Shown piece after piece: positions 1-62,000 of a DNA stretch of 62,000 nucleotides. The stretch is from Zygnema cylindricum (lineage: Eukaryota; Streptophyta; Zygnematophyceae; Zygnematales; Zygnemataceae): the NCBI GenBank assembly GCA_037447655.1, contig JBBHKE010002024.1, positions 1-62,000 of the forward strand, written 5' to 3'. How positions within the stretch are numbered: the stretch's first letter is position 1; every line of letters begins with the position of its first letter. The notes below the pieces were generated by a model that searched no databases, was not told where the DNA came from, and was given only the letters and a program-made list of their open reading frames with translations. The position numbers and the translations under genes were made by a program.

Positions 1-1150
1 TTGGAAAAATGCGATGAGGATCCACCATATTAAATGTGTAAGAAACATCAACTTGAAGGACTAAACAATCCGAGTAGACATCCAACAAAGCTCAAAGTCC
101 ATGGACCACGGCTACACATTCACCACGAGTTGTCACTCCAAAATGGTGAGGAAAATAATCATAGAATGCTAACTAGAGCGGGATATAAATGGCAGGGGCC
201 ACTAGTCATTGCAATACCTCTCTACAATAGGGCGAACCCCCCCATAAGGTTTGGTGACAGCCAAAAGGCGAGACATTGTGAGAAAATCACAATTCGAGGG
301 GGAAAATTACCCCCGGTAATAAAGAAACACACTAGCAACAACCGGTCAATCCTCGCGCACTTGATTTAGGGGGCAAAAAAATGCGGAAAAAATCATAAAC
401 ACTGCCCTATGGACCTTTTGCTAAAAGATAGGGTGAAGTGATAAGGGCTTAGGTGAAAGCATCGCTATCCGAAAGAAAACACTCAAATGGCTCAAAGATG
501 TGGACAAAGAACGATAAAGGGCTACGTGTTGGTGGATCAAGAGATCAAAATACCTCGACAGTCGTATCACATCAAAGAGCAAGATTAATTGGTTCGAAGG
601 CCCGAATTACTCTGGAAAGCTCACCAATAAGACGAAATGAACAACAAGTAGATACGAGGATGGGACATCTTAAGGTTGAGGTGCACCGCGGGGGGTGAAT
701 GAACCCGCGATCCACATGCGCAGTACAAACGGCCCTCCAATCACCTCGAATGAAACACCTCTATCAAGCCATAGCCTCTCGAGCACGACTTAGTACAATT
801 AGGACCCAAAGTGAAAACATGAAGAACAGATGGCAAGAAGTTATGTTTATGGGATCGGCACAAACAGGACAAAACGAGGTGAATGGGGCCATGTACTATC
901 ACAACCATTGTAATCCGCATGTACAATAGGGGACTGGGGAATCCAAATCGTAGGCCCCGAGAAAGTCTAAATCACAGACAAAAGCCAATCATCGATCGTA
1001 AAGCCAGATAGAAATGTTTTGGAAGACAATAGAGGATGGGTACTACATGAAGGGCTACCCAGGGCCAGGAATTATTTATAACTCCGTGTATTCCGAGTAT
1101 GACCGCCACTAGTCATCAGATGGTTATGACACTCGGGAAAATCTAAACGT
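1..1150. other. unclassified sequence, no gene recognised
   Basis: Several short open frames (34-369, 453-698 and 699-929 on the plus strand) follow one another without long overlaps, but none shows a motif I recognise, a clear start context or splice signals. They could be decayed exons or a worn mobile element, or chance. I assign no function. No repeat shared with the rest of the window was seen here. Confidence 0.3.
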
Positions 1151-1910
1151 GTAGAGGTCTGTGTACGTCTTTTAGGTGGAGGAGGTGGGAGGGTGAGAAT
1201 GGGCAAGGGTGTGTGGCTGGATATGGTCAATGAACAAGAGGGAGATGCATGGAAATTGTTAAGGTGAGAGGAATAAAAAAGGTTCTCCGTACAGTGTTCC
1301 AATGTCCACTATCAAAATCGTTATATTATTTTTTGATACTCTAATTTTGTGGAGAGGAAAAGAAACCATGTGTAATAGATGGTGAAAACGGTAATTGGAC
1401 AAAAAACCCAAATATTGAATGGAGAGAGGAGATAAAGTTGAGATAGGTAAAAAAGAACCAATAGGAGGGGCGTGGGAGAAAGAAGAGGATTAAAACATCG
1501 GTGTCCAAAGAGGGGCAATGTGGGGGTGAATGGCTAAAGGGGGAGGGGAGGGGGGGAGAATAAGGAATTCGATGACAAGAAAAAGGGGGGAGGGGAGGGG
1601 GGGAGGGTAAGGAATTCGATGACAAGAAAAAGGGGGGAGGAGGTGGGGGGGGACGATGGAGAGGAAAAAGGTTGAAATATTGGTTTTTGGTAAGGGGGAG
1701 GAGGGAGAAAATCGATGTCGAAATGGGTGGCAGGTGAGGGAAGAAAGAGAGGAGGAATTTGATGTTCAAAGGGGGTAAGAATAAGAGAATATTAATGAAA
1801 GGTGTAGAAGGGGGGCGGAGGGGTAAGAGAATTGTTCTTTTTTTTGTGTACATGGGTGTTATGGGAGGGGTAAGAGAATTGTTCTTTTTTTTTGGACATG
1901 GGTGTTATGA
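1150..1910. repeat. purine-rich (G/A) low-complexity tract with local duplications
   Basis: The plus strand is strongly G+A biased, with runs of G broken by A. Two local tandem duplications are visible: a block with the core GGAATTCGATGACAAGAAA appears at about 1564-1584 and again at about 1610-1630, and a block containing GTAAGAGAATTGTTC appears at about 1823 and again at about 1871. The minus strand gives a long proline/serine-rich open frame (1853-1341) that reflects base composition, not a gene. Confidence 0.75.
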
Positions 1911-1952
1911 TTTAATAAATAGTGATACTAATGAGTGAGGGTATGAAAGCTA

Positions 1953-3252
1953 CACCGTGCATTGCTATTAGCGTTATGAATAAATTAGGGTTAAAAAACA
2001 AGTAGCATTATCAACGCTCATTTGTGATTTTTAATTTTTATTTAAAATAAAAACTCTTATTTATCAATAACTCTAATTTGGGATTTTCCGTGTGATAATT
2101 TTTGGCGATTAAGATCTTTACACGTATAAAATGCTCAGAATCGTACGACGTCGCGTGACTTTGACATCCGCATGTGCCGACAATTTTCACGCAGTTAAAT
2201 GTTAACGCTACACCGTAAATCGTGTAATGTCACACTTTTTTTGACACACGTTTTTTGATGCACATTCACATACGTGCGCGACTGTATTAAACTTTTTTTT
2301 GTCATTTTTTATGGGAATTGATCATTGCATTGACTATTTTGATTGCGCACAGTCACTTACGTCATTTTGTGAAAGATTATAACTTTGAAGTACATAATGG
2401 TACAAGTGAAATACCGTTGAGTATAAATTTGACAGTCAATCGGTTCAACAACTTTGACTTTCAAAATATTGTTACAACCGCTTAAAATTTTGCCACGCTT
2501 GCAAACGCCGTTCGTCTTAGTAAAATTAGCAATTCACACGCCCCTCAAAGATTTACGGTAACAAAATTGCGACAACGACCTATAATTATAAGTGTTGCGC
2601 ACAGTCACCTTTTGTCTTTTTGTAAGCTCCACGGTGAGAGCACATATTGGATTTTAACTTAGCAGTAAAATTGAAATTAAATCGTCTAAGCGTTACATTG
2701 AACTTAGGCGCAAATAGAAACGAAACCTCTAAAAATTGAATTACACCGCTAATCGTAATCAGAGTATTAATTAGAGTACAAAAATGAAAAACAATAACAA
2801 GAGTTATTAACTCTAAACTGTGTGATCATTTTTTTTCAAAAATCAAAAAATTTACTCTAATTTATCATCAACTCTAATTTGGATTTGTATCCATACTAAT
2901 TATCCGCGCCGATATCTTAGGTACACTTACAAAATCTGACAAAACGAAAAGTTTCACATCACTATGACGTTTGCATTACGTGGTTTGTGAAAATGCAGCT
3001 ACATAATAACGACGTGTATCAAATTATTTTTTGTACTTCTTTAGTAAATAAAGTACAATTTTGCACCACCAGACACCGACCTTACACCATACTATTAAAA
3101 ACGACATTATATAAGAGTTGTTAACGCTAATTCCAAACCACCTTAAATAATTTCGAGAATACTTTATAATTATGTACACTATTTTAGGGTGATAGAGTCA
3201 AAATTTGGGGCAACAAAATTAGCGTACATAACGCTAATTACGATTCGCGCTG
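1953..3252. mobile_element. TA-flanked inverted-repeat transposon (Tc1/mariner-like, non-autonomous), 1.3 kb
   Basis: The left end begins CACCGTGCATTGCTATTAG just after a TA (1951-1952). The right end is its imperfect reverse complement (CTAATTACGATTCGCGCTG), followed by a TA at 3253-3254. The same terminal motif and TA flanks delimit elements at 19527-19742 and 54055-55064. No transposase is visible inside; the interior is AT-rich and contains other degenerate copies of the terminal motif (near 2208 and 2743). A TA target duplication is typical of Tc1/mariner, so this is probably a non-autonomous relative, but without a transposase the superfamily is inference. Confidence 0.6.
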
Positions 3253-3263
3253 TACTTCAATAT

Positions 3264-3719
3264 TATAGTTAAAAAGTAGGTGACCGTACGCCCATACAAT
3301 ATGCCTATTGTATGCAAAAACATACAATATGGCCTTAAGACCCATATTGTATTGGCTGCAAAATGAAATAAAATAGTAACAGGGTTGAGTTGCACATGGA
3401 TCGATAGAGAATTAAACGTCATGTCTAAATTTGAAAAAAAAATCGGACAAAAAATTATTTTTCTGTGAGTTTTGAGCGACTTTTATTTAAACCGTCAGAT
3501 TCGGACGATCTGACGGTCGTTGATGAAAGTAACGATCTAAGAAGATCACATGAAAAACCCATAACACAACTTACGATAGGACTATCGTCAGATTCGGACG
3601 ATCGGACGGTCGCTGATGAAAGTACGATCTAAGAAGATCACATGGAAAGCCCGTAACACAACTTACGCTAAAGGCGGCCTACAAAAGGCCTACCAAATAA
3701 CGCCTACTTTTGAACTATG
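3264..3719 (+). mobile_element. minisatellite-bearing inverted-repeat transposon, copy A (two 93-bp units)
   Basis: The ends are inverted repeats related to CATAGTTCAAAAGTAGG; the left end here has an A for C change. The element is flanked by a perfect 8-bp duplication TTCAATAT (3256-3263 and 3720-3727). Two 93-bp units start at 3493 and 3586. Three other copies lie in the window (21208-21655, 55750-56069, 56540-57073). There is no transposase, so it is a MITE-like element. An 8-bp duplication fits hAT or P-type transposition; the superfamily is not settled. Confidence 0.75.
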
Positions 3720-3727
3720 TTCAATAT

Positions 3728-5441
3728 TGACAGGTTTTAATTTCCGCCTAAGTTTAATGAAACGCTTAGACACTTAGATTTCAATTTTGCGGCTAAGTTA
3801 AAATCCAACATGTGCTCTAACCGTGGAGTTCACGTAAAGACAAAAAGTGACTGTGCGCAACACTTTTATGTACATGTGGTTGCCGCAACTTTGTTGCCGT
3901 AAACCTTCATCGGCCGTGTGAATTGCTAATTTTATTATAATGGTCGACGTTCACAATCACGTTAAAATTTGAAGTTGTTGTAACAATATTTTGAAAGTGA
4001 ATGCTATCGAACCCATTCGCCGTCAAATTTATACTCAACGGTACTTTACTTCAACGAACGTGTACTTCAAACCTAAAATATTTTACAAAATGACAAAAGT
4101 GACTGTCCGCAACATAGAGGTACCAAATGTACGGGTTTCACTTTTTTAGGAGAATGCGTTAAATTTTTAAGATTCTGAAATTTTCATTACATTCGTATAC
4201 TTTTGATGTACAAATTAAATTTACGGACCAATTGTTTGAAATTATCAAAAAATGTTGAAAGTACACCGTGAATCGTTATTAAAGTTTAAAAAATATGCAC
4301 ATTCCTATGTTTTTAGGGTAGTCGGGTTAGTCTGTGCTCACAATTCCGACGCATGAACACGTGAGAACAGGTTTAGTGCGATTTTCCCTCGTCTTTATGA
4401 CTTAGAAATCAAATCTGAGAACACTTTTCCGTGCGACTCACTCAATTTCCCTTGTCGACGCCATTATCTGACACTTATTTTGTCCTTCTGTACCAAATAA
4501 TTAGCATATTTTGTCCTTCTTTACGAAATAATTAGCATTTCTAGTAAGGACAAACACATTCGTACATAACACTATCTAAAAACACTCGACATTAGAGTAA
4601 TTAACATAAGTGAAACAATTTCAATATTAACGTTTTTTTTTTTTGAGTTAGGGTGAAGTTCCATTAGGGAAATAATGAGGTTGTTTACTGGCGGCCGTAC
4701 TGTTTCATACAATGACGTACCAAAATAAAAATGTCAAAGAAGCAAGCTTACTGAATGACGGATTTCATTCTCCAAAGATATCTGCGTAAATCTTGAGCGT
4801 CAGATGCAAAATCAGATACGCCATCGGTCGAACCATTTAGTTTGCAGCAAGTGACCCGAAAGAGGTCAATTTTAGGAGGCTAAACGTAAAGCATTGCGCC
4901 TTGTGGAAAAGTGAAAAAATATTGCCCGATTAAGTGGCTACACATCCCATATGCCATGTGCCTTCCGCCAGCATGGATGCGAGGCCAGTGATGTAGCGGA
5001 AGCCGCGAGAAAATCTTTGACGGAAGACTTTATAAAAAACCGGGTACTTTTATACATGAGCACATACCCTAAGTTTTAGTAGTAATTTAGATCAAATGTT
5101 TTATATTTTATATTTTTTATGAAGTCAAAGTCGGTCAACGCATTTTAAAATAGTTTTGCATTTGTTCCGTGCGCATATATCATTATGTTTTCGACGTTTC
5201 ATGCGTGCGTTTAAAACGCTTGGTACCTCTATAGTGCGCAACCAGCATAGTCACTGCCATGATCAATTCCCTTTTGTATTTATAAAAGTACAAAATGGTA
5301 AAGAGATGAACGATCTGTACGCCACACTATTTAAAATGACACTATATTTCAGTTATTAATAACTGTGGTACCTAAATAACGTTAATAATAGTCGCGGGCG
5401 ACCCGGTGCTTTGCCCTTTGGTTGTTAAGGGCCTTTCGTTT
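3728..5441. other. AT-rich non-coding stretch
   Basis: No gene is supported. At 4264 there is a clean copy of the terminal motif CACCGTGAATCGTTATTA preceded by TA, matching the TA-flanked transposons, but no convincing partner end was found; a weak candidate is near 5370. The only open frames (such as 5156-5359) are short and featureless. Confidence 0.5.
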
Positions 5442-6453
5442 TGTAAGGTTCATTGTTGAATCGCGAGACGTGAAGCTTTAATGAACCGCAATGTATTTCG
5501 CGTTCGCGTACGAAGCGCTCAACTTCAATTCGCGTCTATGTAATTGTATGGAGATATTTCGTGCGATTATTTCGCACGGGTGGATTTGTGACGATTTGAG
5601 TTGAACGTCACTTTTATATCGGGTTGGCGATCGAAGCGTTCGACTTCGATTCGCAAGTACACATTTGGAAAAATATTGGAGTACGTTTGGAGTTAGGTAC
5701 TTTCAAAGTATTGATGTTTGGCGCCGAAACGTACGACTTTGTTTCGCGTCAACATTTCATGAGTCAGGAAACGAAATGTACGATTTCGTTTCGCGTCACT
5801 TTTGTTTTACGTGCAGGTGAGTTATTTCGTGTGCAGGTGCTCATTTCGTGCGCACGCACGAAACTTCTCTTTTAGAGTTTCGCGTTCTGGAAGGAGAAGG
5901 CGTGTACGCCTTCCTTCGTGGAAGTTTTCTTTCAGTGTGCGCCAGCGAGGAAGGAGACTGGAGTTTACCGCCTTGCTAGTTTGCTTTCTTTGTAAGCAAG
6001 TTAGAGAGGCTATTTAGGCAGCGTAGTTCAGCTGCAGAATTATCCTTGTATTAGCTTTGGATCAACTGAAGAGAAAAGATGTAGATCTTTTGTGGTCAGT
6101 TAAGAGAGAGAGGAAGATCCTTTGTGATCGATTGAGAGAGAGAGAGAAAGACCCTTTGGTCAATTGAGAGAGAGCAGATCCTTTGTGGTCAATTAAGAGG
6201 TGTTGAGGATCCCTAGTGATCCATTTGGAGAAAAGAGGTTGTGATCATTATTGAGTGATCTTTTAAGAGTGAAGAGTTTATCTTTGAAGAGAGAAGAAGA
6301 GGAGAGAAGAGTTGATGTAAGAGGCTTCGGCCAGAAACACTTATAAATCTTTTTGGCCGATTATCCTCTTGCTGTTTATGAGCTTCCGCTGTGTAATGTT
6401 TTATTGATTTTTGAGCATTTAATGTGAGTGAGTATTTATTTTAAGATCCAACA
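5442..6453 (+). repeat. 5' LTR of the non-autonomous element
   Basis: 1012 bp, TGTAAGG...CCAACA, collinear with 9344-10363. It contains clustered CGTTTCGCGTC-like motifs at about 5690-5880. Near its 3' end (about 6075-6300) is a degenerate run of units around GATCCTTTGTGGTCAATTAAGAG joined by GA repeats. Confidence 0.9.
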
Positions 6454-6455
6454 AT

Positions 6456-6467
6456 TGGTATCGGAGC
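6456..6467 (+). promoter_or_regulatory. primer binding site (initiator tRNA-Met 3' end)
   Basis: TGGTATCGGAGC lies 2 nt after the LTR. The usual plant copia site is TGGTATCAGAGC, complementary to the 3' end of initiator tRNA-Met, so there is one mismatch. Confidence 0.85.
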
Positions 6468-9330
6468 AGGTTAAGCTTCAGTTAAGAGATGTGTTAGCAA
6501 TGAGAGGAAGAGTGAATTCAGTTTCGAAGGTTTTCAGTTTGAAGGTTCTCTTCCGCCGGACCTTTCAAGTTCGGGGAAATTTACAATTCGGATATTCGGC
6601 TACGAAATTCCGTGGATGAGTTGATGAAAGTTAAGAGGAAGAAGAAGAAGAGTATTCCTTTCCTTATGCCTACTACTGAGAGAGAGTTCAGTTTCTTTTT
6701 TCGGTGCTCAATTTGAGGAAAATCGGAACATGGAGGAGAAATGTGGAAAATCGATGAGTATGATTGAATTTACGAAGATGAAAAAGATGATGAAAAAGAG
6801 AAGAAATTCGATACTTGTTCCAGTTTGAAAGAAAAAAAGAGTTTAGTTGAGATGGAGGTAGAGAGTGATTATTTTCTTAGAAGGAAAAAGAGTACTCTTT
6901 TCCTCTTGGTGGCTTCGGCGTTCGTTTGTAGAAACCATTTAATTTTTTGTGTGTTTTATTTGAGGAAGAATCTCGGATATATGGAGGCCCGAGTAATTTG
7001 GAAGATCAATTTCCGAAATTGTTCGACAAATTGATGTGGTACATTGATGCGTGATTGCAATCTGAATCGAGAGGAGAAAAGGGGAAGAATCATCGGCCGG
7101 ATGTTTCGGATCCCTATTTTGATGGAGATAGAGATGAGAGTGGAGGAGATGTATTTGTGAAGAAAGAGAAGGGGAAATTGTCACGTATACTTTCATGGAG
7201 GAGAGGTGACATTTTTGGAGTTTGAGGAAATATTATTCCTCAATGTTACTTGATTTATTTTTGGAGGAAATGGGTCGTGTAAGAGGTGACCAAGCGATTG
7301 CGGCATTGACCGCGACCGTGTTGATGATTTTGAATTTGGAAATTATGTCGAATATGGAAATGATACCAACGACATATTTCAGACTTTTATTGTGATGATT
7401 GATTCGATAAGTGGAGAATGAAGATTGAGAGAAATTTCGAATTTAATGAGGATTTCGATTTTTTATGAGGAAATTTCGATTTTTATAAGGATTTTGAATT
7501 TTATGATTTTTTGGGCATTGCGGATTCGGAATTGGAGGAGATTCTGCACGTCTATAATCGGAAGAGGAAATTGGAAGAAAATGTTAATATTAAGAGTGAC
7601 ATTGAAATTGACATTTATGATTGGAGCGATCGGAATTTTTACTTTTTTGAATGTCATTGAACTCTCGAAAATTTAAAGATTTTAAATCGAGTTCTAATTT
7701 AGATTTAACGAATCTGAATTGGAGGAAGAGGAAAAGAGAGAACAAATTTATTCAAATGAGTTTTAAGTTATGAGGGGGAAGAAGCCGAATTAGCTTTCTT
7801 ATTTTCGGCAAGGAGAAATGGTTTCGAACTCGCATCATTCTATTTCGGATGTGAGAGAAATCAACTTTTTTTGTTGACTGTTTTGTGTGCAAGAATGTTG
7901 TCGAGAGCCCATAGTCGTATTTCGAATTAAGAGAATTCGGAAAGTGAAAAACGATAATGAAGGCGGCAAAAGATGAGAGAATTGAGAAAGAGGAAAAAAT
8001 GAACTAAAGAGTGTGACGTCCGTTTTCAACGCCAGGTAACGAAGGAAATTTGAAACTAAATTTTCGTGTATGTGTGCGACTTTGTACGCACACATATTGA
8101 GTGACGCGGCTATTTGTACGGTCACCAATTTAAGAGGAGTTCTAATTAATTTTGATTGTGTTGGTTGAAAGTCCGAGAGTGGGTTATATAGAGCCTTCTA
8201 AAATAGAGTGGAGGTCAACAAAATCGCTTATACGATTTGTTACACGCGCGAGAATCTTGATTTATATTTACACAATCTAATTTCGCGAATCTATGAGAGG
8301 AGAAGAGTTGTTTCGAAATTTCAAACAAAAAGTAGACTTTGTGTCGGTTGGAATCCCGAGAGGAGAATTTATTAAAGCCCTCCTAAAATAACTTGGCTCT
8401 TTTATTGAATCCGCTATTTGGATTGGTACAGACGCCATGGAGTTTCATTTTGTTTTAAATCTGATTATGGCGTACTTCTGAGAAGAGGCGAATTTGTTTT
8501 GTACAGAGAGGCGATTTGACGCCTAATGTACCTTTAAGTTGAAAACTACAGTACCGGATATTGTTGGCGACCATTATTTTTGTGTCGTTTGCATATTTTG
8601 TCAGGTGGCGTAAGGCTGTTATGGTACATCATCGGTACCGTATGTGACATCATTTTTGGTTAACGAAAATTGAATTATTTTTTGAGTTACATTTGACAAA
8701 AGAGAAGTCGTTCCGTACAGACAGGTGATTGGACGTTTCGTGTACTTTGGAGAAGGAACGATGATGCCGGATATTCAGACAGCCGTTTTGGTTGTCGTCA
8801 TATATTGGCAGGCGATGAGTTATTCCATGACGGTCAAGCAAATCATTTGATATATTTTTGTTACGATTGATTTGGGACACGTCTTGTGATTGGTGAAGAT
8901 TCATTGGATGGCGTTGATTGGTGCGGCAATTTTCGACCTTGATTTCGAAAATTCAACGGCCGATTACGTATTAATTTGGAGCGGCATGCGATTATTGTTT
9001 GACGATGTTCGAACAAATGGAGAAGTGCCACGTGGAAATTTTGTATATGATTACGCAATCATTTATTTTACCTTTTTAGGCGTGAGCAACCGAAATTGGA
9101 TTTTGGTTACGCTTTGAGGGGATTCTCGCACTACAAAAGAGAATCTTGGACTTTTGCGTCAATCGGCAGATTGACCGGTGTCGCGTTTGTCCATTGATAT
9201 TTATTTTGGAAGGAATTGGAGTTCGACGATTCCCACAATAAAGAGGGGGATTGTTACGTTATTTTGCGAATCGTCAAAGAGGACGAAATCGCGTGAAGTT
9301 TTGTTTTGAGGAGTTATGGCGATTCTGCCA

Positions 9331-9343
9331 ATGAGAGGGGGAT
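9331..9343 (+). promoter_or_regulatory. polypurine tract
   Basis: ATGAGAGGGGGAT abuts the 3' LTR, the place where plus-strand DNA synthesis is primed in LTR retrotransposons. A similar tract sits about 90 bp upstream. Confidence 0.75.
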
Positions 9344-10363
9344 TGTTAGGTTCATTGTTGAATCGCGAGACGTGACGCTTTAATGAACTGCAATGTATTT
9401 CGCGTTCGCGTACGAAGCGCTCAACTTCAATTCGCGTCTATGTAATTGTATGGAGATATTTCGTGCGATTATTTCGCACGGGTGGATTTGTGACGATTTG
9501 AGTTGAACGTCACTTTTATATCGGGTTGGCGATCGAAGCGTTTGACTTCGATTCGCAAGTACACATTTGGAGTACGTTTGGAGTTAGGTACTTTCGAAGT
9601 ATTGATGTTTGGCGCCGAAACGTACGACTTTGTTTCGCGTCAACATTTCATGAGTCAGCGAACGAAATGTACGATTTCGTTTCGCGTCACTTTTGTTTCG
9701 CGTCACTTTTGTTTCGCGTGACTTTTGTTTGCGTGCGCAGGTGTTTGAGTTTTCGTGCAGGTGTGTTCGTGAAGCGACACGTGTAAAGTCAACTTTTGGA
9801 GTTAGTCGTTTCGAAGGAAGAAAGCGCGTGCGCCTTCCTTCGTGGAACTGTCATTGCAGTGTGCACAGTCAGCTAGTGACAGACTTCGTCGCTACGCTAA
9901 GTTATGCTTGTCTTATCTTGTTGTCTCTTTGTAGAGTAGCGAGTATATATAGGCAGCAGTATACATGTGCAGAGTTATCCTTGTATTAGCTTTGGATCAA
10001 TTGAAGAGTAAAGATGTAGATCCTTTGTGATCGATTAAGAGAGAGGGGAAGATCCTTTGTGGTCAATTAAGAGAGAGAGAGAGAGAGACCCTTTGTGGTC
10101 AATTAAGAGTTGTTGAGGATCCTTAGTGATCCATTTGGAGAAAAGAGGTTGTGATCATTATTGAGTGATCAATTAAGAGTGTAGAGTTTATCTTTGAAGA
10201 GAGATAAAGAGAAGAGAAGAGTTGAGGTAAAGAGGCTTCGGCTAGGAACACTTATAATTTTTTTTGGCCGATTATCCTCTTGCTGTTTATGAGCTTCCGC
10301 TGTGTAATGTTTCATGTTTTTTGAGCATTTAATGTGAGTGAGTATTTATTTTAAGATCCAACA
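9344..10363 (+). repeat. 3' LTR of the non-autonomous element
   Basis: 1020 bp, TGTTAGG...CCAACA, collinear with 5442-6453 with scattered substitutions and small indels. The repeated CGTTTCGCGTCACTTTTG motif is expanded at about 9676-9728. Confidence 0.9.
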
Positions 10364-10368
10364 AAAAC

Positions 10369-10399
10369 TGCCACGTATCGCTAGGTCACGCCACGTCAC
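10369..10399. repeat. 31-bp fragment of a copia LTR
   Basis: These 31 bases are identical to 16181-16211 inside the 5' LTR of element I and similar to 10850-10880 in its 3' LTR. They lie between the end of the non-autonomous element and the start of element I, so the junction was built on an older LTR or by recombination between LTRs. Confidence 0.75.
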
Positions 10400-11415
10400 T
10401 GCAATTCCGTGTCCTCCATTAGATTACATAATACGAAAGCCTCTAGATAGTTATTAACTAGCCTATTTTCAATGGCAACCACTGCTACCCAAACAGACAA
10501 GTAGACAATGTGACTGCAATCCTGTGCAGCTTGGACACCCCTGAGTCCGTAGGAAAAATAATCTCTAAAAACGCCCAACCAGACGGGTAGTTATGAGCCG
10601 GCAAAGATGCCAATTTATACAAAGCTCCCAAAGGAGAGGTGACTGTCTAAAAATATTCTAAGTCATATATCTCCCTCACAAACCTTATCTACTAAAGTAC
10701 GCTCCAATCAGAATACTGTAAAGAACCAAAAAGTTCTGAGGCCGATGTACTTTATGTACGACCTCTGTACGACAAGGCCACAGAGTAGACGCGTGTCGCA
10801 GTATGACTTGTACGTATGTCGTCCGAGATCCCCGCTACTCAATTCAATCCTGCCACGTATCGCTAAGTCACGCCACGATACGCCACGATCAAAAACCACC
10901 AAAGTTACCATTCCGGGACCTCGACGACGATTAGCGCCGTTGGATGAAGACCAGCGTTTAATGTACGCCGTTGAAATAAATGTCCGACTCATTTATTTCG
11001 TGCTGCGGATTTGGTGTACGCACTGAATTTGCTATGTCTCTATGTTTCATTTTTGCAGTTACGTTAATCGAATTAATGTTTTGTTACTGTTTAAATAAAT
11101 ATCGTACCCTATGTAATGCAACAAACTTCTACGACAGACTGGTTAGAGATGACGGCTACTCCATGCTCTGCTGCTCGGAGGTTCGAGTCTTGGCGGACTC
11201 AACCTTTTGTTGAGGGTGATTTAGGTCACTCTTAAGTCCTGCCTACGGAGCTGAGGCAGCCATGGCTTCACTAGCCTCTCTATCCTTCACTGACTACTAC
11301 AAGTATGGGGGGTAGAGTGAAGAGGTGGAGGTGGGCTGCCTACGCTTTTACTTTTGATGTTTTTACTAGTAAATTCAGACCTAAAAAATACCTTATAAAT
11401 CTAATAATTTCAACA
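10400..11415 (-). repeat. 3' LTR of element I
   Basis: 1016 bp, the same length as 15730-16745 and clearly collinear. In element orientation it starts TGTTGAAATTATTAG and ends TTGCA. It contains the block shared by this LTR group (CCATGGCT and a degenerate ACTTGTCGTAGTCACTG), the antisense tRNA-like module, and a TATA-like TTGTATAAATTGG. Confidence 0.92.
11132..11203 (+). other. tRNA-like module in the element I 3' LTR (antisense to the element)
   Basis: A D-arm/A-box-like stretch (TGGTTAGAGATGACGG, 11140-11155) is followed by a B-box-like GGTTCGAGTCT (11180-11190), with spacing as in a tRNA gene. The T-stem is only partly paired and no full acceptor stem is seen, so this is not a functional host tRNA. 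Equivalent modules occur in all LTRs of the group. Confidence 0.6.
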
Positions 11416-11430
11416 CTCCCCTTATTTTCT
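11416..11430 (-). promoter_or_regulatory. polypurine tract of element I
   Basis: In element orientation AAAATAAGGGGAG directly precedes the 3' LTR. The same tract is found before the 3' LTRs of IV, V and VII. Confidence 0.8.
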
Positions 11431-12039
11431 AGTCTAACTTTAACTTCAGTTTTAATCCACACTTTTCTCTGCAATATTTTAACTTGGGAGAAGGCACTGG
11501 TTTTGTCATCATATCAGCCACCATTTCCTCATCAGATTTATATACAAGATTCACAATTTTATTCTCAACTTTTTCTCTCACAAAACTCAATCTTATGTCC
11601 ATATGTTTAGCCTTAAAATGATGTTTTGGATTAGCTGCAATTACAATGGCAGCTTGATTATCACAAAACACTTCATGCACTCCCTCCTTCATATACCCCA
11701 GTTCTTGCAACAAGGACTTGACCCACATCAACTCTTTCACAGCAGAACAAGAGGTCATGTACTCAGCCTCCACGGTAGATTGAGCAACCACATTTTGTTG
11801 CTTACTGCTCCAACAGCAAGCACCTTCCCCAACATACAACACATACCCAAAAGTGCATCTTCTCATAGGTGCGTCCCCATAACTGGCATCACTCCAAGTA
11901 ATGATGTCAGTGTGCTCCCCTCCCAAATGGAACCATAACTCTCTAGTTCCCACCAGATATCCCATGACTCTCTTGGCTGCCTCCCAGTCTCTCTTCCTAT
12001 GATCATTAAGAATCCTACTGAGTACTCCAATTGTTGCCG
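11429..12039 (-). pseudogene. RNase H domain of element I pol
   Basis: The C-terminal 178-residue open part (11965-11429) holds the copia RNase H signature in order: the TWSDASYGD aspartate, the VEAEYM glutamate, the CDNQAAI aspartate, and HMDIRLSFVRE near the end. RNase H removes the RNA strand during reverse transcription in the virus-like particle. It ends with a stop just before the polypurine tract, as in intact copia elements. It is cut off from the RT by damage at about 11966-12040. Confidence 0.88.
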
Positions 12040-13188
12040 CTATGCCGGTATGGTACAGTTCATAAAATAGATTAAACTTCCTACGACCTGTCTATGAGGA
12101 ATAAACTTCATAAACTCTCTCTCCTCAGGACTCATCTGATCATCTAAGATCATCACTCCTCCTTTTACACTCCCATCACTTACTTTTTTCAAGTCCATGG
12201 GAGTGGTACAACTGTTAACATTTTCCATTTGGAATTTCTCAAGCATATTACCTATTGCTTCTTTCTGAGTAAGTCTGATAATCTTTTTCGCCCTATCTCT
12301 CTCCATTTGAATCCCCAAAATATATCTTGCCTCCCCTAAATCCTTCATATAAAATCTGCTTCAAAGATCTTTGTTTAACTCATTGATTTTTTCCAAATAT
12401 TTACTCAACACAAGCAAATCATCTACATAAATTGCAATAAAAATGACACCATTCTCATCATCAAACATATAGATAGAATGGTCTGAGTTGATCCTGATAT
12501 ATCCCATACCGGTGAGAAACTCATTTAGTTTGTTATTCAACTGTCGCGGAGCCTGCTTTAGTCCATACAAGGACTTTATGAGCCTGTAGACTTTGTTCTC
12601 TTCTCCTTCCTCCACGAACCCATCGGGTTGCCTCATGAAAATTTCTTCCTCTAACTCACCATTAAGAAAAGCGGTCTTAATGTCCATCCGGTGTATTTCC
12701 ATGTCTTCTGCTGCTGCCAAACTAAGGAGAATCCTTATTGATGGGAACGAAACAACCGGAGAAAAGGTCTCCTCATAGTCAATCCCCTCTTTTTGGGTGA
12801 ACCCTTTCGCTACCAATCGAGCCTTATATCTCTCAATGGTATTATCTGGGTTCAGTTCTAGTTTAAATACACATTTACACCCAATAGGTTTTCTGTTTGA
12901 AGGACAATTCGCTAGTTCCCAAGTATTTGTTTCCATGATGGAGGCCATCTCATCATTTATGGCTCTAATCGATCTTCCTTTCTCTGGACTATTTTCTGCC
13001 TCCGAGTAAGATTGAGGCTCATCTGGGTGAGATAGATTAGTTACCTTATGAGCGGCCTGTTTTTCCTGTATCCTTTTGCTGTTCCTTCTCCCTCCCTCAA
13101 ACTCCGAAGCTAGAATGGATGGAAGTCTTAGATTTCTCATCAATGTCTCATCGGCTCCCCTATCCATGGAAGCCGGTTCTGGTCCCAC
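12040..13188 (-). pseudogene. reverse transcriptase of element I pol
   Basis: The open part 13188-12361 (275 aa) runs from the linker into the copia RT with the motifs [51 protein letters not shown] and the catalytic YVDDLL. The thumb continues in a second open part (12348-12040; KDLGEARYILGIQMERD, LTQKEAIGNMLEKF, QVVGSLIYFMNC). A frameshift or stop separates them near 12360, so no full RT can be made although the catalytic residues survive. Confidence 0.9.
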
Positions 13189-13611
13189 TTCATCTATCTC
13201 CTAGAAGTCCATAGGAGTATGTGAGGTTTCCGGTGAGTCTCCTGTATCTCAAATCTCCCATGAGTCTGCAATCACGGTTTCACTAATGTCCCTTTGAGGA
13301 ACGACCGAGTTCTCCTCATTTTCGGACTCAAATCTGATTCTTATCTTCTTTGTATATTTGAAGGGGTCAAATGACTTCCCTTCATCCATGATAACTAGGT
13401 GTTAGACCAAAATGATATCTTTCTTTGCTAAGTCATAGAATCTATACCCCTTAACATCCTCATCATATCCCACAAAATATTCAGGTTTTCCCTTAGCATC
13501 TAATTTCCAGTTTCAAATAGCTGAGGTAAGGACTCTATTCATAATGTAGTTGGCAAATTTCACTGCCTCTGTCTAAAATCTCTTTCATATTTTCTTGTCG
13601 GCCAACATACT
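13189..13611 (-). pseudogene. degenerate linker between integrase and RT of element I
   Basis: Fragments of the integrase C-terminal linker are readable in several frames (for example a GYDEDVKGY-type segment around 13440-13480), broken by stops. The intact counterpart is at about 42363-42917 in element V. Confidence 0.6.
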
Positions 13612-14211
13612 TCATGCACTATCTCCTAGTGTTTGATTCAACCTCTCAGCTACCCCATTTTGTTTTGTGTTATATGGTACAGTTTTTTGGTGGTGCACTC
13701 CCTCATCTCTCTGATATTCCTCAAATTGGTTAGAGGTATATTCCCCCCTATTATCACTCCTTATTCTCTTAATGGGGGTTTCATGCAACATCTCACTCCA
13801 TCCTTTATATTCTTTGAAGTAAGTTGATGGTTCAGACTTTGTTTTTAGGAAATACACTCTAGAGTATCTAGACCAGTCATGGATTATTGTCAACATAAAC
13901 CTCTTTCCTCCAACCAAAGGTACTTTTATAAGTCCCCAAATATCTATGTGGACAAAATCTAGTAATTTCTCACCTTTATATGTGGCGACTTTGGGAAAAG
14001 GAAGTGTGTGAGCCTTACCTTGAGCACAGCCACTACAATCATCCATCATTTCATTATCCCCAAACTGAATGCCTTCTACTAACCCAAGCTTTTTCATTTC
14101 CCTCAACCTATCAAAATGCACATGCCCCAATTGCTTATGCCAGATCATCAACTTAGGAACACCAACATAGTAAGCATTTTTCTTTTCATTACTCAGGTTA
14201 AGCCTAAACAT
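13612..14211 (-). pseudogene. integrase of element I
   Basis: 199 open residues. The zinc-binding HHCC region is present (WHKQLGHVHFDRL then CSGCAQGK). The DDE catalytic triad is readable: aspartate in HIDIWG, aspartate in RSDNRGE, glutamate in NGVAERLNQTL. Integrase inserts the cDNA into the genome. The frame stops after the NQTLGDSA segment, earlier than in element V, so the C-terminal domain is cut off. Confidence 0.9.
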
Positions 14212-14214
14212 TCC

Positions 14215-14691
14215 TTAGCTACCCTTATCTGCCGTGAAGTAAACTTCATCCCCATACTTAGTTGTAAAGACTCCCTTTTTACTGAAGGTATCAAACTCCT
14301 TGTCATCTAACACACACGTAGAGGCAAGATTTTTACTCAGCTGATGAATGTAGAGTACATCTGAGAATGTAAGTGTAGAAGTCTTACCCTCCACTACGAC
14401 TTTCATATCTACTCACCCCATTAGATTTGTAGTAACCACTCTCCCATCCCCATACTTTATCTCTACAGTAGGGATCTTTCTTAGCTTAGTGAAAAGTTCC
14501 TTATCACGGCAAATATGCATGGATGCACTTGAGTGAATGATCCACCTTTTCTTTGGCGCTTCCCAAATTGCTCTAAGGGCACACTTCTGTCTCCGAGGGA
14601 TCTCTTTCTCCTCCAGACTCTCGTCAAGAAGAAGCTCCCCATCCTCCTCCGAGGACTCATCCTCACTTTCTCGTGTCACTTTTGTGACCAC
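14215..14691 (-). pseudogene. aspartic protease of element I, active site lost
   Basis: Two open parts (14691-14413 and 14406-14215) cover the protease and the following region. At the active site the family DSGAS motif reads HSSAS (WIIHSSASMH), so the catalytic aspartate is gone. Downstream EIKYGDGRVVTTNLMG and the SDVLYIHQLSKNL segment match the same positions in elements II, V and VI. The protease would cut Gag-Pol. Confidence 0.85.
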
Positions 14692-14700
14692 AAGTGCTTT

Positions 14701-15749
14701 TTACTTCCCTCCGAAAGAACTCCCTCCATGGTTCTCTTGGAGCCTTAGCTTCGACAGCTTAGCACAATCTGCTATGAAGTGTCCCAGCTTTTTGCAAAAA
14801 TGACAAAGACGCTTTGGGGGCCTCGATCCTCCATAATGATCTCTTTCCCCTTTGTACGATTTGTTCACGTCCTTCCCCCATCGGTCCCCTCTAGCTGCTA
14901 GAGCTTGAATGCTCTCTCCTCCTCTCCTAATCTCCATTGTGTTTTCCTGCACAAGTATCATCCGGACCACTGTGTTCCATTTACATGAACTATCTGGCAT
15001 TCCCTTTAACTATGAGGCATTTCCTGTACGCGGTACACTATGTTCTCGTACTCATCTGGTAGCTTCATGATAAGAGTGTTGACTTTCATTTTCATTGTAC
15101 CTCTCCACCCGGCACTTTCCATCTCCATACACAAACAACAAAGATCATTACAGTAAACTAATATCTTTCCTCCTTTGTAATTGTAACTCACTAGCTTTTG
15201 CTCAGCCAACTGGAACTCCTGAATAGTTCCAACTATATAGATCTCCACCAAACTCACCCACAACTCCTCGGCCTTGTAAATGTGAAGATGAGGGGTGGCC
15301 AAAGCTTGAGTGAGGTGCCTCAAAATGAAGTTCTTGGCAGCCATGTTTACATCCTCCCACATTTGAGTATCATTCTCCGCGGTCTTCACGGTCGTCGCTC
15401 CCAGTACAATGGCATTAAGAGTGAGGGGTGTTGTTTTTAGAAAGCTTTAGTCCTCTTTATGCCTCAGCTGTGAGAGAGAGCTGTTCAGGACTTAAGCTAT
15501 TTTTGGTTGAGTTCGGTTTGCTGCACGAAACCTCACTCCTCAAAATCCTGGTGGAGTTCGCGAAGGTGGACGTTTCACTTGTCCATTGACGATACCCCAA
15601 TATCGTTTTTTCGCACAAAGCTCTCATCATCATGGCTTCCCAATAGATGAACCCAGAATTAGATAGATGAAATCTTCCCAATAGATGAATCCATTGAAGG
15701 TGGGCACCCTAGAGGGTGGGCCTATAACCTGCAATTGTGTGTCCTCCAT
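14701..15749 (-). pseudogene. gag of element I
   Basis: The start codon (15749-15747) lies in the 5' LTR, 20 nt before its end, and reading passes through the primer binding site (LQVIGPPSR). A local duplication around FIYWE (about 15630-15690) shifts the frame. Later open parts are 15389-15006 and 15000-14701; the second holds the nucleocapsid zinc knuckle CHFCKKLGHFIADC. Gag forms the virus-like particle and binds RNA. Several frameshifts make this copy non-functional. Confidence 0.85.
15715..15729 (-). promoter_or_regulatory. half-tRNA primer binding site of element I
   Basis: In element orientation GGTTATAGGCCCACC follows the LTR directly. It differs at one base from GGTTATGGGCCCACC in II, V and VIII, which is complementary to the anticodon arm of plant initiator tRNA-Met as I recall that sequence. 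Confidence 0.75.
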
Positions 15750-16745
15750 TGGACTACAGAATACAGGCAGCCTCTAGATAGTATTTAACTAACCCACTTC
15801 AAGCCACAACCACAGCTGTCCAGCAAGGCAAACTGACAGTTTGACTGCAACCCTGTGTAGCCTGGACTCCCTTGAGTCTGTAGCAAAAAGAATCACTGAA
15901 AACAGCCAATTACCCGATATGTTATGTGGTGGCAAAGATGCCAATTTATACAAAACTCCCAAGTGAGAGGTGACCGTCTAAAATATTCTAAGTCCTACAT
16001 CTCTCTCACAAACCTTATCTACTAAAGTACGCTCCAATCAAAATACTGTAAAGTACCAAAAAGTAGTGTTGCCGATGAACTTTATGTACGGCCTCTGTAC
16101 GACAAGGCCAAAGAGTAGACGCGTGTCGCCGTTTGAGTCGTCCTTTTGTCATCCGGGATCCCCGCTGCTCAATTCAAACCTGCCACGTATCGCTAGGTCA
16201 CGCCACGTCACGCCACGTCTGAAAACCGCCAAAGTGACCATTCCGGGACTTCGGTGACGATTAGCGCCGTCAGATGAAGACCGGCTTTTAATGTACGCCA
16301 TTGAAATTAATGTCCGATTCATTTATTTGTGCGGCGGATTTGATGTACGTACTGAATCTGTTATTTCTCTATGTTTCCTTTACACAATTACGTTAATCGA
16401 TTTAATGTTTTATTCAATGTTTTAATTAATATCGTACCTTATGTGATGTAACGAACTTCTACGACAGACCAGTTAGAGATGACGGCTACGCCACGCTCTG
16501 CCGGTCGAAAGTTCGAGTCCTACCGGGCTCAACCTTTTGTTGAGAGTGACTTAGGTCACTCTTAAGTCCTGCCTATGGGGCTGAAGCAGCCATGGCTCCA
16601 CCTGCCTCTCTATCCTTCAGTGACTAAAACAAGTGTGGGGAGTAGAGTGAAGAGGTGGAGGCAGGTTGCTTGCGTTTTTACTTTTCGTGCTTTTACTAAT
16701 AAATTCAGACCTAGAAAATACCTTATAAATCTAATAATTTCAACA
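15730..16745 (-). repeat. 5' LTR of element I
   Basis: 1016 bp. A TATA-like TTGTATAAATTGG (15941-15953, minus strand) is a likely core promoter. The U3 part contains the antisense tRNA-like module and the shared CCATGG block near 16590. Many substitutions against 10400-11415 point to an old insertion. Confidence 0.92.
16464..16533 (+). other. tRNA-like module in the element I 5' LTR (antisense)
   Basis: GACAGACCAGTTAGAG-type D-arm/A-box, then a B-box-like GTTCGAGTCC at 16511-16520, then CTACCGGGCTCAACC. It is better preserved than the copy at 11132-11203. Confidence 0.62.
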
Positions 16746-17878
16746 AAAGTAACCCAAAGGGATCGGTGACCTTTAGAGTTGGATTGAGAGTAATCGGAGG
16801 TTCTCCGTAGCTCGTCATTGATTGTTGGATCATTTTATATCGAGTGCATTTCGTCTAAGAGGCAAGTTAATGAAAACATACAATAAAGACAAAGTTTTTA
16901 TTGTGTTCAAGGTTTGGGTAACAACGCTAGCTCCTGTCGATTTGACAAATAGGCAAATCTTTGTTGTGATAAAGTACGTGAAAGAGTGTATTTTTTTGAC
17001 AAACATTTATAAAATTCAGGAGAGTAACATATACACATGTGCACGTGTGGCAACCCTAACTCAATAACAACTTTCTATGTTGAAATTTTGTTTTACGAGT
17101 AGTGTATTCGAGAGACAAATCGCTCCGTTGATCACCCAAGTCTTGCCTTCAATACACCAAAAACATATAATTTGCACTTTGAAAATGCGATTTTCTCGCT
17201 TTTATATACGTATGGTCCACGTGAGAGGGATGGTTCTACAATAAAAAAAAAATACGCAAGAATTCGGAACATCGTTTTACAAATAACTTCAATATTTGCG
17301 TAGATATCGAGTATCGTACCATCAATAGAAAGTATTTTTCTAGTGCAACACTTTTTAAATGCCATTCATATTTCTTTACCCACGTTAGTACCACCGTGCA
17401 GTCGTAAAAAAAACAAGCAAGTTTCCTCACAATTGACCAAAACGCAGATTGGAGATATTCGTTCATTTTTTATATCACGATTCTCACCGAAGCCAAAAAT
17501 GTCGGAAACCTCGAAACCCACCACTTGTTATACTTTGTACAGTTTAAACATCCCTATCGCATTTCAGCGAGCCAAGCCTCCTTTCTAACTTAAAAAGAAC
17601 GTTGTTATATGACCATCTTGTATTTCACAGCTCCTCCACGCCGACCAACGTATACGGATTATCTTTGGAGATTTACTTACTCTGTATACGCCTCCTCTAC
17701 ACAAACCTTGGTGTTGCACATTTAGATGAGGGTATAACGACTTTAGGTTGCCTTATTTGAGAGCCTTTTTTTGGTCAACCACGTAGATGGTGATGCGTAG
17801 CTAGGAGACCTTTCCCACAGTGACGGCCTTTCAAAGATGTTGACTCACAAGTGGCTTTTACAATCTTGATTCGTTATT
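16746..17878. other. non-coding stretch, no gene recognised
   Basis: Only short open frames without motifs on either strand. I see no repeat shared with other parts of the window. Confidence 0.5.
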
Positions 17879-19110
17879 TTGCATAACGCTATCCATAAGT
17901 TGTGCATAATTTGCCACAATTGGTTTCTCGTTTGTCTTCTATCAAGGATTTTGTTACTAATCTTTTGGGTATGCTTCCCCACCTCGCTGGTGATGGGATG
18001 TTTGATTTTTTGGAGGGACCGTTTGCCCATCAACAAGCTAGCCTTCCAAACTTTAATGGTCGTATAGGTTTGATTTCCTTAGCCAACATTGCGCTAGCAA
18101 CATATTTAGGTAACCGGGCTCTAGCGGGGCATACCTTTACTTTTTATTTAGTACAAGTTCTACCTTAAGATGTCAATAAGGTGGAGGATGGTTTCTTCCC
18201 ATTTCAATAAGCCGTCCTTTCGACTCTTGTATTACTTCCTCTCGACGTTGGAAACCTAGCTCTATCCTTTCAATCTCTCATTCCTAACACAAACTTCCAA
18301 CTACATCAATGCATACCTGGGTTAGACGTCGTCGTTGAATATGAAAACCTCTTAGAGGCGCTACTTTTCGCTCAATCGCTTGTTTGTTTGAGTTTGTGTT
18401 ATAGGGCAGGTGGTGGCCACAAGCCACACTAACCTTTTCGACAATCTGTTAGCATTTTCTTTACGCTTACGTTTGGGTTTGCCTCAAATTTTTATTTTAG
18501 AGAAGCCCTATTGTGTGGGTAACCAACTTAATGATGTTGAAGGAGCAGATTTACTTTGCCAATCACATGGTGGTGAACATATTATCGCGCATGATTTGGT
18601 GCGAGATGGCGTTGTTATCGTTGGTGTTGAAGTGGGCTACACCGTCATACACAAGTTTTCTCATATACTCCCCACCCCCCCCCCCCCCCCCCCACCCCCC
18701 CCCCCCCCCCCCCAGTCTAAGGGTTTTCAAAGACCTTGAGTCGACTTGGTTTTCCTCCATGGTGTTGGGGATACCCTTGGCGTTATGGTCCTCATGGGTC
18801 CGACTAGGACACATATTTCATCTCACGCGGCTTTGCATACAGGTGTGGCGGTTTAAGACGCAACAGCTACCAAGGAAAGAAATCACGCTCACTAACAGAA
18901 GTCGGGTCAATTTGTCCCATTTGCGGTAAAGATCTTAAGATCTTTGGACAAGTCATTTGGCAATTCCTCGACAGTGTGCGCAAAAAATGTTGGAATACAA
19001 GGGTTTGTGGAGTCCTCTAGCGAGCCTTTGGCTGCCTTCTACTGTCGATGTGTATCAATTGCCCTTTCGGCAAGCCCAAGGTGCGACCTTCCTTCAATAA
19101 AGCTTAGTGG
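17879..19110 (+). pseudogene. relic resembling the C-terminal part of a non-LTR (LINE-like) reverse transcriptase
   Basis: Pieces in several frames line up in the order of a family I recognise from LINE-like RT C-termini. First comes a segment of the GGLGL-SLA-xA-AYLG type (FNGRIGLISLANIALATYLG, about 18050-18110). Then come SLRLRLGLP and a cysteine/histidine cluster (C..N-LNDVEGADLLC-x-HGGEHIIAHDLVRD, 18450-18610), which resembles the CxCG/GDHxLxC/GGxxxxRHDxxRD zinc-binding domain. Last comes a GQFVPFAV segment near 18905. Frameshifts and a 44-bp C tract interrupt it. No YXDD-type catalytic core is in view. The family assignment is from memory and moderate. Confidence 0.4.
18670..18713 (+). 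repeat. poly-C tract with two A interruptions
   Basis: 44 bases of C broken only by two A residues. It lies inside the LINE-like relic and produces long proline or glycine runs in shadow frames. Confidence 0.95.
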
Positions 19111-19526
19111 CAGATGACAGGCGGATCTTCGAGAACTTTCATCAAGGACCCTATCCTCATCCATGATATGCGTGGTTGTGGACCTCAACCTATTTGTTGG
19201 TAGGCTTGTCTCTTTTTGTAGGCCGTCAACTTTGGTAAAATATGTTTTGGATTAGTACTCTTTTATTTGTTTTAATGTTTTATAATTAGCTTGCATCGTT
19301 GCGGCATCTGTACTCTTTAAATATTCCGTCAGTTTCAAGCATTTTGTACACATATGCTTTTAGTATCGCTATTTTTGCAACAAAGAATTCTTTTGCCCAA
19401 CCCGTTGGTCCTTAATTATAGGCGGTCTTGCTCCTTACCATGCGGTTTACGGGAGAGAATTAAGTTTTTGCCTGCCTTGAAGCCACGTACAACGGAAACG
19501 TTTTTCCCAAAAATTGCATAGAAGTA

Positions 19527-19742
19527 CACTGTGTATCGCTATTAGGGTTAATAATTTTTTCGCCACTTCAAACATCTTTTCTCCGTACACACATGTCGGA
19601 TTGTGGATCTGACGGCTGCGATTGAAAGATAAAATTTTCAGCTTCCGATTGGCGGTGCAGATTGAAAATTAGACAGGTGTACACGTAGAAAATATGTTTT
19701 AAGTGGCAAAAAAAACATTAACACTAATAACGATTCACGGTG
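19527..19742. mobile_element. TA-flanked short inverted-repeat element (MITE), 216 bp
   Basis: Starts CACTGTGTATCGCTATTAG after TA (19525-19526) and ends with the reverse complement CTAATAACGATTCACGGTG before TA (19743-19744). Same terminal motif as 1953-3252 and 54055-55064. No coding capacity. Confidence 0.75.
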
Positions 19743-19744
19743 TA

Positions 19745-20985
19745 CTGCTCCATTTAACTGTGTCTCGCACAGTACACCGATGGCAGATAAATCAAGTTGC
19801 ACCGTATCGCATCGGAAGATCGTTTCGATTTCCAGCCAATACATATCGCCTATTACACATCGTCTATCCGTGTATCGCATTACAATCCTAAGCGATTCAT
19901 CCAGGTTTCCTATTCTGATAATTTACCCATCGCGAGGAACGCAATAGTTTTTGTCCCTTTAAAACGAACGGATGACGATACTTTCCGTATTTACTATTGA
20001 CTATCGACCGACACTTCATTCTGATTGGCTTTTGAAAACGTCACGAAAGTGTAAAGAAGACCCTGACTGGATTAAAAAATGATGAATATCCGTACTGTAA
20101 CGTCTTTGTTTTGCTCATCCTTAACCGTCGCAATACCGCAAACAATGAGCTGGATTCCCACGGGCGATCCGATCTGGTGTGCACACAAAGGCACATGATG
20201 AAAATTCAGCATTTGGCCGCCCTTTTGGATATTAATGCCTGATACGACAATCAGACGATGCTCAGGCTTTTATTGCCGGATATCTGTACGGATTTCCATG
20301 TGGCCAAGTAGCCAACGTGTACATGTTTATGTTTTTGTTCCATTTAAGTCGACAGTACGGTAGTCGGCTTTCGTCAAAAGAAAACAAATAAAAAAATGAT
20401 GCGTCAAAAGTTATATTGATTATGGCCATCGTGTCCTTTCCTAGTCAGGAAAGTGCGTCGTTTCTTTTGAGTTTTTGTCCTTATTTGCTTCCCCGGACGC
20501 TCCAGTAGGATGCCACTTGGCAGCTTGCGGTAAATCGATGGACTTCGCCAGGATTTTTCACCACAGGTTCGATCCGAGGCACATTACATAATGCTGATTT
20601 TTTCCGGATTTCGAGGAGAATCAGATTCTTTGCGCTCGGATCCACGTCATAATGCACATCATCCAGAAAATAAATAAAAGAGGATTTGATTTCGTATTCG
20701 GAACAAATATGACATCTCCTTCAAACTATTCAAACCAAGCCCGGTTTCACACGTGCAATATATTATATTATAACATGATATATGCATCATATCAAGGGTA
20801 ATCACATGTGTGTCACTCGCACTTGAAGGTATCGCAGCGACATATTTATTTCGAAAACAATTCACACGGCCGACGCAGGTTTACTGTAACAAAACTGCGG
20901 CAACCACATATAAATAAAATGGTTGCGCGTAGCTAGTTACTCACTTCACGTGAGCTCCACTGTGAAAGCACACACCGACAATGTG
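19745..20985. other. non-coding stretch
   Basis: No supported gene on either strand and no recognisable repeat. The short open frames lack motifs. Confidence 0.45.
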
Positions 20986-21156
20986 AATCAATGTGAAGTA
21001 CTTTTTCAATGTAAGAATGTTGATTCATAAATAGTGTGGTTGAATCAATGTGAAGTATGTTGTCAATGTGGGAATGCTGATTCGTAAATAGTGTGGCAAA
21101 ATCAATTTGAAGTACGTTTTCAATGTAAGAATGCTGATTCATAAATAGTGTGGCTT
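20986..21156 (+). repeat. tandem repeat, three units of 57 bp
   Basis: Units start at 20986, 21043 and 21100, each beginning AATCAAT(G/T)TGAAGTA and ending ATAGTGTGG plus three to four bases. Unit length is exact. The unit is a multiple of three, so the minus strand reads as a repeat peptide, probably incidental. Confidence 0.9.
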
Positions 21157-21207
21157 CATTTGGTCGCACGTGACGACGCGTCATTTTAGTTTCATTGATA
21201 TTTATAC

Positions 21208-21655
21208 CATAGTTCAAAAGTAGGTGAAAGTACGCCATACAATATGCCTATTGTACGCAAAACATAAAATATGGCCTTAAGATCCATATTGTATTGGTCG
21301 CAAAATGAAAAAAAATAGTAACAGGGTTGAGTTGCACATCGATCGATAGAGAATAAAACGTCATGTCTAAATTTTGAAAAACATTTCGACAATTTTTTTT
21401 TTTTTTGTGAGTTTTGAGGTATTTTTTATTTAAACCGTCAGATTCGGGCGATCGGACGGTCGCTAATCAAAGTAGCGATCTAAGAGGATCACATGAAAAG
21501 CCCATAACTTAACTTACGATAGGACTATCGTCAGATTTGGAAGATCGGACGGTCGCTGATCAAAGTAAAGATTTAAGAAGATCACATGAAAAGCCCATAA
21601 CACAACTTACGATAAAGGCGCGGCCTAGAATAGAAACGCCTACTTTTGAACTATG
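21208..21655 (+). mobile_element. minisatellite-bearing inverted-repeat transposon, copy B (two 93-bp units)
   Basis: The left end CATAGTTCAAAAGTAGG and the right end CCTACTTTTGAACTATG are perfect inverted repeats. The 93-bp units start at 21436 and 21529. The 8-bp flanks (ATTTATAC and GTTTTAAC) match at five of eight positions, so a target duplication may have decayed. Confidence 0.8.
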
Positions 21656-21956
21656 GTTTTAACCGCCTACATAAGGTTCACGGTGAGCTGCTTTTTACAC
21701 CTGCGATGAGTTCGTAGAGATTAGCTAAAACGCTTGTTTACTAAACGTGTGAAGCCGCCCTAATTCAAGGCAGAAAATATCAAAGCATCTTGTCTTTTCC
21801 GGATATCGTAGCGGGCTACTTGCGAATCTTTTCGTAAATCTTCACCTTCCCTTCAGGGCGCCAGGTCACCAGTCCGTTTCAAATTTTGCTGATTTTTTTT
21901 GTTTGTTTCCTTCGGCAGTTCCTTCCGCCAGGTACAGTGTGAATCGCACGACAATA

Positions 21957-22075
21957 TAATACAGTACAGTATAGTACAGTACAGTACAGTACTGTAATGT
22001 ACAGTACTATAGAGTACTGTACTGTAATGTACTTTACTGTACTTTACAGTGCATTATAGTACTGTACTGTAGAGA
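21957..22075. repeat. GTACA/TGTAC simple repeat, partly palindromic
   Basis: Irregular repeats of AGTAC and TGTAC, first on one strand then as reverse complement (TACAGTACTGTA), able to form hairpins. Shorter copies occur near 57302 and 57490. Confidence 0.85.
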
Positions 22076-22079
22076 AAAA

Positions 22080-23046
22080 AAATGTTATCAACGCTTTCTT
22101 TGGGTTCGATGACTTTGAACAAAACATTACTACTAATTAAAATACAAAACAATCAATTTCGATACACCGTCCCGTGGTGAAGACCCTGCTCAGATTTTCC
22201 TCGAGAAACGTAACGAATCTTACAACCTGACAAACCGTATCTCGTCACGTGATTGTGACGTATCTTGGCGTCAGCTGCTCAGAAGTGACCAGCTTTTTAC
22301 ACTACTGCAGTCAACACCTAATTTCTGCTTTTAGGTCCTAGTCTCAGGTACGGTTCAGGTATGGTTTTACTTTTGTCTTATTATCATGCGGCAAGCCTGA
22401 GGGTGTGTCCCCATGTGTTCAAGTAAGGGTTTTTTCCCGTCGTTTTCACAGAAAATGGGACTTGCAACGAGAAAATATTACGCCGTACGAAAAATGGGCA
22501 AAAACACAAGTACATTTTGCGTCTTCTTGGAACTTGGAGGGTACGACAATTTGGCGTTATTATCATCGCGACCCACTTCCAGCTCATCTTCACACGCACT
22601 AGAATCAAATCGCGACCTGATTTTAATCAAAATACTACCCTATTGACGAATAGAAAACTTGGATTGCGCGTGTCTAACGCTTTGGAAAAAAATTGCACGA
22701 AGGAAAGTACACGCTTTTTTTTTCACTGCTCGTCACGCGCATGCACATAAGAAAATGACAAACATGTACGGAGAAAATTTTCCAGGGGTCTCGGACCTCC
22801 ATTTTCCTTCATGGGTCCTTTGCAAAATATTACGTCGTCCTCGTCTCTCCCCCACTTTCTCACTCGACCACTCCTCTTTCTCTCATATTTGCACGAGATG
22901 CAGCAATAATAGTATCAAATGAAAGATTTTTTTTTCATTTTTTTTAACATTTTTGGTCTAAGTTTGATGGCATATCGAATGATAAAAGATAAGAAAACGA
23001 AATCGGGAAGCCATGGCGGAAAATGTCACGAATACCTACCAATTTG
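22080..23046. other. non-coding stretch, one weak protein-like fragment
   Basis: No gene is supported. The frame at 22455-22545 contains KYYAVRKMGKNTSTF, which faintly recalls the start of the viroplasmin-type domain of RNase H1, but it lacks the conserved TW-EC-Q continuation. I do not call it. Confidence 0.4.
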
Positions 23047-24123
23047 TGTTGAAATCACTGATTTAGGAGAGGTATTTTCTAGGTCTTAAATTAGGTAAAA
23101 TAAATAAAAGACTAAACTCAGGCAGCCTGCATCCACCTTCTCTCTCTAGCCCTAATACTTGTTGTACTCATTGAAGCAGAGAGAGGGCGGTGGAGCCATG
23201 GCTGCCTCAGCTCCATAGGCAGGACTAAAGAGTGACCTAAGTCACTCTCAACAAAAAGGTTGAGTTCGGTAGGACTTGAACCTCCGACCGGCAAAGCGAG
23301 GCGTAGCCGTCAGCTCTTAACGGTCTGTCGCAGTAGTCCGTTAGGATACATAAGGTTTGATAGCCATTTAAACATTAGCATGATCATAAATATGTTCAAC
23401 AGAATAATAAATTAAGAACATGGAAACTAGTTAAGTTTTAGTGCGCACGAAACAAATGTATCGGACATTGTTTTTTTGGATGGCGAACATTAAAAGCCGG
23501 TTTTGATCCGACGGCCCGCATCCTTGTCGGGATCAATAAATGGGCGTCTTAGCGGTTTCTTGACGTGGCATGACTTGACGACACTTGGCAAGATATCATT
23601 GGGAAGCGGGAATCTCGGGGAGCATGAGGACAAGTCTAAAGGAGACAGACGTCCTCTCCATGGCCTTGTCGTACACAGGCTGTATAGAAAGTATATCGGC
23701 TCTAGTACCTTTCTGTACTATAGAGTCTTCTGATTGGTTCGTACATCAATAGATAGGGGTTGTGGGAGGGATTTAGAACTTAGAGGATTGAGGAGGTAGC
23801 CGCCTCTCTCCCAACAAGCTTGTATAATTATTGGCATCTTTGCCACTTGATAATTAATTGTCTGGTTGGGCGTTTTCGGTGATTTTTTTTGTTGTGGACT
23901 CAGGGGAGTCTATACTACATAGGGGTGCAACCAGATTGTCTCGTTGGACCTTTTCACTGATTCTTTTTTTTGTGGACTCACGGGAGTCCAGACTACAAAG
24001 GGGTGCAGTCAGATTGTCTATTTGCCTGCTTAGGTAGCAGTTATCCAAATTGAAAGAGGGCTAGCCAAAAGTTACCCACAGGCTTCTTGAATTCAGTGTT
24101 CTAATAGGGGAAATAGAATTGCA
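23047..24123 (+). repeat. 5' LTR of element II
   Basis: 1077 bp, starts TGTTGAAATCACTG and ends GAATTGCA. It has the shared U3 block (CCATGGCTGCCTCAG near 23197), the antisense tRNA-like module, and a TATA-like TGTATAATTATTGG at 23821-23834. The region of the expected gag start reads ATA instead of ATG (24104-24106). Confidence 0.88.
23261..23333 (-). other. tRNA-like module in the element II LTR (antisense)
   Basis: On the minus strand: GACAGACCGTTAAGAG-type D-arm, then B-box GGTTCAAGTCC (23282-23272), then CTACCGAACTCA. The T-stem pairs at four of five positions. Closely related to the module of element I. Confidence 0.65.
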
Positions 24124-25154
24124 GGTTATGGGCCCACCCTCAAGGATGTCCATCTTCAACGCATCTTGGTTCATGTATTGGGAAGCCATGATGACAAGGG
24201 CATTGTGTGAAAAACGATACTGGGGTATCGTCAGTGGACGAGTGAAAGCTCCATCTCAAGCGACTCCACCGGGTTTTGATCGAGTGAGGTTTTCTGCAGC
24301 TGCATCTGCTCCAACGGAGGAGACAAACAATGGGGACAGCAGTGTGTGCAAAAAAGGGAAAGGAAAGGAGACACCTCTCACTCTTATTGCCACGGGACTC
24401 GGAGCGGTGGTCGTGAAGACCGAGCAAAACGATTTCAAATGTGGGAGTACTCCAACATGAATGCTAGGCATTTCATTCTCATGCACCTCACACAATCTCT
24501 GGCGACATCTCATCTTCACATCTTCAAAGCCAAGGAGTTGTGGATGACTTTAGTGGAGATCTATAAAGCTGGTACCATTGAAGAGCTCCAGCTGGTGGAG
24601 CAAAGGTTGAGGAGTTATACATACAAAGGAGGGAAGATGTTAGATTACTATAATGATCTCTCTTGCCTTTTTATGGAGATGGAGAGTACCGGATGGACAG
24701 GCACAATGAAGATGAAAGTTAACACTCTCATCATAAAGCTGCCTGAGGAGTATGCAACATAGTGTACCGAGAACAAGAAATGGATGATAGCTCTTGGAAG
24801 TGGAACACCGTCGTCCGAATGATACTCCTGCAGGAGAACACTATCGAGATCCGCAGAGGAGGAAAGAGCATTGAAGCTCTAGTTGTCGGAATAGACAGGT
24901 GGAGGAAGGACCCAGAGAAGCCGTACAACAGCTTCAAAGGGGATCAATTTGGAGAACCCAGGCCTCCAAAGTGTCTTTGCCATTTCTGCAAAAATCCGCG
25001 ACACTTCATAGCTGATTGTATCAAGCTGTCGGAGCTGAGGCTCCAAGAAAACCGAGGAGGGGGTTCTTCCGGAGGGAAGAAGAAGGCACTTGTGGTCACA
25101 CGAGTGAAAGGAGAGGCCGAGGAGGACGAGTCTTCTAAAGAGGAGGATGGGTAG
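24104..25154 (+). pseudogene. gag of element II, start codon lost
   Basis: The frame passes through the primer site (LQVMGPPSRMSIFN). The position of the LTR start codon used by I, IV, V and VIII is ATA here. The first open part ends at about 24460, a second frame covers 24346-24762 (HFILMHLTQSLATSHLHIFKA, KMLDYYNDLSCLFMEME), and a third (24762-25154) holds the zinc knuckle CHFCKNPRHFIADC. A stop ends the acidic tail near 25152. Frameshifts at about 24430 and 24760 make it a pseudogene. Confidence 0.87.
24124..24138 (+). promoter_or_regulatory. half-tRNA primer binding site of element II
   Basis: GGTTATGGGCCCACC directly after the LTR. It is the full complement of the initiator tRNA-Met anticodon-arm segment, and it is translated in gag as VMGPP. 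Confidence 0.82.
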
Positions 25155-25577
25155 CTTCTCCTTGACGAGAACTAAGAGGAGAAGGAGATTCCTCGGAAAC
25201 AGAAGTGTGCCCTTGGAGCCATTTGGGAAGCTCTAGAGAAAGGATGGATCATCGATTTAGGTGCATCCATGCATATGTGCGGTGACACGCACCTCTTCAC
25301 TAAGCTAAGAAAGATCCCTTTTGTAGAAATAGAGTATGGGGATGGGAGAGTAGTTACCACAGATCTAGTGGGCTCGAAAGATCTGAAAGTTTTAGTGGAG
25401 GGTAAGACTTCCATACTCACCTTCTCAGATGTGCTCTGCATTCCTCAACTGAGTAAAAATCTTGTGTCTTCTTCTATATTAGATGACAAGGAGTTTGATA
25501 CCTTTACTAGAAAGGGACTCTTTACAGCTAAGTACGAAGATGAAGTCTACTTCACAGCAGATAAGGGTATCCAATGA
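25155..25577 (+). pseudogene. aspartic protease of element II, active site changed
   Basis: WIIDLGASMHMCGD has leucine in place of serine in the DSGAS motif; the aspartate is kept. An in-frame stop (about 25172) precedes it. The 25269-25577 part (VEIEYGDGRVVTTDLVG, SDVLCIPQLSKNL, DEVYFTADKG) is collinear with the other elements. Confidence 0.85.
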
Positions 25578-26345
25578 ATGTTTAGGCTTAACCTGAGTAA
25601 TGAAAAGAAGAGTGCCGACTATGGTGGTGTCCCAAGCTTGATGATATAGCATAAGCGGTTCGGGCATCTGCATTTTGATAGGCTGAGGGAAATGAAGAAG
25701 TTGGGTGTAGTAGAAGGCATTCAGTTTGGGGATAATGAAATGATGGATGATAGTAGTGCATGTGCCCAAGGTAAGGCTCATAAACTTCCTTTTCCCAAAG
25801 CTGCCACATATAGAGGTGAGAAAATACTAGATTTTGTCCACAGAGATATCTGGGGATCAGCCAGAGTACCTTCGGTTAGGGGAAAGAGGTATATATTGAC
25901 AATTACTGATGATTGGTGTAGATATTCTAGAGTCTACTTCCTGAAAACTAAGTTTGAAACACCCAAGTACTTCAAAGAATACCAAGTCTGGAGTGAAAAA
26001 TTGCACGGAACCCCCATTAAGAAAATAAGAATTGATAATGGGGGAGAGTACACCTCTAACTAGTTTGAAGAATACTTGAGAGATGAGGGAGTTCAGCATC
26101 AGAAAATTGTACCGACTAATCCAGAACAAAATTGGGTAGCTGAGAGGTTGAATCAGACTTTGGGAGATTGTGTGTGTAGTATGTTGGCATATATGAAAAT
26201 AGGAAGAAGATTTTGGGCAAAAGCCATGAACTGCGCTAACTACATTAAGAATAGAGTCCTCACTATAGCCGTCAAAGGAAATAACACCCTATGTGAGATG
26301 GGTTGGAAGAAAACCGGATATCTCTCACTTGAAAGTATTCGGTAG
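25578..26345 (+). pseudogene. integrase of element II
   Basis: The HHCC region is damaged (a stop before HKRFGHLHFDRL; first cysteine changed in SSACAQGK). Catalytic residues remain: HRDIWG, RIDNGGEY, then a stop in place of the glutamine of the related TSNQFEE, then NWVAERLNQTL. It ends in KKTGYLSLESIR with a frame change. The later linker (GYDEDVKGYRVYDLGKQDI, about 26416-26475) is readable in another frame. Confidence 0.88.
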
Positions 26346-26617
26346 CCAAGTTTACAGTCTTGACAGAGATAAGAAAAACTGGAAACTAGTTGCTAAGGGA
26401 AAACCGTGATATTTTGTGGGATACGATGAGGATGTCAAGGGATATAGAGTCTATGACTTAGGTAAACAAGATATCATTCTGGTAAAGCACTTAGTTGTCA
26501 TGGATGAAGGGAAGTCATTTGATCCCTCCAAATACACTAAGAAAATTAGAATAATTTTTGAGTCCGAGAGCAAGGATGACTTAGATCTTCCCAGAAAGGA
26601 CACAAGTGAAAACGTGA

Positions 26618-27439
26618 TTGCAGATTCAGGGGAGTTGCAAGATGGGGGAGATATACCGAAATCTCCTCATATTTTTACACTCTGAGAAGAGAGAGGAAGA
26701 GGAGCCAGAACCTGTTTCCATGGATAGGGGAGCTGATGAGACAGTGCAGAGGAATCCAAGACTTCCCTCCATTCCAGCTTCGGACTTCGAGGGAGGACGG
26801 AGGAGCAGCAAAAGACTACAAGATAAACAGGATGCACACAAGGTAACAAAGCAATCTCACCCAAATGAGCCTCAGTCATACTCGGAGGCAATGGACAGAC
26901 TAGAGAATGATCGATGGGTCAAAGCCATAAATGATGAGATGGTTTCTATCATGGAAGCAAACACTTGGGAGCTAGTGGACTATCCTCCAGACAGAAAACT
27001 TATTGGGTGCAAATGGGTATTTAAACCAAAGCTCAACCCAGATAATACCATTGAGAGATATAAGGCTCGGTTGGTAGCAAAGGGGTTCACCGAAAAAAAA
27101 AAATATAGATTATGAGGAGACCTTTGCTCCTGTGGTTCGGTTCCTCTCTGTAAGGATTCTCCTTAGTATAGCAGCAGCGGAAGACACGGAAATTCACCAG
27201 ATGGATATCAAGACCGCCTTCCTCAACGGTGAACTAGAGGAAGAAATCTTCATGCGGCAGCCAAAGGGTTTTGTAGAGGAAGGAGAGGAGAGCAAAGTCT
27301 GCAGGCTCATTAAGTCCTTATATGGACTGAAGCACGCTCCCAGACAATGGAACAAGAAATTAGATGAGTTCCTAACCGGTCAGGGATATTTTCGGATCAC
27401 TTCCGACCATTCTATTTATGTGTTTAAGGATGAGAATGG
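26618..27439 (+). pseudogene. reverse transcriptase of element II, 5' part
   Basis: The open part 26618-27115 gives the linker and the first RT motifs ([26 protein letters not shown]). A run of nine A at about 27094-27102 shifts the frame; reading resumes at 27132 (MDIKTAFLNGELEEE, KSLYGLKHAPRQWNKKL, SDHSIYVFKDENG). Element III interrupts at 27439 within the codons before the YVDD motif. Confidence 0.9.
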
Positions 27440-28279
27440 TGTTGTTTTGAGACAACTGCTGGCACTGAAGATGAAGAAGATGCACCAGTAGTCATTGTAG
27501 AACAAATCAAGAGAGGAAGCTTCCACAAATACCGATAGCTGAACAACAACTTTGACAGACTATAACTTTGAGTTACGTGCTCCAATATTCTTGAATATTT
27601 ACCACAATGTGCAACTTTGACACACAATAAATTTCGGTTGAATGCACCAATAATGATGAAAATGTACCACAGTGTAGATAACACAAAAAGATACACACAC
27701 GCAAAATTTCAATCAATTCCGCTCACAGATCTATGAGATATGTAGAAATGAAATTACATAAAACTGAGTGTACAGTTTTCATATCATTTGTTCCTAAAAA
27801 TCAAATTCACTAAGTCCTACTTCTATACACCGAAACAACACTAAGATGTACGGAGGCATTCCAGCCGTACATCTAACATTCTATCACAACAAATAATTCA
27901 CTACGAACAACGTTCTATTCTACCAAATATTTACACCGAAGTTCAAATAGCGTAAAGTGATAATGATCTAGTCACGCCTCGTCACTATTTGTTGGCGGCG
28001 GCTGTTAGCCGTCCGATTAAAGGATTTGGCACCGTAGAACTGACTTCACGAAGTCCAGTGGTCCTGCCGAATTTCCGTACGTCCACGGAGGACATACTCA
28101 CGCATTCTCCCAAGTGACGACACGTGTCCCAAGTGTGAATGAACCGTGAACTCCCAACTTCACTGTCACACTAATTTCGGTAAGTACTGAACCGAACTCA
28201 ACCAAAAATAGCTTAAGTCTTGAACAGCTCTCTCTCACAGCTGAGGCATAAAGAGGACTAAAGCTTTCTAAAAACAACA
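27440..28279 (-). repeat. 3' LTR of element III
   Basis: 840 bp; in element orientation TGTTGTTTTTAGAAAG...CAAAACAACA. It is longer than the 5' LTR because it keeps a segment of about 60 bp (about 27608-27676) that the 5' copy has lost. Its last ~56 nt correspond to the beginning of gag. Confidence 0.92.
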
Positions 28280-28302
28280 CTCCCCTAAAGCTTTAGACTC
28301 TG

Positions 28303-28872
28303 CTAGTCACTCAGTCCAGATGCCTCTCTATAGAACTTCAATTTGGGAGCAGGTAAGGGTTTTGTCATCATATCAGCCACCATTTTCTCATCCAGTAAAT
28401 AACTCAACTTTAGGACTTTTCCCATCACCTTTTCTCTTACAAAGTGTAGCTTGATATCAATGTGCTTACTCTTAAAGTGATGACTAGGATTAGATGCAAT
28501 AGCGATTGCTGCCTGATTATCACACCACACTATCTGTGGTCCAGATTGCATAAAGAGAAGCTCTTGGAGAATAGACTTTATCCAAAGTAACTTTTTAACT
28601 GCCGAGCTGGCAGCCATGTACTCAACCTCCATGGTAGACTAAGCTATTACTTTCTCAAGTTTGCTGCTCTAGCTGCAAGTTCCACTTCCGATCTTCAAAA
28701 TGTATCTGGTGGTGGAGCGTCGACTCGGCATATCTGTGTAGCTCGCATCGCTCCATATATGAATTTTGACTTCCTCTCCACCGAGAGAGAGTCTAAGATT
28801 TCGAGTTCCTGCAAGATAACGAAGAACTCTCTTTGCTGCCTCATAGTCTGATTTCGTTGGATTTTGCAGGTT
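28303..28872 (-). pseudogene. RNase H domain of element III
   Basis: The open part 28632-28303 reads MEVEYMAASSAVKKLLWIK, CDNQAAIAIASNPSHHFKSK, HIDIKLHFVREKV and ADMMTKPLPAPKLKFYRE, the conserved C-terminus of copia pol. The first RNase H aspartate region (28640-28800) is readable in another frame with stops. It ends just before the purine tract that abuts the 3' LTR. Confidence 0.88.
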
Positions 28873-29793
28873 TCAGCTTAAGGCTCCAACGCTGCTGCGA
28901 TGTCGGGACGAGTACAGTTCATGAAATAAATGAGGCTTCCGACAATCTGCCTGTAAGGAATGGAGGACATAGCCTGCCTCCCCTGAATCTAAGAAATCAT
29001 CAACCAAAACACCACCATCCGTTTTCGTGCCCTCCAATTTCTGTTTGAATTCCATAAGAGTAGCACTCCCCTTTGCTTCTGACATGCCAAACTTTTCTAA
29101 CATGTTCTTGATTGCTTCTTTTTGAGTTAAATAAATAATTTTTTGTTTCATGTCTCTTTCTACTTGAATTCCTAGAGTATACTTAACGTCACCCAAGTCT
29201 TTCATTTCAAACCGGGAATTCAGAGCTGGTTTTATTTTATTAATCTCATTGATGGATTTGCTAATCAGTAGCAAATCATCTACATACACTGCCACATAAA
29301 TCACTATATCATCACCTTGCATTACATAGACTGAGTGATCTGAACTGATCTTGGTAAAGACAAGATTGGTTAAAAACTCATCTAATTTCAAGTTCCATCG
29401 TCTCAGAGCCTGTTTCAGACCATACAGAGACTTCAACAGTTTACAGACCAGATTTTCTTTCCCTTTTTCTGCATACATCTCTGGCTGCTTCATATAAATT
29501 ACTTCCTCCAAATCACCATGCAAGAAAGCCGACTTAACATTTATCTGATGCAATTCCACATCCTTTATTGCAGCAAGAGATAGCAAAACTCTAACAGTAG
29601 GAAAGCGAACCACAGGAGATAAGGTCTCTTCATAATCAATTCCCTCCTTTTGGCTAAATCCCTTAGCCACCAGTCTAGCTTTATATCTCTCAATTGTATT
29701 ATCAAGATTCATTTTTAATTTGAAGACCCACTTATAACCGATAGCTTTCCGGTTCGGTGTGAGCTCCACAAGTTCCCAAGTTTGGGCTTCCAC
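28873..29793 (-). pseudogene. reverse transcriptase of element III
   Basis: 306 open residues, the longest single RT frame in the window. Motifs in order: [74 protein letters not shown] (catalytic YVDD), MKDLGDVKYTLGIQVERD, LTQKEAIKNMLEKFGM. A frameshift near 28960 scrambles the end (the QIVGSLIYFMNC equivalent), so it is not joined to RNase H. The domain core appears intact. Confidence 0.92.
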
Positions 29794-30390
29794 TATTGAC
29801 TTTATCTCCTTATTTGCAGCCGAGATCCAATGATCCTTTTCAGGAACCGAAAAAGCTTCATGAATGCTAAGCGGCTCCCTTATGCTTGCAGAAAAAGCAC
29901 TCTCAACTCGGTCGCCTCGAAGTCGGCTGCTTTGTTTTCTTCCCCCCGAAAAATCTGACGCGGGAATAGTTGGTTCCCTACCTTACCGCACAAGTCGTGT
30001 ATTGAGAGGAGCATAAACAGAAGGAGCAGCTCCAAAAGGAGTATTAGACGGCCCAGAGGCATTAGGGAGAGAGGTAGAAGAAGTAGAAGAGGTTGGAGTA
30101 AAAAGTACCTGCTCAAGAATGATATACTTTTGTATTTTCTCATTCATTTCAGCTGGATCCATGCTAAAAACGTCAACAGATTGACTTTCTTCTTTAATCT
30201 GAATATTATAGGCTGTTTGAAGGCATCCTCTCTAAGGATTATTTACTGTATAACTTGCAGATTTATCATCATAGCCTAAAAAGACACCAGTTACAGATTT
30301 GGGACTAAGCTTCCAATTAGGAAGACTATCCAAGAAAAAACATTTGCTACCAAAAACTCTAAAATGACTGACATTTGGCTTTTTGCTTGT
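29794..30390 (-). pseudogene. integrase C-terminal linker of element III
   Basis: Between integrase and RT, frames read a VFGSKCFFLDSLPNWKL-type segment, TGVFLGYDDKSASYTVNN, a serine/threonine/proline-rich linker near 30010-30110 and SGGRKQSSRLR. Stops at about 30390, 30230 and 29985 break it. Confidence 0.7.
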
Positions 30391-31299
30391 CTACACTTCA
30401 TAAGGTGTCTTACCCCTAACAGCTCGGGTTTCCACTCTATTTTGGATGTAGGAAGCACAATGAAAAGCTTCCCCCCAAAACTTTGGATCCACACCTTTAT
30501 CGGCCATCATAGATTGAGCACATTCAATCAAAGTCCGATTAAGTCTCTCGGCAACACCATTTTGTTCCGGTGTGTACGGAGCAGTAAATTCACGAGAGAT
30601 GCCATTTTCTTTCAAAAAGTCAGTAAAGGCATGAGAAACATACTCTCAACCATTATCCGTCCGCAAAGCAAGAATAGATTTGTCGTGAAGTTTCTCCGCC
30701 CAGATTTTGTAGTGGTTAAAGTGAGTGAAGACTTCTCTCTTCTCCTTCATGAAGTATAGGCAACTATACCTGGAGTAATCGTTTGTAAAGGTGACAAAGA
30801 AGTGGCTGCCACCTAGAGAGGGAACTTTAGAAGGGCCGAAAACATCAGAGTGAATAACACCAAGAACAATTGTGGCTCGGTGATCAGAAACTTGTGATAG
30901 GGGAAGCTTCTGAAGCTTTTCGAGAGCGTAACTATCACGCACATGAGACTCTTGTTGACCAAGCTTGACTCCCTCTATCATATCATGCTTTATCATCTTA
31001 GTAAGTCTCTCATGGTGCACATGACCAAGCCTTTTATGCCACAAAACATTATCACATAGCACACTAGAGTACGCAAAATCAATCTTATTAGCCAGATCCA
31101 TGCGGTACAAAAAGTTTGGACCTCTAGTTCCTACTACAGCTACTCTTCCATTCTTGCTCACTATTTTCTTACCATTTTTCTGGAGAACCTCAAAGCCTTT
31201 GCTTTCAGCTACAGACGTAGAAAACAAATTCTTCTTGAACTTTGGAACATACAAGACATCATACAAAGTTCTCTTAACAACCTTTCTACTATCACACAA
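30391..31299 (-). pseudogene. integrase of element III
   Basis: Open parts 31299-30646 and 30615-30391. The zinc region keeps both histidines (WHKRLGHVHHERL) but the cysteine pair reads DSYALEK. Catalytic residues are readable: IHSDVFGP, RTDNG and NGVAERLNRTL. A single in-frame TGA after the DNG aspartate region (about 30644) interrupts the core. Confidence 0.9.
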
Positions 31300-31679
31300 T
31301 CCAGATCTATGTTTCCTTTGGCATTTGATTCAACGGCATAGCCACAAGCATAAATGATCTGACGTAAACGAATAGAAGACATCTCTTTAAACCAAGACTT
31401 ATTCCAGCACATGTATGAAGAGCTACCGGAATCCATTATCCATCCGAGGTCCTTTTCTCTTTCCATCATGGCGAGTTTGGCGAGAGCAAAGAACTCTTTG
31501 TCATCAGTTTTTGGAAAACTGATCACAGCAGGTGTCGTTTCCTCGGTCGTTTTTTTCTTCAATTCCGTATCCTCCGCTAAAAATGCAACAGTTTTTTTAG
31601 AAGGTTTTTGGGAAATCGGAGGTCCGCGGTGTCTCCATCCTTTCCGAAAGGTACCTGTTTTAAGAGATTTTATATACAA
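31209..31679 (-). pseudogene. aspartic protease of element III
   Basis: WIMDSGSSSYMCWNKSWF holds the catalytic DSG with the usual tryptophan context. It follows a basic linker after the zinc knuckle. The frame overlaps the integrase frame at its end, showing a small frameshift near 31290. Confidence 0.88.
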
Positions 31680-32424
31680 AGGACAAGCTCTGAAGGAGTG
31701 ACCATCGGTATAACAATAAACACATTTCTCAAACTGAGGATTAAACTGATTCCCTTGATATCTACTTTCCCTCTGAAACTTGAGTCGTAAATGCTACAGC
31801 TGGTTTTCTAAATCCTAAAACTGTCTGAGTAGCCTCTTGTGCCAAGATAAACTCTATAGCTGTTTGCAAATTCCAAAGAGGTTTAGACAATTTTTTCATT
31901 TCATCTGAGGCTCCTTTATATTCATTGGGAAGCCCCTTTAGGAGAATCATGGCCTGATGATAAGGGGAGAAAGTCCCCCCAGAACATGCATTTTCTGACA
32001 TTAACATTCGAAACCGATTAGTGTATTCCACCATGCTACCACCTGTGTACTTATACTCATAGATCTTACGAGCAGTTATAATCTCCTGCTGGTCACTAGC
32101 TTTAACATAAGAAGATTTCAATGCATCCCACAATTTTGATGCCTTTGTAACATTAATATATGTCATATGCAATTCTTTTGATATCATAAGCTTTGCTAAA
32201 TGCAAAGCCTGATCATTTTTGTGATCAAAGCTGGCATCAGATTCTGCCAATGATCCATTTAACACATCAATAAGTTTCACTTGCTTGAAGTAAGACTTAA
32301 CCAAATCTGCCCGATATAGATATACACTTCCATCAAAGACCGAAATTCGTGAAGTCAGGCCCGTGACCTGTTGTTCTGAGACAACTGCTGGCATTGAAGA
32401 TGAAGAAGATGCCGCAGTATTCAT
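31680..32424 (-). pseudogene. gag of element III, start codon inside the 5' LTR
   Basis: The likely start (32424, MNTAASSSSSMPAVVSEQQV) lies 56 nt inside the LTR, and the frame runs through the LTR edge and the primer site (VTGLTSR) into ISVFDGSVYLYRADLVKSYF. It stays open to 31762 (about 221 residues) with the UBN2-like region typical of copia gag (LWDALKSSYVK, YKYTGGSMVEYTNRFRMLM, ILLKGLPNEYKG). A frameshift near 31760 separates the zinc knuckle CVYCYTDGHSFRAC (about 31693-31734). Confidence 0.88.
32354..32368 (-). promoter_or_regulatory. primer binding site of element III (divergent)
   Basis: In element orientation GGTCACGGGCCTGAC follows the LTR. Its position relative to gag is the same as GGTTATGGGCCCACC in the other elements, but four of fifteen bases differ, so it may use another tRNA or be decayed. 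Confidence 0.55.
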
Positions 32425-33147
32425 CGTACAACTAATCAAGAGAGGAAGCTTCCACAAATACCGATGGCTGAACAGCAACTTTGACAGACTATAACTTTGA
32501 GTTACATGCTCCAATATTCTTGAATATTTACCACAATGTATATAACACATAAAGATAAACACACACAAATTTTCAATCAATTCTGCTCACAGATTTGTGA
32601 GATATGTAGAAATGAAATTACATAAAACTGAGTGTACAGTTTTAATATCATTTGTTCCTAAAAATCAGATTCACTAAGTCCTACTTTTATACACCGAAAC
32701 TACACTAATATGTACGGAGGCATTCTAGCCGTACATCTAACATTCTATCACAACAAATAGTTCACTACGAACAACGTTCTATTCTACCAAATATTTACAC
32801 CGAAGTTCAAACAACGTAAAGTGATAATGATCTAGTCACGCCTCGTCACTATTTGTTGGCGGCGGCTGTTAGCCGTCCGATTAAAGGATTTGGCACCGTA
32901 GAACTGACTTCACGAAGTCCCGTGGTCCTGCCGAATTTTCGTAAGTCCACGGAGGACATACTCACGCATTCTCTCAAGTGACGACGCGTGGCCCAAGTGC
33001 GAATGAACCGTGAACTCCCAACTTCACTGTCACACTAATTTTGGTAAGTACTGAACCGAACTCAACCAAAATTAGCTTAAGTTGTGAACAGCTCTCTCTC
33101 CCTCACAGCTAAGGCATAGAGAGGACTAAAGCTTTCTAAAATCAACA
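32369..33147 (-). repeat. 5' LTR of element III
   Basis: 779 bp, collinear with 27440-28279 apart from loss of about 60 bp between short ACCACA(A/G)TGT repeats near 32534. Several substitutions separate the two LTRs. Confidence 0.92.
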
Positions 33148-33507
33148 AATGGTGTGATTTAAATTGCAATTTATGTGGAGTGTTTGTTGGTGTTAAGTAA
33201 GTTTATAGAAAAGATCAATAAGCTAAAGAAAGATCTTAAGAGCACATTTGACATGAAGGATTTAGGGGAGGCAAAATATATTTTGGGGATTCAAATGGAA
33301 AGAGATAGGGGGAAGATGATAATTAGACTTACTCAAAAAGAAGCCTTCGGAAATATGCTTGAGAAATTTCAGATGGAAAATGCAAACAGTTGTACCACTC
33401 CCATAGACTTACAGAAAGTAAGTGATGGGAGTGTAGAAGAAGGAGTGATGATACTAGATGATCAGATGAGTCCAGAAGTTAGACAGCTTATAAAGTCTAT
33501 TCCTTAC
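33148..33507 (+). pseudogene. reverse transcriptase of element II, middle part
   Basis: The frame continues from 27439 across element III. A stop replaces the residue before IAIYV, and the catalytic YVDD reads YVEC, so the active site is destroyed. Downstream are MKDLGEAKYILGIQMERD, LTQKEAFGNMLEKFQM and KSIPY. Element IV interrupts here. Confidence 0.92.
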
Positions 33508-34699
33508 TGAAACTCTGAGACCTCCATTGGCCCTCAGAGTATGCAGATCCAAAAGAAGCTAATCTAGATAGTGCCGACTCCAAGTTAATTTAAACCCAAG
33601 TGACTTACCCCTTGACAGTCAGAATCCCAATATAGATTCACCCCTGTGAAATAACACTTTCTGTGTGCTCAGTTCCACCACAGAATGCAAAGTTAGAATA
33701 TGAGATTTGGACACATTCACCCACTTTGACTTTCCCTTAGAAATGCAGCCACCCTAGCAAACAAAAAGTCTGATCGACTAACCCTTCTGTAGCGTGGACT
33801 CCCTTGAGTCCGCAGCAAAAAGAATCACTGAAACTGGTTAAGTAAATTGATATTTATGGCCGCCCAAAGTTAGCCATTTATACAAGGTGCTCTCTTAGAG
33901 AGAGGGTCATATTTGCCAATTTTTTCTAAGTCCTATCTCCCTCTAAAACTCTATCTACCAAAGTACGGCACCAATTAAAACACTTTGTCGTACAGAAAAG
34001 TACAGGTGCCGGTGTACTTTATGTACGGCCATAGTAGGACATGGCCAAAATGTTGACACGTGTCATATCCGGATTCGTTTCCGTAATCCCTGGAGTTGCC
34101 GCAATCCAATGTAGTTTTGCCACGTGTCACTCAATGTGGCGGTGATCGCAAACCGCCAAAACCATACTCCGCGATCTCGGCATCCTTCGCGGGCGTCCGA
34201 TCAAATTTGGATTTCAATCGTGGCCGTCATAAATACTTGCGCGGTATTCTTTCCAGCGTCAAACAAACTGCGCGGTATTTATTTCGTATCCGTATCGTAC
34301 GTCGTACTTTACACAACTGTTTCTATGCAGTATGCATATAGTTCTAGTTAAATGAATTAGTCTTATTGTTACTATTTAAATAAATAGCATACCCCATATA
34401 CTCTATCATATTATTTAGAGTATTTGGATAAGGTTACCGGCTACTGCGGGTTTGACGTATGGTAGGTACCAGGATCAAATCCTGGCTCTGTCAAATTCCC
34501 TTTTAGAGAAAACCTTATAAAACAACTGCCTCTCTTTCTCTTGACAGCACAGGCAGCCATGGCTAACTCCTCCTCCAGTCTTCAGTGACTGCGACAAGTG
34601 TGGGGACTTGAGTAAGAAGTTAGAGGCAGGCTGTCAATATCTACTATTTTGCTTTTTATTTTGCAATCTCTAGACCTAGAAAATACTTGAATTCCAACA
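33508..34699 (-). repeat. 3' LTR of element IV
   Basis: 1192 bp, nearly identical to 37628-38818. In element orientation TGTTGGAATTCAAGTATTT...CTCAGAGTTTCA. Confidence 0.94.
34421..34495 (+). other. tRNA-like module in the element IV 3' LTR (antisense), initiator-like T-arm
   Basis: A-box-like GGATAAGGTTACCGG (34426-34440) and a T-arm with a perfect 5-bp stem CCAGG/CCTGG around the loop ATCAAAT (34469-34485), followed by CTCTG. The AUC loop start and the sequence on both sides resemble plant initiator tRNA-Met as I recall it. Confidence 0.68.
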
Positions 34700-34714
34700 C
34701 TCCCCTTATTTTCT
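34700..34714 (-). promoter_or_regulatory. polypurine tract of element IV
   Basis: In element orientation AAAATAAGGGGAG next to the 3' LTR, the same tract as in I, V and VII. Confidence 0.8.
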
Positions 34715-34720
34715 AGTCTA

Positions 34721-35425
34721 TTATCCTTTCAACTTCCACAAACAAGTAAACAAACACCCCCTCCCCTTTTTCCTTTTCTTTTTCCTTTTTCCTTTTCCTT
34801 TCATAAAACTTGAGTATTTAACACAGTGCATTAAATGAACTGAAATAATAATTGCATCACAAATTTTATTTAACATCCCACTTTTCATAAATCCGAGCAA
34901 AGATTTTATCCACTTCATCACTCTTTTATCCACACACAAATCGATTTCCCTCTTGCGATCCAAACAGTCAGCCCCATCTCCAATCTGCAACATACACCCA
35001 GATGCTAACCCTTTTACAAGCACATCTTCACAAGTGACATCACACCAAGTAGTGATGTCAAATCCATCCACCCCCAAATATTCCCAAAAAACACTAGTCC
35101 CCACTAAGTTCCTCATAAGATCTACATCTTTCGTACTCATATTTTTATCCATGATAATTACCCTATTTTCTAAACTTCCCTCACTCTCTCCCATGGAATT
35201 CTTTCCACTATCACTTTCTAATTTAATTCCCAATAAATATTTCTTCTCCCCTAAACCTTTAATCAAATATTTCTCTTCTCCCCTATGGTTTAAAACCATT
35301 GAAGTCTCCCTTTCCGACCGGTTTTCTAATTCCAAAATACCTATAAAATTATCCTCATTAATTTTATCTTTCCCGTTTTCACTTATGGATCCTAGATCTG
35401 ACTTTCTCATTTCTAAGTCATACAC
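34721..35425 (-). pseudogene. collapsed pol remnant of element IV (234 residues)
   Basis: One uninterrupted frame that joins short scraps of copia pol in their normal order. YDLEMRKSDL matches the integrase linker YDLGREDIIL; GLGEKKYLLGIKLESDS matches the RT thumb DLGEAKYILGIQMERD; NRVIIMDKNMSTKDVDLM matches the later RT segment; FDITTWCDVTCEDVLVKG matches RNase H DITTWSDASYGDAPMRR; MKWIKSLLGFMKSG matches VKSLLQELGYMKSG. All catalytic cores are missing. The same collapsed arrangement occurs at 48562-49240. No enzymatic function is expected; whether the protein is made is unknown. Confidence 0.8.
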
Positions 35426-35785
35426 TTAACACTCCTCGACATCCTCAAGAACCTCCTCTCCCTTTACTTCCCTTATACCTCCAAAAACACACTGTTGCTT
35501 TCGTGGAATTTCTGTGTGTTTTTCTCTCTTCCCCATACTACTAATCCGGAGAAGCTCTAGAATATCTTCATCCTCTTTCTCCTCTTCCCTTTCTTCCTCC
35601 TCATCCACATTCCAACTTCTAAGTTTTTCCAAACAAGGGCATTCCTCCATATAATGACCCGGTTCCCTACAAAAGAAGCAAACCCCCTTTTTCAAAGCTC
35701 CCCTTTCTTTTCCTCTCCCTCTCTTTCCACCAAAGTTCCTATAAGGTTTACCTTTGTCTTTCTTCCTTTCATCACGCTTCCGCTC
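35426..35785 (-). pseudogene. gag C-terminal part of element IV (zinc knuckle)
   Basis: RKRDERKKDKGKPYRNFGG leads into the zinc knuckle CFFCREPGHYMEEC, an acidic tail rich in glutamate, and IPRKQQCVFGGIREVKGEE, which matches the residues just before the protease in other elements. A stop follows (EDVEEC then stop), after which the collapsed pol frame begins; element VII has no stop at this point. Separated from the gag N-terminal part by the solo LTR. Confidence 0.85.
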
Positions 35786-36787
35786 TGAAACTCTGAGACC
35801 TCCATAAGTCCTCAGAGTAGACAGCTTCCAAGAAGCCTCTAGGATAACCCTGACCCCTTTGTGTTTCAGCAAAAATAACTGCCACCCTGGCAGACAATAA
35901 CTCTGACCAACTTCACCCCTGTGAAGACAAGACTCTCTTGAGTCGATAGCAAAAAGAATCTCCGAATTTTCTCCCCTGAGCAGTAAGTTATGGAGGGTCA
36001 AAGTTGACCTTTTGTACAGAAGCTCTCTGGGAGAGAGGGTCCTATCTTCTAATTTTTCCAAGTCCTATCTCTCTCACAGACTCTATCTACTGATGTACGG
36101 AGCTAATCAGAATGCAACTTTGTACACAAAAGTACAGTTGCCGGTGTACTTTATGTACGACCATTGTACGAGATGGCCTAAATGTCGACACGTGGTATGT
36201 TCGGATTTGCTCTCTTAATCCTCGGAGATGCCGCGATCCAATGTCATTCCGCCACGTGTCATCCGATGTGGCGATGACCATAAACCGCCAAAATCCTCTT
36301 CCGCGATCTCGGCAATACATGCGCGGTATTCGTTTCACTAAAGAAATAAATGCGCGGTATTGGTTTCTTATCCGTACCGGAATTCGTACTTTTACATTTG
36401 TTGGATATATGTCTCTTGTAATCAGTTACAGTTAAATGAACTTTTCTACGTATAAATGTTTAAATAATAATCAATCCCTATATTACGTAACACTACTTCT
36501 AGACTTAACGGCTAAGGCCACCGGCTGTCTGCCGGGCGGCAGGTACCAGGATCAAATCCTGCCGTCGGCACATATCTTTTAGTAAAATAAAACCCCTAAC
36601 TAAAATATATTTTCTCGTAAACCTCTGAATAGCCTAGGTAGCCATGGCTCTAGCTCCCTCTCCAATTTCTCAGTGACTGCGACAAGTTTGAGAAGTTGGA
36701 GAGAGAAGTTAGAGGTAGACTGCCTTGGCTTCTTTCTTATTTCTATTCAGACCTAGAAAATACTTAAAAAGACCATTAATTTCTACA
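35786..36787 (-). repeat. solo LTR inserted in gag of element IV
   Basis: 1002 bp; in element orientation TGTAGAAATTAATGG...CTCAGAGTTTCA. It is related to the LTRs of IV but distinct. Flanks CGCTC (35781-35785) and CGCTT (36788-36792) match at four of five bases. Gag reads across the gap (RDERNGGDK on one side, RKRDERKKDK on the other). No internal sequence, so it is what remains after recombination between two LTRs. Confidence 0.85.
36500..36571 (+). other. tRNA-like module in the solo LTR (antisense), initiator-like T-arm
   Basis: A D-arm like GACTTAACGGCTAAGGCC with GG in the loop, then a T-arm with loop ATCAAAT at 36551-36557 flanked by CCAGG and CCTGC (B-box GGATCAAATCC, 36549-36559), ending CGTCGGCA. 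The D-arm resembles tRNAs with a TAANGGNTAAGGC pattern. Confidence 0.66.
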
Positions 36788-37647
36788 CGCTTGTCACCAC
36801 CGTTCCTCTCATCACGCTTCCGCCAATCACCACCAGCTGTAAATGCATTAAACCTGTCACTTCCCCTACGAAGCTCCAAAGTGTTTTCCCTCACAAGAAT
36901 TATCCCCATGGTAAAGCTCCAAGTCCATGAGGAGCCATCCATTGCCTGCATACGACAAATGATGTTTTCGTACTCATTTGGGAGATTCATCAGTAGTGTA
37001 TTAATCTTCCTCTCCTCAGATTCTACATATCGCGCACTAGCAAGCTCAACATATAGCGCAGCAATATCGTTGCAAAATTCTATCATGCTACCGCCTTTAT
37101 AAACATAGGCATCTATTTTTTGGTTTACTAATTGATGCCTCTGAATAGTCTTACCCTCATAAATCTGACTTAGTTTTTCCCATATCTCTGAAGACTTCAT
37201 TAAGTTTATAAAAGTGATAGCTATGGACTTAGACACGTTTCTAAGTATTATATGCTTTGCTATAGTGTTTTTGTATTCCCATATTTTTCTGTCATTTTCT
37301 TCAGTTTTAATCCCTACAAATGGAACCATACTCGAGAGCTTATCTCCCCTCACCATCGGTGTTCTTTTTTCCTTCTCCCATTTTTCCCCATCCACGGAAC
37401 GGTTTTTCCCTTCACCTTCCGTTGCATCTGAACTCCGGTTGATATTCTGGGCAGCCTCATATGATTCTCCATAGTAAGCTCCTCCAAAGCCAGGTGTTGG
37501 ACATCTCACTTGTCCCAAAACAATTCCCCATAAGTGCTTCTCGAAAAGCAATCCCTCCATAGTAAACTCCCAATAAGTGAAGTCCATTCCATCGACCATA
37601 GGCACCCTAGATGGTTGGCCCATAACCTGAAACTCTGAGACCTCCAT
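36788..37647 (-). pseudogene. gag N-terminal part of element IV, start in the LTR
   Basis: The frame from 37647 is open for about 286 residues up to the solo LTR. It starts MEVSEFQVMGQPSRVPMVDG, with the ATG 20 nt before the LTR end and the primer site translated. Then come MEGLLFEKHLWGIVLGQVR, a charged linker, and the conserved helical region (NTIAKHIILRNVSKSIAI, YKGGSMIEFCNDIAALYVE, INTLLMNLPNEYENIICRM). It is the best-preserved gag of the group. Calling it a pseudogene rests on the solo LTR that splits it. Confidence 0.88.
37613..37627 (-). promoter_or_regulatory. half-tRNA primer binding site of element IV
   Basis: In element orientation GGTTATGGGCCAACC, one mismatch to the consensus GGTTATGGGCCCACC. 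Confidence 0.78.
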
Positions 37648-38818
37648 TGGCCCTCAAAGTATGTAGATCCAAAAGAAGCTAATCTAGATAGTGCCGACTC
37701 CAAGTTAATATAAACCCAAGTGACTGACCCCTTGACAGTCAGTAGCCAAATATAGATTCACCCCTGTGAAATAACACTTTCTGTGTGCTCAGTTCCACCA
37801 CAGAATGCAGAGTTAGAATATGAGATTTGGACACATTCACCCACTTTAACTTTCCCTTAGAAATGCAGCCACCTTGGCAGACATAAAGTCTGATCGACTA
37901 ACCATGGTGTAGCATGGACTCCCCTGAGTCCGCTGCAAAAAGAATCACTGAAAATGGTCAATTAAATTGATATTTATGGCTGCCCAAAGTTAGCCATTTA
38001 TACAAGGTGCTCTCTTAGAGAGAGGGTCATATTTGCCAATTTTTTCTAAGTCCTATCTCCCTCTAAAACTCTATCTACTGAAGTACGGCACCAATTAAAA
38101 CACTGTGTCGTACAGAAAAGTACAGGTGCCGGTGTACTTTACGTACGGCCATAGTCGGACATGGCCAAAATGTTGACACGTGTCATATCCGGATTCGTTT
38201 CCGTAATCCCCGGAGTTGCCGCAATCCAATGTAGTTTTGCCACGTGTCACTCAATGTGGCGGTGATCGCAAACCGCCAAAATCATACTCCGCGATCTCGG
38301 CATCCTTCGCGGCCGTCCGATCAAATTTGGATTTCAATCGTGGCCGTCATAAATACTTGCGTGGTATTCTTTCCAGCGTCAATCAAACTGCGCGGTATTT
38401 ATTTCGTATCCGTACCGTACGTCGTACTTTACACAAATGTTTCTATGTAGTATGCATATAGTTCTAGTTAAATGAATTAGTCTTATTGTAACTATTTAAA
38501 TAAATAGCATACCCCATTTACTCTATCATATTATTTAGAGTATTTGGATAAGGTTACCGGCTACTGCGGGTTTGACGTATGGTAGGTACCAAGATCAAAT
38601 CCTGGCTCTATCAAATTCCCTTTTAGAGAAAACCTTATAAAACAACTGCCTCTCTCTCTCTAGACAACACAGGCAGCCATGGCTAACTCCTCCTCCAGTC
38701 TTCAGTGACTGCAACAAGTGTGGGGACTAGAGTAAGGAGTTAGAGGCAGGCAGTCATTATGTACTATTTTGCTTTTTATTTTGCAATCTCTAGACCTAGA
38801 AAATACTTGAATTCAACA
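37628..38818 (-). repeat. 5' LTR of element IV
   Basis: 1191 bp. A TATA-like TTGTATAAATGGCTA (about 37991-38005, minus strand) precedes the transcribed part. The shared U3 core (degenerate ACTTGTCGTAGTCACTG beside CCATGGC, flanked by the inverted repeat TAACTCC/GGAGTTA) lies near 38675-38735. Confidence 0.94.
38541..38615 (+). other. tRNA-like module in the element IV 5' LTR (antisense)
   Basis: Copy of the module at 34421-34495 with a few substitutions; the loop ATCAAAT is kept and one T-stem pair is weakened (CCAAG against CCTGG). Confidence 0.66.
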
Positions 38819-39199
38819 CTTATTGACAGGTTGTAGGAAGCTTGATTTTTTTTATGAATTGTACCTGACCTGACATAGCGGTAGCAGTCAGAGTCCTCAA
38901 TAGGAGTTTTAATGATCATAGGAAGAGAGACTGGGAGGCATCCAAGAGAGTAATGAGATACTTGGTAAGAACCAGGGATTTATGGTTGCACTAGGGAGGG
39001 GAGCACACTGACATCACCACTTCGAGTGGTGCTAGTTATTTGGATGCATCTATGAGAAGATGCACTCCTGGGTATGTGTTGTATGTGGGGGAAGGTGTTT
39101 GCTGCTGGAGTAGCAAGCAACAAAATTTGGTTGCTGAGTCTTATGTGGAGGCTGAGTACATGGCCTCTTGTTTTGCTGTGAAAGAGCTAATGTGAGCAA
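38819..39199 (+). pseudogene. RT end and RNase H start of element II
   Basis: Continues element II after element IV: a stop, then QVVGSLIFFMNC, later the RNase H aspartate region and MRRCTPGYVLYVGEGVCCW, VEAEYMASCFAVKELM. It breaks at 39199 where the LTR of V starts. The part with the CDNQAAI motif and the 3' LTR is missing. Confidence 0.88.
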
Positions 39200-40166
39200 T
39201 GTTGAAAATGGAGGTATTTTGTAGTCTTTCTTATGGACTTACTGCAGCCCTCATACTTGTCGTAGTCACTGAGGACCTGTATAAAGCCATGGCTGCCTAC
39301 TGCAGCTAAAGGAGACAGGCAGATCATTCAGGGCAGTTTTTCTTTGCAAAATATATTACTGCACCTTGTGAGAATTGACCCAGTGACCTCTGAATGATCA
39401 CCGTACGGAACAGCCGTACGCCTTATCCAGTAAGCCTTGAAGATTCGATACATGTGTATGGCGCGATAATAACTTAAAGTCGTACAGCGCCGGATATTTC
39501 ATTTAACAAGTTACGGAACGATTTATGCATGGAAACATACCGCGTCGCACGAAATCGGGACCGCACGAAAATTACGAATTAACATTTAATTTCGACGGAC
39601 GAAATTAAAATTTCTAGATCGAACGACTCACTGTGGGGCCGGAATACCGGAATAGACATTTGGCGGTTTGCGGAGCAGATGTCGGCGGATGATACGTGGC
39701 AACATATGGTTGGACAGCGGAAATTACGGGAGGAGCAACTACGGCTCCGGAACTGACACGCGTCAGCGGACCAGCCATGCCGTACTATGGCCGTACAAGA
39801 AGTACAGCGGTACCTGTACCTTCTTGTACTTTACAGTAATATGATTGGTCTAGTACCTTAGAGATAGGTTTAGAGAGGTAGCTTAGGACTTAGAATATTT
39901 TTCGGTTTTTCAGCCTCTCTCCAGAGAGCACCTGTATTTATTGACCAACTTTGGTCAGCCATAACTTAATGCTCAGGTGAGCAAATTCAGTGATTCTTTT
40001 TGCTGCGGACTCACGGGAGTCCAAGCTACACAGGGGTGTAGTTGGTCAGAGATTTTGCGTCCCAGGGTGGGACTTATTCATTGTCAAAGTCAAAAGTGCA
40101 TATACTATCCTAGAGGCTTCACATAAGCTGGACATTCTGTGTACCAATGGAGGTCACAGAATTACA
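39200..40166 (+). repeat. 5' LTR of element V
   Basis: 967 bp, TGTTGAAAATGGAGG...CAGAATTACA. The shared core ACTTGTCGTAGTCACTG is at 39255-39271, followed by CCATGGCTGCC near 39288. A TATA-like TGTATTTATT lies at 39933-39942. Confidence 0.94.
39360..39442 (-). other. tRNA-like module in the element V 5' LTR (antisense)
   Basis: On the minus strand: GGCTTACTGGATAAGGCG (D-arm/A-box-like, with GGATAAGGC), then a B-box-like GGGTCAATTCT, ending CACAAGGTGC. The central part TACGGCTGTTCCGTA can form an anticodon-like hairpin. Confidence 0.6.
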
Positions 40167-41135
40167 GGTTATGGGCCCACCCTCTAGGGTGCCCATTTTT
40201 AATGGAACAGGGTTCATTTATTGGGAAACCATGATAAGGGGTGCACTAGTTGAAAAACGGCTATGGGGCATTGTGAGTGGTCGTGTGCGTCGGCCATCCG
40301 CAAATTTGGGAGTTCCACCAGGGTTTGGAGGACTCGGTTCACAGGGGATCTACGGGGGCAGAGGTGGAAGAGGATGTTGAAGAGAGCATCGTGTCGGAAA
40401 TAGGGAAGGAGAAGGGGAAGGAAAAACTTACACCGATGCCTACTGGATCGGTTTTGGCAGTAGGTGTTCAGAAAACCGAGGCTAATGATAGTGAAATCTG
40501 GGATTTCCACAATACTGTGGCGACTCATTTTATTCTTAGGCGTCTCACCCAGGCAGTGGCTACACCTCATCTTCATGTGGACAGGGCGGACGAGTTGTGG
40601 GAGGTACTTTTCAACATTTACAAGAGTGGTACGATTCAGCAGCAGAAGCTGGCAGATCAGAAGTTACAAGCTTATGGGTACAAAGGGGGAAAGATGTTAG
40701 ATTTTTGTAATGACTTGGCCGGGTTATTTTTGGAGTAAGAGAGTGCAAGGAAAAGGGAGACCGAGAAAGAGAAGGTGAATACTTTGTTGATGAAACTCCC
40801 AAATGATTATAAAAACATTGTTAACAGGGTTCAGGACTTGTCAGATCATCGATGGATCTGGAACTCCGTTGTGGGAATGATTTTGGTTCGTGAAAACACA
40901 ATTGAGATTCTTAGAGGAGGAAAGAGTGTTCAGGCATTGGCTGCTGAACTAATTAGGGAGATAAGGATTCTAAGAAACCTTATAGAAACTTTGGTGGAGG
41001 GGGAAGAGGAAATCAATCAGAAGGATCTGGATCGAGGCCTCCGAAGGGGCTTTGTCACTTTTGTAAGAAGTCGGGACATTACATGGCGGAGTGTACTAAA
41101 TTGACAAAGTTGAGATTGAAGGAGGAACAGGTTGA
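40147..41135 (+). pseudogene. gag of element V, start in the LTR
   Basis: The ATG at 40147 is 20 nt before the LTR end; the frame reads MEVTELQVMGPPSRVPIFNG through the primer site. A frameshift near 40370 moves to 40277-40738 (FILRRLTQAVATPHLHV, YKGGKMLDFCNDLAGLFLE, then TAA), then 40775-41104. The zinc knuckle CHFCKKSGHYMAEC is at about 41049-41090 in another frame. Stops and shifts show it is inactive. Confidence 0.9.
40167..40181 (+). promoter_or_regulatory. half-tRNA primer binding site of element V
   Basis: GGTTATGGGCCCACC directly after the LTR; it encodes part of QVMGPP in gag. Confidence 0.83.
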
Positions 41136-41166
41136 ATAACCAGCCGCAAAGAAAAAGAAGGCATTT

Positions 41167-41698
41167 GTGGCAACACAAGTCATCGGAGAGGACTCTGATG
41201 AGGATGATGGAGAACTCCTCCTCAACGAGGAGCTGGAGGTGAAAGGTGAGCCGGAGATTCCAAGGAGGAAAAAATGTGCTTTCGGTGTAGTAAGAGAAGC
41301 TCTTCAAGAAGGATGGATTATTGATTCAAGAGCCTCTATGCATGTGTAGAGAAAAACCATTGTTTACCAAAATGAGAAAGATCCCTACTGTAGAGATAGA
41401 GTATGGGGATGGGAGAATAATCACCACTAATTTAGTGGGATCTGTGGATCTGAGAGTCTTGGTTGATGGAAAGGCATCCATAGTCACTTTCTCTAATGTT
41501 CTTTTTATCCCAGAAATGAACAAGAATCTTATCTCTACGTCAATCTTAGATGATAAGGGTTTTGAGACTAGTTCTAAGAAAGGATTCTTTGTTGCTAGCT
41601 ATGAGAATGAAGTGTACTTCACAGCTGAAAAGGGTAGCCAAGGAATGTTTAGGCTGAATTTGAGTAATGGAAAGACGGGAGTTTACTATGTGGTGTAA
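41167..41698 (+). pseudogene. aspartic protease of element V, active site changed
   Basis: WIIDSRASMHV has arginine for glycine in DSGAS, then a frame change. The next part (41321-41698) gives VEIEYGDGRIITTNLVGS, SNVLFIPEMNKNLISTSI and NEVYFTAEKGSQGMFRLNL, the region between protease and integrase. Confidence 0.88.
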
Positions 41699-41703
41699 GT
41701 GAT

Positions 41704-42393
41704 TTGATGATGTGGCATAAAAGATTGGGACATGTGCATCTAGATAGATTAAAAGAAATGAAGAAAATGGGTGTAGTTGAGGGCATACATTTTGGAGATG
41801 ATGAGACTTTGGATGATTGTAGTGGGTGTGCTCAAGGAAAAGCTCGCAGATTGCCTTTTCCAAAAGCCACAACATATAAGGGTGAAAAGGTTTTAGATTT
41901 GGTTCACACTGACATATGGGGACAGGCCAAAGTGCGATCAGTTGAAGGGAAAAGATTTATGCTTACTATCACTGACGATTGGTCTAGATACTCCAGAGTA
42001 TATTTCTTGAAAAACAAATCTGAGGCTTCGGCTTATTTTAATGAATATAAATCATAGAGTTAAAAGCTTCATGAGACACCTATAAAGAGAGTGAGAAGTG
42101 ATAATGGGGGGGAATTCACTTGTAATGAGTTTGAGGATTACTTGAAAGAGGAAGGAATTCAACACCAAAAAACTGTCCCAAAGAATCCAGAACAAAATGG
42201 TGTAGCCGAGAGACTAAATCAGACATTAAGTGATAGTGCCCGTAGTATGTTGACGGATAAAAAGATAAGGAAAAGTTTTTGGGGAGAAGCTATGAATTGT
42301 GCTAACTATCTCAAAAATAGAGTCCTTACCTCAGCTGTAAAAGGTCAAACACCTTATGAAAGATGGGGAGAAAACCTAACATATCACACTTAA
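41704..42393 (+). pseudogene. integrase of element V
   Basis: Zinc region WHKRLGHVHLDRL with CSGCAQGK. Catalytic core VHTDIWG, RSDNGGEF and NGVAERLNQTL, all kept. Two stops lie near 42056-42061 between the first and second catalytic aspartates, and a frame change follows TPYERWGENL at about 42380. It is the most complete integrase of the window in sequence terms. Confidence 0.92.
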
Positions 42394-43003
42394 AGGTGTT
42401 TGGAAGTCAAGTGTTTAGTTTAAACACAGAAAAATCTGATTGGAAGTTAGATGCTAGAGGAAATTCGGGATACTTACTTGGGTATGATGAGAACGTAAAA
42501 GGGTATAGAGTTTATGATCTTGGTAGAGAAGACATAATTCTAGTAAAACACTTCGTAGTTATGGATGAAGGAAAATCCAGAGTTCCCTTTAATGACACTA
42601 AACCGGTCATAATTAGAATTGAATCCGAAAGTGAGTTAGATGCAGATTCTACTAACCGAACTCTGGTTCAGCCTGACCGTGCAGAGGAAGAGAAAAATCT
42701 GACCGAGAGTGACCCTCTTTTGGAGTCACATCTTCCGATTCAAACCGAGGAAGAAAACGAGGAATACAGGAAATGGATGATGAACGACCGGAGATGGACT
42801 CCACAGATAGGGGAGAAGGTGAAGTTGTTCGGAGGAACCCGAGATTACCCTCGATTCCCGCGTCAGAATTTGAAGGAGGAAGGAGAAGCAGCAAGAGACT
42901 TCAAGAGAGACAAGTGAACAACAAGGTAACTAAGCTATCACATTTGAGCGAACCCCGACTTACTCAGAAGCAGTTAATAGTCCGGAAGGTGGTAGATGGG
43001 TGA
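42363..43003 (+). pseudogene. integrase-RT linker of element V
   Basis: HLKVFGSQVFSLNTEK, GYLLGYDENVKGYRVYDLG and an acidic linker lead to the RT; a second frame (42773-43003) carries FEGGRRSSKRLQERQV. This GYDENVKGYRVYDL segment is the reference for the scraps kept in the collapsed pol of IV and VII. Confidence 0.82.
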
Positions 43004-43009
43004 CAGCTA

Positions 43010-43910
43010 TTAATGATGAGATGGCTTCCATTATGGAAGCAAACTCTTGGGAGTTGGTGGATTGTCCTCTGGATAGAAAACCAATAGGGTGCAAGTGGGT
43101 GTTTTAATTGAAGCTCAATCTAGATAACACTATCGAGCGATACAAAGCCAGATTAGTGGCAAAGGGATCCACACAGAAGGAGGGAATCGATTATGAGGAG
43201 ACTTTTGCTCCAGTTGTTAGATTCCCCTCCGTCCGGATCCTACTTAGTCTCGCGGCCGCGAAAGACATGGAAGTGCACCAGATGGATATCAAAACCGCTT
43301 TCTAACATGGAGAATTGGAAGAAGAGATCTTCATGCGACAACCGCAAGGATTTGTGGAGAAAGGAGAAGAAAGCAAGGTGTGCAGATTGATAAAGTCCCT
43401 CTATCGACTAAAGCAAGCTCCACGCTAATGGAACAAAAAGTTGGACGAGTTTTTGACAAGTTTGGGATATATTCGAATTAGTTCGGATCATTCCATCTAC
43501 TTATTTGAGGATGAGGAAGGTTTAATTTTCATTGCCATATATGTTGATGATTTGCTTGTTTTGAGTAAATCAATGGTGAAAATTAATAGATTGAAAAAAG
43601 ATCTAAAAAGTAGATTTGAAATGAAAGATTTGGGGGAGGCAAAGTACATATTGGGAATACAAATGGAGAGGGATAGAGAAAAGAAGATAATTAGACTAAC
43701 CCAAAAAGAAGCAATTGGGAATATGCTTGAAAAATTTCAAATGGATAAAACAAATAGTTGTACGACACCAATGGACTTGAAGAAGGGAAGTGAGGGGAGC
43801 TCAGAAGAGGGAATCTTGATCTTAGATAATGATTTAGGACCCGAGGAAAGTAAGTTCATGCAAACTATTTCGTACAGACAGGTTGTCGGTAGTTTGATCT
43901 ATTTTATGAA
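43010..43910 (+). pseudogene. reverse transcriptase of element V
   Basis: Motifs: [48 protein letters not shown] (catalytic YVDD intact), MKDLGEAKYILGIQMERD, LTQKEAIGNMLEKFQMD and QVVGSLIYFMNC. Stops occur near 43106, 43303 and 43427. The last part is open from 43441 into RNase H. Confidence 0.92.
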
Positions 43911-44535
43911 TTGCATTCGTCTTGATATAGCAGCAACTGTGGGAGCATTAAGTAGGAGTCTGAATGATCCTAGGAAGAAAGATTGGGAAGCGACCAAAAG
44001 GGTGATGCGGTATTTGGTAGGAACAAGAGATTTGTGGTTGCATCTGGGTGGGGATAACATTGACATCACAACTTAGAGTGATGCCAGTTATGGGGATGCT
44101 CCGATGAGGAGGTGTACTTCTGGATATGTGTTGTATGTTGGGAATGGGGCTTGTTGTTGGAGCAGTAAGCAACAAAAGGTGATTGCTCAGTCCACCATGG
44201 AGGCTGATTATATGACCTCTTGTTCTGCTGTGAAAGAATTAATGCCGGTGAAATCTTTGCTTCAAGAATTGGGATATATGAAAAGCGGAGTGCAAAAAGT
44301 ATTTTGTGACAATCAAGCTGCGATCGCAATTGCAGCAAACCCTAAGCATCACTTTAAAGCAAAGCATATGGATATTCGTTTGAGCTTTATTAGAGAGAAG
44401 GTTGAGAATAAAAAAATTAGTTTGGAATATAAACCGGATGGAGAGATGGTAGCAGATATTATGACTAAACCGGTCCCTTCTCCTAAATTGATATTTTGTA
44501 GGGAGAAGTGTGGACTGAAGCAAAAGATAGACTAG
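43911..44535 (+). pseudogene. RNase H of element V
   Basis: After a stop in place of tryptophan in the DITTWSD motif (about 44076), the frame from 44104 is open to the natural end: CCWSSKQQKVIAQSTMEADY, CDNQAAIAIAANPKHHFKAK, HMDIRLSFIREKV, MTKPVPSPKLIF. It ends just before the polypurine tract. Confidence 0.92.
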
Positions 44536-44548
44536 AAAATAAGGGGAG
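44536..44548 (+). promoter_or_regulatory. polypurine tract of element V
   Basis: AAAATAAGGGGAG abuts the 3' LTR at 44549. Confidence 0.85.
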
Positions 44549-45532
44549 TGTTAAAAATGGAGGTATTTTGTAGTCTTTCTTATAGACTTACTGCAGCCCT
44601 CATACTTGTCGTCCCTCATACTTGTCGTAGTCACTGAGGACCTGTATAAAAGCCATGGCTGCTTGCTGCAGCTAAAGGAGACAGGCAGATCATTCAGGGC
44701 AGTTTTTTCTTTGCAAAATATATTACTGCACCTTGTGAGAATTGACCCAGTGACCTCGAGATGATCACCGTACGGAACAGCCGTACGCCTTATCCAGTAA
44801 ACCTTGAAGATTCGATACATGTATATGGCGCGATAATAATTTAAAGTCGTACAACGCCGGACATTTCATTTAACAAGTTACGAAACAATTTATGCATGGA
44901 AACATACCGCGTCGCACGAAATCGGGACCGCACAAAAAATACGAATTAACATTTAATTTCGACGGACGAAATTAAAATGTCTAGATCGAACGACTCACAT
45001 TGGGGCCGGAATACTGGAATACACATTTGGCGGTTTGCGGAGCAGATGTCGACGGATGACACGTGGCAACATATGGTTGGACAGCGGACATTACGGGAGG
45101 AGCAACTACGGCTCCGGAACTGACACGCGCCAGCGGACCTGCCATGCCATACTATGGCCATACAAGAAGTACAGCGGTACCTGTACCTTCTTGTACTTTA
45201 CAGTCATATGATTGGTCTAGTATCTTAGAGATAGGTTTAGAGAGGTAGCTTAGGACTTAGAATATTTTTGAGTTTCAGCCTCTCTCCCAGAGAGCATCTG
45301 TACAAATAGGTCATCTTTGACCATTGATAACTTAATGCTCGGGTGAGCAAATTCACTGATTCTTTTTGCAGGAGACTCAGGGGAGTCCAGGCTACACAGG
45401 GCTGTAGTCGGTCAGAGTTTTTGCGTCCCAGGGTGGGACTTATTCATTGTCAAAGTCAAAAGTGCATATATTATCCTAGAGGCTTCACATAAGCTGGAGA
45501 TTCTGTGTACCAATGGAGGTCACAGAATTACA
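44549..45532 (+). repeat. 3' LTR of element V, possibly shared with element VI
   Basis: 984 bp, collinear with 39200-40166 and with a local CTCATACTTGTCGT duplication near 44600. Its final gag start (45513) reads in frame, without a primer site, straight into the gag C-terminal half of element VI. Confidence 0.92.
44727..44806 (-). other. tRNA-like module in the element V 3' LTR (antisense)
   Basis: Copy of the module at 39360-39442 with a few substitutions (GGTTTACTGGATAAGGCG on the minus strand). Confidence 0.6.
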
Positions 45533-45937
45533 GAGTTTACAAGCTATGGCAACAAGAACTGATTTGAGGAGCAAGGATCCCAGAAAATCAGTAGGAAACT
45601 GTGGAGGAGGAGGACAGAAAACTTCATCCGATGAATTAGGACCAAGGGTCTTAAAGGGGTTGTGGTATTTTTGCAAGAAATGAGGACACTAAATGGCAAA
45701 GTGTACGAAGCTAACCGAGCTCCTACTAAAGAGGTGGAGATCGGTGGACCCCCGAAAGCAAAGAAAAATGCCCTTGTGACACAGGTATATGAGGCGGAAT
45801 CTAAGGACGAGGACGATGAGCTCCTATAAGATGAGGAGTTGGAGGCGAAAAACGAGGTCGAAATTTCATAAAAGCAGAAATGCGCTTTCGGTGGATTGAA
45901 AGGTGAAGCAGGCTAGATTGTAGATTCAGGTGCCTCC
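45533..45937 (+). pseudogene. gag C-terminal part of element VI
   Basis: SLQAMATRTD then a basic linker and a broken zinc knuckle (FCKK, stop, GH, stop, MAKC), followed by the acidic tail and a KCAFGGLKGEAG-type segment. Badly decayed. Confidence 0.82.
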
Positions 45938-46243
45938 ATGCACATGTGTAAGGATATACACCTGTTCATTAAGATAAGAAAGATTCCCACAGTAGAGATA
46001 GAGTACGGGGATGGGAGGATAGTCACTAATACTCTTGTAGGATCGGTATATCTAAAAGTGTTAGTAGAAAGAACGACATCCATAGTAATATTCTTCGATG
46101 TATTGTTTTTTTCGGAGTTGGACAAAAACCTCATCTCTACATCTGTATTAGATGATAAGGGTTTTGATACTAGTATTAGGAAAGGAGTCTTTACTGCTAG
46201 TTTTGAGGAAGTTTATTTCACTGCTTAAAAACGTAGCCAAGGG
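45938..46243 (+). pseudogene. protease region of element VI
   Basis: The active site reads IVDSGASMHMC (just upstream of 45938), so this is the only member of the group whose DSGAS motif is unchanged, although a stop precedes it. Then VEIEYGDGRIVTNTLVGS and LDKNLISTSVLDDKG; a stop lies at about 46226. Confidence 0.87.
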
Positions 46244-46980
46244 ATGTTTAGGCTGATATTAAGTAATGAAAAGAAGAAACTTTATTATGCTGGTGTTCAT
46301 GATAAAATGTTGTGGCATAAGAGGCTTGGGCATGTGAATCTAGATAAGTTAAGAGAGATGAAAAAGATGGGAGTGGTGGAAGGGATTCGGTTTGGTGAGA
46401 GTGAGAATCTAAGTGATTGTAGTGGATGTGCTAAAGGTAAAGCACACAGGATACCCTTTCCAAAAGCTGCCACCTATAATGGAGAAAAGATTCTAGATTT
46501 GGTACACACAGATATTTGGGGACCGGCCAAAGTGCCCACACCCGGGGGAAAGAGATTTATTTTGACTATCACCGATTGGTCTCGGTATTCCAGGGTGTAT
46601 TTTTTGAAAAATAAGTCAGAGGCTTAGGAATGTTTTAGACAATATAAGGCGTGGAGTGAAAAACTTCATGAAACCCCAATCAAGAGAGTAAAGAGTGACA
46701 ATGGTGGAGAATATACGTATAACCAGTTTGAGGATTTTTTGAAGGAAGACTGAGTCCAACACCAAAAGACAGTTCCAGATAACCACGAATAGAATGAGAT
46801 AGCTGAAAGATTAAATAGGACACAAGTGATAGTGCTAGAAGTATGTTGTCGGATAAGAAGATAGGAAAAAGGTTTTGGCTCGAAGCAATGAACTGTGCTA
46901 ATTAACTCAAAAATAGAGTTTTTATTTCGGCGGTAAAAGCCAAACTCCCTATGAGAGATGGACCGGCCGAAAACCATACA
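46244..46980 (+). pseudogene. integrase of element VI
   Basis: WHKRLGHVNLDKL, CSGCAKGKAHRIPF, VHTDIWGPAKV and SDNGGEY are readable; the final glutamate region reads NEIAERLNRT. Stops at 46627, 46750 and 46788 and a frameshift near 46820 break it. Two residues are deleted in the ITDDWSRY motif (reads ITDWSRY). Confidence 0.87.
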
Positions 46981-47357
46981 TATCTCACTTAAAGGTTTTC
47001 GGCAGCCAAGTGTTTAGTCTAGATTTAGATCAGTCTAATTGGAAACTAGATCCTAAATGAAAACCGGGGTACTTATTAGGATATGATGAGGATGTAAAAA
47101 GATACAGAGTTTATGTTCTATAAGGGGAAGATATAATCTTAGTAATAAACCTAGTAGTTGTGGATGAAGGAAAGTTTGTGGATCCCTTCAAGTATAGAAA
47201 GTCACTAAAAATTAGATTTGAGTCAGAAAATTCCGATGACTTTGAGCTTCCTAACTGTCCAAGTTTTAGAGAAGATGACATTCTTGCAAGTACAAATCAG
47301 ACCGAAAAGGACTCGGCTGTGGAAACTCCAGTGACAACTCTACCCTAAGCGGAAGAC
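46981..47357 (+). pseudogene. integrase-RT linker of element VI
   Basis: GYDEDVKRYRVYVL and VVDEGKFVDPFKYRKSL segments are readable with stops at about 47057 and 47120. Confidence 0.75.
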
Positions 47358-48555
47358 GTGGTGGAAATTGATTTGGAATCAAAAGATAGGGGAGAAACCG
47401 AGATTGTTCGAAAGAATCCACGAGAACGATCTATTCCGGCAATAGATTTTGAGGGGGGGAGGAGAAGTAGCAAAAAATTGCAAGAAAAACAGGTTAAAAA
47501 CAAGGTAACAAAACTATCTCATCAAGATGAACCTCAGACTTATGGAGAGGCGATAGCTTCTCCAAAAAGGAACCGGTGGAAGACATCCATCAATGAGGAG
47601 ATGGCCTCAATTATGGCAGCCGATACTTGGGAGCTGGTGGATTGTCCACCTAACCGAAAACCAATCGGTTGTAAGTGGGTATTCAAATTGAAACTCAACC
47701 AAGATAACACCATTGAGCGCTAAAAGGCCCGGTTAGTGGCCAAAGGATTTACAGAGAAAGAGGGAATCGACTACGAGGAAACCTTTGCCACGGTCGTCAG
47801 ATTTACCTCCGTCCGTATACTTCTCAGTCTCGCAGCAGCGTAAGACATAGAACTGCACCAGATGGACATCAAGACAACCTTTTTGCATGGAGAATTGGAA
47901 GAGGAGATCTTCATGCGACAACCCGAAGGTTTTGTACAGCAAGGAGCGGAGAGTAAAGTATGCTGGCTGATTAAATCTCTTTATGGTTTGAAACAGGCGC
48001 CCCGACAATGAAATAAGAAGCTTGATGAGTTTCTTACCGGTCAAAGGATATATGCGGATCAGCTCAGATCACTTAATCTATGTTTTTGAAGATGAGGAAG
48101 ATGTTATTTTTATTGCAATTTATGTTGATGATTTGCTTGTATTAAGTAAATCAATGGACAAAATTAATAAACTGAAAACGGATCTTAAGGGAAGATTTGA
48201 AATGAAGGATATGGGGGAGGCAAAATATATTTTGGGTATTCAAAGTAAAAGAGACGGTGAAAGAAAGATTATAAGACTTACTCAGAAAGAAGCAATAGGG
48301 AACATCATGGAAAAGTTTCAGATGGGTAAGGCTAATAGTTGTACAACGCCAATGGAGTTAAAGAAAGGGAGTGAGGGGAGTGTGGGAGAAGGAGTCATAA
48401 TCTTAGACAAGGAATTAGGCCCTGAAGAACAAAAGTACATGCACAATATTCCATTCATGAAACTAGAGGGAAGCCTAATCTATTTAATGAATTATACTCG
48501 GTCGGATTTAGCTGCAGCTGTAGGAGTGCTGAGTAAGTCTAAATGCTCCCACTAA
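47358..48555 (+). pseudogene. reverse transcriptase of element VI
   Basis: 47358-47723 gives FEGGRRSSKKLQEKQV, GCKWVFKLKLNQDNTIER; after a stop, 47733-48020 continues with [18 protein letters not shown] and [12 protein letters not shown]; 48022-48555 gives AIYVDDLLVLSKSMDK (YVDD intact), MKDMGEAKYILGIQ, LTQKEAIGNIMEKFQM and GSLIYLMNYTRSD. It then breaks at about 48540 into element VII sequence. Confidence 0.9.
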
Positions 48556-48561
48556 GAGAGA

Positions 48562-49241
48562 TTGAGGGAAGTAAAGAGAAAGGAGGTACTTGAGGGAGTT
48601 AAGTATGACGAGGAGGTCAAGGAGTGTAGAGTAAATGACTTAGAAATGAGAAAGTCAGATCTAGAATTGACATATGAAAAAGGGAAAAATCATAATATTG
48701 AGGATACATTCATAGATATTTTGGCGACAGAAAAACTGGTCAAAAGGGGAGACTTCAACAGATTCCATGGATAGGGGAGAAGTAAATCTAGAGGGGGCTC
48801 CAAAAGATAGGGGAGAAGGGAAACTTTTAATAAGAGGTGTAGGGGAGAAGAAATATTTTTTGGGAACAAAAATGAAAAGTGATAGTGAAAAGACTTATAT
48901 GGATCTAAAAGGAGGAAATGGGGAAAATTCAGAAAAAAGGGTAGTTATCATAGATAATCATTTAAGTGGAGAAGATGTAGGAGTTATGAAAACTTTAACA
49001 GGGACTAGTGGTTTTTGGGAAAATTTGGGGGAGGGTGGATTTGACATCACTACTTGGTGTAATGTCGCTTATGAAGATGTGATTGTAAAAGGGATATCAT
49101 CTGGGTATGTGTCGTAGATTGGAGATGGGACTAGCTGTTGGAACTGCAAGAGGGGGAATGGATTTTGTGTGAAAGAGAAAGAGATGAGGTGGATAAAATC
49201 TCTTTTTGGATTTATGAAAAGTGGACTAGAAAATAAGGGGA
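48562..49241 (+). pseudogene. collapsed pol remnant of element VII
   Basis: REVKRKEVLEGVKYDEEVKE joins the residues before the protease directly to the integrase linker (YDEEVKECRVNDLEMRKSD). Then come GVGEKKYFLGTKMKSDS, KRVVIIDNHLSGEDVGVMK, FDITTWCNVAYEDVIVKG and KWIKSLFGFMKSG-like scraps. One frameshift near 48770 and a stop at 49117 have accumulated. The junctions match those of element IV (35425-34721). Confidence 0.8.
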
Positions 49242-49242
49242 G
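49229..49242 (+). promoter_or_regulatory. polypurine tract of element VII
   Basis: AAAATAAGGGGAG next to the LTR at 49243. Confidence 0.82.
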
Positions 49243-50480
49243 TGTTGAAATATGTGTATTTTCTAGGTCTATATTGTGTAGATAATAATGTTTTTCCTAG
49301 GATATTTTTCTAGGGTGAAATAGAAAAGAAGCGGAGGCAGTCTGCCTCTAACTCCTCTCTCTAACCCCCACACTTGTCGTAGTCACTGGAAGCTAGAGAG
49401 GGAGCTAGAGTCATGGCTGCCTAAGCTGCCTGGAGAGACAGGTAGTTTAATCTAGGTAGATTTACCAAAAGGGATTTGATGGACCCAAGATTTGATCCTG
49501 GTACCTACCGTCTGTCAAATCACCCGTAGCCGTAAGCCTTATCTTATAGACTAGGATGAATGTTGAGACATTTAGGATTTGATAAGTATTTAAAGACATA
49601 CAATTACAAAAATTCATTTAACGGCGCGAACAGACATGTAACATAGACAAAGTTTAAATGTACGTACGGCGTACGGTACCTCACTAAATGAATACCGCGC
49701 ATTTGTTTCGACATTGAACAAATACCACACATTGATTTTCGACGGCTGGATTTAAAATCGATCTTAATCGAACGGCCGCGATAGATGCTGAGATCGCGGA
49801 ATGGGCGTTTTGGCTGTTTTCGGTCATCGCCACGTCAAATGATACGTGGCACAATCACATTAGATTGCGGCAACTCCGGAGATTACGGTAACAAATCCGG
49901 ATATGGCATGTGTCGACTTTTTGGCCATGTCGTACGATGGTCGTACAAAAAGTACACCGACACGTATACATTTCTATACAACACAGTATTGTGATTGGTG
50001 TCGTACGTCAGTAGATAGAGTTTTAGAGAGAGATAGGACTTAGAAAATTTAGTAGGTAGCCACCTCTTCGAGAGAGCTCTTGTATAAAAGGTCATCTTTG
50101 ACCACTCATAACTTACTGCTCAAGGGAGCAAATTCAGAGATTTTTTTTACTGGCGACTCAAGGGAGTCCATGCTACACAAGGGTGTAGTTGGTTAGAGTC
50201 TTTGCTTGCCAGGGTGGCTGCATTTCTACGGGAAATTTAAAGTGGGTGGTTAGAGTCTTTGCTTGCCAAGGTGGCTCCATTTCTACGGGAAAGTTAAAGT
50301 GGGTGAATGTGTCTAAAACTCATATTCTAGCTTTGCATTCTGTGGTGGAACTGAGCACACAGAAAGTCTTATTTCACAGGGGTGAAGTTGTATTGGGGTT
50401 TTGATTGTCAAGGGGTCAATCATTTGGGTTTTTACCAACTTGGAGTCGGCACTAACTAGATAAGCTTCTTTGGATCTTCG
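49243..50480 (+). repeat. 3' LTR of element VII
   Basis: Starts TGTTGAAATATGTG; shared core ACTTGTCGTAGTCACTG at about 49372-49388. It includes a tandem duplication of about 58 bp (around 50190-50247 and 50248-50305). The 3' boundary is uncertain: the last bases diverge from the LTR of IV after about 50475 and no clean CA end is seen. Confidence 0.8.
49470..49552 (-). other. tRNA-like module in the element VII LTR (antisense), initiator-like T-arm
   Basis: On the minus strand: ATAAGATAAGGCTTACGGC then a T-arm CCAGG-ATCAAAT-CTTGG (four or five pairs with a G-T), followed by GTCCATCA. Confidence 0.64.
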
Positions 50481-51173
50481 AATTCTGTGGGGGAATTGAC
50501 CCTCTAAATTGTGACCATTGATTTGATTACGTAGTTCACACGTTAGGATTTTATTCCTTTACGTGAAACACAAGTAGCGTAGTACTTACGCCATTCACAC
50601 ATATAAAATGTACTCATGCTTGATATTGAATTTTAATCATCAATCTACTGTATGATTCTCTCCAATTTTTCCCAGCTGCTATTTTTGCACTGAGTTCTTA
50701 TTTTGTTGTGTTATCTATCTTATTCATTGTTTAGTAATTAAGCTTGTTTTCTCATATAGAGAATTGTTTTCCTTAGCTTCTTGTCTTGTAATTGATCGAT
50801 CATATGCCCACTTTTACTGAATCTCAACAATACCCTCCTAAGATGTACACATCATTTATCCACAAATCTTGCTTATTTTACACCACTAAAATCAGGATAT
50901 GCGTCGCCAAGATGTTGCGGAGATTTTTCAATAGACGCACATTCGATTATTGACAAATTACACCTCCACTTTGTTGATGTTGGTGGAGCGACAAATCTGC
51001 TCATCTCGACTGCGTGGAAGTGGCGCGATCGTGATTGGGCTACATATCATTATATATGTATTTTACAAATGTGTGATATAATCCACATTTTCAATGGAGG
51101 GATGCCAATTATGGGGGTATTCTCACTCATAAATATATTTTTGACTATGTCTTGAAGTAGAGAACGGAGGAAG
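50481..51173. other. non-coding stretch between elements VII and VIII
   Basis: No gene or repeat recognised. Confidence 0.5.
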
Positions 51174-51511
51174 TTAAGGGCCGGTATCCTCCTTGATTTT
51201 GGAGTCCTTTCGAGAAGTAACTTCTCCTTTTTCTCCTTCCATTATTATTTCCTCCCCTTCATCGTCATCCTTCGTGATAGTGGTTGATGTTGTTGTAGCT
51301 GTTGTGACGGCTGTGGTGGTGGAGGTGCTAATAAAATGTGTTCCTCCAAACCTAGGTGGTGGTGGGCATCGAATTAGCCTGGACACTATGCCCCATAGGT
51401 GCTTCTCAAAAATTCTCCCTCCATCATCATTTCCCCATTAAGAAAGTGTGATCTATTAAATATCGGCACCCTGGAGGGTGGGCCCATAACCTGAAATTCG
51501 GTGGTCTTCAT
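51174..51511 (-). pseudogene. gag N-terminal fragment of element VIII
   Basis: The ATG at 51511 is again 20 nt inside the LTR: MKTTEFQVMGPPSRVPIFN, then a stop near 51380. Another frame continues with CPPPPRFGGTHF and a threonine-rich, then acidic linker. The layout matches the gag of element IV. Confidence 0.8.
51477..51491 (-). promoter_or_regulatory. half-tRNA primer binding site of element VIII
   Basis: In element orientation GGTTATGGGCCCACC, no mismatch to the group consensus. Confidence 0.82.
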
Positions 51512-52346
51512 TAACCTACACAATGAGCAGCCTATGTAAAGCCTCCACTTTACCACTGAATAAACGCCACCCAGGCACACAAATTTTATAACCACCCTCA
51601 CCCGTGTGAGGATAAGACTCCCCTGGGTCAAACGCAAAAAGAATCAATGAATTTGCTCTTTTGAGCAGTAAGTTATGGCTGGCCGAATATGGCCTATAAA
51701 CACAAAAGGTCACTTGAAGAGAGGCGCCTAAAACACACTAAGTCCCTAAAATCCTACTCATAGCTATCTACTACTGTACCCTTGACCAATCAAATGAGTG
51801 TATAATACAAGAAGGTACAGTGGCCGATTGTACTTTTTATCCATCCATTGTACAACATGGCATTTCGCTTGAGAGGCATCGTTCCTCCTTCCATATTTTC
51901 TAGCGTTCAATGATAGATCCACGTGGCACAGCGCGCCACTATGTCCGAAAGCCGTCAAATATTCATTTGGGTTTGGCGGCGGCGACGACGACGTCAGACC
52001 GATCATATATTTTACCTGGTTAGATTCGCGTCCGCGAGCGCCGTTGTCTATATGTGCCGTTTTGTTGATTTGATTTGTTGAAGTTAAAATGACGTCGCGT
52101 GACTCTTTAATCAAATATCAAACCACATACGTCTTTTTTTTGTCAATGCCTTAACGGATAAGGCGTACGTCTACATGGTACTCCGCGGACCTAGGTTCAA
52201 ATTTGGTCTAGGGCAACATTTTGGCCATCTATTAGTCTGTATGTCTGTCTCTTTCTGACTATGGGGGTAGCCATGGTGACTCTCTCTCTCTCTCTTCTCT
52301 CTAGAGTCTAAATTATTAAGTGAATATTAATTTCTTCTTTTCAATA
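51492..52346 (-). repeat. 5' LTR of element VIII
   Basis: Ends (element orientation) CCGAATTTCA. It contains the tRNA-like module and CCATGG near a CT run (52270-52300). The outer boundary near 52346 is approximate because the expected TGTTGA is decayed. Confidence 0.72.
52142..52216 (+). other. tRNA-like module in the element VIII LTR (antisense)
   Basis: D-arm GCC-TTAACGGATAA-GGC (52148-52164) with a proper 3-bp stem and GG in the loop, then B-box GGTTCAAATTT (52194-52204) and GGTCTAGGGCA. The D-arm closely recalls that of arginine tRNAs (TAATGGATAAGGC). Confidence 0.66.
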
Positions 52347-54005
52347 GTAAGCATGACGTCAAAGTGTCACAAACTGTAAACGTCTACAATGTCACAAAAA
52401 ACTAGGCGTTTACGACAATCGCTATTTTGTATACGTCATCAATTATCGCGAGTTTTGTAATCGTCTACAACTGTAACAAATTACACCTAAGTTTACATCT
52501 GTCACAATATGAGGTAATGATTTTGTTGCCGAAACCGGATCACTCTAGAAAGTACTACAAAGAATCTTCGCTAAAAGTCAAAATAGTAAGTTTAATTTTT
52601 AGTTACATGGGAACATGCCCTTAGTGTCTCCTATCATCTCGACACTCTCACCGCTGACATGTTCTCATCAACACTTTGTAGATGGCGTGTATGTCAAATG
52701 TGGGCGGTTGTGCACAATACGCACTTGCACCCTAGTTTTTTATTCGTGACGGTAGGTGGACAAGCGGTGTGCACCCAACCAGGAAATGGCCAATTTCGTA
52801 AAGCATGAAAGACACATGACTAAGTAACAAAAAAATCCATCTCATATTACATACCTTCGCCTCAAAATTGAATCCCATAAAAACAATGCACATGTCACTC
52901 ACAGCCCACCAACATAATACTTATTCTCACGACGAAGTTTTTGTGTATCCTCAACCTTCATACATTCTTATTCTCGAAGCTCATTCGCGAATATATGCGA
53001 CTACAAACCAAAAGTTGTAATTTTTTGTTATCCAAAAAAAGCCATAACAAGTCACGACAATCACATTCGCTGCTCGCAAACCAAACGGTTAAGAACGGTG
53101 AGACGAACAAACATGATAAGAAATTATTACCAAACTTCATAGGTCACGGCGGAGGCCAGTGCAATCATGGCAACGTCATTACTTACCTTGGTTGCTCCCG
53201 TTTTTACCAATCGCAAACGTAGAAAAGACCACGAGAAACACGCCGATTGTTGACACTTGTGAATCGTTGAAACGTCGTGCGACTTCAAGTTGGCCGAAAC
53301 ATCGCGGGATGTTTTATGAATCTTATTAGTAAAAAAGAACCTTAAAATTAATTGAAATACAATCCACCTTTTATACGAGTTTATTTCTTCAAATTTGTCT
53401 GCGATATAAGTTAACTAAAGTGAATATAACATAGTAGTGGCTCCGATTCTTTTTTTTTAAATACCTAATACCTTTTAGACCAACTTACAACGTTTCCTAT
53501 CGGGGATTTACACGAAGACCTTTGTTTTTTGGTCCGCATTGTTGGGTATGAGCGTCGATTGTTAAACAACCAACGTTGAGCTCATGAATATTTGTTTTCA
53601 ATTGAATAACCTTATATATTAACCATTATGTGGTTAAACATGCTTTTTATGGCAATCTGTATTGCGATGCACTTAATAATTAGAGTAATGAACGCTAATT
53701 TATGCGATAGAGCTTTTTCAACTATGTAGTTTACACTAATTTATTTAAGTATTCTATATTGGGTTATGTCGGCGATAATTATTTGCGCGATAATTATGAA
53801 CACTGAATTATGTGGACGGACAAAAATTGCCTGTCCGTATATTTTGACGTCATCATGACGTTAGTATTATTTGTCGCGCTGAATGTTAGTTACGACGGAC
53901 CACCGTCGAAGGTTATATGTAAAATAAACGCAGTTACATAATCAACTATCAACCGTTATGAACGAATGAATTACGGTTGTAGTTCGAATGTAAACTGCAA
54001 CGCTA
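52347..54005. other. non-coding AT-rich stretch
   Basis: No supported gene. The short frame 52941-53222 has no motif. Confidence 0.5.
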
Positions 54006-54054
54006 CATTGTGCCAGCGGTATGGCGGTTCGTACCGCGACCCATGGCAACGCTA
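54006..54054 (+). repeat. single 49-bp unit split from the tandem array
   Basis: Matches the unit of the array at 55067-55590 (CATTGTGCCAGCGGTATGG start). It is separated from it by the TA-flanked element 54055-55064, and joining 54054 to 55067 restores the 49-bp phase exactly. Confidence 0.75.
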
Positions 54055-55064
54055 CACCGCGAATCGTTTTTAGTGTCAAAGTCACTAATTTGGGTTCTTA
54101 AAATTTGGTTTTTTTTCCTCAAATAGGATTAGATGATTTTAATTCTTCTTTGACGTTAATTATTGTACCGTATGAAATAGGGTAAAGAACGGAAATACAA
54201 TAAGATCTGAATAGTGTGGTGCACGGTCGATGTCAGACGGTACATAAATGTACCTCTCTAAGTGAAATTAAAAAAAAAATGAATTTAATCAGACGCTCAC
54301 GCATAGGAATTTGCGCTAAAAAAACGGGAGTAAAACGGGATTATTCTGACACGTAAATTAGTTTGACCTGTACGGATATTTAACTTTCACGACGGCGTAC
54401 AATTCCCAATATTTTGTACAGATACATATAATAATGTATATACCGTTGATGTCCAATTCGTACGAATATCAACTTTTTTACGAAAACTACGTAATATTCG
54501 TCTTTTTCATACTTTTCGTAAAATTCGTGTAAGTTTCGCTGTACGGCCATGTACAAAAACGTACGAATATCGTAATCTTATAAAATCTTAAAAAGTACGA
54601 AAATTTAACAGAAATGTCCGAAATTGTATGAAAGTGAGCCCAACAAACCTTACAGTACGGAATATCGACGCAAGCCGTACTTAGATAAAATGGAGTGTAC
54701 GGCAAAGTACCTTGGAAACCCTAAAAATCCCCTAAATAGCCCTAAAATGTACGACCATAGACGGACACTGTACGAATGTGTAAAAATAATGTACGGGTAC
54801 AAAGCAGGGTACGCATTTTATTAACTTTTCAAAAGCGTTTGATGCGTACCGTACGTAGTATTAGTTAGTTTATACCGTGCGTAATATGCGCACAGGACAT
54901 CTATGGTATAGACGGCGAATATTCCATTTTTGCTGTTCGTAAATTAGCATTAAGCCGAAATTATAATACACCTTTAAAAAAAAAAAAAAAAATCTTAATT
55001 AGCATCAATTACGGTAAATTTTCTTCAACACTATTTAAACTTTGACACATAACGATTCGCGGTA
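54055..55064. mobile_element. TA-flanked inverted-repeat transposon inside a tandem array, 1.0 kb
   Basis: Left end CACCGCGAATCG, right end its complement with the last base changed (CGATTCGCGGTA), with TA on both sides (54053-54054, 55065-55066). No transposase. The interior contains many GTAC-rich segments. Confidence 0.75.
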
Positions 55065-55066
55065 TA

Positions 55067-55590
55067 CATTGTGCCAGTTGTACGGCGGTCTGTACCGCGA
55101 CACACGACAACGCTAGCGGTACGGCGGTCTGTACACCGACGGTTGTCAGCGTAACATTACGCCAGCCGTACGGTGGTCTATACTCTGACGGTTGGCAGCG
55201 TGGCATTACGCCAGCCGTACGACTGTCTGTATACCGACGGTTGGCAGCGTAACATTGCGCCATTCGTACGGCGGTATGTACACAGACGGTTGGCAGCGTA
55301 ACATTACGCTAATCTTACGGTTCTCTGTACACCGACGGTTGGCAGCGTAACATTACGCCAGGCGTACGATTAACTGTATACCGACGGCTGGCAGCGTAAC
55401 ATTACGCCATTCGTACCGCGGTCTGTACACCGACGGTTGGCAGCGTAACATTACGCCAACTGTACAGCGGTCTGTACACCGGCGGGCGGCAGCATAGAAT
55501 TCCGCCAGCTGTACAGCGGTCTGTAACGCGACGGGCGGCAGCGCTTCATTGTGCCCGCGGTACGGCCGTCCGTACTGCGTGTGACGGAAA
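55067..55590 (+). repeat. tandem array of about eleven 49-bp units
   Basis: Unit core: CATTACGCCAG, then GTACGGCGGTCTGTA, then CCGACGGTTGGCAGCGTAA. Units vary by substitutions and small indels. GC-rich compared with its surroundings. Confidence 0.88.
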
Positions 55591-55749
55591 AAATCCAAGA
55601 CAGACACATCGTCCAAGACAGACACATCGCCTATATAAGGAATTCCGGAGGGGCAAACAACGTTCCCTTATTTATATACTGATTGACACGGAGTAGGATG
55701 ACATTCCGCGGGAAAAAAAACCCGGAAAAAAAAAAAAAGCGCGGACGTA

Positions 55750-56069
55750 AGTCCTATCGTAAGTTGTGTTATGGGCTTTTCATGTGATCTTCTTAGATCG
55801 CTACTTTGATCAGCGACCGTCCGATCGTCCGAATCTGACGGTTTAAATAAAAAATACTTCAAAACTCACTGAAAAATAAAATTTTGTCCGAATATTTTTC
55901 AAAATTTAGACATGAAGTTTAATTCTCTATCGATCGATATGCAACTCAACCCTGTTACTATTATTTTCCATTTTGCGACCAATACAATATGGGTCTTAAG
56001 GCCATATTGTATGTTTTGCGTACAATAGGCATATAGTATGGGCCTACTTTCACCTACTTTTAAACTATG
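55750..56069 (-). mobile_element. minisatellite-bearing transposon, copy C (truncated, about one 93-bp unit)
   Basis: Read on the minus strand it begins CATAGTTTAAAAGTAGG (56069) and follows the other copies through the first 93-bp unit, then stops at about 55750 without the second inverted repeat. Confidence 0.8.
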
Positions 56070-56539
56070 GTTTGTCCGTTTCTTCTGCAGATTGTACTTG
56101 TTACTCTGTTTTGCATTGTAATATTTCTTTCTTTTTTGTCGGTTAGGATTTGTCTTGTGGCCTGTTAAATTGTATCGCAACTGTCAGTTATCGATTGAAT
56201 TGATCTTCTGGACAAACACTCAGTCCAACCTCTTGTACAGTCAGCTTTAGGCCTGAGGACGCGCGTCCTTTCTCGGGCGTCAAATAAGCGTCAAATAAAG
56301 CGAGATTTTAGCCGTCCAAACTTGACCAGATGTGAATCGAACGGCCATAAAAAATTTTTTGAGGACTCGCGTCCCTTCTCGGGCGTCAAACAATCACGCT
56401 AGGGAGATCTCAAGCCGTCTAAATCTGACCCAGTGTTAATCGAACGGCCAGAAAATATTCAGACTATTACTGAAGTGTCAAAGTTGAAGTGATGACCAAA
56501 AGTCTCATTGAAAAAATCTTTGAGTCCCAATGTGTATCG

Positions 56540-57073
56540 CATAGTTCAAAAGTAGGTGAAAGTACACCCATACAATATACCTATTGTACGCAAAAAATGC
56601 AATATACTCTTAAGACCCATATTGTATTGGCCGCAAAATGGAAAACAATAGTAACAGGGTTGAGTTGCACATGGATCTATAGAGAATTAAACGTCATGTC
56701 TAAATTTGAAAAAAAAACGGACAAAAAAATATTTTTCTGTGAGTTTTGAGCGACCTTTTATTTAAACCGTCAGATTCGGACGATCGGACGGTCGCTGATC
56801 AAAGTAGTGATCTAAGAAGATCACATGAAAAGCCTATAACACAACTTACGATAGGACTATCGTCAGATTTGGACGATCGGACGGTCGCCGATCAAAATAG
56901 CGATCTAAGAAGATCACATGAAAAGTCTATAACACAACTTACGATAGGCCTATCGTCAGATTTGGACGATCGGACGGTCGCTGATCAAAGTAGCGACTTA
57001 AGACGATCACATGAAAAGCCCATAACACAACTTACGAAAAGACCTACAATAGAAACGCCTACTTTTGAACATG
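56540..57073 (+). mobile_element. minisatellite-bearing transposon, copy D (three 93-bp units)
   Basis: The left end is perfect, CATAGTTCAAAAGTAGG (56540); the right end is CCTACTTTTGAACATG with one base missing. Units start at 56768, 56861 and 56954. Because 93 is a multiple of three, one frame reads a 31-residue repeat (DDRTVADQSSDLRRSHEKP core). No 8-bp flank match is seen. Confidence 0.82.
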
Positions 57074-58400
57074 CTTTCAAACGTTCGAAATATGTACGAA
57101 TTTAGAGTTTTTTGACATTTCGATACCGTAATTCGATATTTAACGCACAGTACAGGACATTACGGTACGGTTTTGTGCTGTTGTCCTCTAGGATACGGCA
57201 AAAATATCTGTACGTGTTAAAGTCGCACGTACAATACTATTTGGTACTGTAAATCAAAATTCAAGATTTTTAGTTCCCAATCCTATCGAGTTTTTCAACT
57301 ACAGTACAGTACAGTGCCATGACAAGACCCGAGACATGTCTGCCGCCTGCCGTCACGCTCCCGGATTCCACGCCGTCCGATTTACGCCAAGTGTTTCCTG
57401 CTGCACTGTTGGTCGAACAGGCGGCGGCGGACACATGCAATAATTCTGGAAGCCCGGGATGCGTACGGCGACACGATTCCACATCAGGTACAGTGCAGTA
57501 CAGTACTGTACTCTATACGGTACTTGAATTGTTTTGACAGTGGCTGGATTGCGCAAGTGTGCCTGCGAGGGATCGTCCGGCGAGCCGTCGGCGAGTGCGG
57601 ACACGGCCGACGCCATTGGCCTAGAGGCAAACCCTCCACCCGCAGCTCGTTGTTTGTCGCGTCGCTTGCATTTGTCGTCTTCTGATGACGGGAAAGAACG
57701 TGGCTGACGTTATCGTCCGCGAAGCTTCACGGTAGGTGGGAGCAGTTACGTCCGTGACAGGGCGGCCGGATGGTTGCCAACGGCGGTCCTGGGGATCAAT
57801 CTGCGGATGCCACTTGGACCATCTGATGGAAGATCACCCCCCAACACTCGGCATCTGAAGATACGGGATCGAAATATGACGCGACGCGCCATATCGCGTG
57901 CAGATTCCGCGGACGCAGGCTCGCCCGGCTCCTCGCAGGAGAGATCTCGGAGCTCGCCGTTTGAGGCGATCGCCACGTGCGATCATCTTGTGGTCCATGC
58001 ATCGAAGCAGAGATCCGAAGGACCGTCAAAAGTCCGTACATAGCCGTACTGAAGAGTCGGTTGTCCAGCACGATCTACCTTTGCCTGCGCGGAAAAGTCT
58101 TCAATTTCGCCTGTCGCGCGCTACGTGACCCTGCGCATCTGCGCGACACGTGCCGAAGTCCAGCCGCCCCCGACCGGCCGCTCGAGCCTTCGCAGATAAA
58201 TTTCCTCAGATTTCGGGCAGTGTTGACTTCTGCCGAGGGCAAGATTTCGTTTAACTTTCTTTTCGGTTTCGCGTGTCCTTTCCCCCCTCTAACTCCGTTA
58301 TCCTCGACGGATAATAAAAAATAAGAAAAAGTATAAAAAACTTTCCTTGCATTGGCCGCTGCCCGTTCCGTACGTCGGCCGTTTGTCCCTCTAGCGTTGA
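57074..58400. other. non-coding stretch becoming GC-rich, short GTAC repeats
   Basis: TACAGTACAGTACAG near 57302 and a similar run near 57490. From about 57350 the base composition rises in GC and CpG. Open frames on both strands overlap without motifs, as expected in GC-rich DNA. Some could be exons of an unrecognised upstream gene. Confidence 0.4.
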
Positions 58401-59316
58401 CTGGCATTGACCGCCAAAGTTCGCTGCGCCGATAAACTGTCGCCGTACCTGCGCTCGCGATATCTTGTTTCGCCCGGGTGTCTAGCCCAGACAATCGCGC
58501 CACGTGGCCCCACAGCTCACGTCTTCAAAAGCCGCGTGGCGTCCCGCCCAGGTCTCCGGCTGCCGTACGGCCTCCTGTCACGTGACGCCCTCACTCGAAT
58601 CGGCGCCTCTGCCGTAAAGCCGGCGACGCGCGATTCGCGCCCCGCGACGCCCAGACGACCTCTCTCCTCCCTCCCTCTTCCCCTCCCTCTTCCCCCCTCC
58701 CTCCTCCCTCCTCCCTCCTCCCTCCGGCCCGCGCGCACGCTCCGAAGCCGCGCCGCCAAGCCAGGCCGCGCCACGTGGTGGTGTGCGAGAGAGCGACAGA
58801 ATCCGTGTTGGGGTTTTCCGTCGAGCCGATCTCAAGAGGCTCGGGTTGTTTCTGGAGGGAGGGAAGGAGGAGGGCGAGGCGGGTCGGCCGGCGGGGTGCG
58901 AGGATGGCGGGCGGCGTGAGCGCGAAGGGCGGCGGCCGTCGCAGGCGGCGGCGGGAGGGCGGGCGGTGCTGACGTGGCGGCGAGATGGGCCGCGACGGCG
59001 GGCGGCAGCGAGGCGGCGGCTGAGAGGCGCGCGGGGAGGTTCGGGAGAGGCCGGGGGCGAGCCGGGGGAGACAGGGGCGCGGGGGGCAATCGCGGTAGGG
59101 GAGTTAGGAACGCAGAGGCAGACAGAGGGAGGGAGAGGCGGGGGCATTAGGGCAGGGAGGGAAGGCGAGGGAGCGAGTCTGGCGACAGAAGGGGGGCTGC
59201 GGGGGGCCGAGGGATGGCTCTGTAAGGAGGAGGTGGGGGCGGCAGAGAGAGGCCGAGAGAGGCGGTGGTGGGGTGGGAGAAGCTCTCCTACGGACACAGT
59301 GGGTCGGCCGCCGGAG
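58400..59316 (+). promoter_or_regulatory. GC/CpG-rich promoter and 5' leader region of the RCC1-repeat gene
   Basis: Strongly GC-rich, with pyrimidine runs (58660-58725) and GGAGG-rich runs downstream, ending at the likely start codon at 59317. Long frames on both strands (such as 58783-59427 plus, 59441-58578 minus) are compositional. I cannot place a TATA box or a transcription start. Confidence 0.5.
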
Positions 59317-59333
59317 ATGTCGGGTGAGCCTCG

Positions 59334-59389
<56 letters not shown>

Positions 59390-62000
59390 GCTCTCCCTCT
59401 GCTCGGAGGCTTTCTTGCCCCTGCTGAGGCTGCCCAGGCAAGGCGCAGGATGGGTGAGAGTAGGAAGGAAGGGAGAGGTAGGAAAGGCGTGGCAGGGCAG
59501 GAGGGAAGATGGCAATGTCGGTTTCTGACTGTCCGTTCTGTCTCTCTCTCTATCTTTCTCTCCCTCTCTCTCCCTCCCTCCCTCTCCTTGGTGGTGCAGC
59601 CTGGGCGTGCGAGGATGGTCCCCTGGAGCCAGCTGGCAGTCTGGCAATAGCCTGGGGGCGGGGCGAGAGCGGCCAGCTGGCGGGCGGCAGCGCAGCGCCA
59701 GCTGTCGGCCCCACGACGCTGCCGGCCTTTGCCCGGGAGGCTCTGAGCCACGTGGCATGTGGGGACCACCACACGGCCTTCCTCACAGGTGAGAGGCGAC
59801 CCGGGTGGGCAGCTTCTGCCAGACGCTGCGGCCGCACTGTTTTCTTTTTCTTTTTCTGTGTCGGTTGCCGGTCCTTGGGAGTGGCGCCGGAGGCCGGAAG
59901 GTGCTTTTGCGAGGGATGGCAGCATCATGGCTGCGAGCTTGCAGCGAATGTGCCACTTTTTTTTTTTCTCTTTTTTTCCGTCCTTTTCTTCGCGCTGGGC
60001 TGGCGTGCATCTGCCTCTTGCAATCAAGGGCGGTGATGCAAGGGTTTCTCCTGCTGACCTGGCAGCTGGGCGGGGAGGTTTGGCAGTTAGTGGGCAGGTG
60101 TTCACCAGCGGCAGCAACCACTCCGGGCAGCTGGGCGTGGCGGAGCCGGCGTTCACGGCAGAGCCCGTCCACGTGGCGGCACTTAACTTATGCACCATAC
60201 AGCACGTGGCATGTGGAAGGGACTTCAGCGCAGCAGTCACCAGTAGGAAACCTCTGCCCTCTCGTTTTTCTTTCTGCCCCTCTCTCCCTCTCTCTGTCTG
60301 TCTCTCTCAATCTCATACACACACACATACACAGCCTCTGGATGTTTTCTCTTCCTCCAATCTTGAGAAGTTTCTTTCACAAACCCCTGCCTGTAAAGAT
60401 GACCATCGAGTATCATCCATGTGGCTCTCCTCAACCTCCCTCTCCCAATCCCTCTTCTTTACCTCTCCCCATGGCAATCGTAGCATCAGAACTGGCTTGC
60501 CGCAGGCAAAAGATCCTTCAAAACCCTCAAAAGACCCTTTTTTTGTAAACCTCTGCCTACAGTATGCCTTTCTCTCCCTCCCTCCTCTCCCTCTCCCGCC
60601 AGCCCCCTCACCTCCCCAGTCTCTCCCGGCTCCTGCAGGCACAGGATCTCTGGTGGTGTGGGGCGAGTTCGGCGGCGAGAGCGTGTCTGGCGGCGCCAGC
60701 TGGCGGCCTCGGGCCGTGGTGGGCCTGCCGCCCGCAGCCCAGCGCTTCTGCCGCGTGGCCTGCGGCGCCGACCACACGCTGGCGCTCACGGCGGCCGGGC
60801 ACGTCTTCGCGGTGGGCAGCAGCGGCTACGGGGCGCTGGGCCTTGGCCTGCAGCTGCGCTGCCCGACAGCCAAGCCGGTGCCGGAGCTCAGCCAGGCTAG
60901 CATTGTGCAGGTGGGCCGGGGGAAGGGAGCGTTTGGGCAGAGGGTGTTGTTGGCAGAGGATAGCGGTGGTCGCGGAGGTTAAATTGTTCTGAAGGATATG
61001 GCTTGCGAAGGTTGACGGTTACGTAATCTTGTGTTTGCCGAGGGTATTTGCAAACCAGTTGTTGGACGTATTGATGTTTGCAGAAGATAACGTTTGTGAG
61101 GGTTAATGTCTGTAGACGTTTTTGGTTTACAAAGTTAAATGTTTGTAAGAGTTGATGTCTGCAATTACTGTTTGCAAAGGATAATTTGTGGAGATTTGAA
61201 TGAGTGCAGAAGTAGCCCAATTTTCTTGTTGCTTCGGTACTCAGCATTCAGATTTTGGCGTGTCTGTCGATTCGCCGTTGTACAAACGTCTGTTGGGTCC
61301 TCTGGACAAAATCACAGAATCCGTATTCGCTGTCTCGCAGCAGCAGGCTCTAACAAACGGGGCTGCTTTATCTGGTGCTGCCAGGTGGCATGTGGAGAGC
61401 AGCACAGCGTGGCGCTGACTTCATCAGGAGAAGTGTTCAGTTGGGGACGAGGAACGTATGGGGCTCTGGGGCTAGGTGACACGTGTCACCAGTCCAGGCC
61501 ACAGAAGGTGTCGATGGAGGGTGTAACTGTGACACATGTGGCATGCGGAGCAGATCACACACTGGCCATTGCGGCGGATGGGACGCTTTATTCTGTGAGC
61601 GCTTCTGTGTGACATCTGTCGCTTTGGCTGTTTTGGAAGTGGCTGTGGAAAGAGAGGCTAGTGCAGTTTGGTCGGAAAAGGTTAACAGTGTTGTTGTTCT
61701 TTTGGTCTTTTTCCTTGTTGTGGAGTTTGTTTACCTGATCAGCTTTGTTCAGGGGAGTTCCTTTGTGGTGTAACAGCATGTATAGCTCCAGTATTGAGAT
61801 TTTCAGGCCATCTGAAGGCTGTCCTTTAGCAACAAAATCTCGTCTTGTCCGGGGTGATGTCTGAGGTTCCTTTCTTTTAAGCTACGCATTCCCAGCCTCT
61901 GGTTGTATTCACAGACTGGAAGCAAAACCCTGTTCGTTTCTTACTGGAAACCCTACCCTCTCTGCAGTGGGGCCACGGCGGCAGCGGGCAGACGGGCCAC
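59317..62000 (+). CDS. RCC1-repeat (beta-propeller) protein, first six coding exons, 3' end outside the window
   Basis: Coding exons inferred from splice signals and reading phase: 59317-59323, 59600-59788, 60087-60242, 60639-60910, 61385-61594, 61968-62000 and beyond. They join in phase (867 nt, 289 codons, no stop); the introns begin GT and end AG. The protein has repeated RCC1 blades: starts such as AIAWGRGESGQL, GQVFTSGSNHSGQLG, GSLVVWGEF, GHVFAVGSSGYGALG, GEVFSWGRGTYGALG and YSWGHGGSGQTG, with five VACG(D/R/A/E) motifs (VACGDHHTAFL, VACGRDFSAAV, VACGADHTLAL, VACGEQHSVAL, VACGADHTLAI). RCC1 propellers serve as Ran exchange factors, UVR8-type photoreceptors or scaffold domains; nothing here decides which. 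The start ATG at 59317 is the only one in frame with exon 2 upstream of the first donor; an upstream exon is possible. The start of exon 3 is the least certain splice site. Confidence 0.85.
59336..59388 (+). repeat. CT microsatellite in intron 1
   Basis: About 26 CT dinucleotides begin 12 bp after the first donor site. More pyrimidine-rich DNA follows at 59540-59585 before the acceptor. Confidence 0.95.

Follow-up and report, generated by a model that had tools for sequence, protein, structure and literature searches.

Why should the long terminal repeats (LTRs) of Copia elements carry, on the strand opposite to the element, the internal promoter boxes of a tRNA gene? The question is raised by a 62,000 nt stretch of the Zygnema cylindricum genome (contig JBBHKE010002024.1, positions 1 to 62,000; here the window), in which tRNA-type A and B boxes occur in ten LTR copies belonging to seven families. 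They lie at one homologous place and are antisense to the element in all ten. The original prediction had placed each of the ten modules at or within about 60 nt of the positions given here, and its claim of opposite orientation was borne out in every copy.

Structure of the modules

Four signals, namely a TATA-like block, the D-arm that marks the A box, a B box and a run of T residues, were located in each copy:

11090..11208, plus strand, LTR I 3' copy: TTTAAAT 11090-11096, D-arm 11141-11149, B box 11180-11190, TTTT 11205-11208; element on the minus strand
16420..16538, plus strand, LTR I 5' copy: TATA-like TTTTAATT 16420-16427, D-arm 16471-16479, B box 16510-16520, TTTT 16535-16538
23253..23372, minus strand, LTR II: TATA-like 23366-23372, D-arm 23314-23322, B box 23272-23282, TTTTT 23253-23257; element on the plus strand
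34375..34504, plus strand, LTR IV 3' copy: TATA-like 34375-34381, D-arm 34426-34434, B box 34472-34482, TTTT 34501-34504
36459..36580, plus strand, LTR V: TATA-like 36459-36465, D-arm 36510-36518, B box 36549-36559, TTTT 36577-36580
38495..38624, plus strand, LTR IV 5' copy: TATA-like 38495-38501, D-arm 38546-38554, B box 38592-38602, TTTT 38621-38624
39348..39478, minus strand, LTR VII 5' copy: TTTAAGT 39472-39478, D-arm 39420-39428, B box 39371-39381, TTTT 39348-39351
44715..44845, minus strand, LTR VII 3' copy: TATA-like 44839-44845, D-arm 44787-44795, B box 44738-44748, TTTT 44715-44718
49467..49594, minus strand, LTR VIII: TATA-like 49588-49594, D-arm 49536-49544, B box 49488-49498, TTTT 49467-49470
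52106..52222, plus strand, 'solo' LTR: TTTAATC 52106-52112, D-arm 52156-52164, B box 52194-52204, TTTT 52219-52222

The B boxes of all ten copies are within two mismatches of the canonical GGTTCRANYCC, and that of LTR II has none. The B-box strings originally proposed are found in exact form in three copies (II, IV 3' and V) and inexactly in the others. In 10/10 copies the D-loop GG is preceded at 50-51 nt by TTTAA, and the B box is followed at 25-30 nt by TTTT; in the IV and VII pairs both LTRs have kept all four signals. The TATA-like block and the terminator were absent from the original prediction and were found on follow-up. Both are known parts of plant tRNA genes, which have an upstream TATA and a downstream poly(T), and a TATA motif is present in only 22-32% of angiosperm tRNA genes (PMC11700998, available text). 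A CAA motif occurs within 45 nt before the GG in 7/10 copies, and at the place expected of a plant start site in only two (I 3' and VIII).

Host elements and primer binding sites

The LTR pairs and primer binding sites (PBSs) of the module-bearing elements, and two control elements without the module, are:

10399..16745, minus strand, element I: LTR pair 10399-11415 / 15729-16745, 84.4% identical; BLAST bounds, one base into the PBS
33507..38818, minus strand, element IV: LTR pair 33507-34699 / 37627-38818, 95.8% identical; BLAST bounds; holds LTR fragment V
39200..45533, plus strand, element VII: LTR pair 39200-40167 / 44549-45533; BLAST bounds, one base into the PBS
5441..10364, plus strand, control element: LTRs 5441-6454 / 9343-10364; PBS-like TTGGTATCGGAGC after the first LTR
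27440..33147, minus strand, control element III: LTRs 27440-28279 / 32369-33147; RT open reading frame on the minus strand
15715..15729, minus strand, PBS of element I: one mismatch to GGTTATGGGCCCACC
24124..24138, plus strand, PBS of element II: exact
37613..37627, minus strand, PBS of element IV: one mismatch
40167..40181, plus strand, PBS of element VII: exact
51477..51491, minus strand, PBS GGTTATGGGCCCACC of the 'solo' element: directly after the 'solo' LTR

Elements I and VII are 6.3 kb long and IV, with its nested fragment, is 5.3 kb; the LTRs measure about 0.9-1.2 kb, and that of element II extends to 24123, as its PBS begins at 24124. Open frames encode an integrase in I, gag in IV, and RVT_2 in VII and upstream of LTR VIII. 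The Copia coding domains are spread over the elements in broken-up frames, and the full set is seen in no single element. Repeat coordinates, taken by themselves, place element IV within sequence that encodes the RT of another copy; the idea of the module as a hot spot for nested insertion was set aside. No clean target site duplications were seen for I, IV and VII in the flanks inspected. Elsewhere in the window is an RCC1-type frame that is closest to UVR8 among solved structures, which makes a plant host likely.

A half-tRNA-Met-type PBS is present in five of the seven module-bearing elements, exact in three and with one mismatch in two, and the search found none for V and VIII. We take GGTTATGGGCCCACC to be complementary to the anticodon arm of initiator tRNA-Met. 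The LTR that had been described as solo is followed directly by such a site, and is therefore the 5' LTR, with leader, of a truncated element. Nor do the module-bearing LTRs represent six lineages, as originally thought. They are divergent families of a single LTR lineage that can be aligned along their length and are 51-74% identical to one another. The module is old, being present in families with as little as 51% identity.

Protein searches returned 8, 23 and 3 relatives, the best of which, on a 1.2-kb contig, is 64% identical to the integrase of element I; Mucuna pruriens is among them, as a distant match. No related locus was confirmed by protein in bacterial/archaeal or viral contigs, or by the PBS pattern in viral contigs, and as these collections are without plants, absence from them says little.

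Strength of the match

A descriptor based on the tRNA-gene consensus, and composed after the modules had been seen, combined an A box (TRGYNNAR..GG), a B box with up to two mismatches and TTTT within 22-35 nt of the B start. With at most four mismatches in A and B together, it matched 11 sites on both strands of the whole window: nine of the ten modules, none elsewhere in the ten LTRs, and two outside (20566, plus strand; 29601, minus strand). At five or fewer, all ten modules and six outside sites were matched. When compared with 300 block-wise dinucleotide shuffles, the count exceeds the shuffles at the two stricter of three thresholds (≤3, 6 observed versus mean 0.6, maximum 3; ≤4, 11 versus mean 3.1, maximum 8) and is not exceptional at the loosest (≤5, 16 versus mean 8.0, maximum 18).

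B-box mismatches were also summed across homologous positions in seven representatives, one copy per family, with the three sister copies left out. The module sums to 9, while the next best antisense position sums to 22 and the best sense position to 24 (mean about 42, sd about 7); as the seven families are homologous, they are not seven independent trials. Within single LTRs, the module is the best A+B+T4 triple in nine of ten, and in those nine a fraction of 0-0.1 of 40 shuffles match it. The exception is LTR VIII, where the best triple lies outside the module and 0.2 of shuffles are equally good; module VIII, with its weak A box, is the weakest of the ten by the descriptor. With the T4 requirement dropped, the module is the best A+B pair in 7/10 LTRs and two of the remaining three are ties. 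In LTRs I 5' and II, the A-box sequence that matches best does not line up with the D-loop GG.

The seven representatives were also scanned for shared k-mers from -160 to 0 upstream of the GG (tolerance 3) and from +11 to +110 after the B box (tolerance 6), the anchors and tolerances having been picked after the modules had been seen. The sole 4-mers found in 7/7 were TTTA/TTAA at about -51 and TTTT at +25; with positions counted from the B box alone and a tolerance of 2, the 10/10 copies had no 4-mer in common. T4 shared by six or more of the seven representatives occurs on the antisense strand at the module and at no other place; on the sense strand a poly-T block elsewhere in the LTR likewise gives T4 in at least six. 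The A and B boxes had been expected to be better conserved than their surroundings. Locally this holds, as no other 11-column window of the surrounding U3 stretch is as well conserved as the B box (pairwise column identity 0.77 versus a local mean of 0.50) and the D-arm/GGCTAC block ranks next. Over the whole LTR the B box is at the 86th percentile only, with 16 non-overlapping windows higher.

Relationship to tRNAs

The window contains no match to the Rfam tRNA model up to E 10, so that the covariance-model check proposed originally counts against the prediction; slices of four of the ten modules likewise gave none, ARAGORN found no tRNA in the window, and the Rfam 5S model had no match there. 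RNAalifold applied to the ten modules found no cloverleaf; the three pairs that it proposed are weak (-0.4 kcal/mol), and none of them shows changes on both sides. Single-strand folds of eight modules have z-scores of -0.2 to -2.2, with three near -2 (I 5', V and VII 5'), and their shapes are not common to them. A functional tRNA or tRNA gene was rejected on these grounds. As tRNA-model matches and a conserved cloverleaf are both lacking, we interpret the module as the promoter and terminator of a Pol III unit and not as a tRNA; the lack of a conserved fold fits selection on the promoter rather than on the RNA.

When three tRNAs were compared with the modules, the matches looked clean. The module's presumed descent from a tRNA was then scored against 22 tRNAs with the boxes held fixed. 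The best match was initiator Met for both copies of IV (p 0.005 in each), Arg ACG for VII 5' and 'solo' (p 0.010 each) and Ser/Asn for II (p 0.020), while I 3', I 5', V (a tie of Met and Ser), VII 3' and VIII were without a clear source (p 0.055-0.25); as this panel is a provisional one and ten modules were tested, no conclusion is drawn from these p-values.

Origin and possible role

The signals of a Pol III type 2 gene, A box, B box and downstream T4, are present in the modules, and the four signals, their spacing, their strand and their conservation can be read directly from the ten copies. The original prediction of a Pol III-type module thus gains support, at the level of sequence, from TATA-like and terminator signals at near-fixed places around the boxes. 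From this arrangement we infer Pol III binding, transcription, selection and some function of the module. Our preferred reading, with a probability of about 0.64, is that the U3 of this Copia lineage holds a compact antisense Pol III type 2 unit that would already have been present in the ancestor shared by the seven families, and that selection would have retained in the role of promoter and terminator. From TTTAA through the A and B boxes to the TTTT terminator, the unit is predicted to yield an antisense RNA of about 90-105 nt. It points from the Pol II-type TATA region of the element, which is roughly 400-490 nt from the module, towards the LTR edge.

Several other explanations were weighed. 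The module might be a functionless relic, a tRNA pseudogene or tRNA-headed SINE that inserted antisense into the ancestral U3 and has boxes now decaying. The single homologous position in all seven families and the absence of any remaining tRNA fold by the Rfam model and RNAalifold agree with this, and SINE insertion has been proposed by Kojima as the origin of tRNA-bearing LTRs (PMC10886601, available text). Decay, however, should not spare TTTAA, the B box and T4 amid a pairwise column identity of 0.50 in families that are 51-74% identical, and we consider a relic unlikely. Still less likely is that the boxes are Pol II or chromatin-factor sites of the U3 that merely resemble A and B boxes, with TTTAA and AAAA acting on the sense strand. 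The LTRs do have many other conserved blocks (e.g. CCATGGCT, TTTGGCGGTTT and GATACGTGGCA), but here four signals match the order and spacing of one known promoter type on a single strand. Chance resemblance is highly improbable: each single box is short, the descriptor matches two non-LTR sites at ≤4 and six at ≤5, and its total at ≤5 is within the shuffles, yet of the ten LTR copies nine (≤4) or all (≤5) are matched at one homologous site, and the position-by-position B score (9 versus 22/24) and the k-mer scan speak otherwise.

A copied primer had been offered originally, whereby reverse transcription read into the tRNA primer and left antisense tRNA sequence behind. The orientation agrees, and the T arm of IV is identical at 24/27 positions to a plant initiator tRNA-Met, the likely primer. 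However, as the PBS pairs with the anticodon arm, the primer should be 3'-truncated and without the T arm, and it is the T-arm B box that is best preserved in the module. The module also lies in U3, far from the PBS (about 700-800 nt in element I), and VII 5' and 'solo' are most like tRNA-Arg(ACG), while I and II are like neither. We therefore reject this explanation as scarcely credible on PBS type, position and mixed tRNA likeness. A bolder and distinctly doubtful reading has the antisense Pol III gene as a standing part of the U3 in an autonomous-type lineage, an insulator or regulator whose tRNA-like body is renewed over time from various tRNAs of the cell. Initiator tRNA-Met would then be reflected in IV (and less clearly in V and VIII), and tRNA-Arg in VII and 'solo'. 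One possible route is a switch of template to a tRNA while the plus-strand strong-stop DNA is being made, from which just the antisense orientation would result.

To return to the inherited promoter and terminator, the genomic RNA of these Copia elements, with their coding domains, cannot come from a unit that lies antisense to them. In the likeliest mechanism, the LTR would be kept open, or a boundary formed, by outward transcription and the occupancy of TFIIIC/TFIIIB/Pol III; the boundary would separate flanking heterochromatin from the Pol II promoter of the LTR. A boundary role taken alone is a tentative suggestion; the antisense RNA itself may instead regulate the element. If the preferred reading is correct, LTR Pol III promoters also serve regulation or insulation, beyond making element RNA, and ten copies in one window would be a natural test bed for Pol III shielding from plant silencing. 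For annotation, such units escape the tRNA searches used here because the fold is gone.

Comparison with known systems

Among the matches listed, including the best 20 of 84 and the best 20 of 262, none describes antisense Pol III modules of Copia LTRs in its title or in the opening of its abstract. In the available text of Kojima 2024 (PMC10886601), LTR Pol III promoters are reported for tiny non-autonomous elements and proposed to drive their own RNA, and the autonomous partners of such elements are argued to depend on Pol II. The primer site of Osser, Bryco and part of Gymco-II, all plant Copia, is 1/2tRNA-Met as in GGTTATGGGCCCACC; no tRNA-like module is mentioned for them in the available text of Neumann 2019 (PMC6317226), and their likeness to the elements here is in the PBS.

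Cassandra, a 5S rRNA-bearing TRIM, likewise has a long-conserved small-RNA-gene Pol III promoter in its LTR (PMC10886601, PMC10853983, in part), and the comparison drawn originally is apt as to kind. It carries 5S, whereas the module here is tRNA-type, antisense and in Copia elements with coding domains. B-box elements such as tRNA genes and B2 SINEs have been discussed as chromatin boundaries, but they are separate genes or SINEs, not LTR parts (PMC8136502, available text), and a boundary function here would be by analogy.

The closer published relative is Helenus (TRIMp3), as described in the available text of PMC10886601. Its LTRs likewise conserve tRNA-like A and B boxes, few of which encode a plausible tRNA, and the one plant family known is from Selaginella. 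Helenus elements are short non-autonomous TRIMs of 311-1263 bp, whereas the Zygnema LTRs alone are about 0.9-1.2 kb, and they are without coding capacity, in contrast to the Zygnema elements, which have a Pol II-type TATA region and encode Copia domains. The Helenus Pol III promoter is proposed to make template RNA, a proposal that implies the sense orientation without stating it outright, whereas the Zygnema module is antisense and has its own nearby terminator.

Copia elements and their LTRs

The window contains a nest of Copia elements. Ten LTR copies from seven families (I, II, IV, V, VII, VIII and 'solo') carry the antisense module, and these LTRs are approximately 0.9–1.2 kb, can be aligned over their length (with II cut at 23950 and 'solo' taken with some leader) and share 51–74% identity between families. 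The LTR pairs of I, IV and VII are 84.4%, 95.8% and 92–94% identical, respectively. TGTTG or a near variant starts the nine copies that have a visible 5' end (not 'solo'), and the LTRs end in CA. Pfam identified an integrase domain in I, a gag domain in IV, and RVT_2 both in VII and upstream of the LTR of VIII; it showed a full domain set in no single module-bearing element, and the reading frames are broken up. Two elements without the module, at 5441-10364 and III (27440..33147), served as controls. Other features in the window are:

3265-3719, 21206-21665, 55744-56071 and 56540-57083, both orientations: dispersed repeat of approximately 0.2–0.5 kb, 84–93% identical
21954-22073: AT-rich GTACAGTAC-type inverted repeat, with weak Rfam microRNA-precursor matches, all far below gathering scores
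28876-29982 (-): long open RVT_2 frame of element III, 369 aa stop to stop; the LTR of III is of a different type
55061-55624: tandem array with a 49-nt period
59747-61609 (+): GC-rich sequence with UVR8-like host gene fragments that carry RCC1 repeats; the repeats are in open frames at 59.7–61.6 kb, UVR8 is the closest to the second frame among solved structures, and these frames make a plant genome the probable host of the Copia nest

The primer binding site (PBS) GGTTATGGGCCCACC directly follows the LTR in five elements, exactly in II, VII and 'solo' and with one mismatch in I and IV. It was not found for V and VIII, and one more match, with 3 mismatches, lies within coding sequence at 13175. 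We take GGTTATGGGCCCACC to be the complement of the anticodon arm of initiator tRNA-Met. The PBS of the control element at 5441-10364 differs (TTGGTATCGGAGC) and resembles the usual full-tRNA type. A PBS of the GGTTATGGGCCCACC kind is of the half-tRNA (1/2tRNA-Met) primer type, which Neumann 2019 (PMC6317226) reports in Osser, Bryco and some of Gymco-II. One LTR had been called solo, but as 51342-52300 includes a PBS and leader at the LTR 3' end, it belongs to a truncated element, whose 5' end it forms.

An antisense A box/B box unit in U3

The original prediction of A- and B-box-like motifs held in all ten LTR copies, as did their orientation, which is always opposite to the element. A descriptor combining both boxes with a downstream TTTT run (T4), built on tRNA-gene consensus and written after the modules had been seen, recovered 9/10 modules at up to 4 A+B mismatches, with no other site in the ten LTRs and 2 outside them; at up to 5 mismatches it recovered 10/10, with 6 sites outside. 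No match was found in the four control LTRs. Compared with 300 shuffles, the observed totals were exceptional at up to 3 mismatches (6 versus a mean of 0.6, maximum 3) and up to 4 (11 versus 3.1, maximum 8), and not exceptional at up to 5 (16 versus 8.0, maximum 18). One match outside the LTRs, at 20566 (+), has one B-box and two A-box mismatches and a T4 downstream, and could be due to chance or a decayed tRNA-type repeat.

When each LTR was searched singly, the module was the best A+B+T4 triple in 9/10 (not VIII), equalled by 0–0.1 of 40 shuffles. Without T4 it was the best A+B pair in 7/10, with ties in two of the remaining three, and the best A-box match of I 5' and II was not in register with the D-loop GG. 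When every position of the LTR alignment was scored for seven representatives (I 5', II, IV 3', V, VII 5', VIII and 'solo'), the summed B-box mismatch at the module was 9, versus 22 at the next best antisense position, 24 at the best sense position and a mean of approximately 42 (sd approximately 7).

A TATA-like block and a terminator, both absent from the original prediction, were also found. In 10/10 copies the D-loop GG is preceded by TTTAA, which starts 50 or 51 nt upstream of it and approximately 33 nt before the would-be tRNA nucleotide 1, and TTTT starts 25–30 nt after the B-box start, again in 10/10. K-mers were left free in a scan that covered the 160 nt before GG at a tolerance of 3 and the stretch 11–110 nt after the B-box start at a tolerance of 6, with anchors and tolerances chosen after the modules were seen; among 4-mers only TTTA/TTAA at approximately -51 and TTTT at +25, and among 5-mers TTTAA alone, were common to all seven representatives. 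A scan of all ten copies anchored on the B box alone (tolerance 2) found no shared 4-mer, because the A–B distance ranges over 38–47 nt and the B–T4 distance over 25–30 nt. CAA occurs within 45 nt before GG in 7/10 copies, and is near the expected transcription start only in I 3' and VIII.

Conservation of the boxes in excess of their surroundings was seen locally and not over the whole LTR. Across the 231 columns of neighbouring U3 in which at least 6 of 7 families are represented, the B box is the best-conserved 11-column window (0.77 versus a local mean of 0.50), followed by the D-arm/GGCTAC and TTTAA blocks. Measured against the whole LTR it ranks only at the 86th percentile, with 16 non-overlapping windows scoring better. 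LTR blocks more conserved than the module (sense, LTR alignment) are GTATTTTCTAG, CCATGGCT, TTTGGCGGTTT, GATACGTGGCA (G-box-like) and GATTCTTTTTG.

Probable promoter and terminator rather than tRNA

At the thresholds used, ARAGORN and Rfam detected no tRNA anywhere in the window, and Rfam none in 121-nt slices of 4/10 modules; the slice of module II weakly matched the tRNA-like mascRNA model (11.5 bits, E 6.8). The RNAalifold consensus had three weak pairs and no cloverleaf. With neither a tRNA match nor a cloverleaf, what has been conserved looks, from sequence, like a promoter and terminator. Kojima (PMC10886601) makes the same inference for Helenus.

The terminator and TATA-like block argue for transcription of the unit proper, rather than TFIIIC binding alone. 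The predicted transcript, on the unit's own strand, would start inside U3, extend 90–105 nt and stop still within U3. The unit cannot make the genomic RNA of the element. TTGTATAA, or a variant aligned with it, forms a Pol II-type TATA region at 733–838 in 7/8 LTR sequences scanned and, in the 'solo' copy, where the 5' end is not fixed, at 596; this region lies approximately 400–490 nt from the upstream edge of the unit, which would be transcribed outward, away from it and towards the LTR edge. The benefit to the element that we favour is that Pol III occupancy and outward transcription would hold the LTR promoter open or set a boundary for it, as an analogue of the tRNA-gene and B2 boundaries discussed in PMC8136502. 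The main alternative is that the unit would function by producing antisense RNA against U3.

Origin of the module

Since site and strand are common to all seven families, a single ancestral acquisition is the simplest explanation. A copied tRNA primer, raised originally as a possible source, fits poorly: a primer used at its anticodon arm would lack the T arm, and a long distance separates the module from the PBS. Truncation of primers at the 3' end is described in PMC10886601. When the ten modules were compared with an unverified panel of 22 tRNAs, IV resembled initiator tRNA-Met (24/27 nt in the T arm), the best match of VII 5' and 'solo' was tRNA-Arg(ACG), and the others were weak or ambiguous. 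These differences hint that the tRNA sequence may have been exchanged on more than one occasion.

Relationship to known systems

Copia LTRs with an antisense Pol III unit did not appear among the matches listed in a literature search of titles and abstract starts, with subscription papers mostly outside it. The closest published kind is Helenus/TRIMp3, the tRNA-bearing elements of Kojima (PMC10886601). The same source notes that not a few Repbase LTRs resemble part of a tRNA, so further cases may exist. Unlike Helenus/TRIMp3, the Copia elements described here carry coding domains, and their module is antisense to the element.
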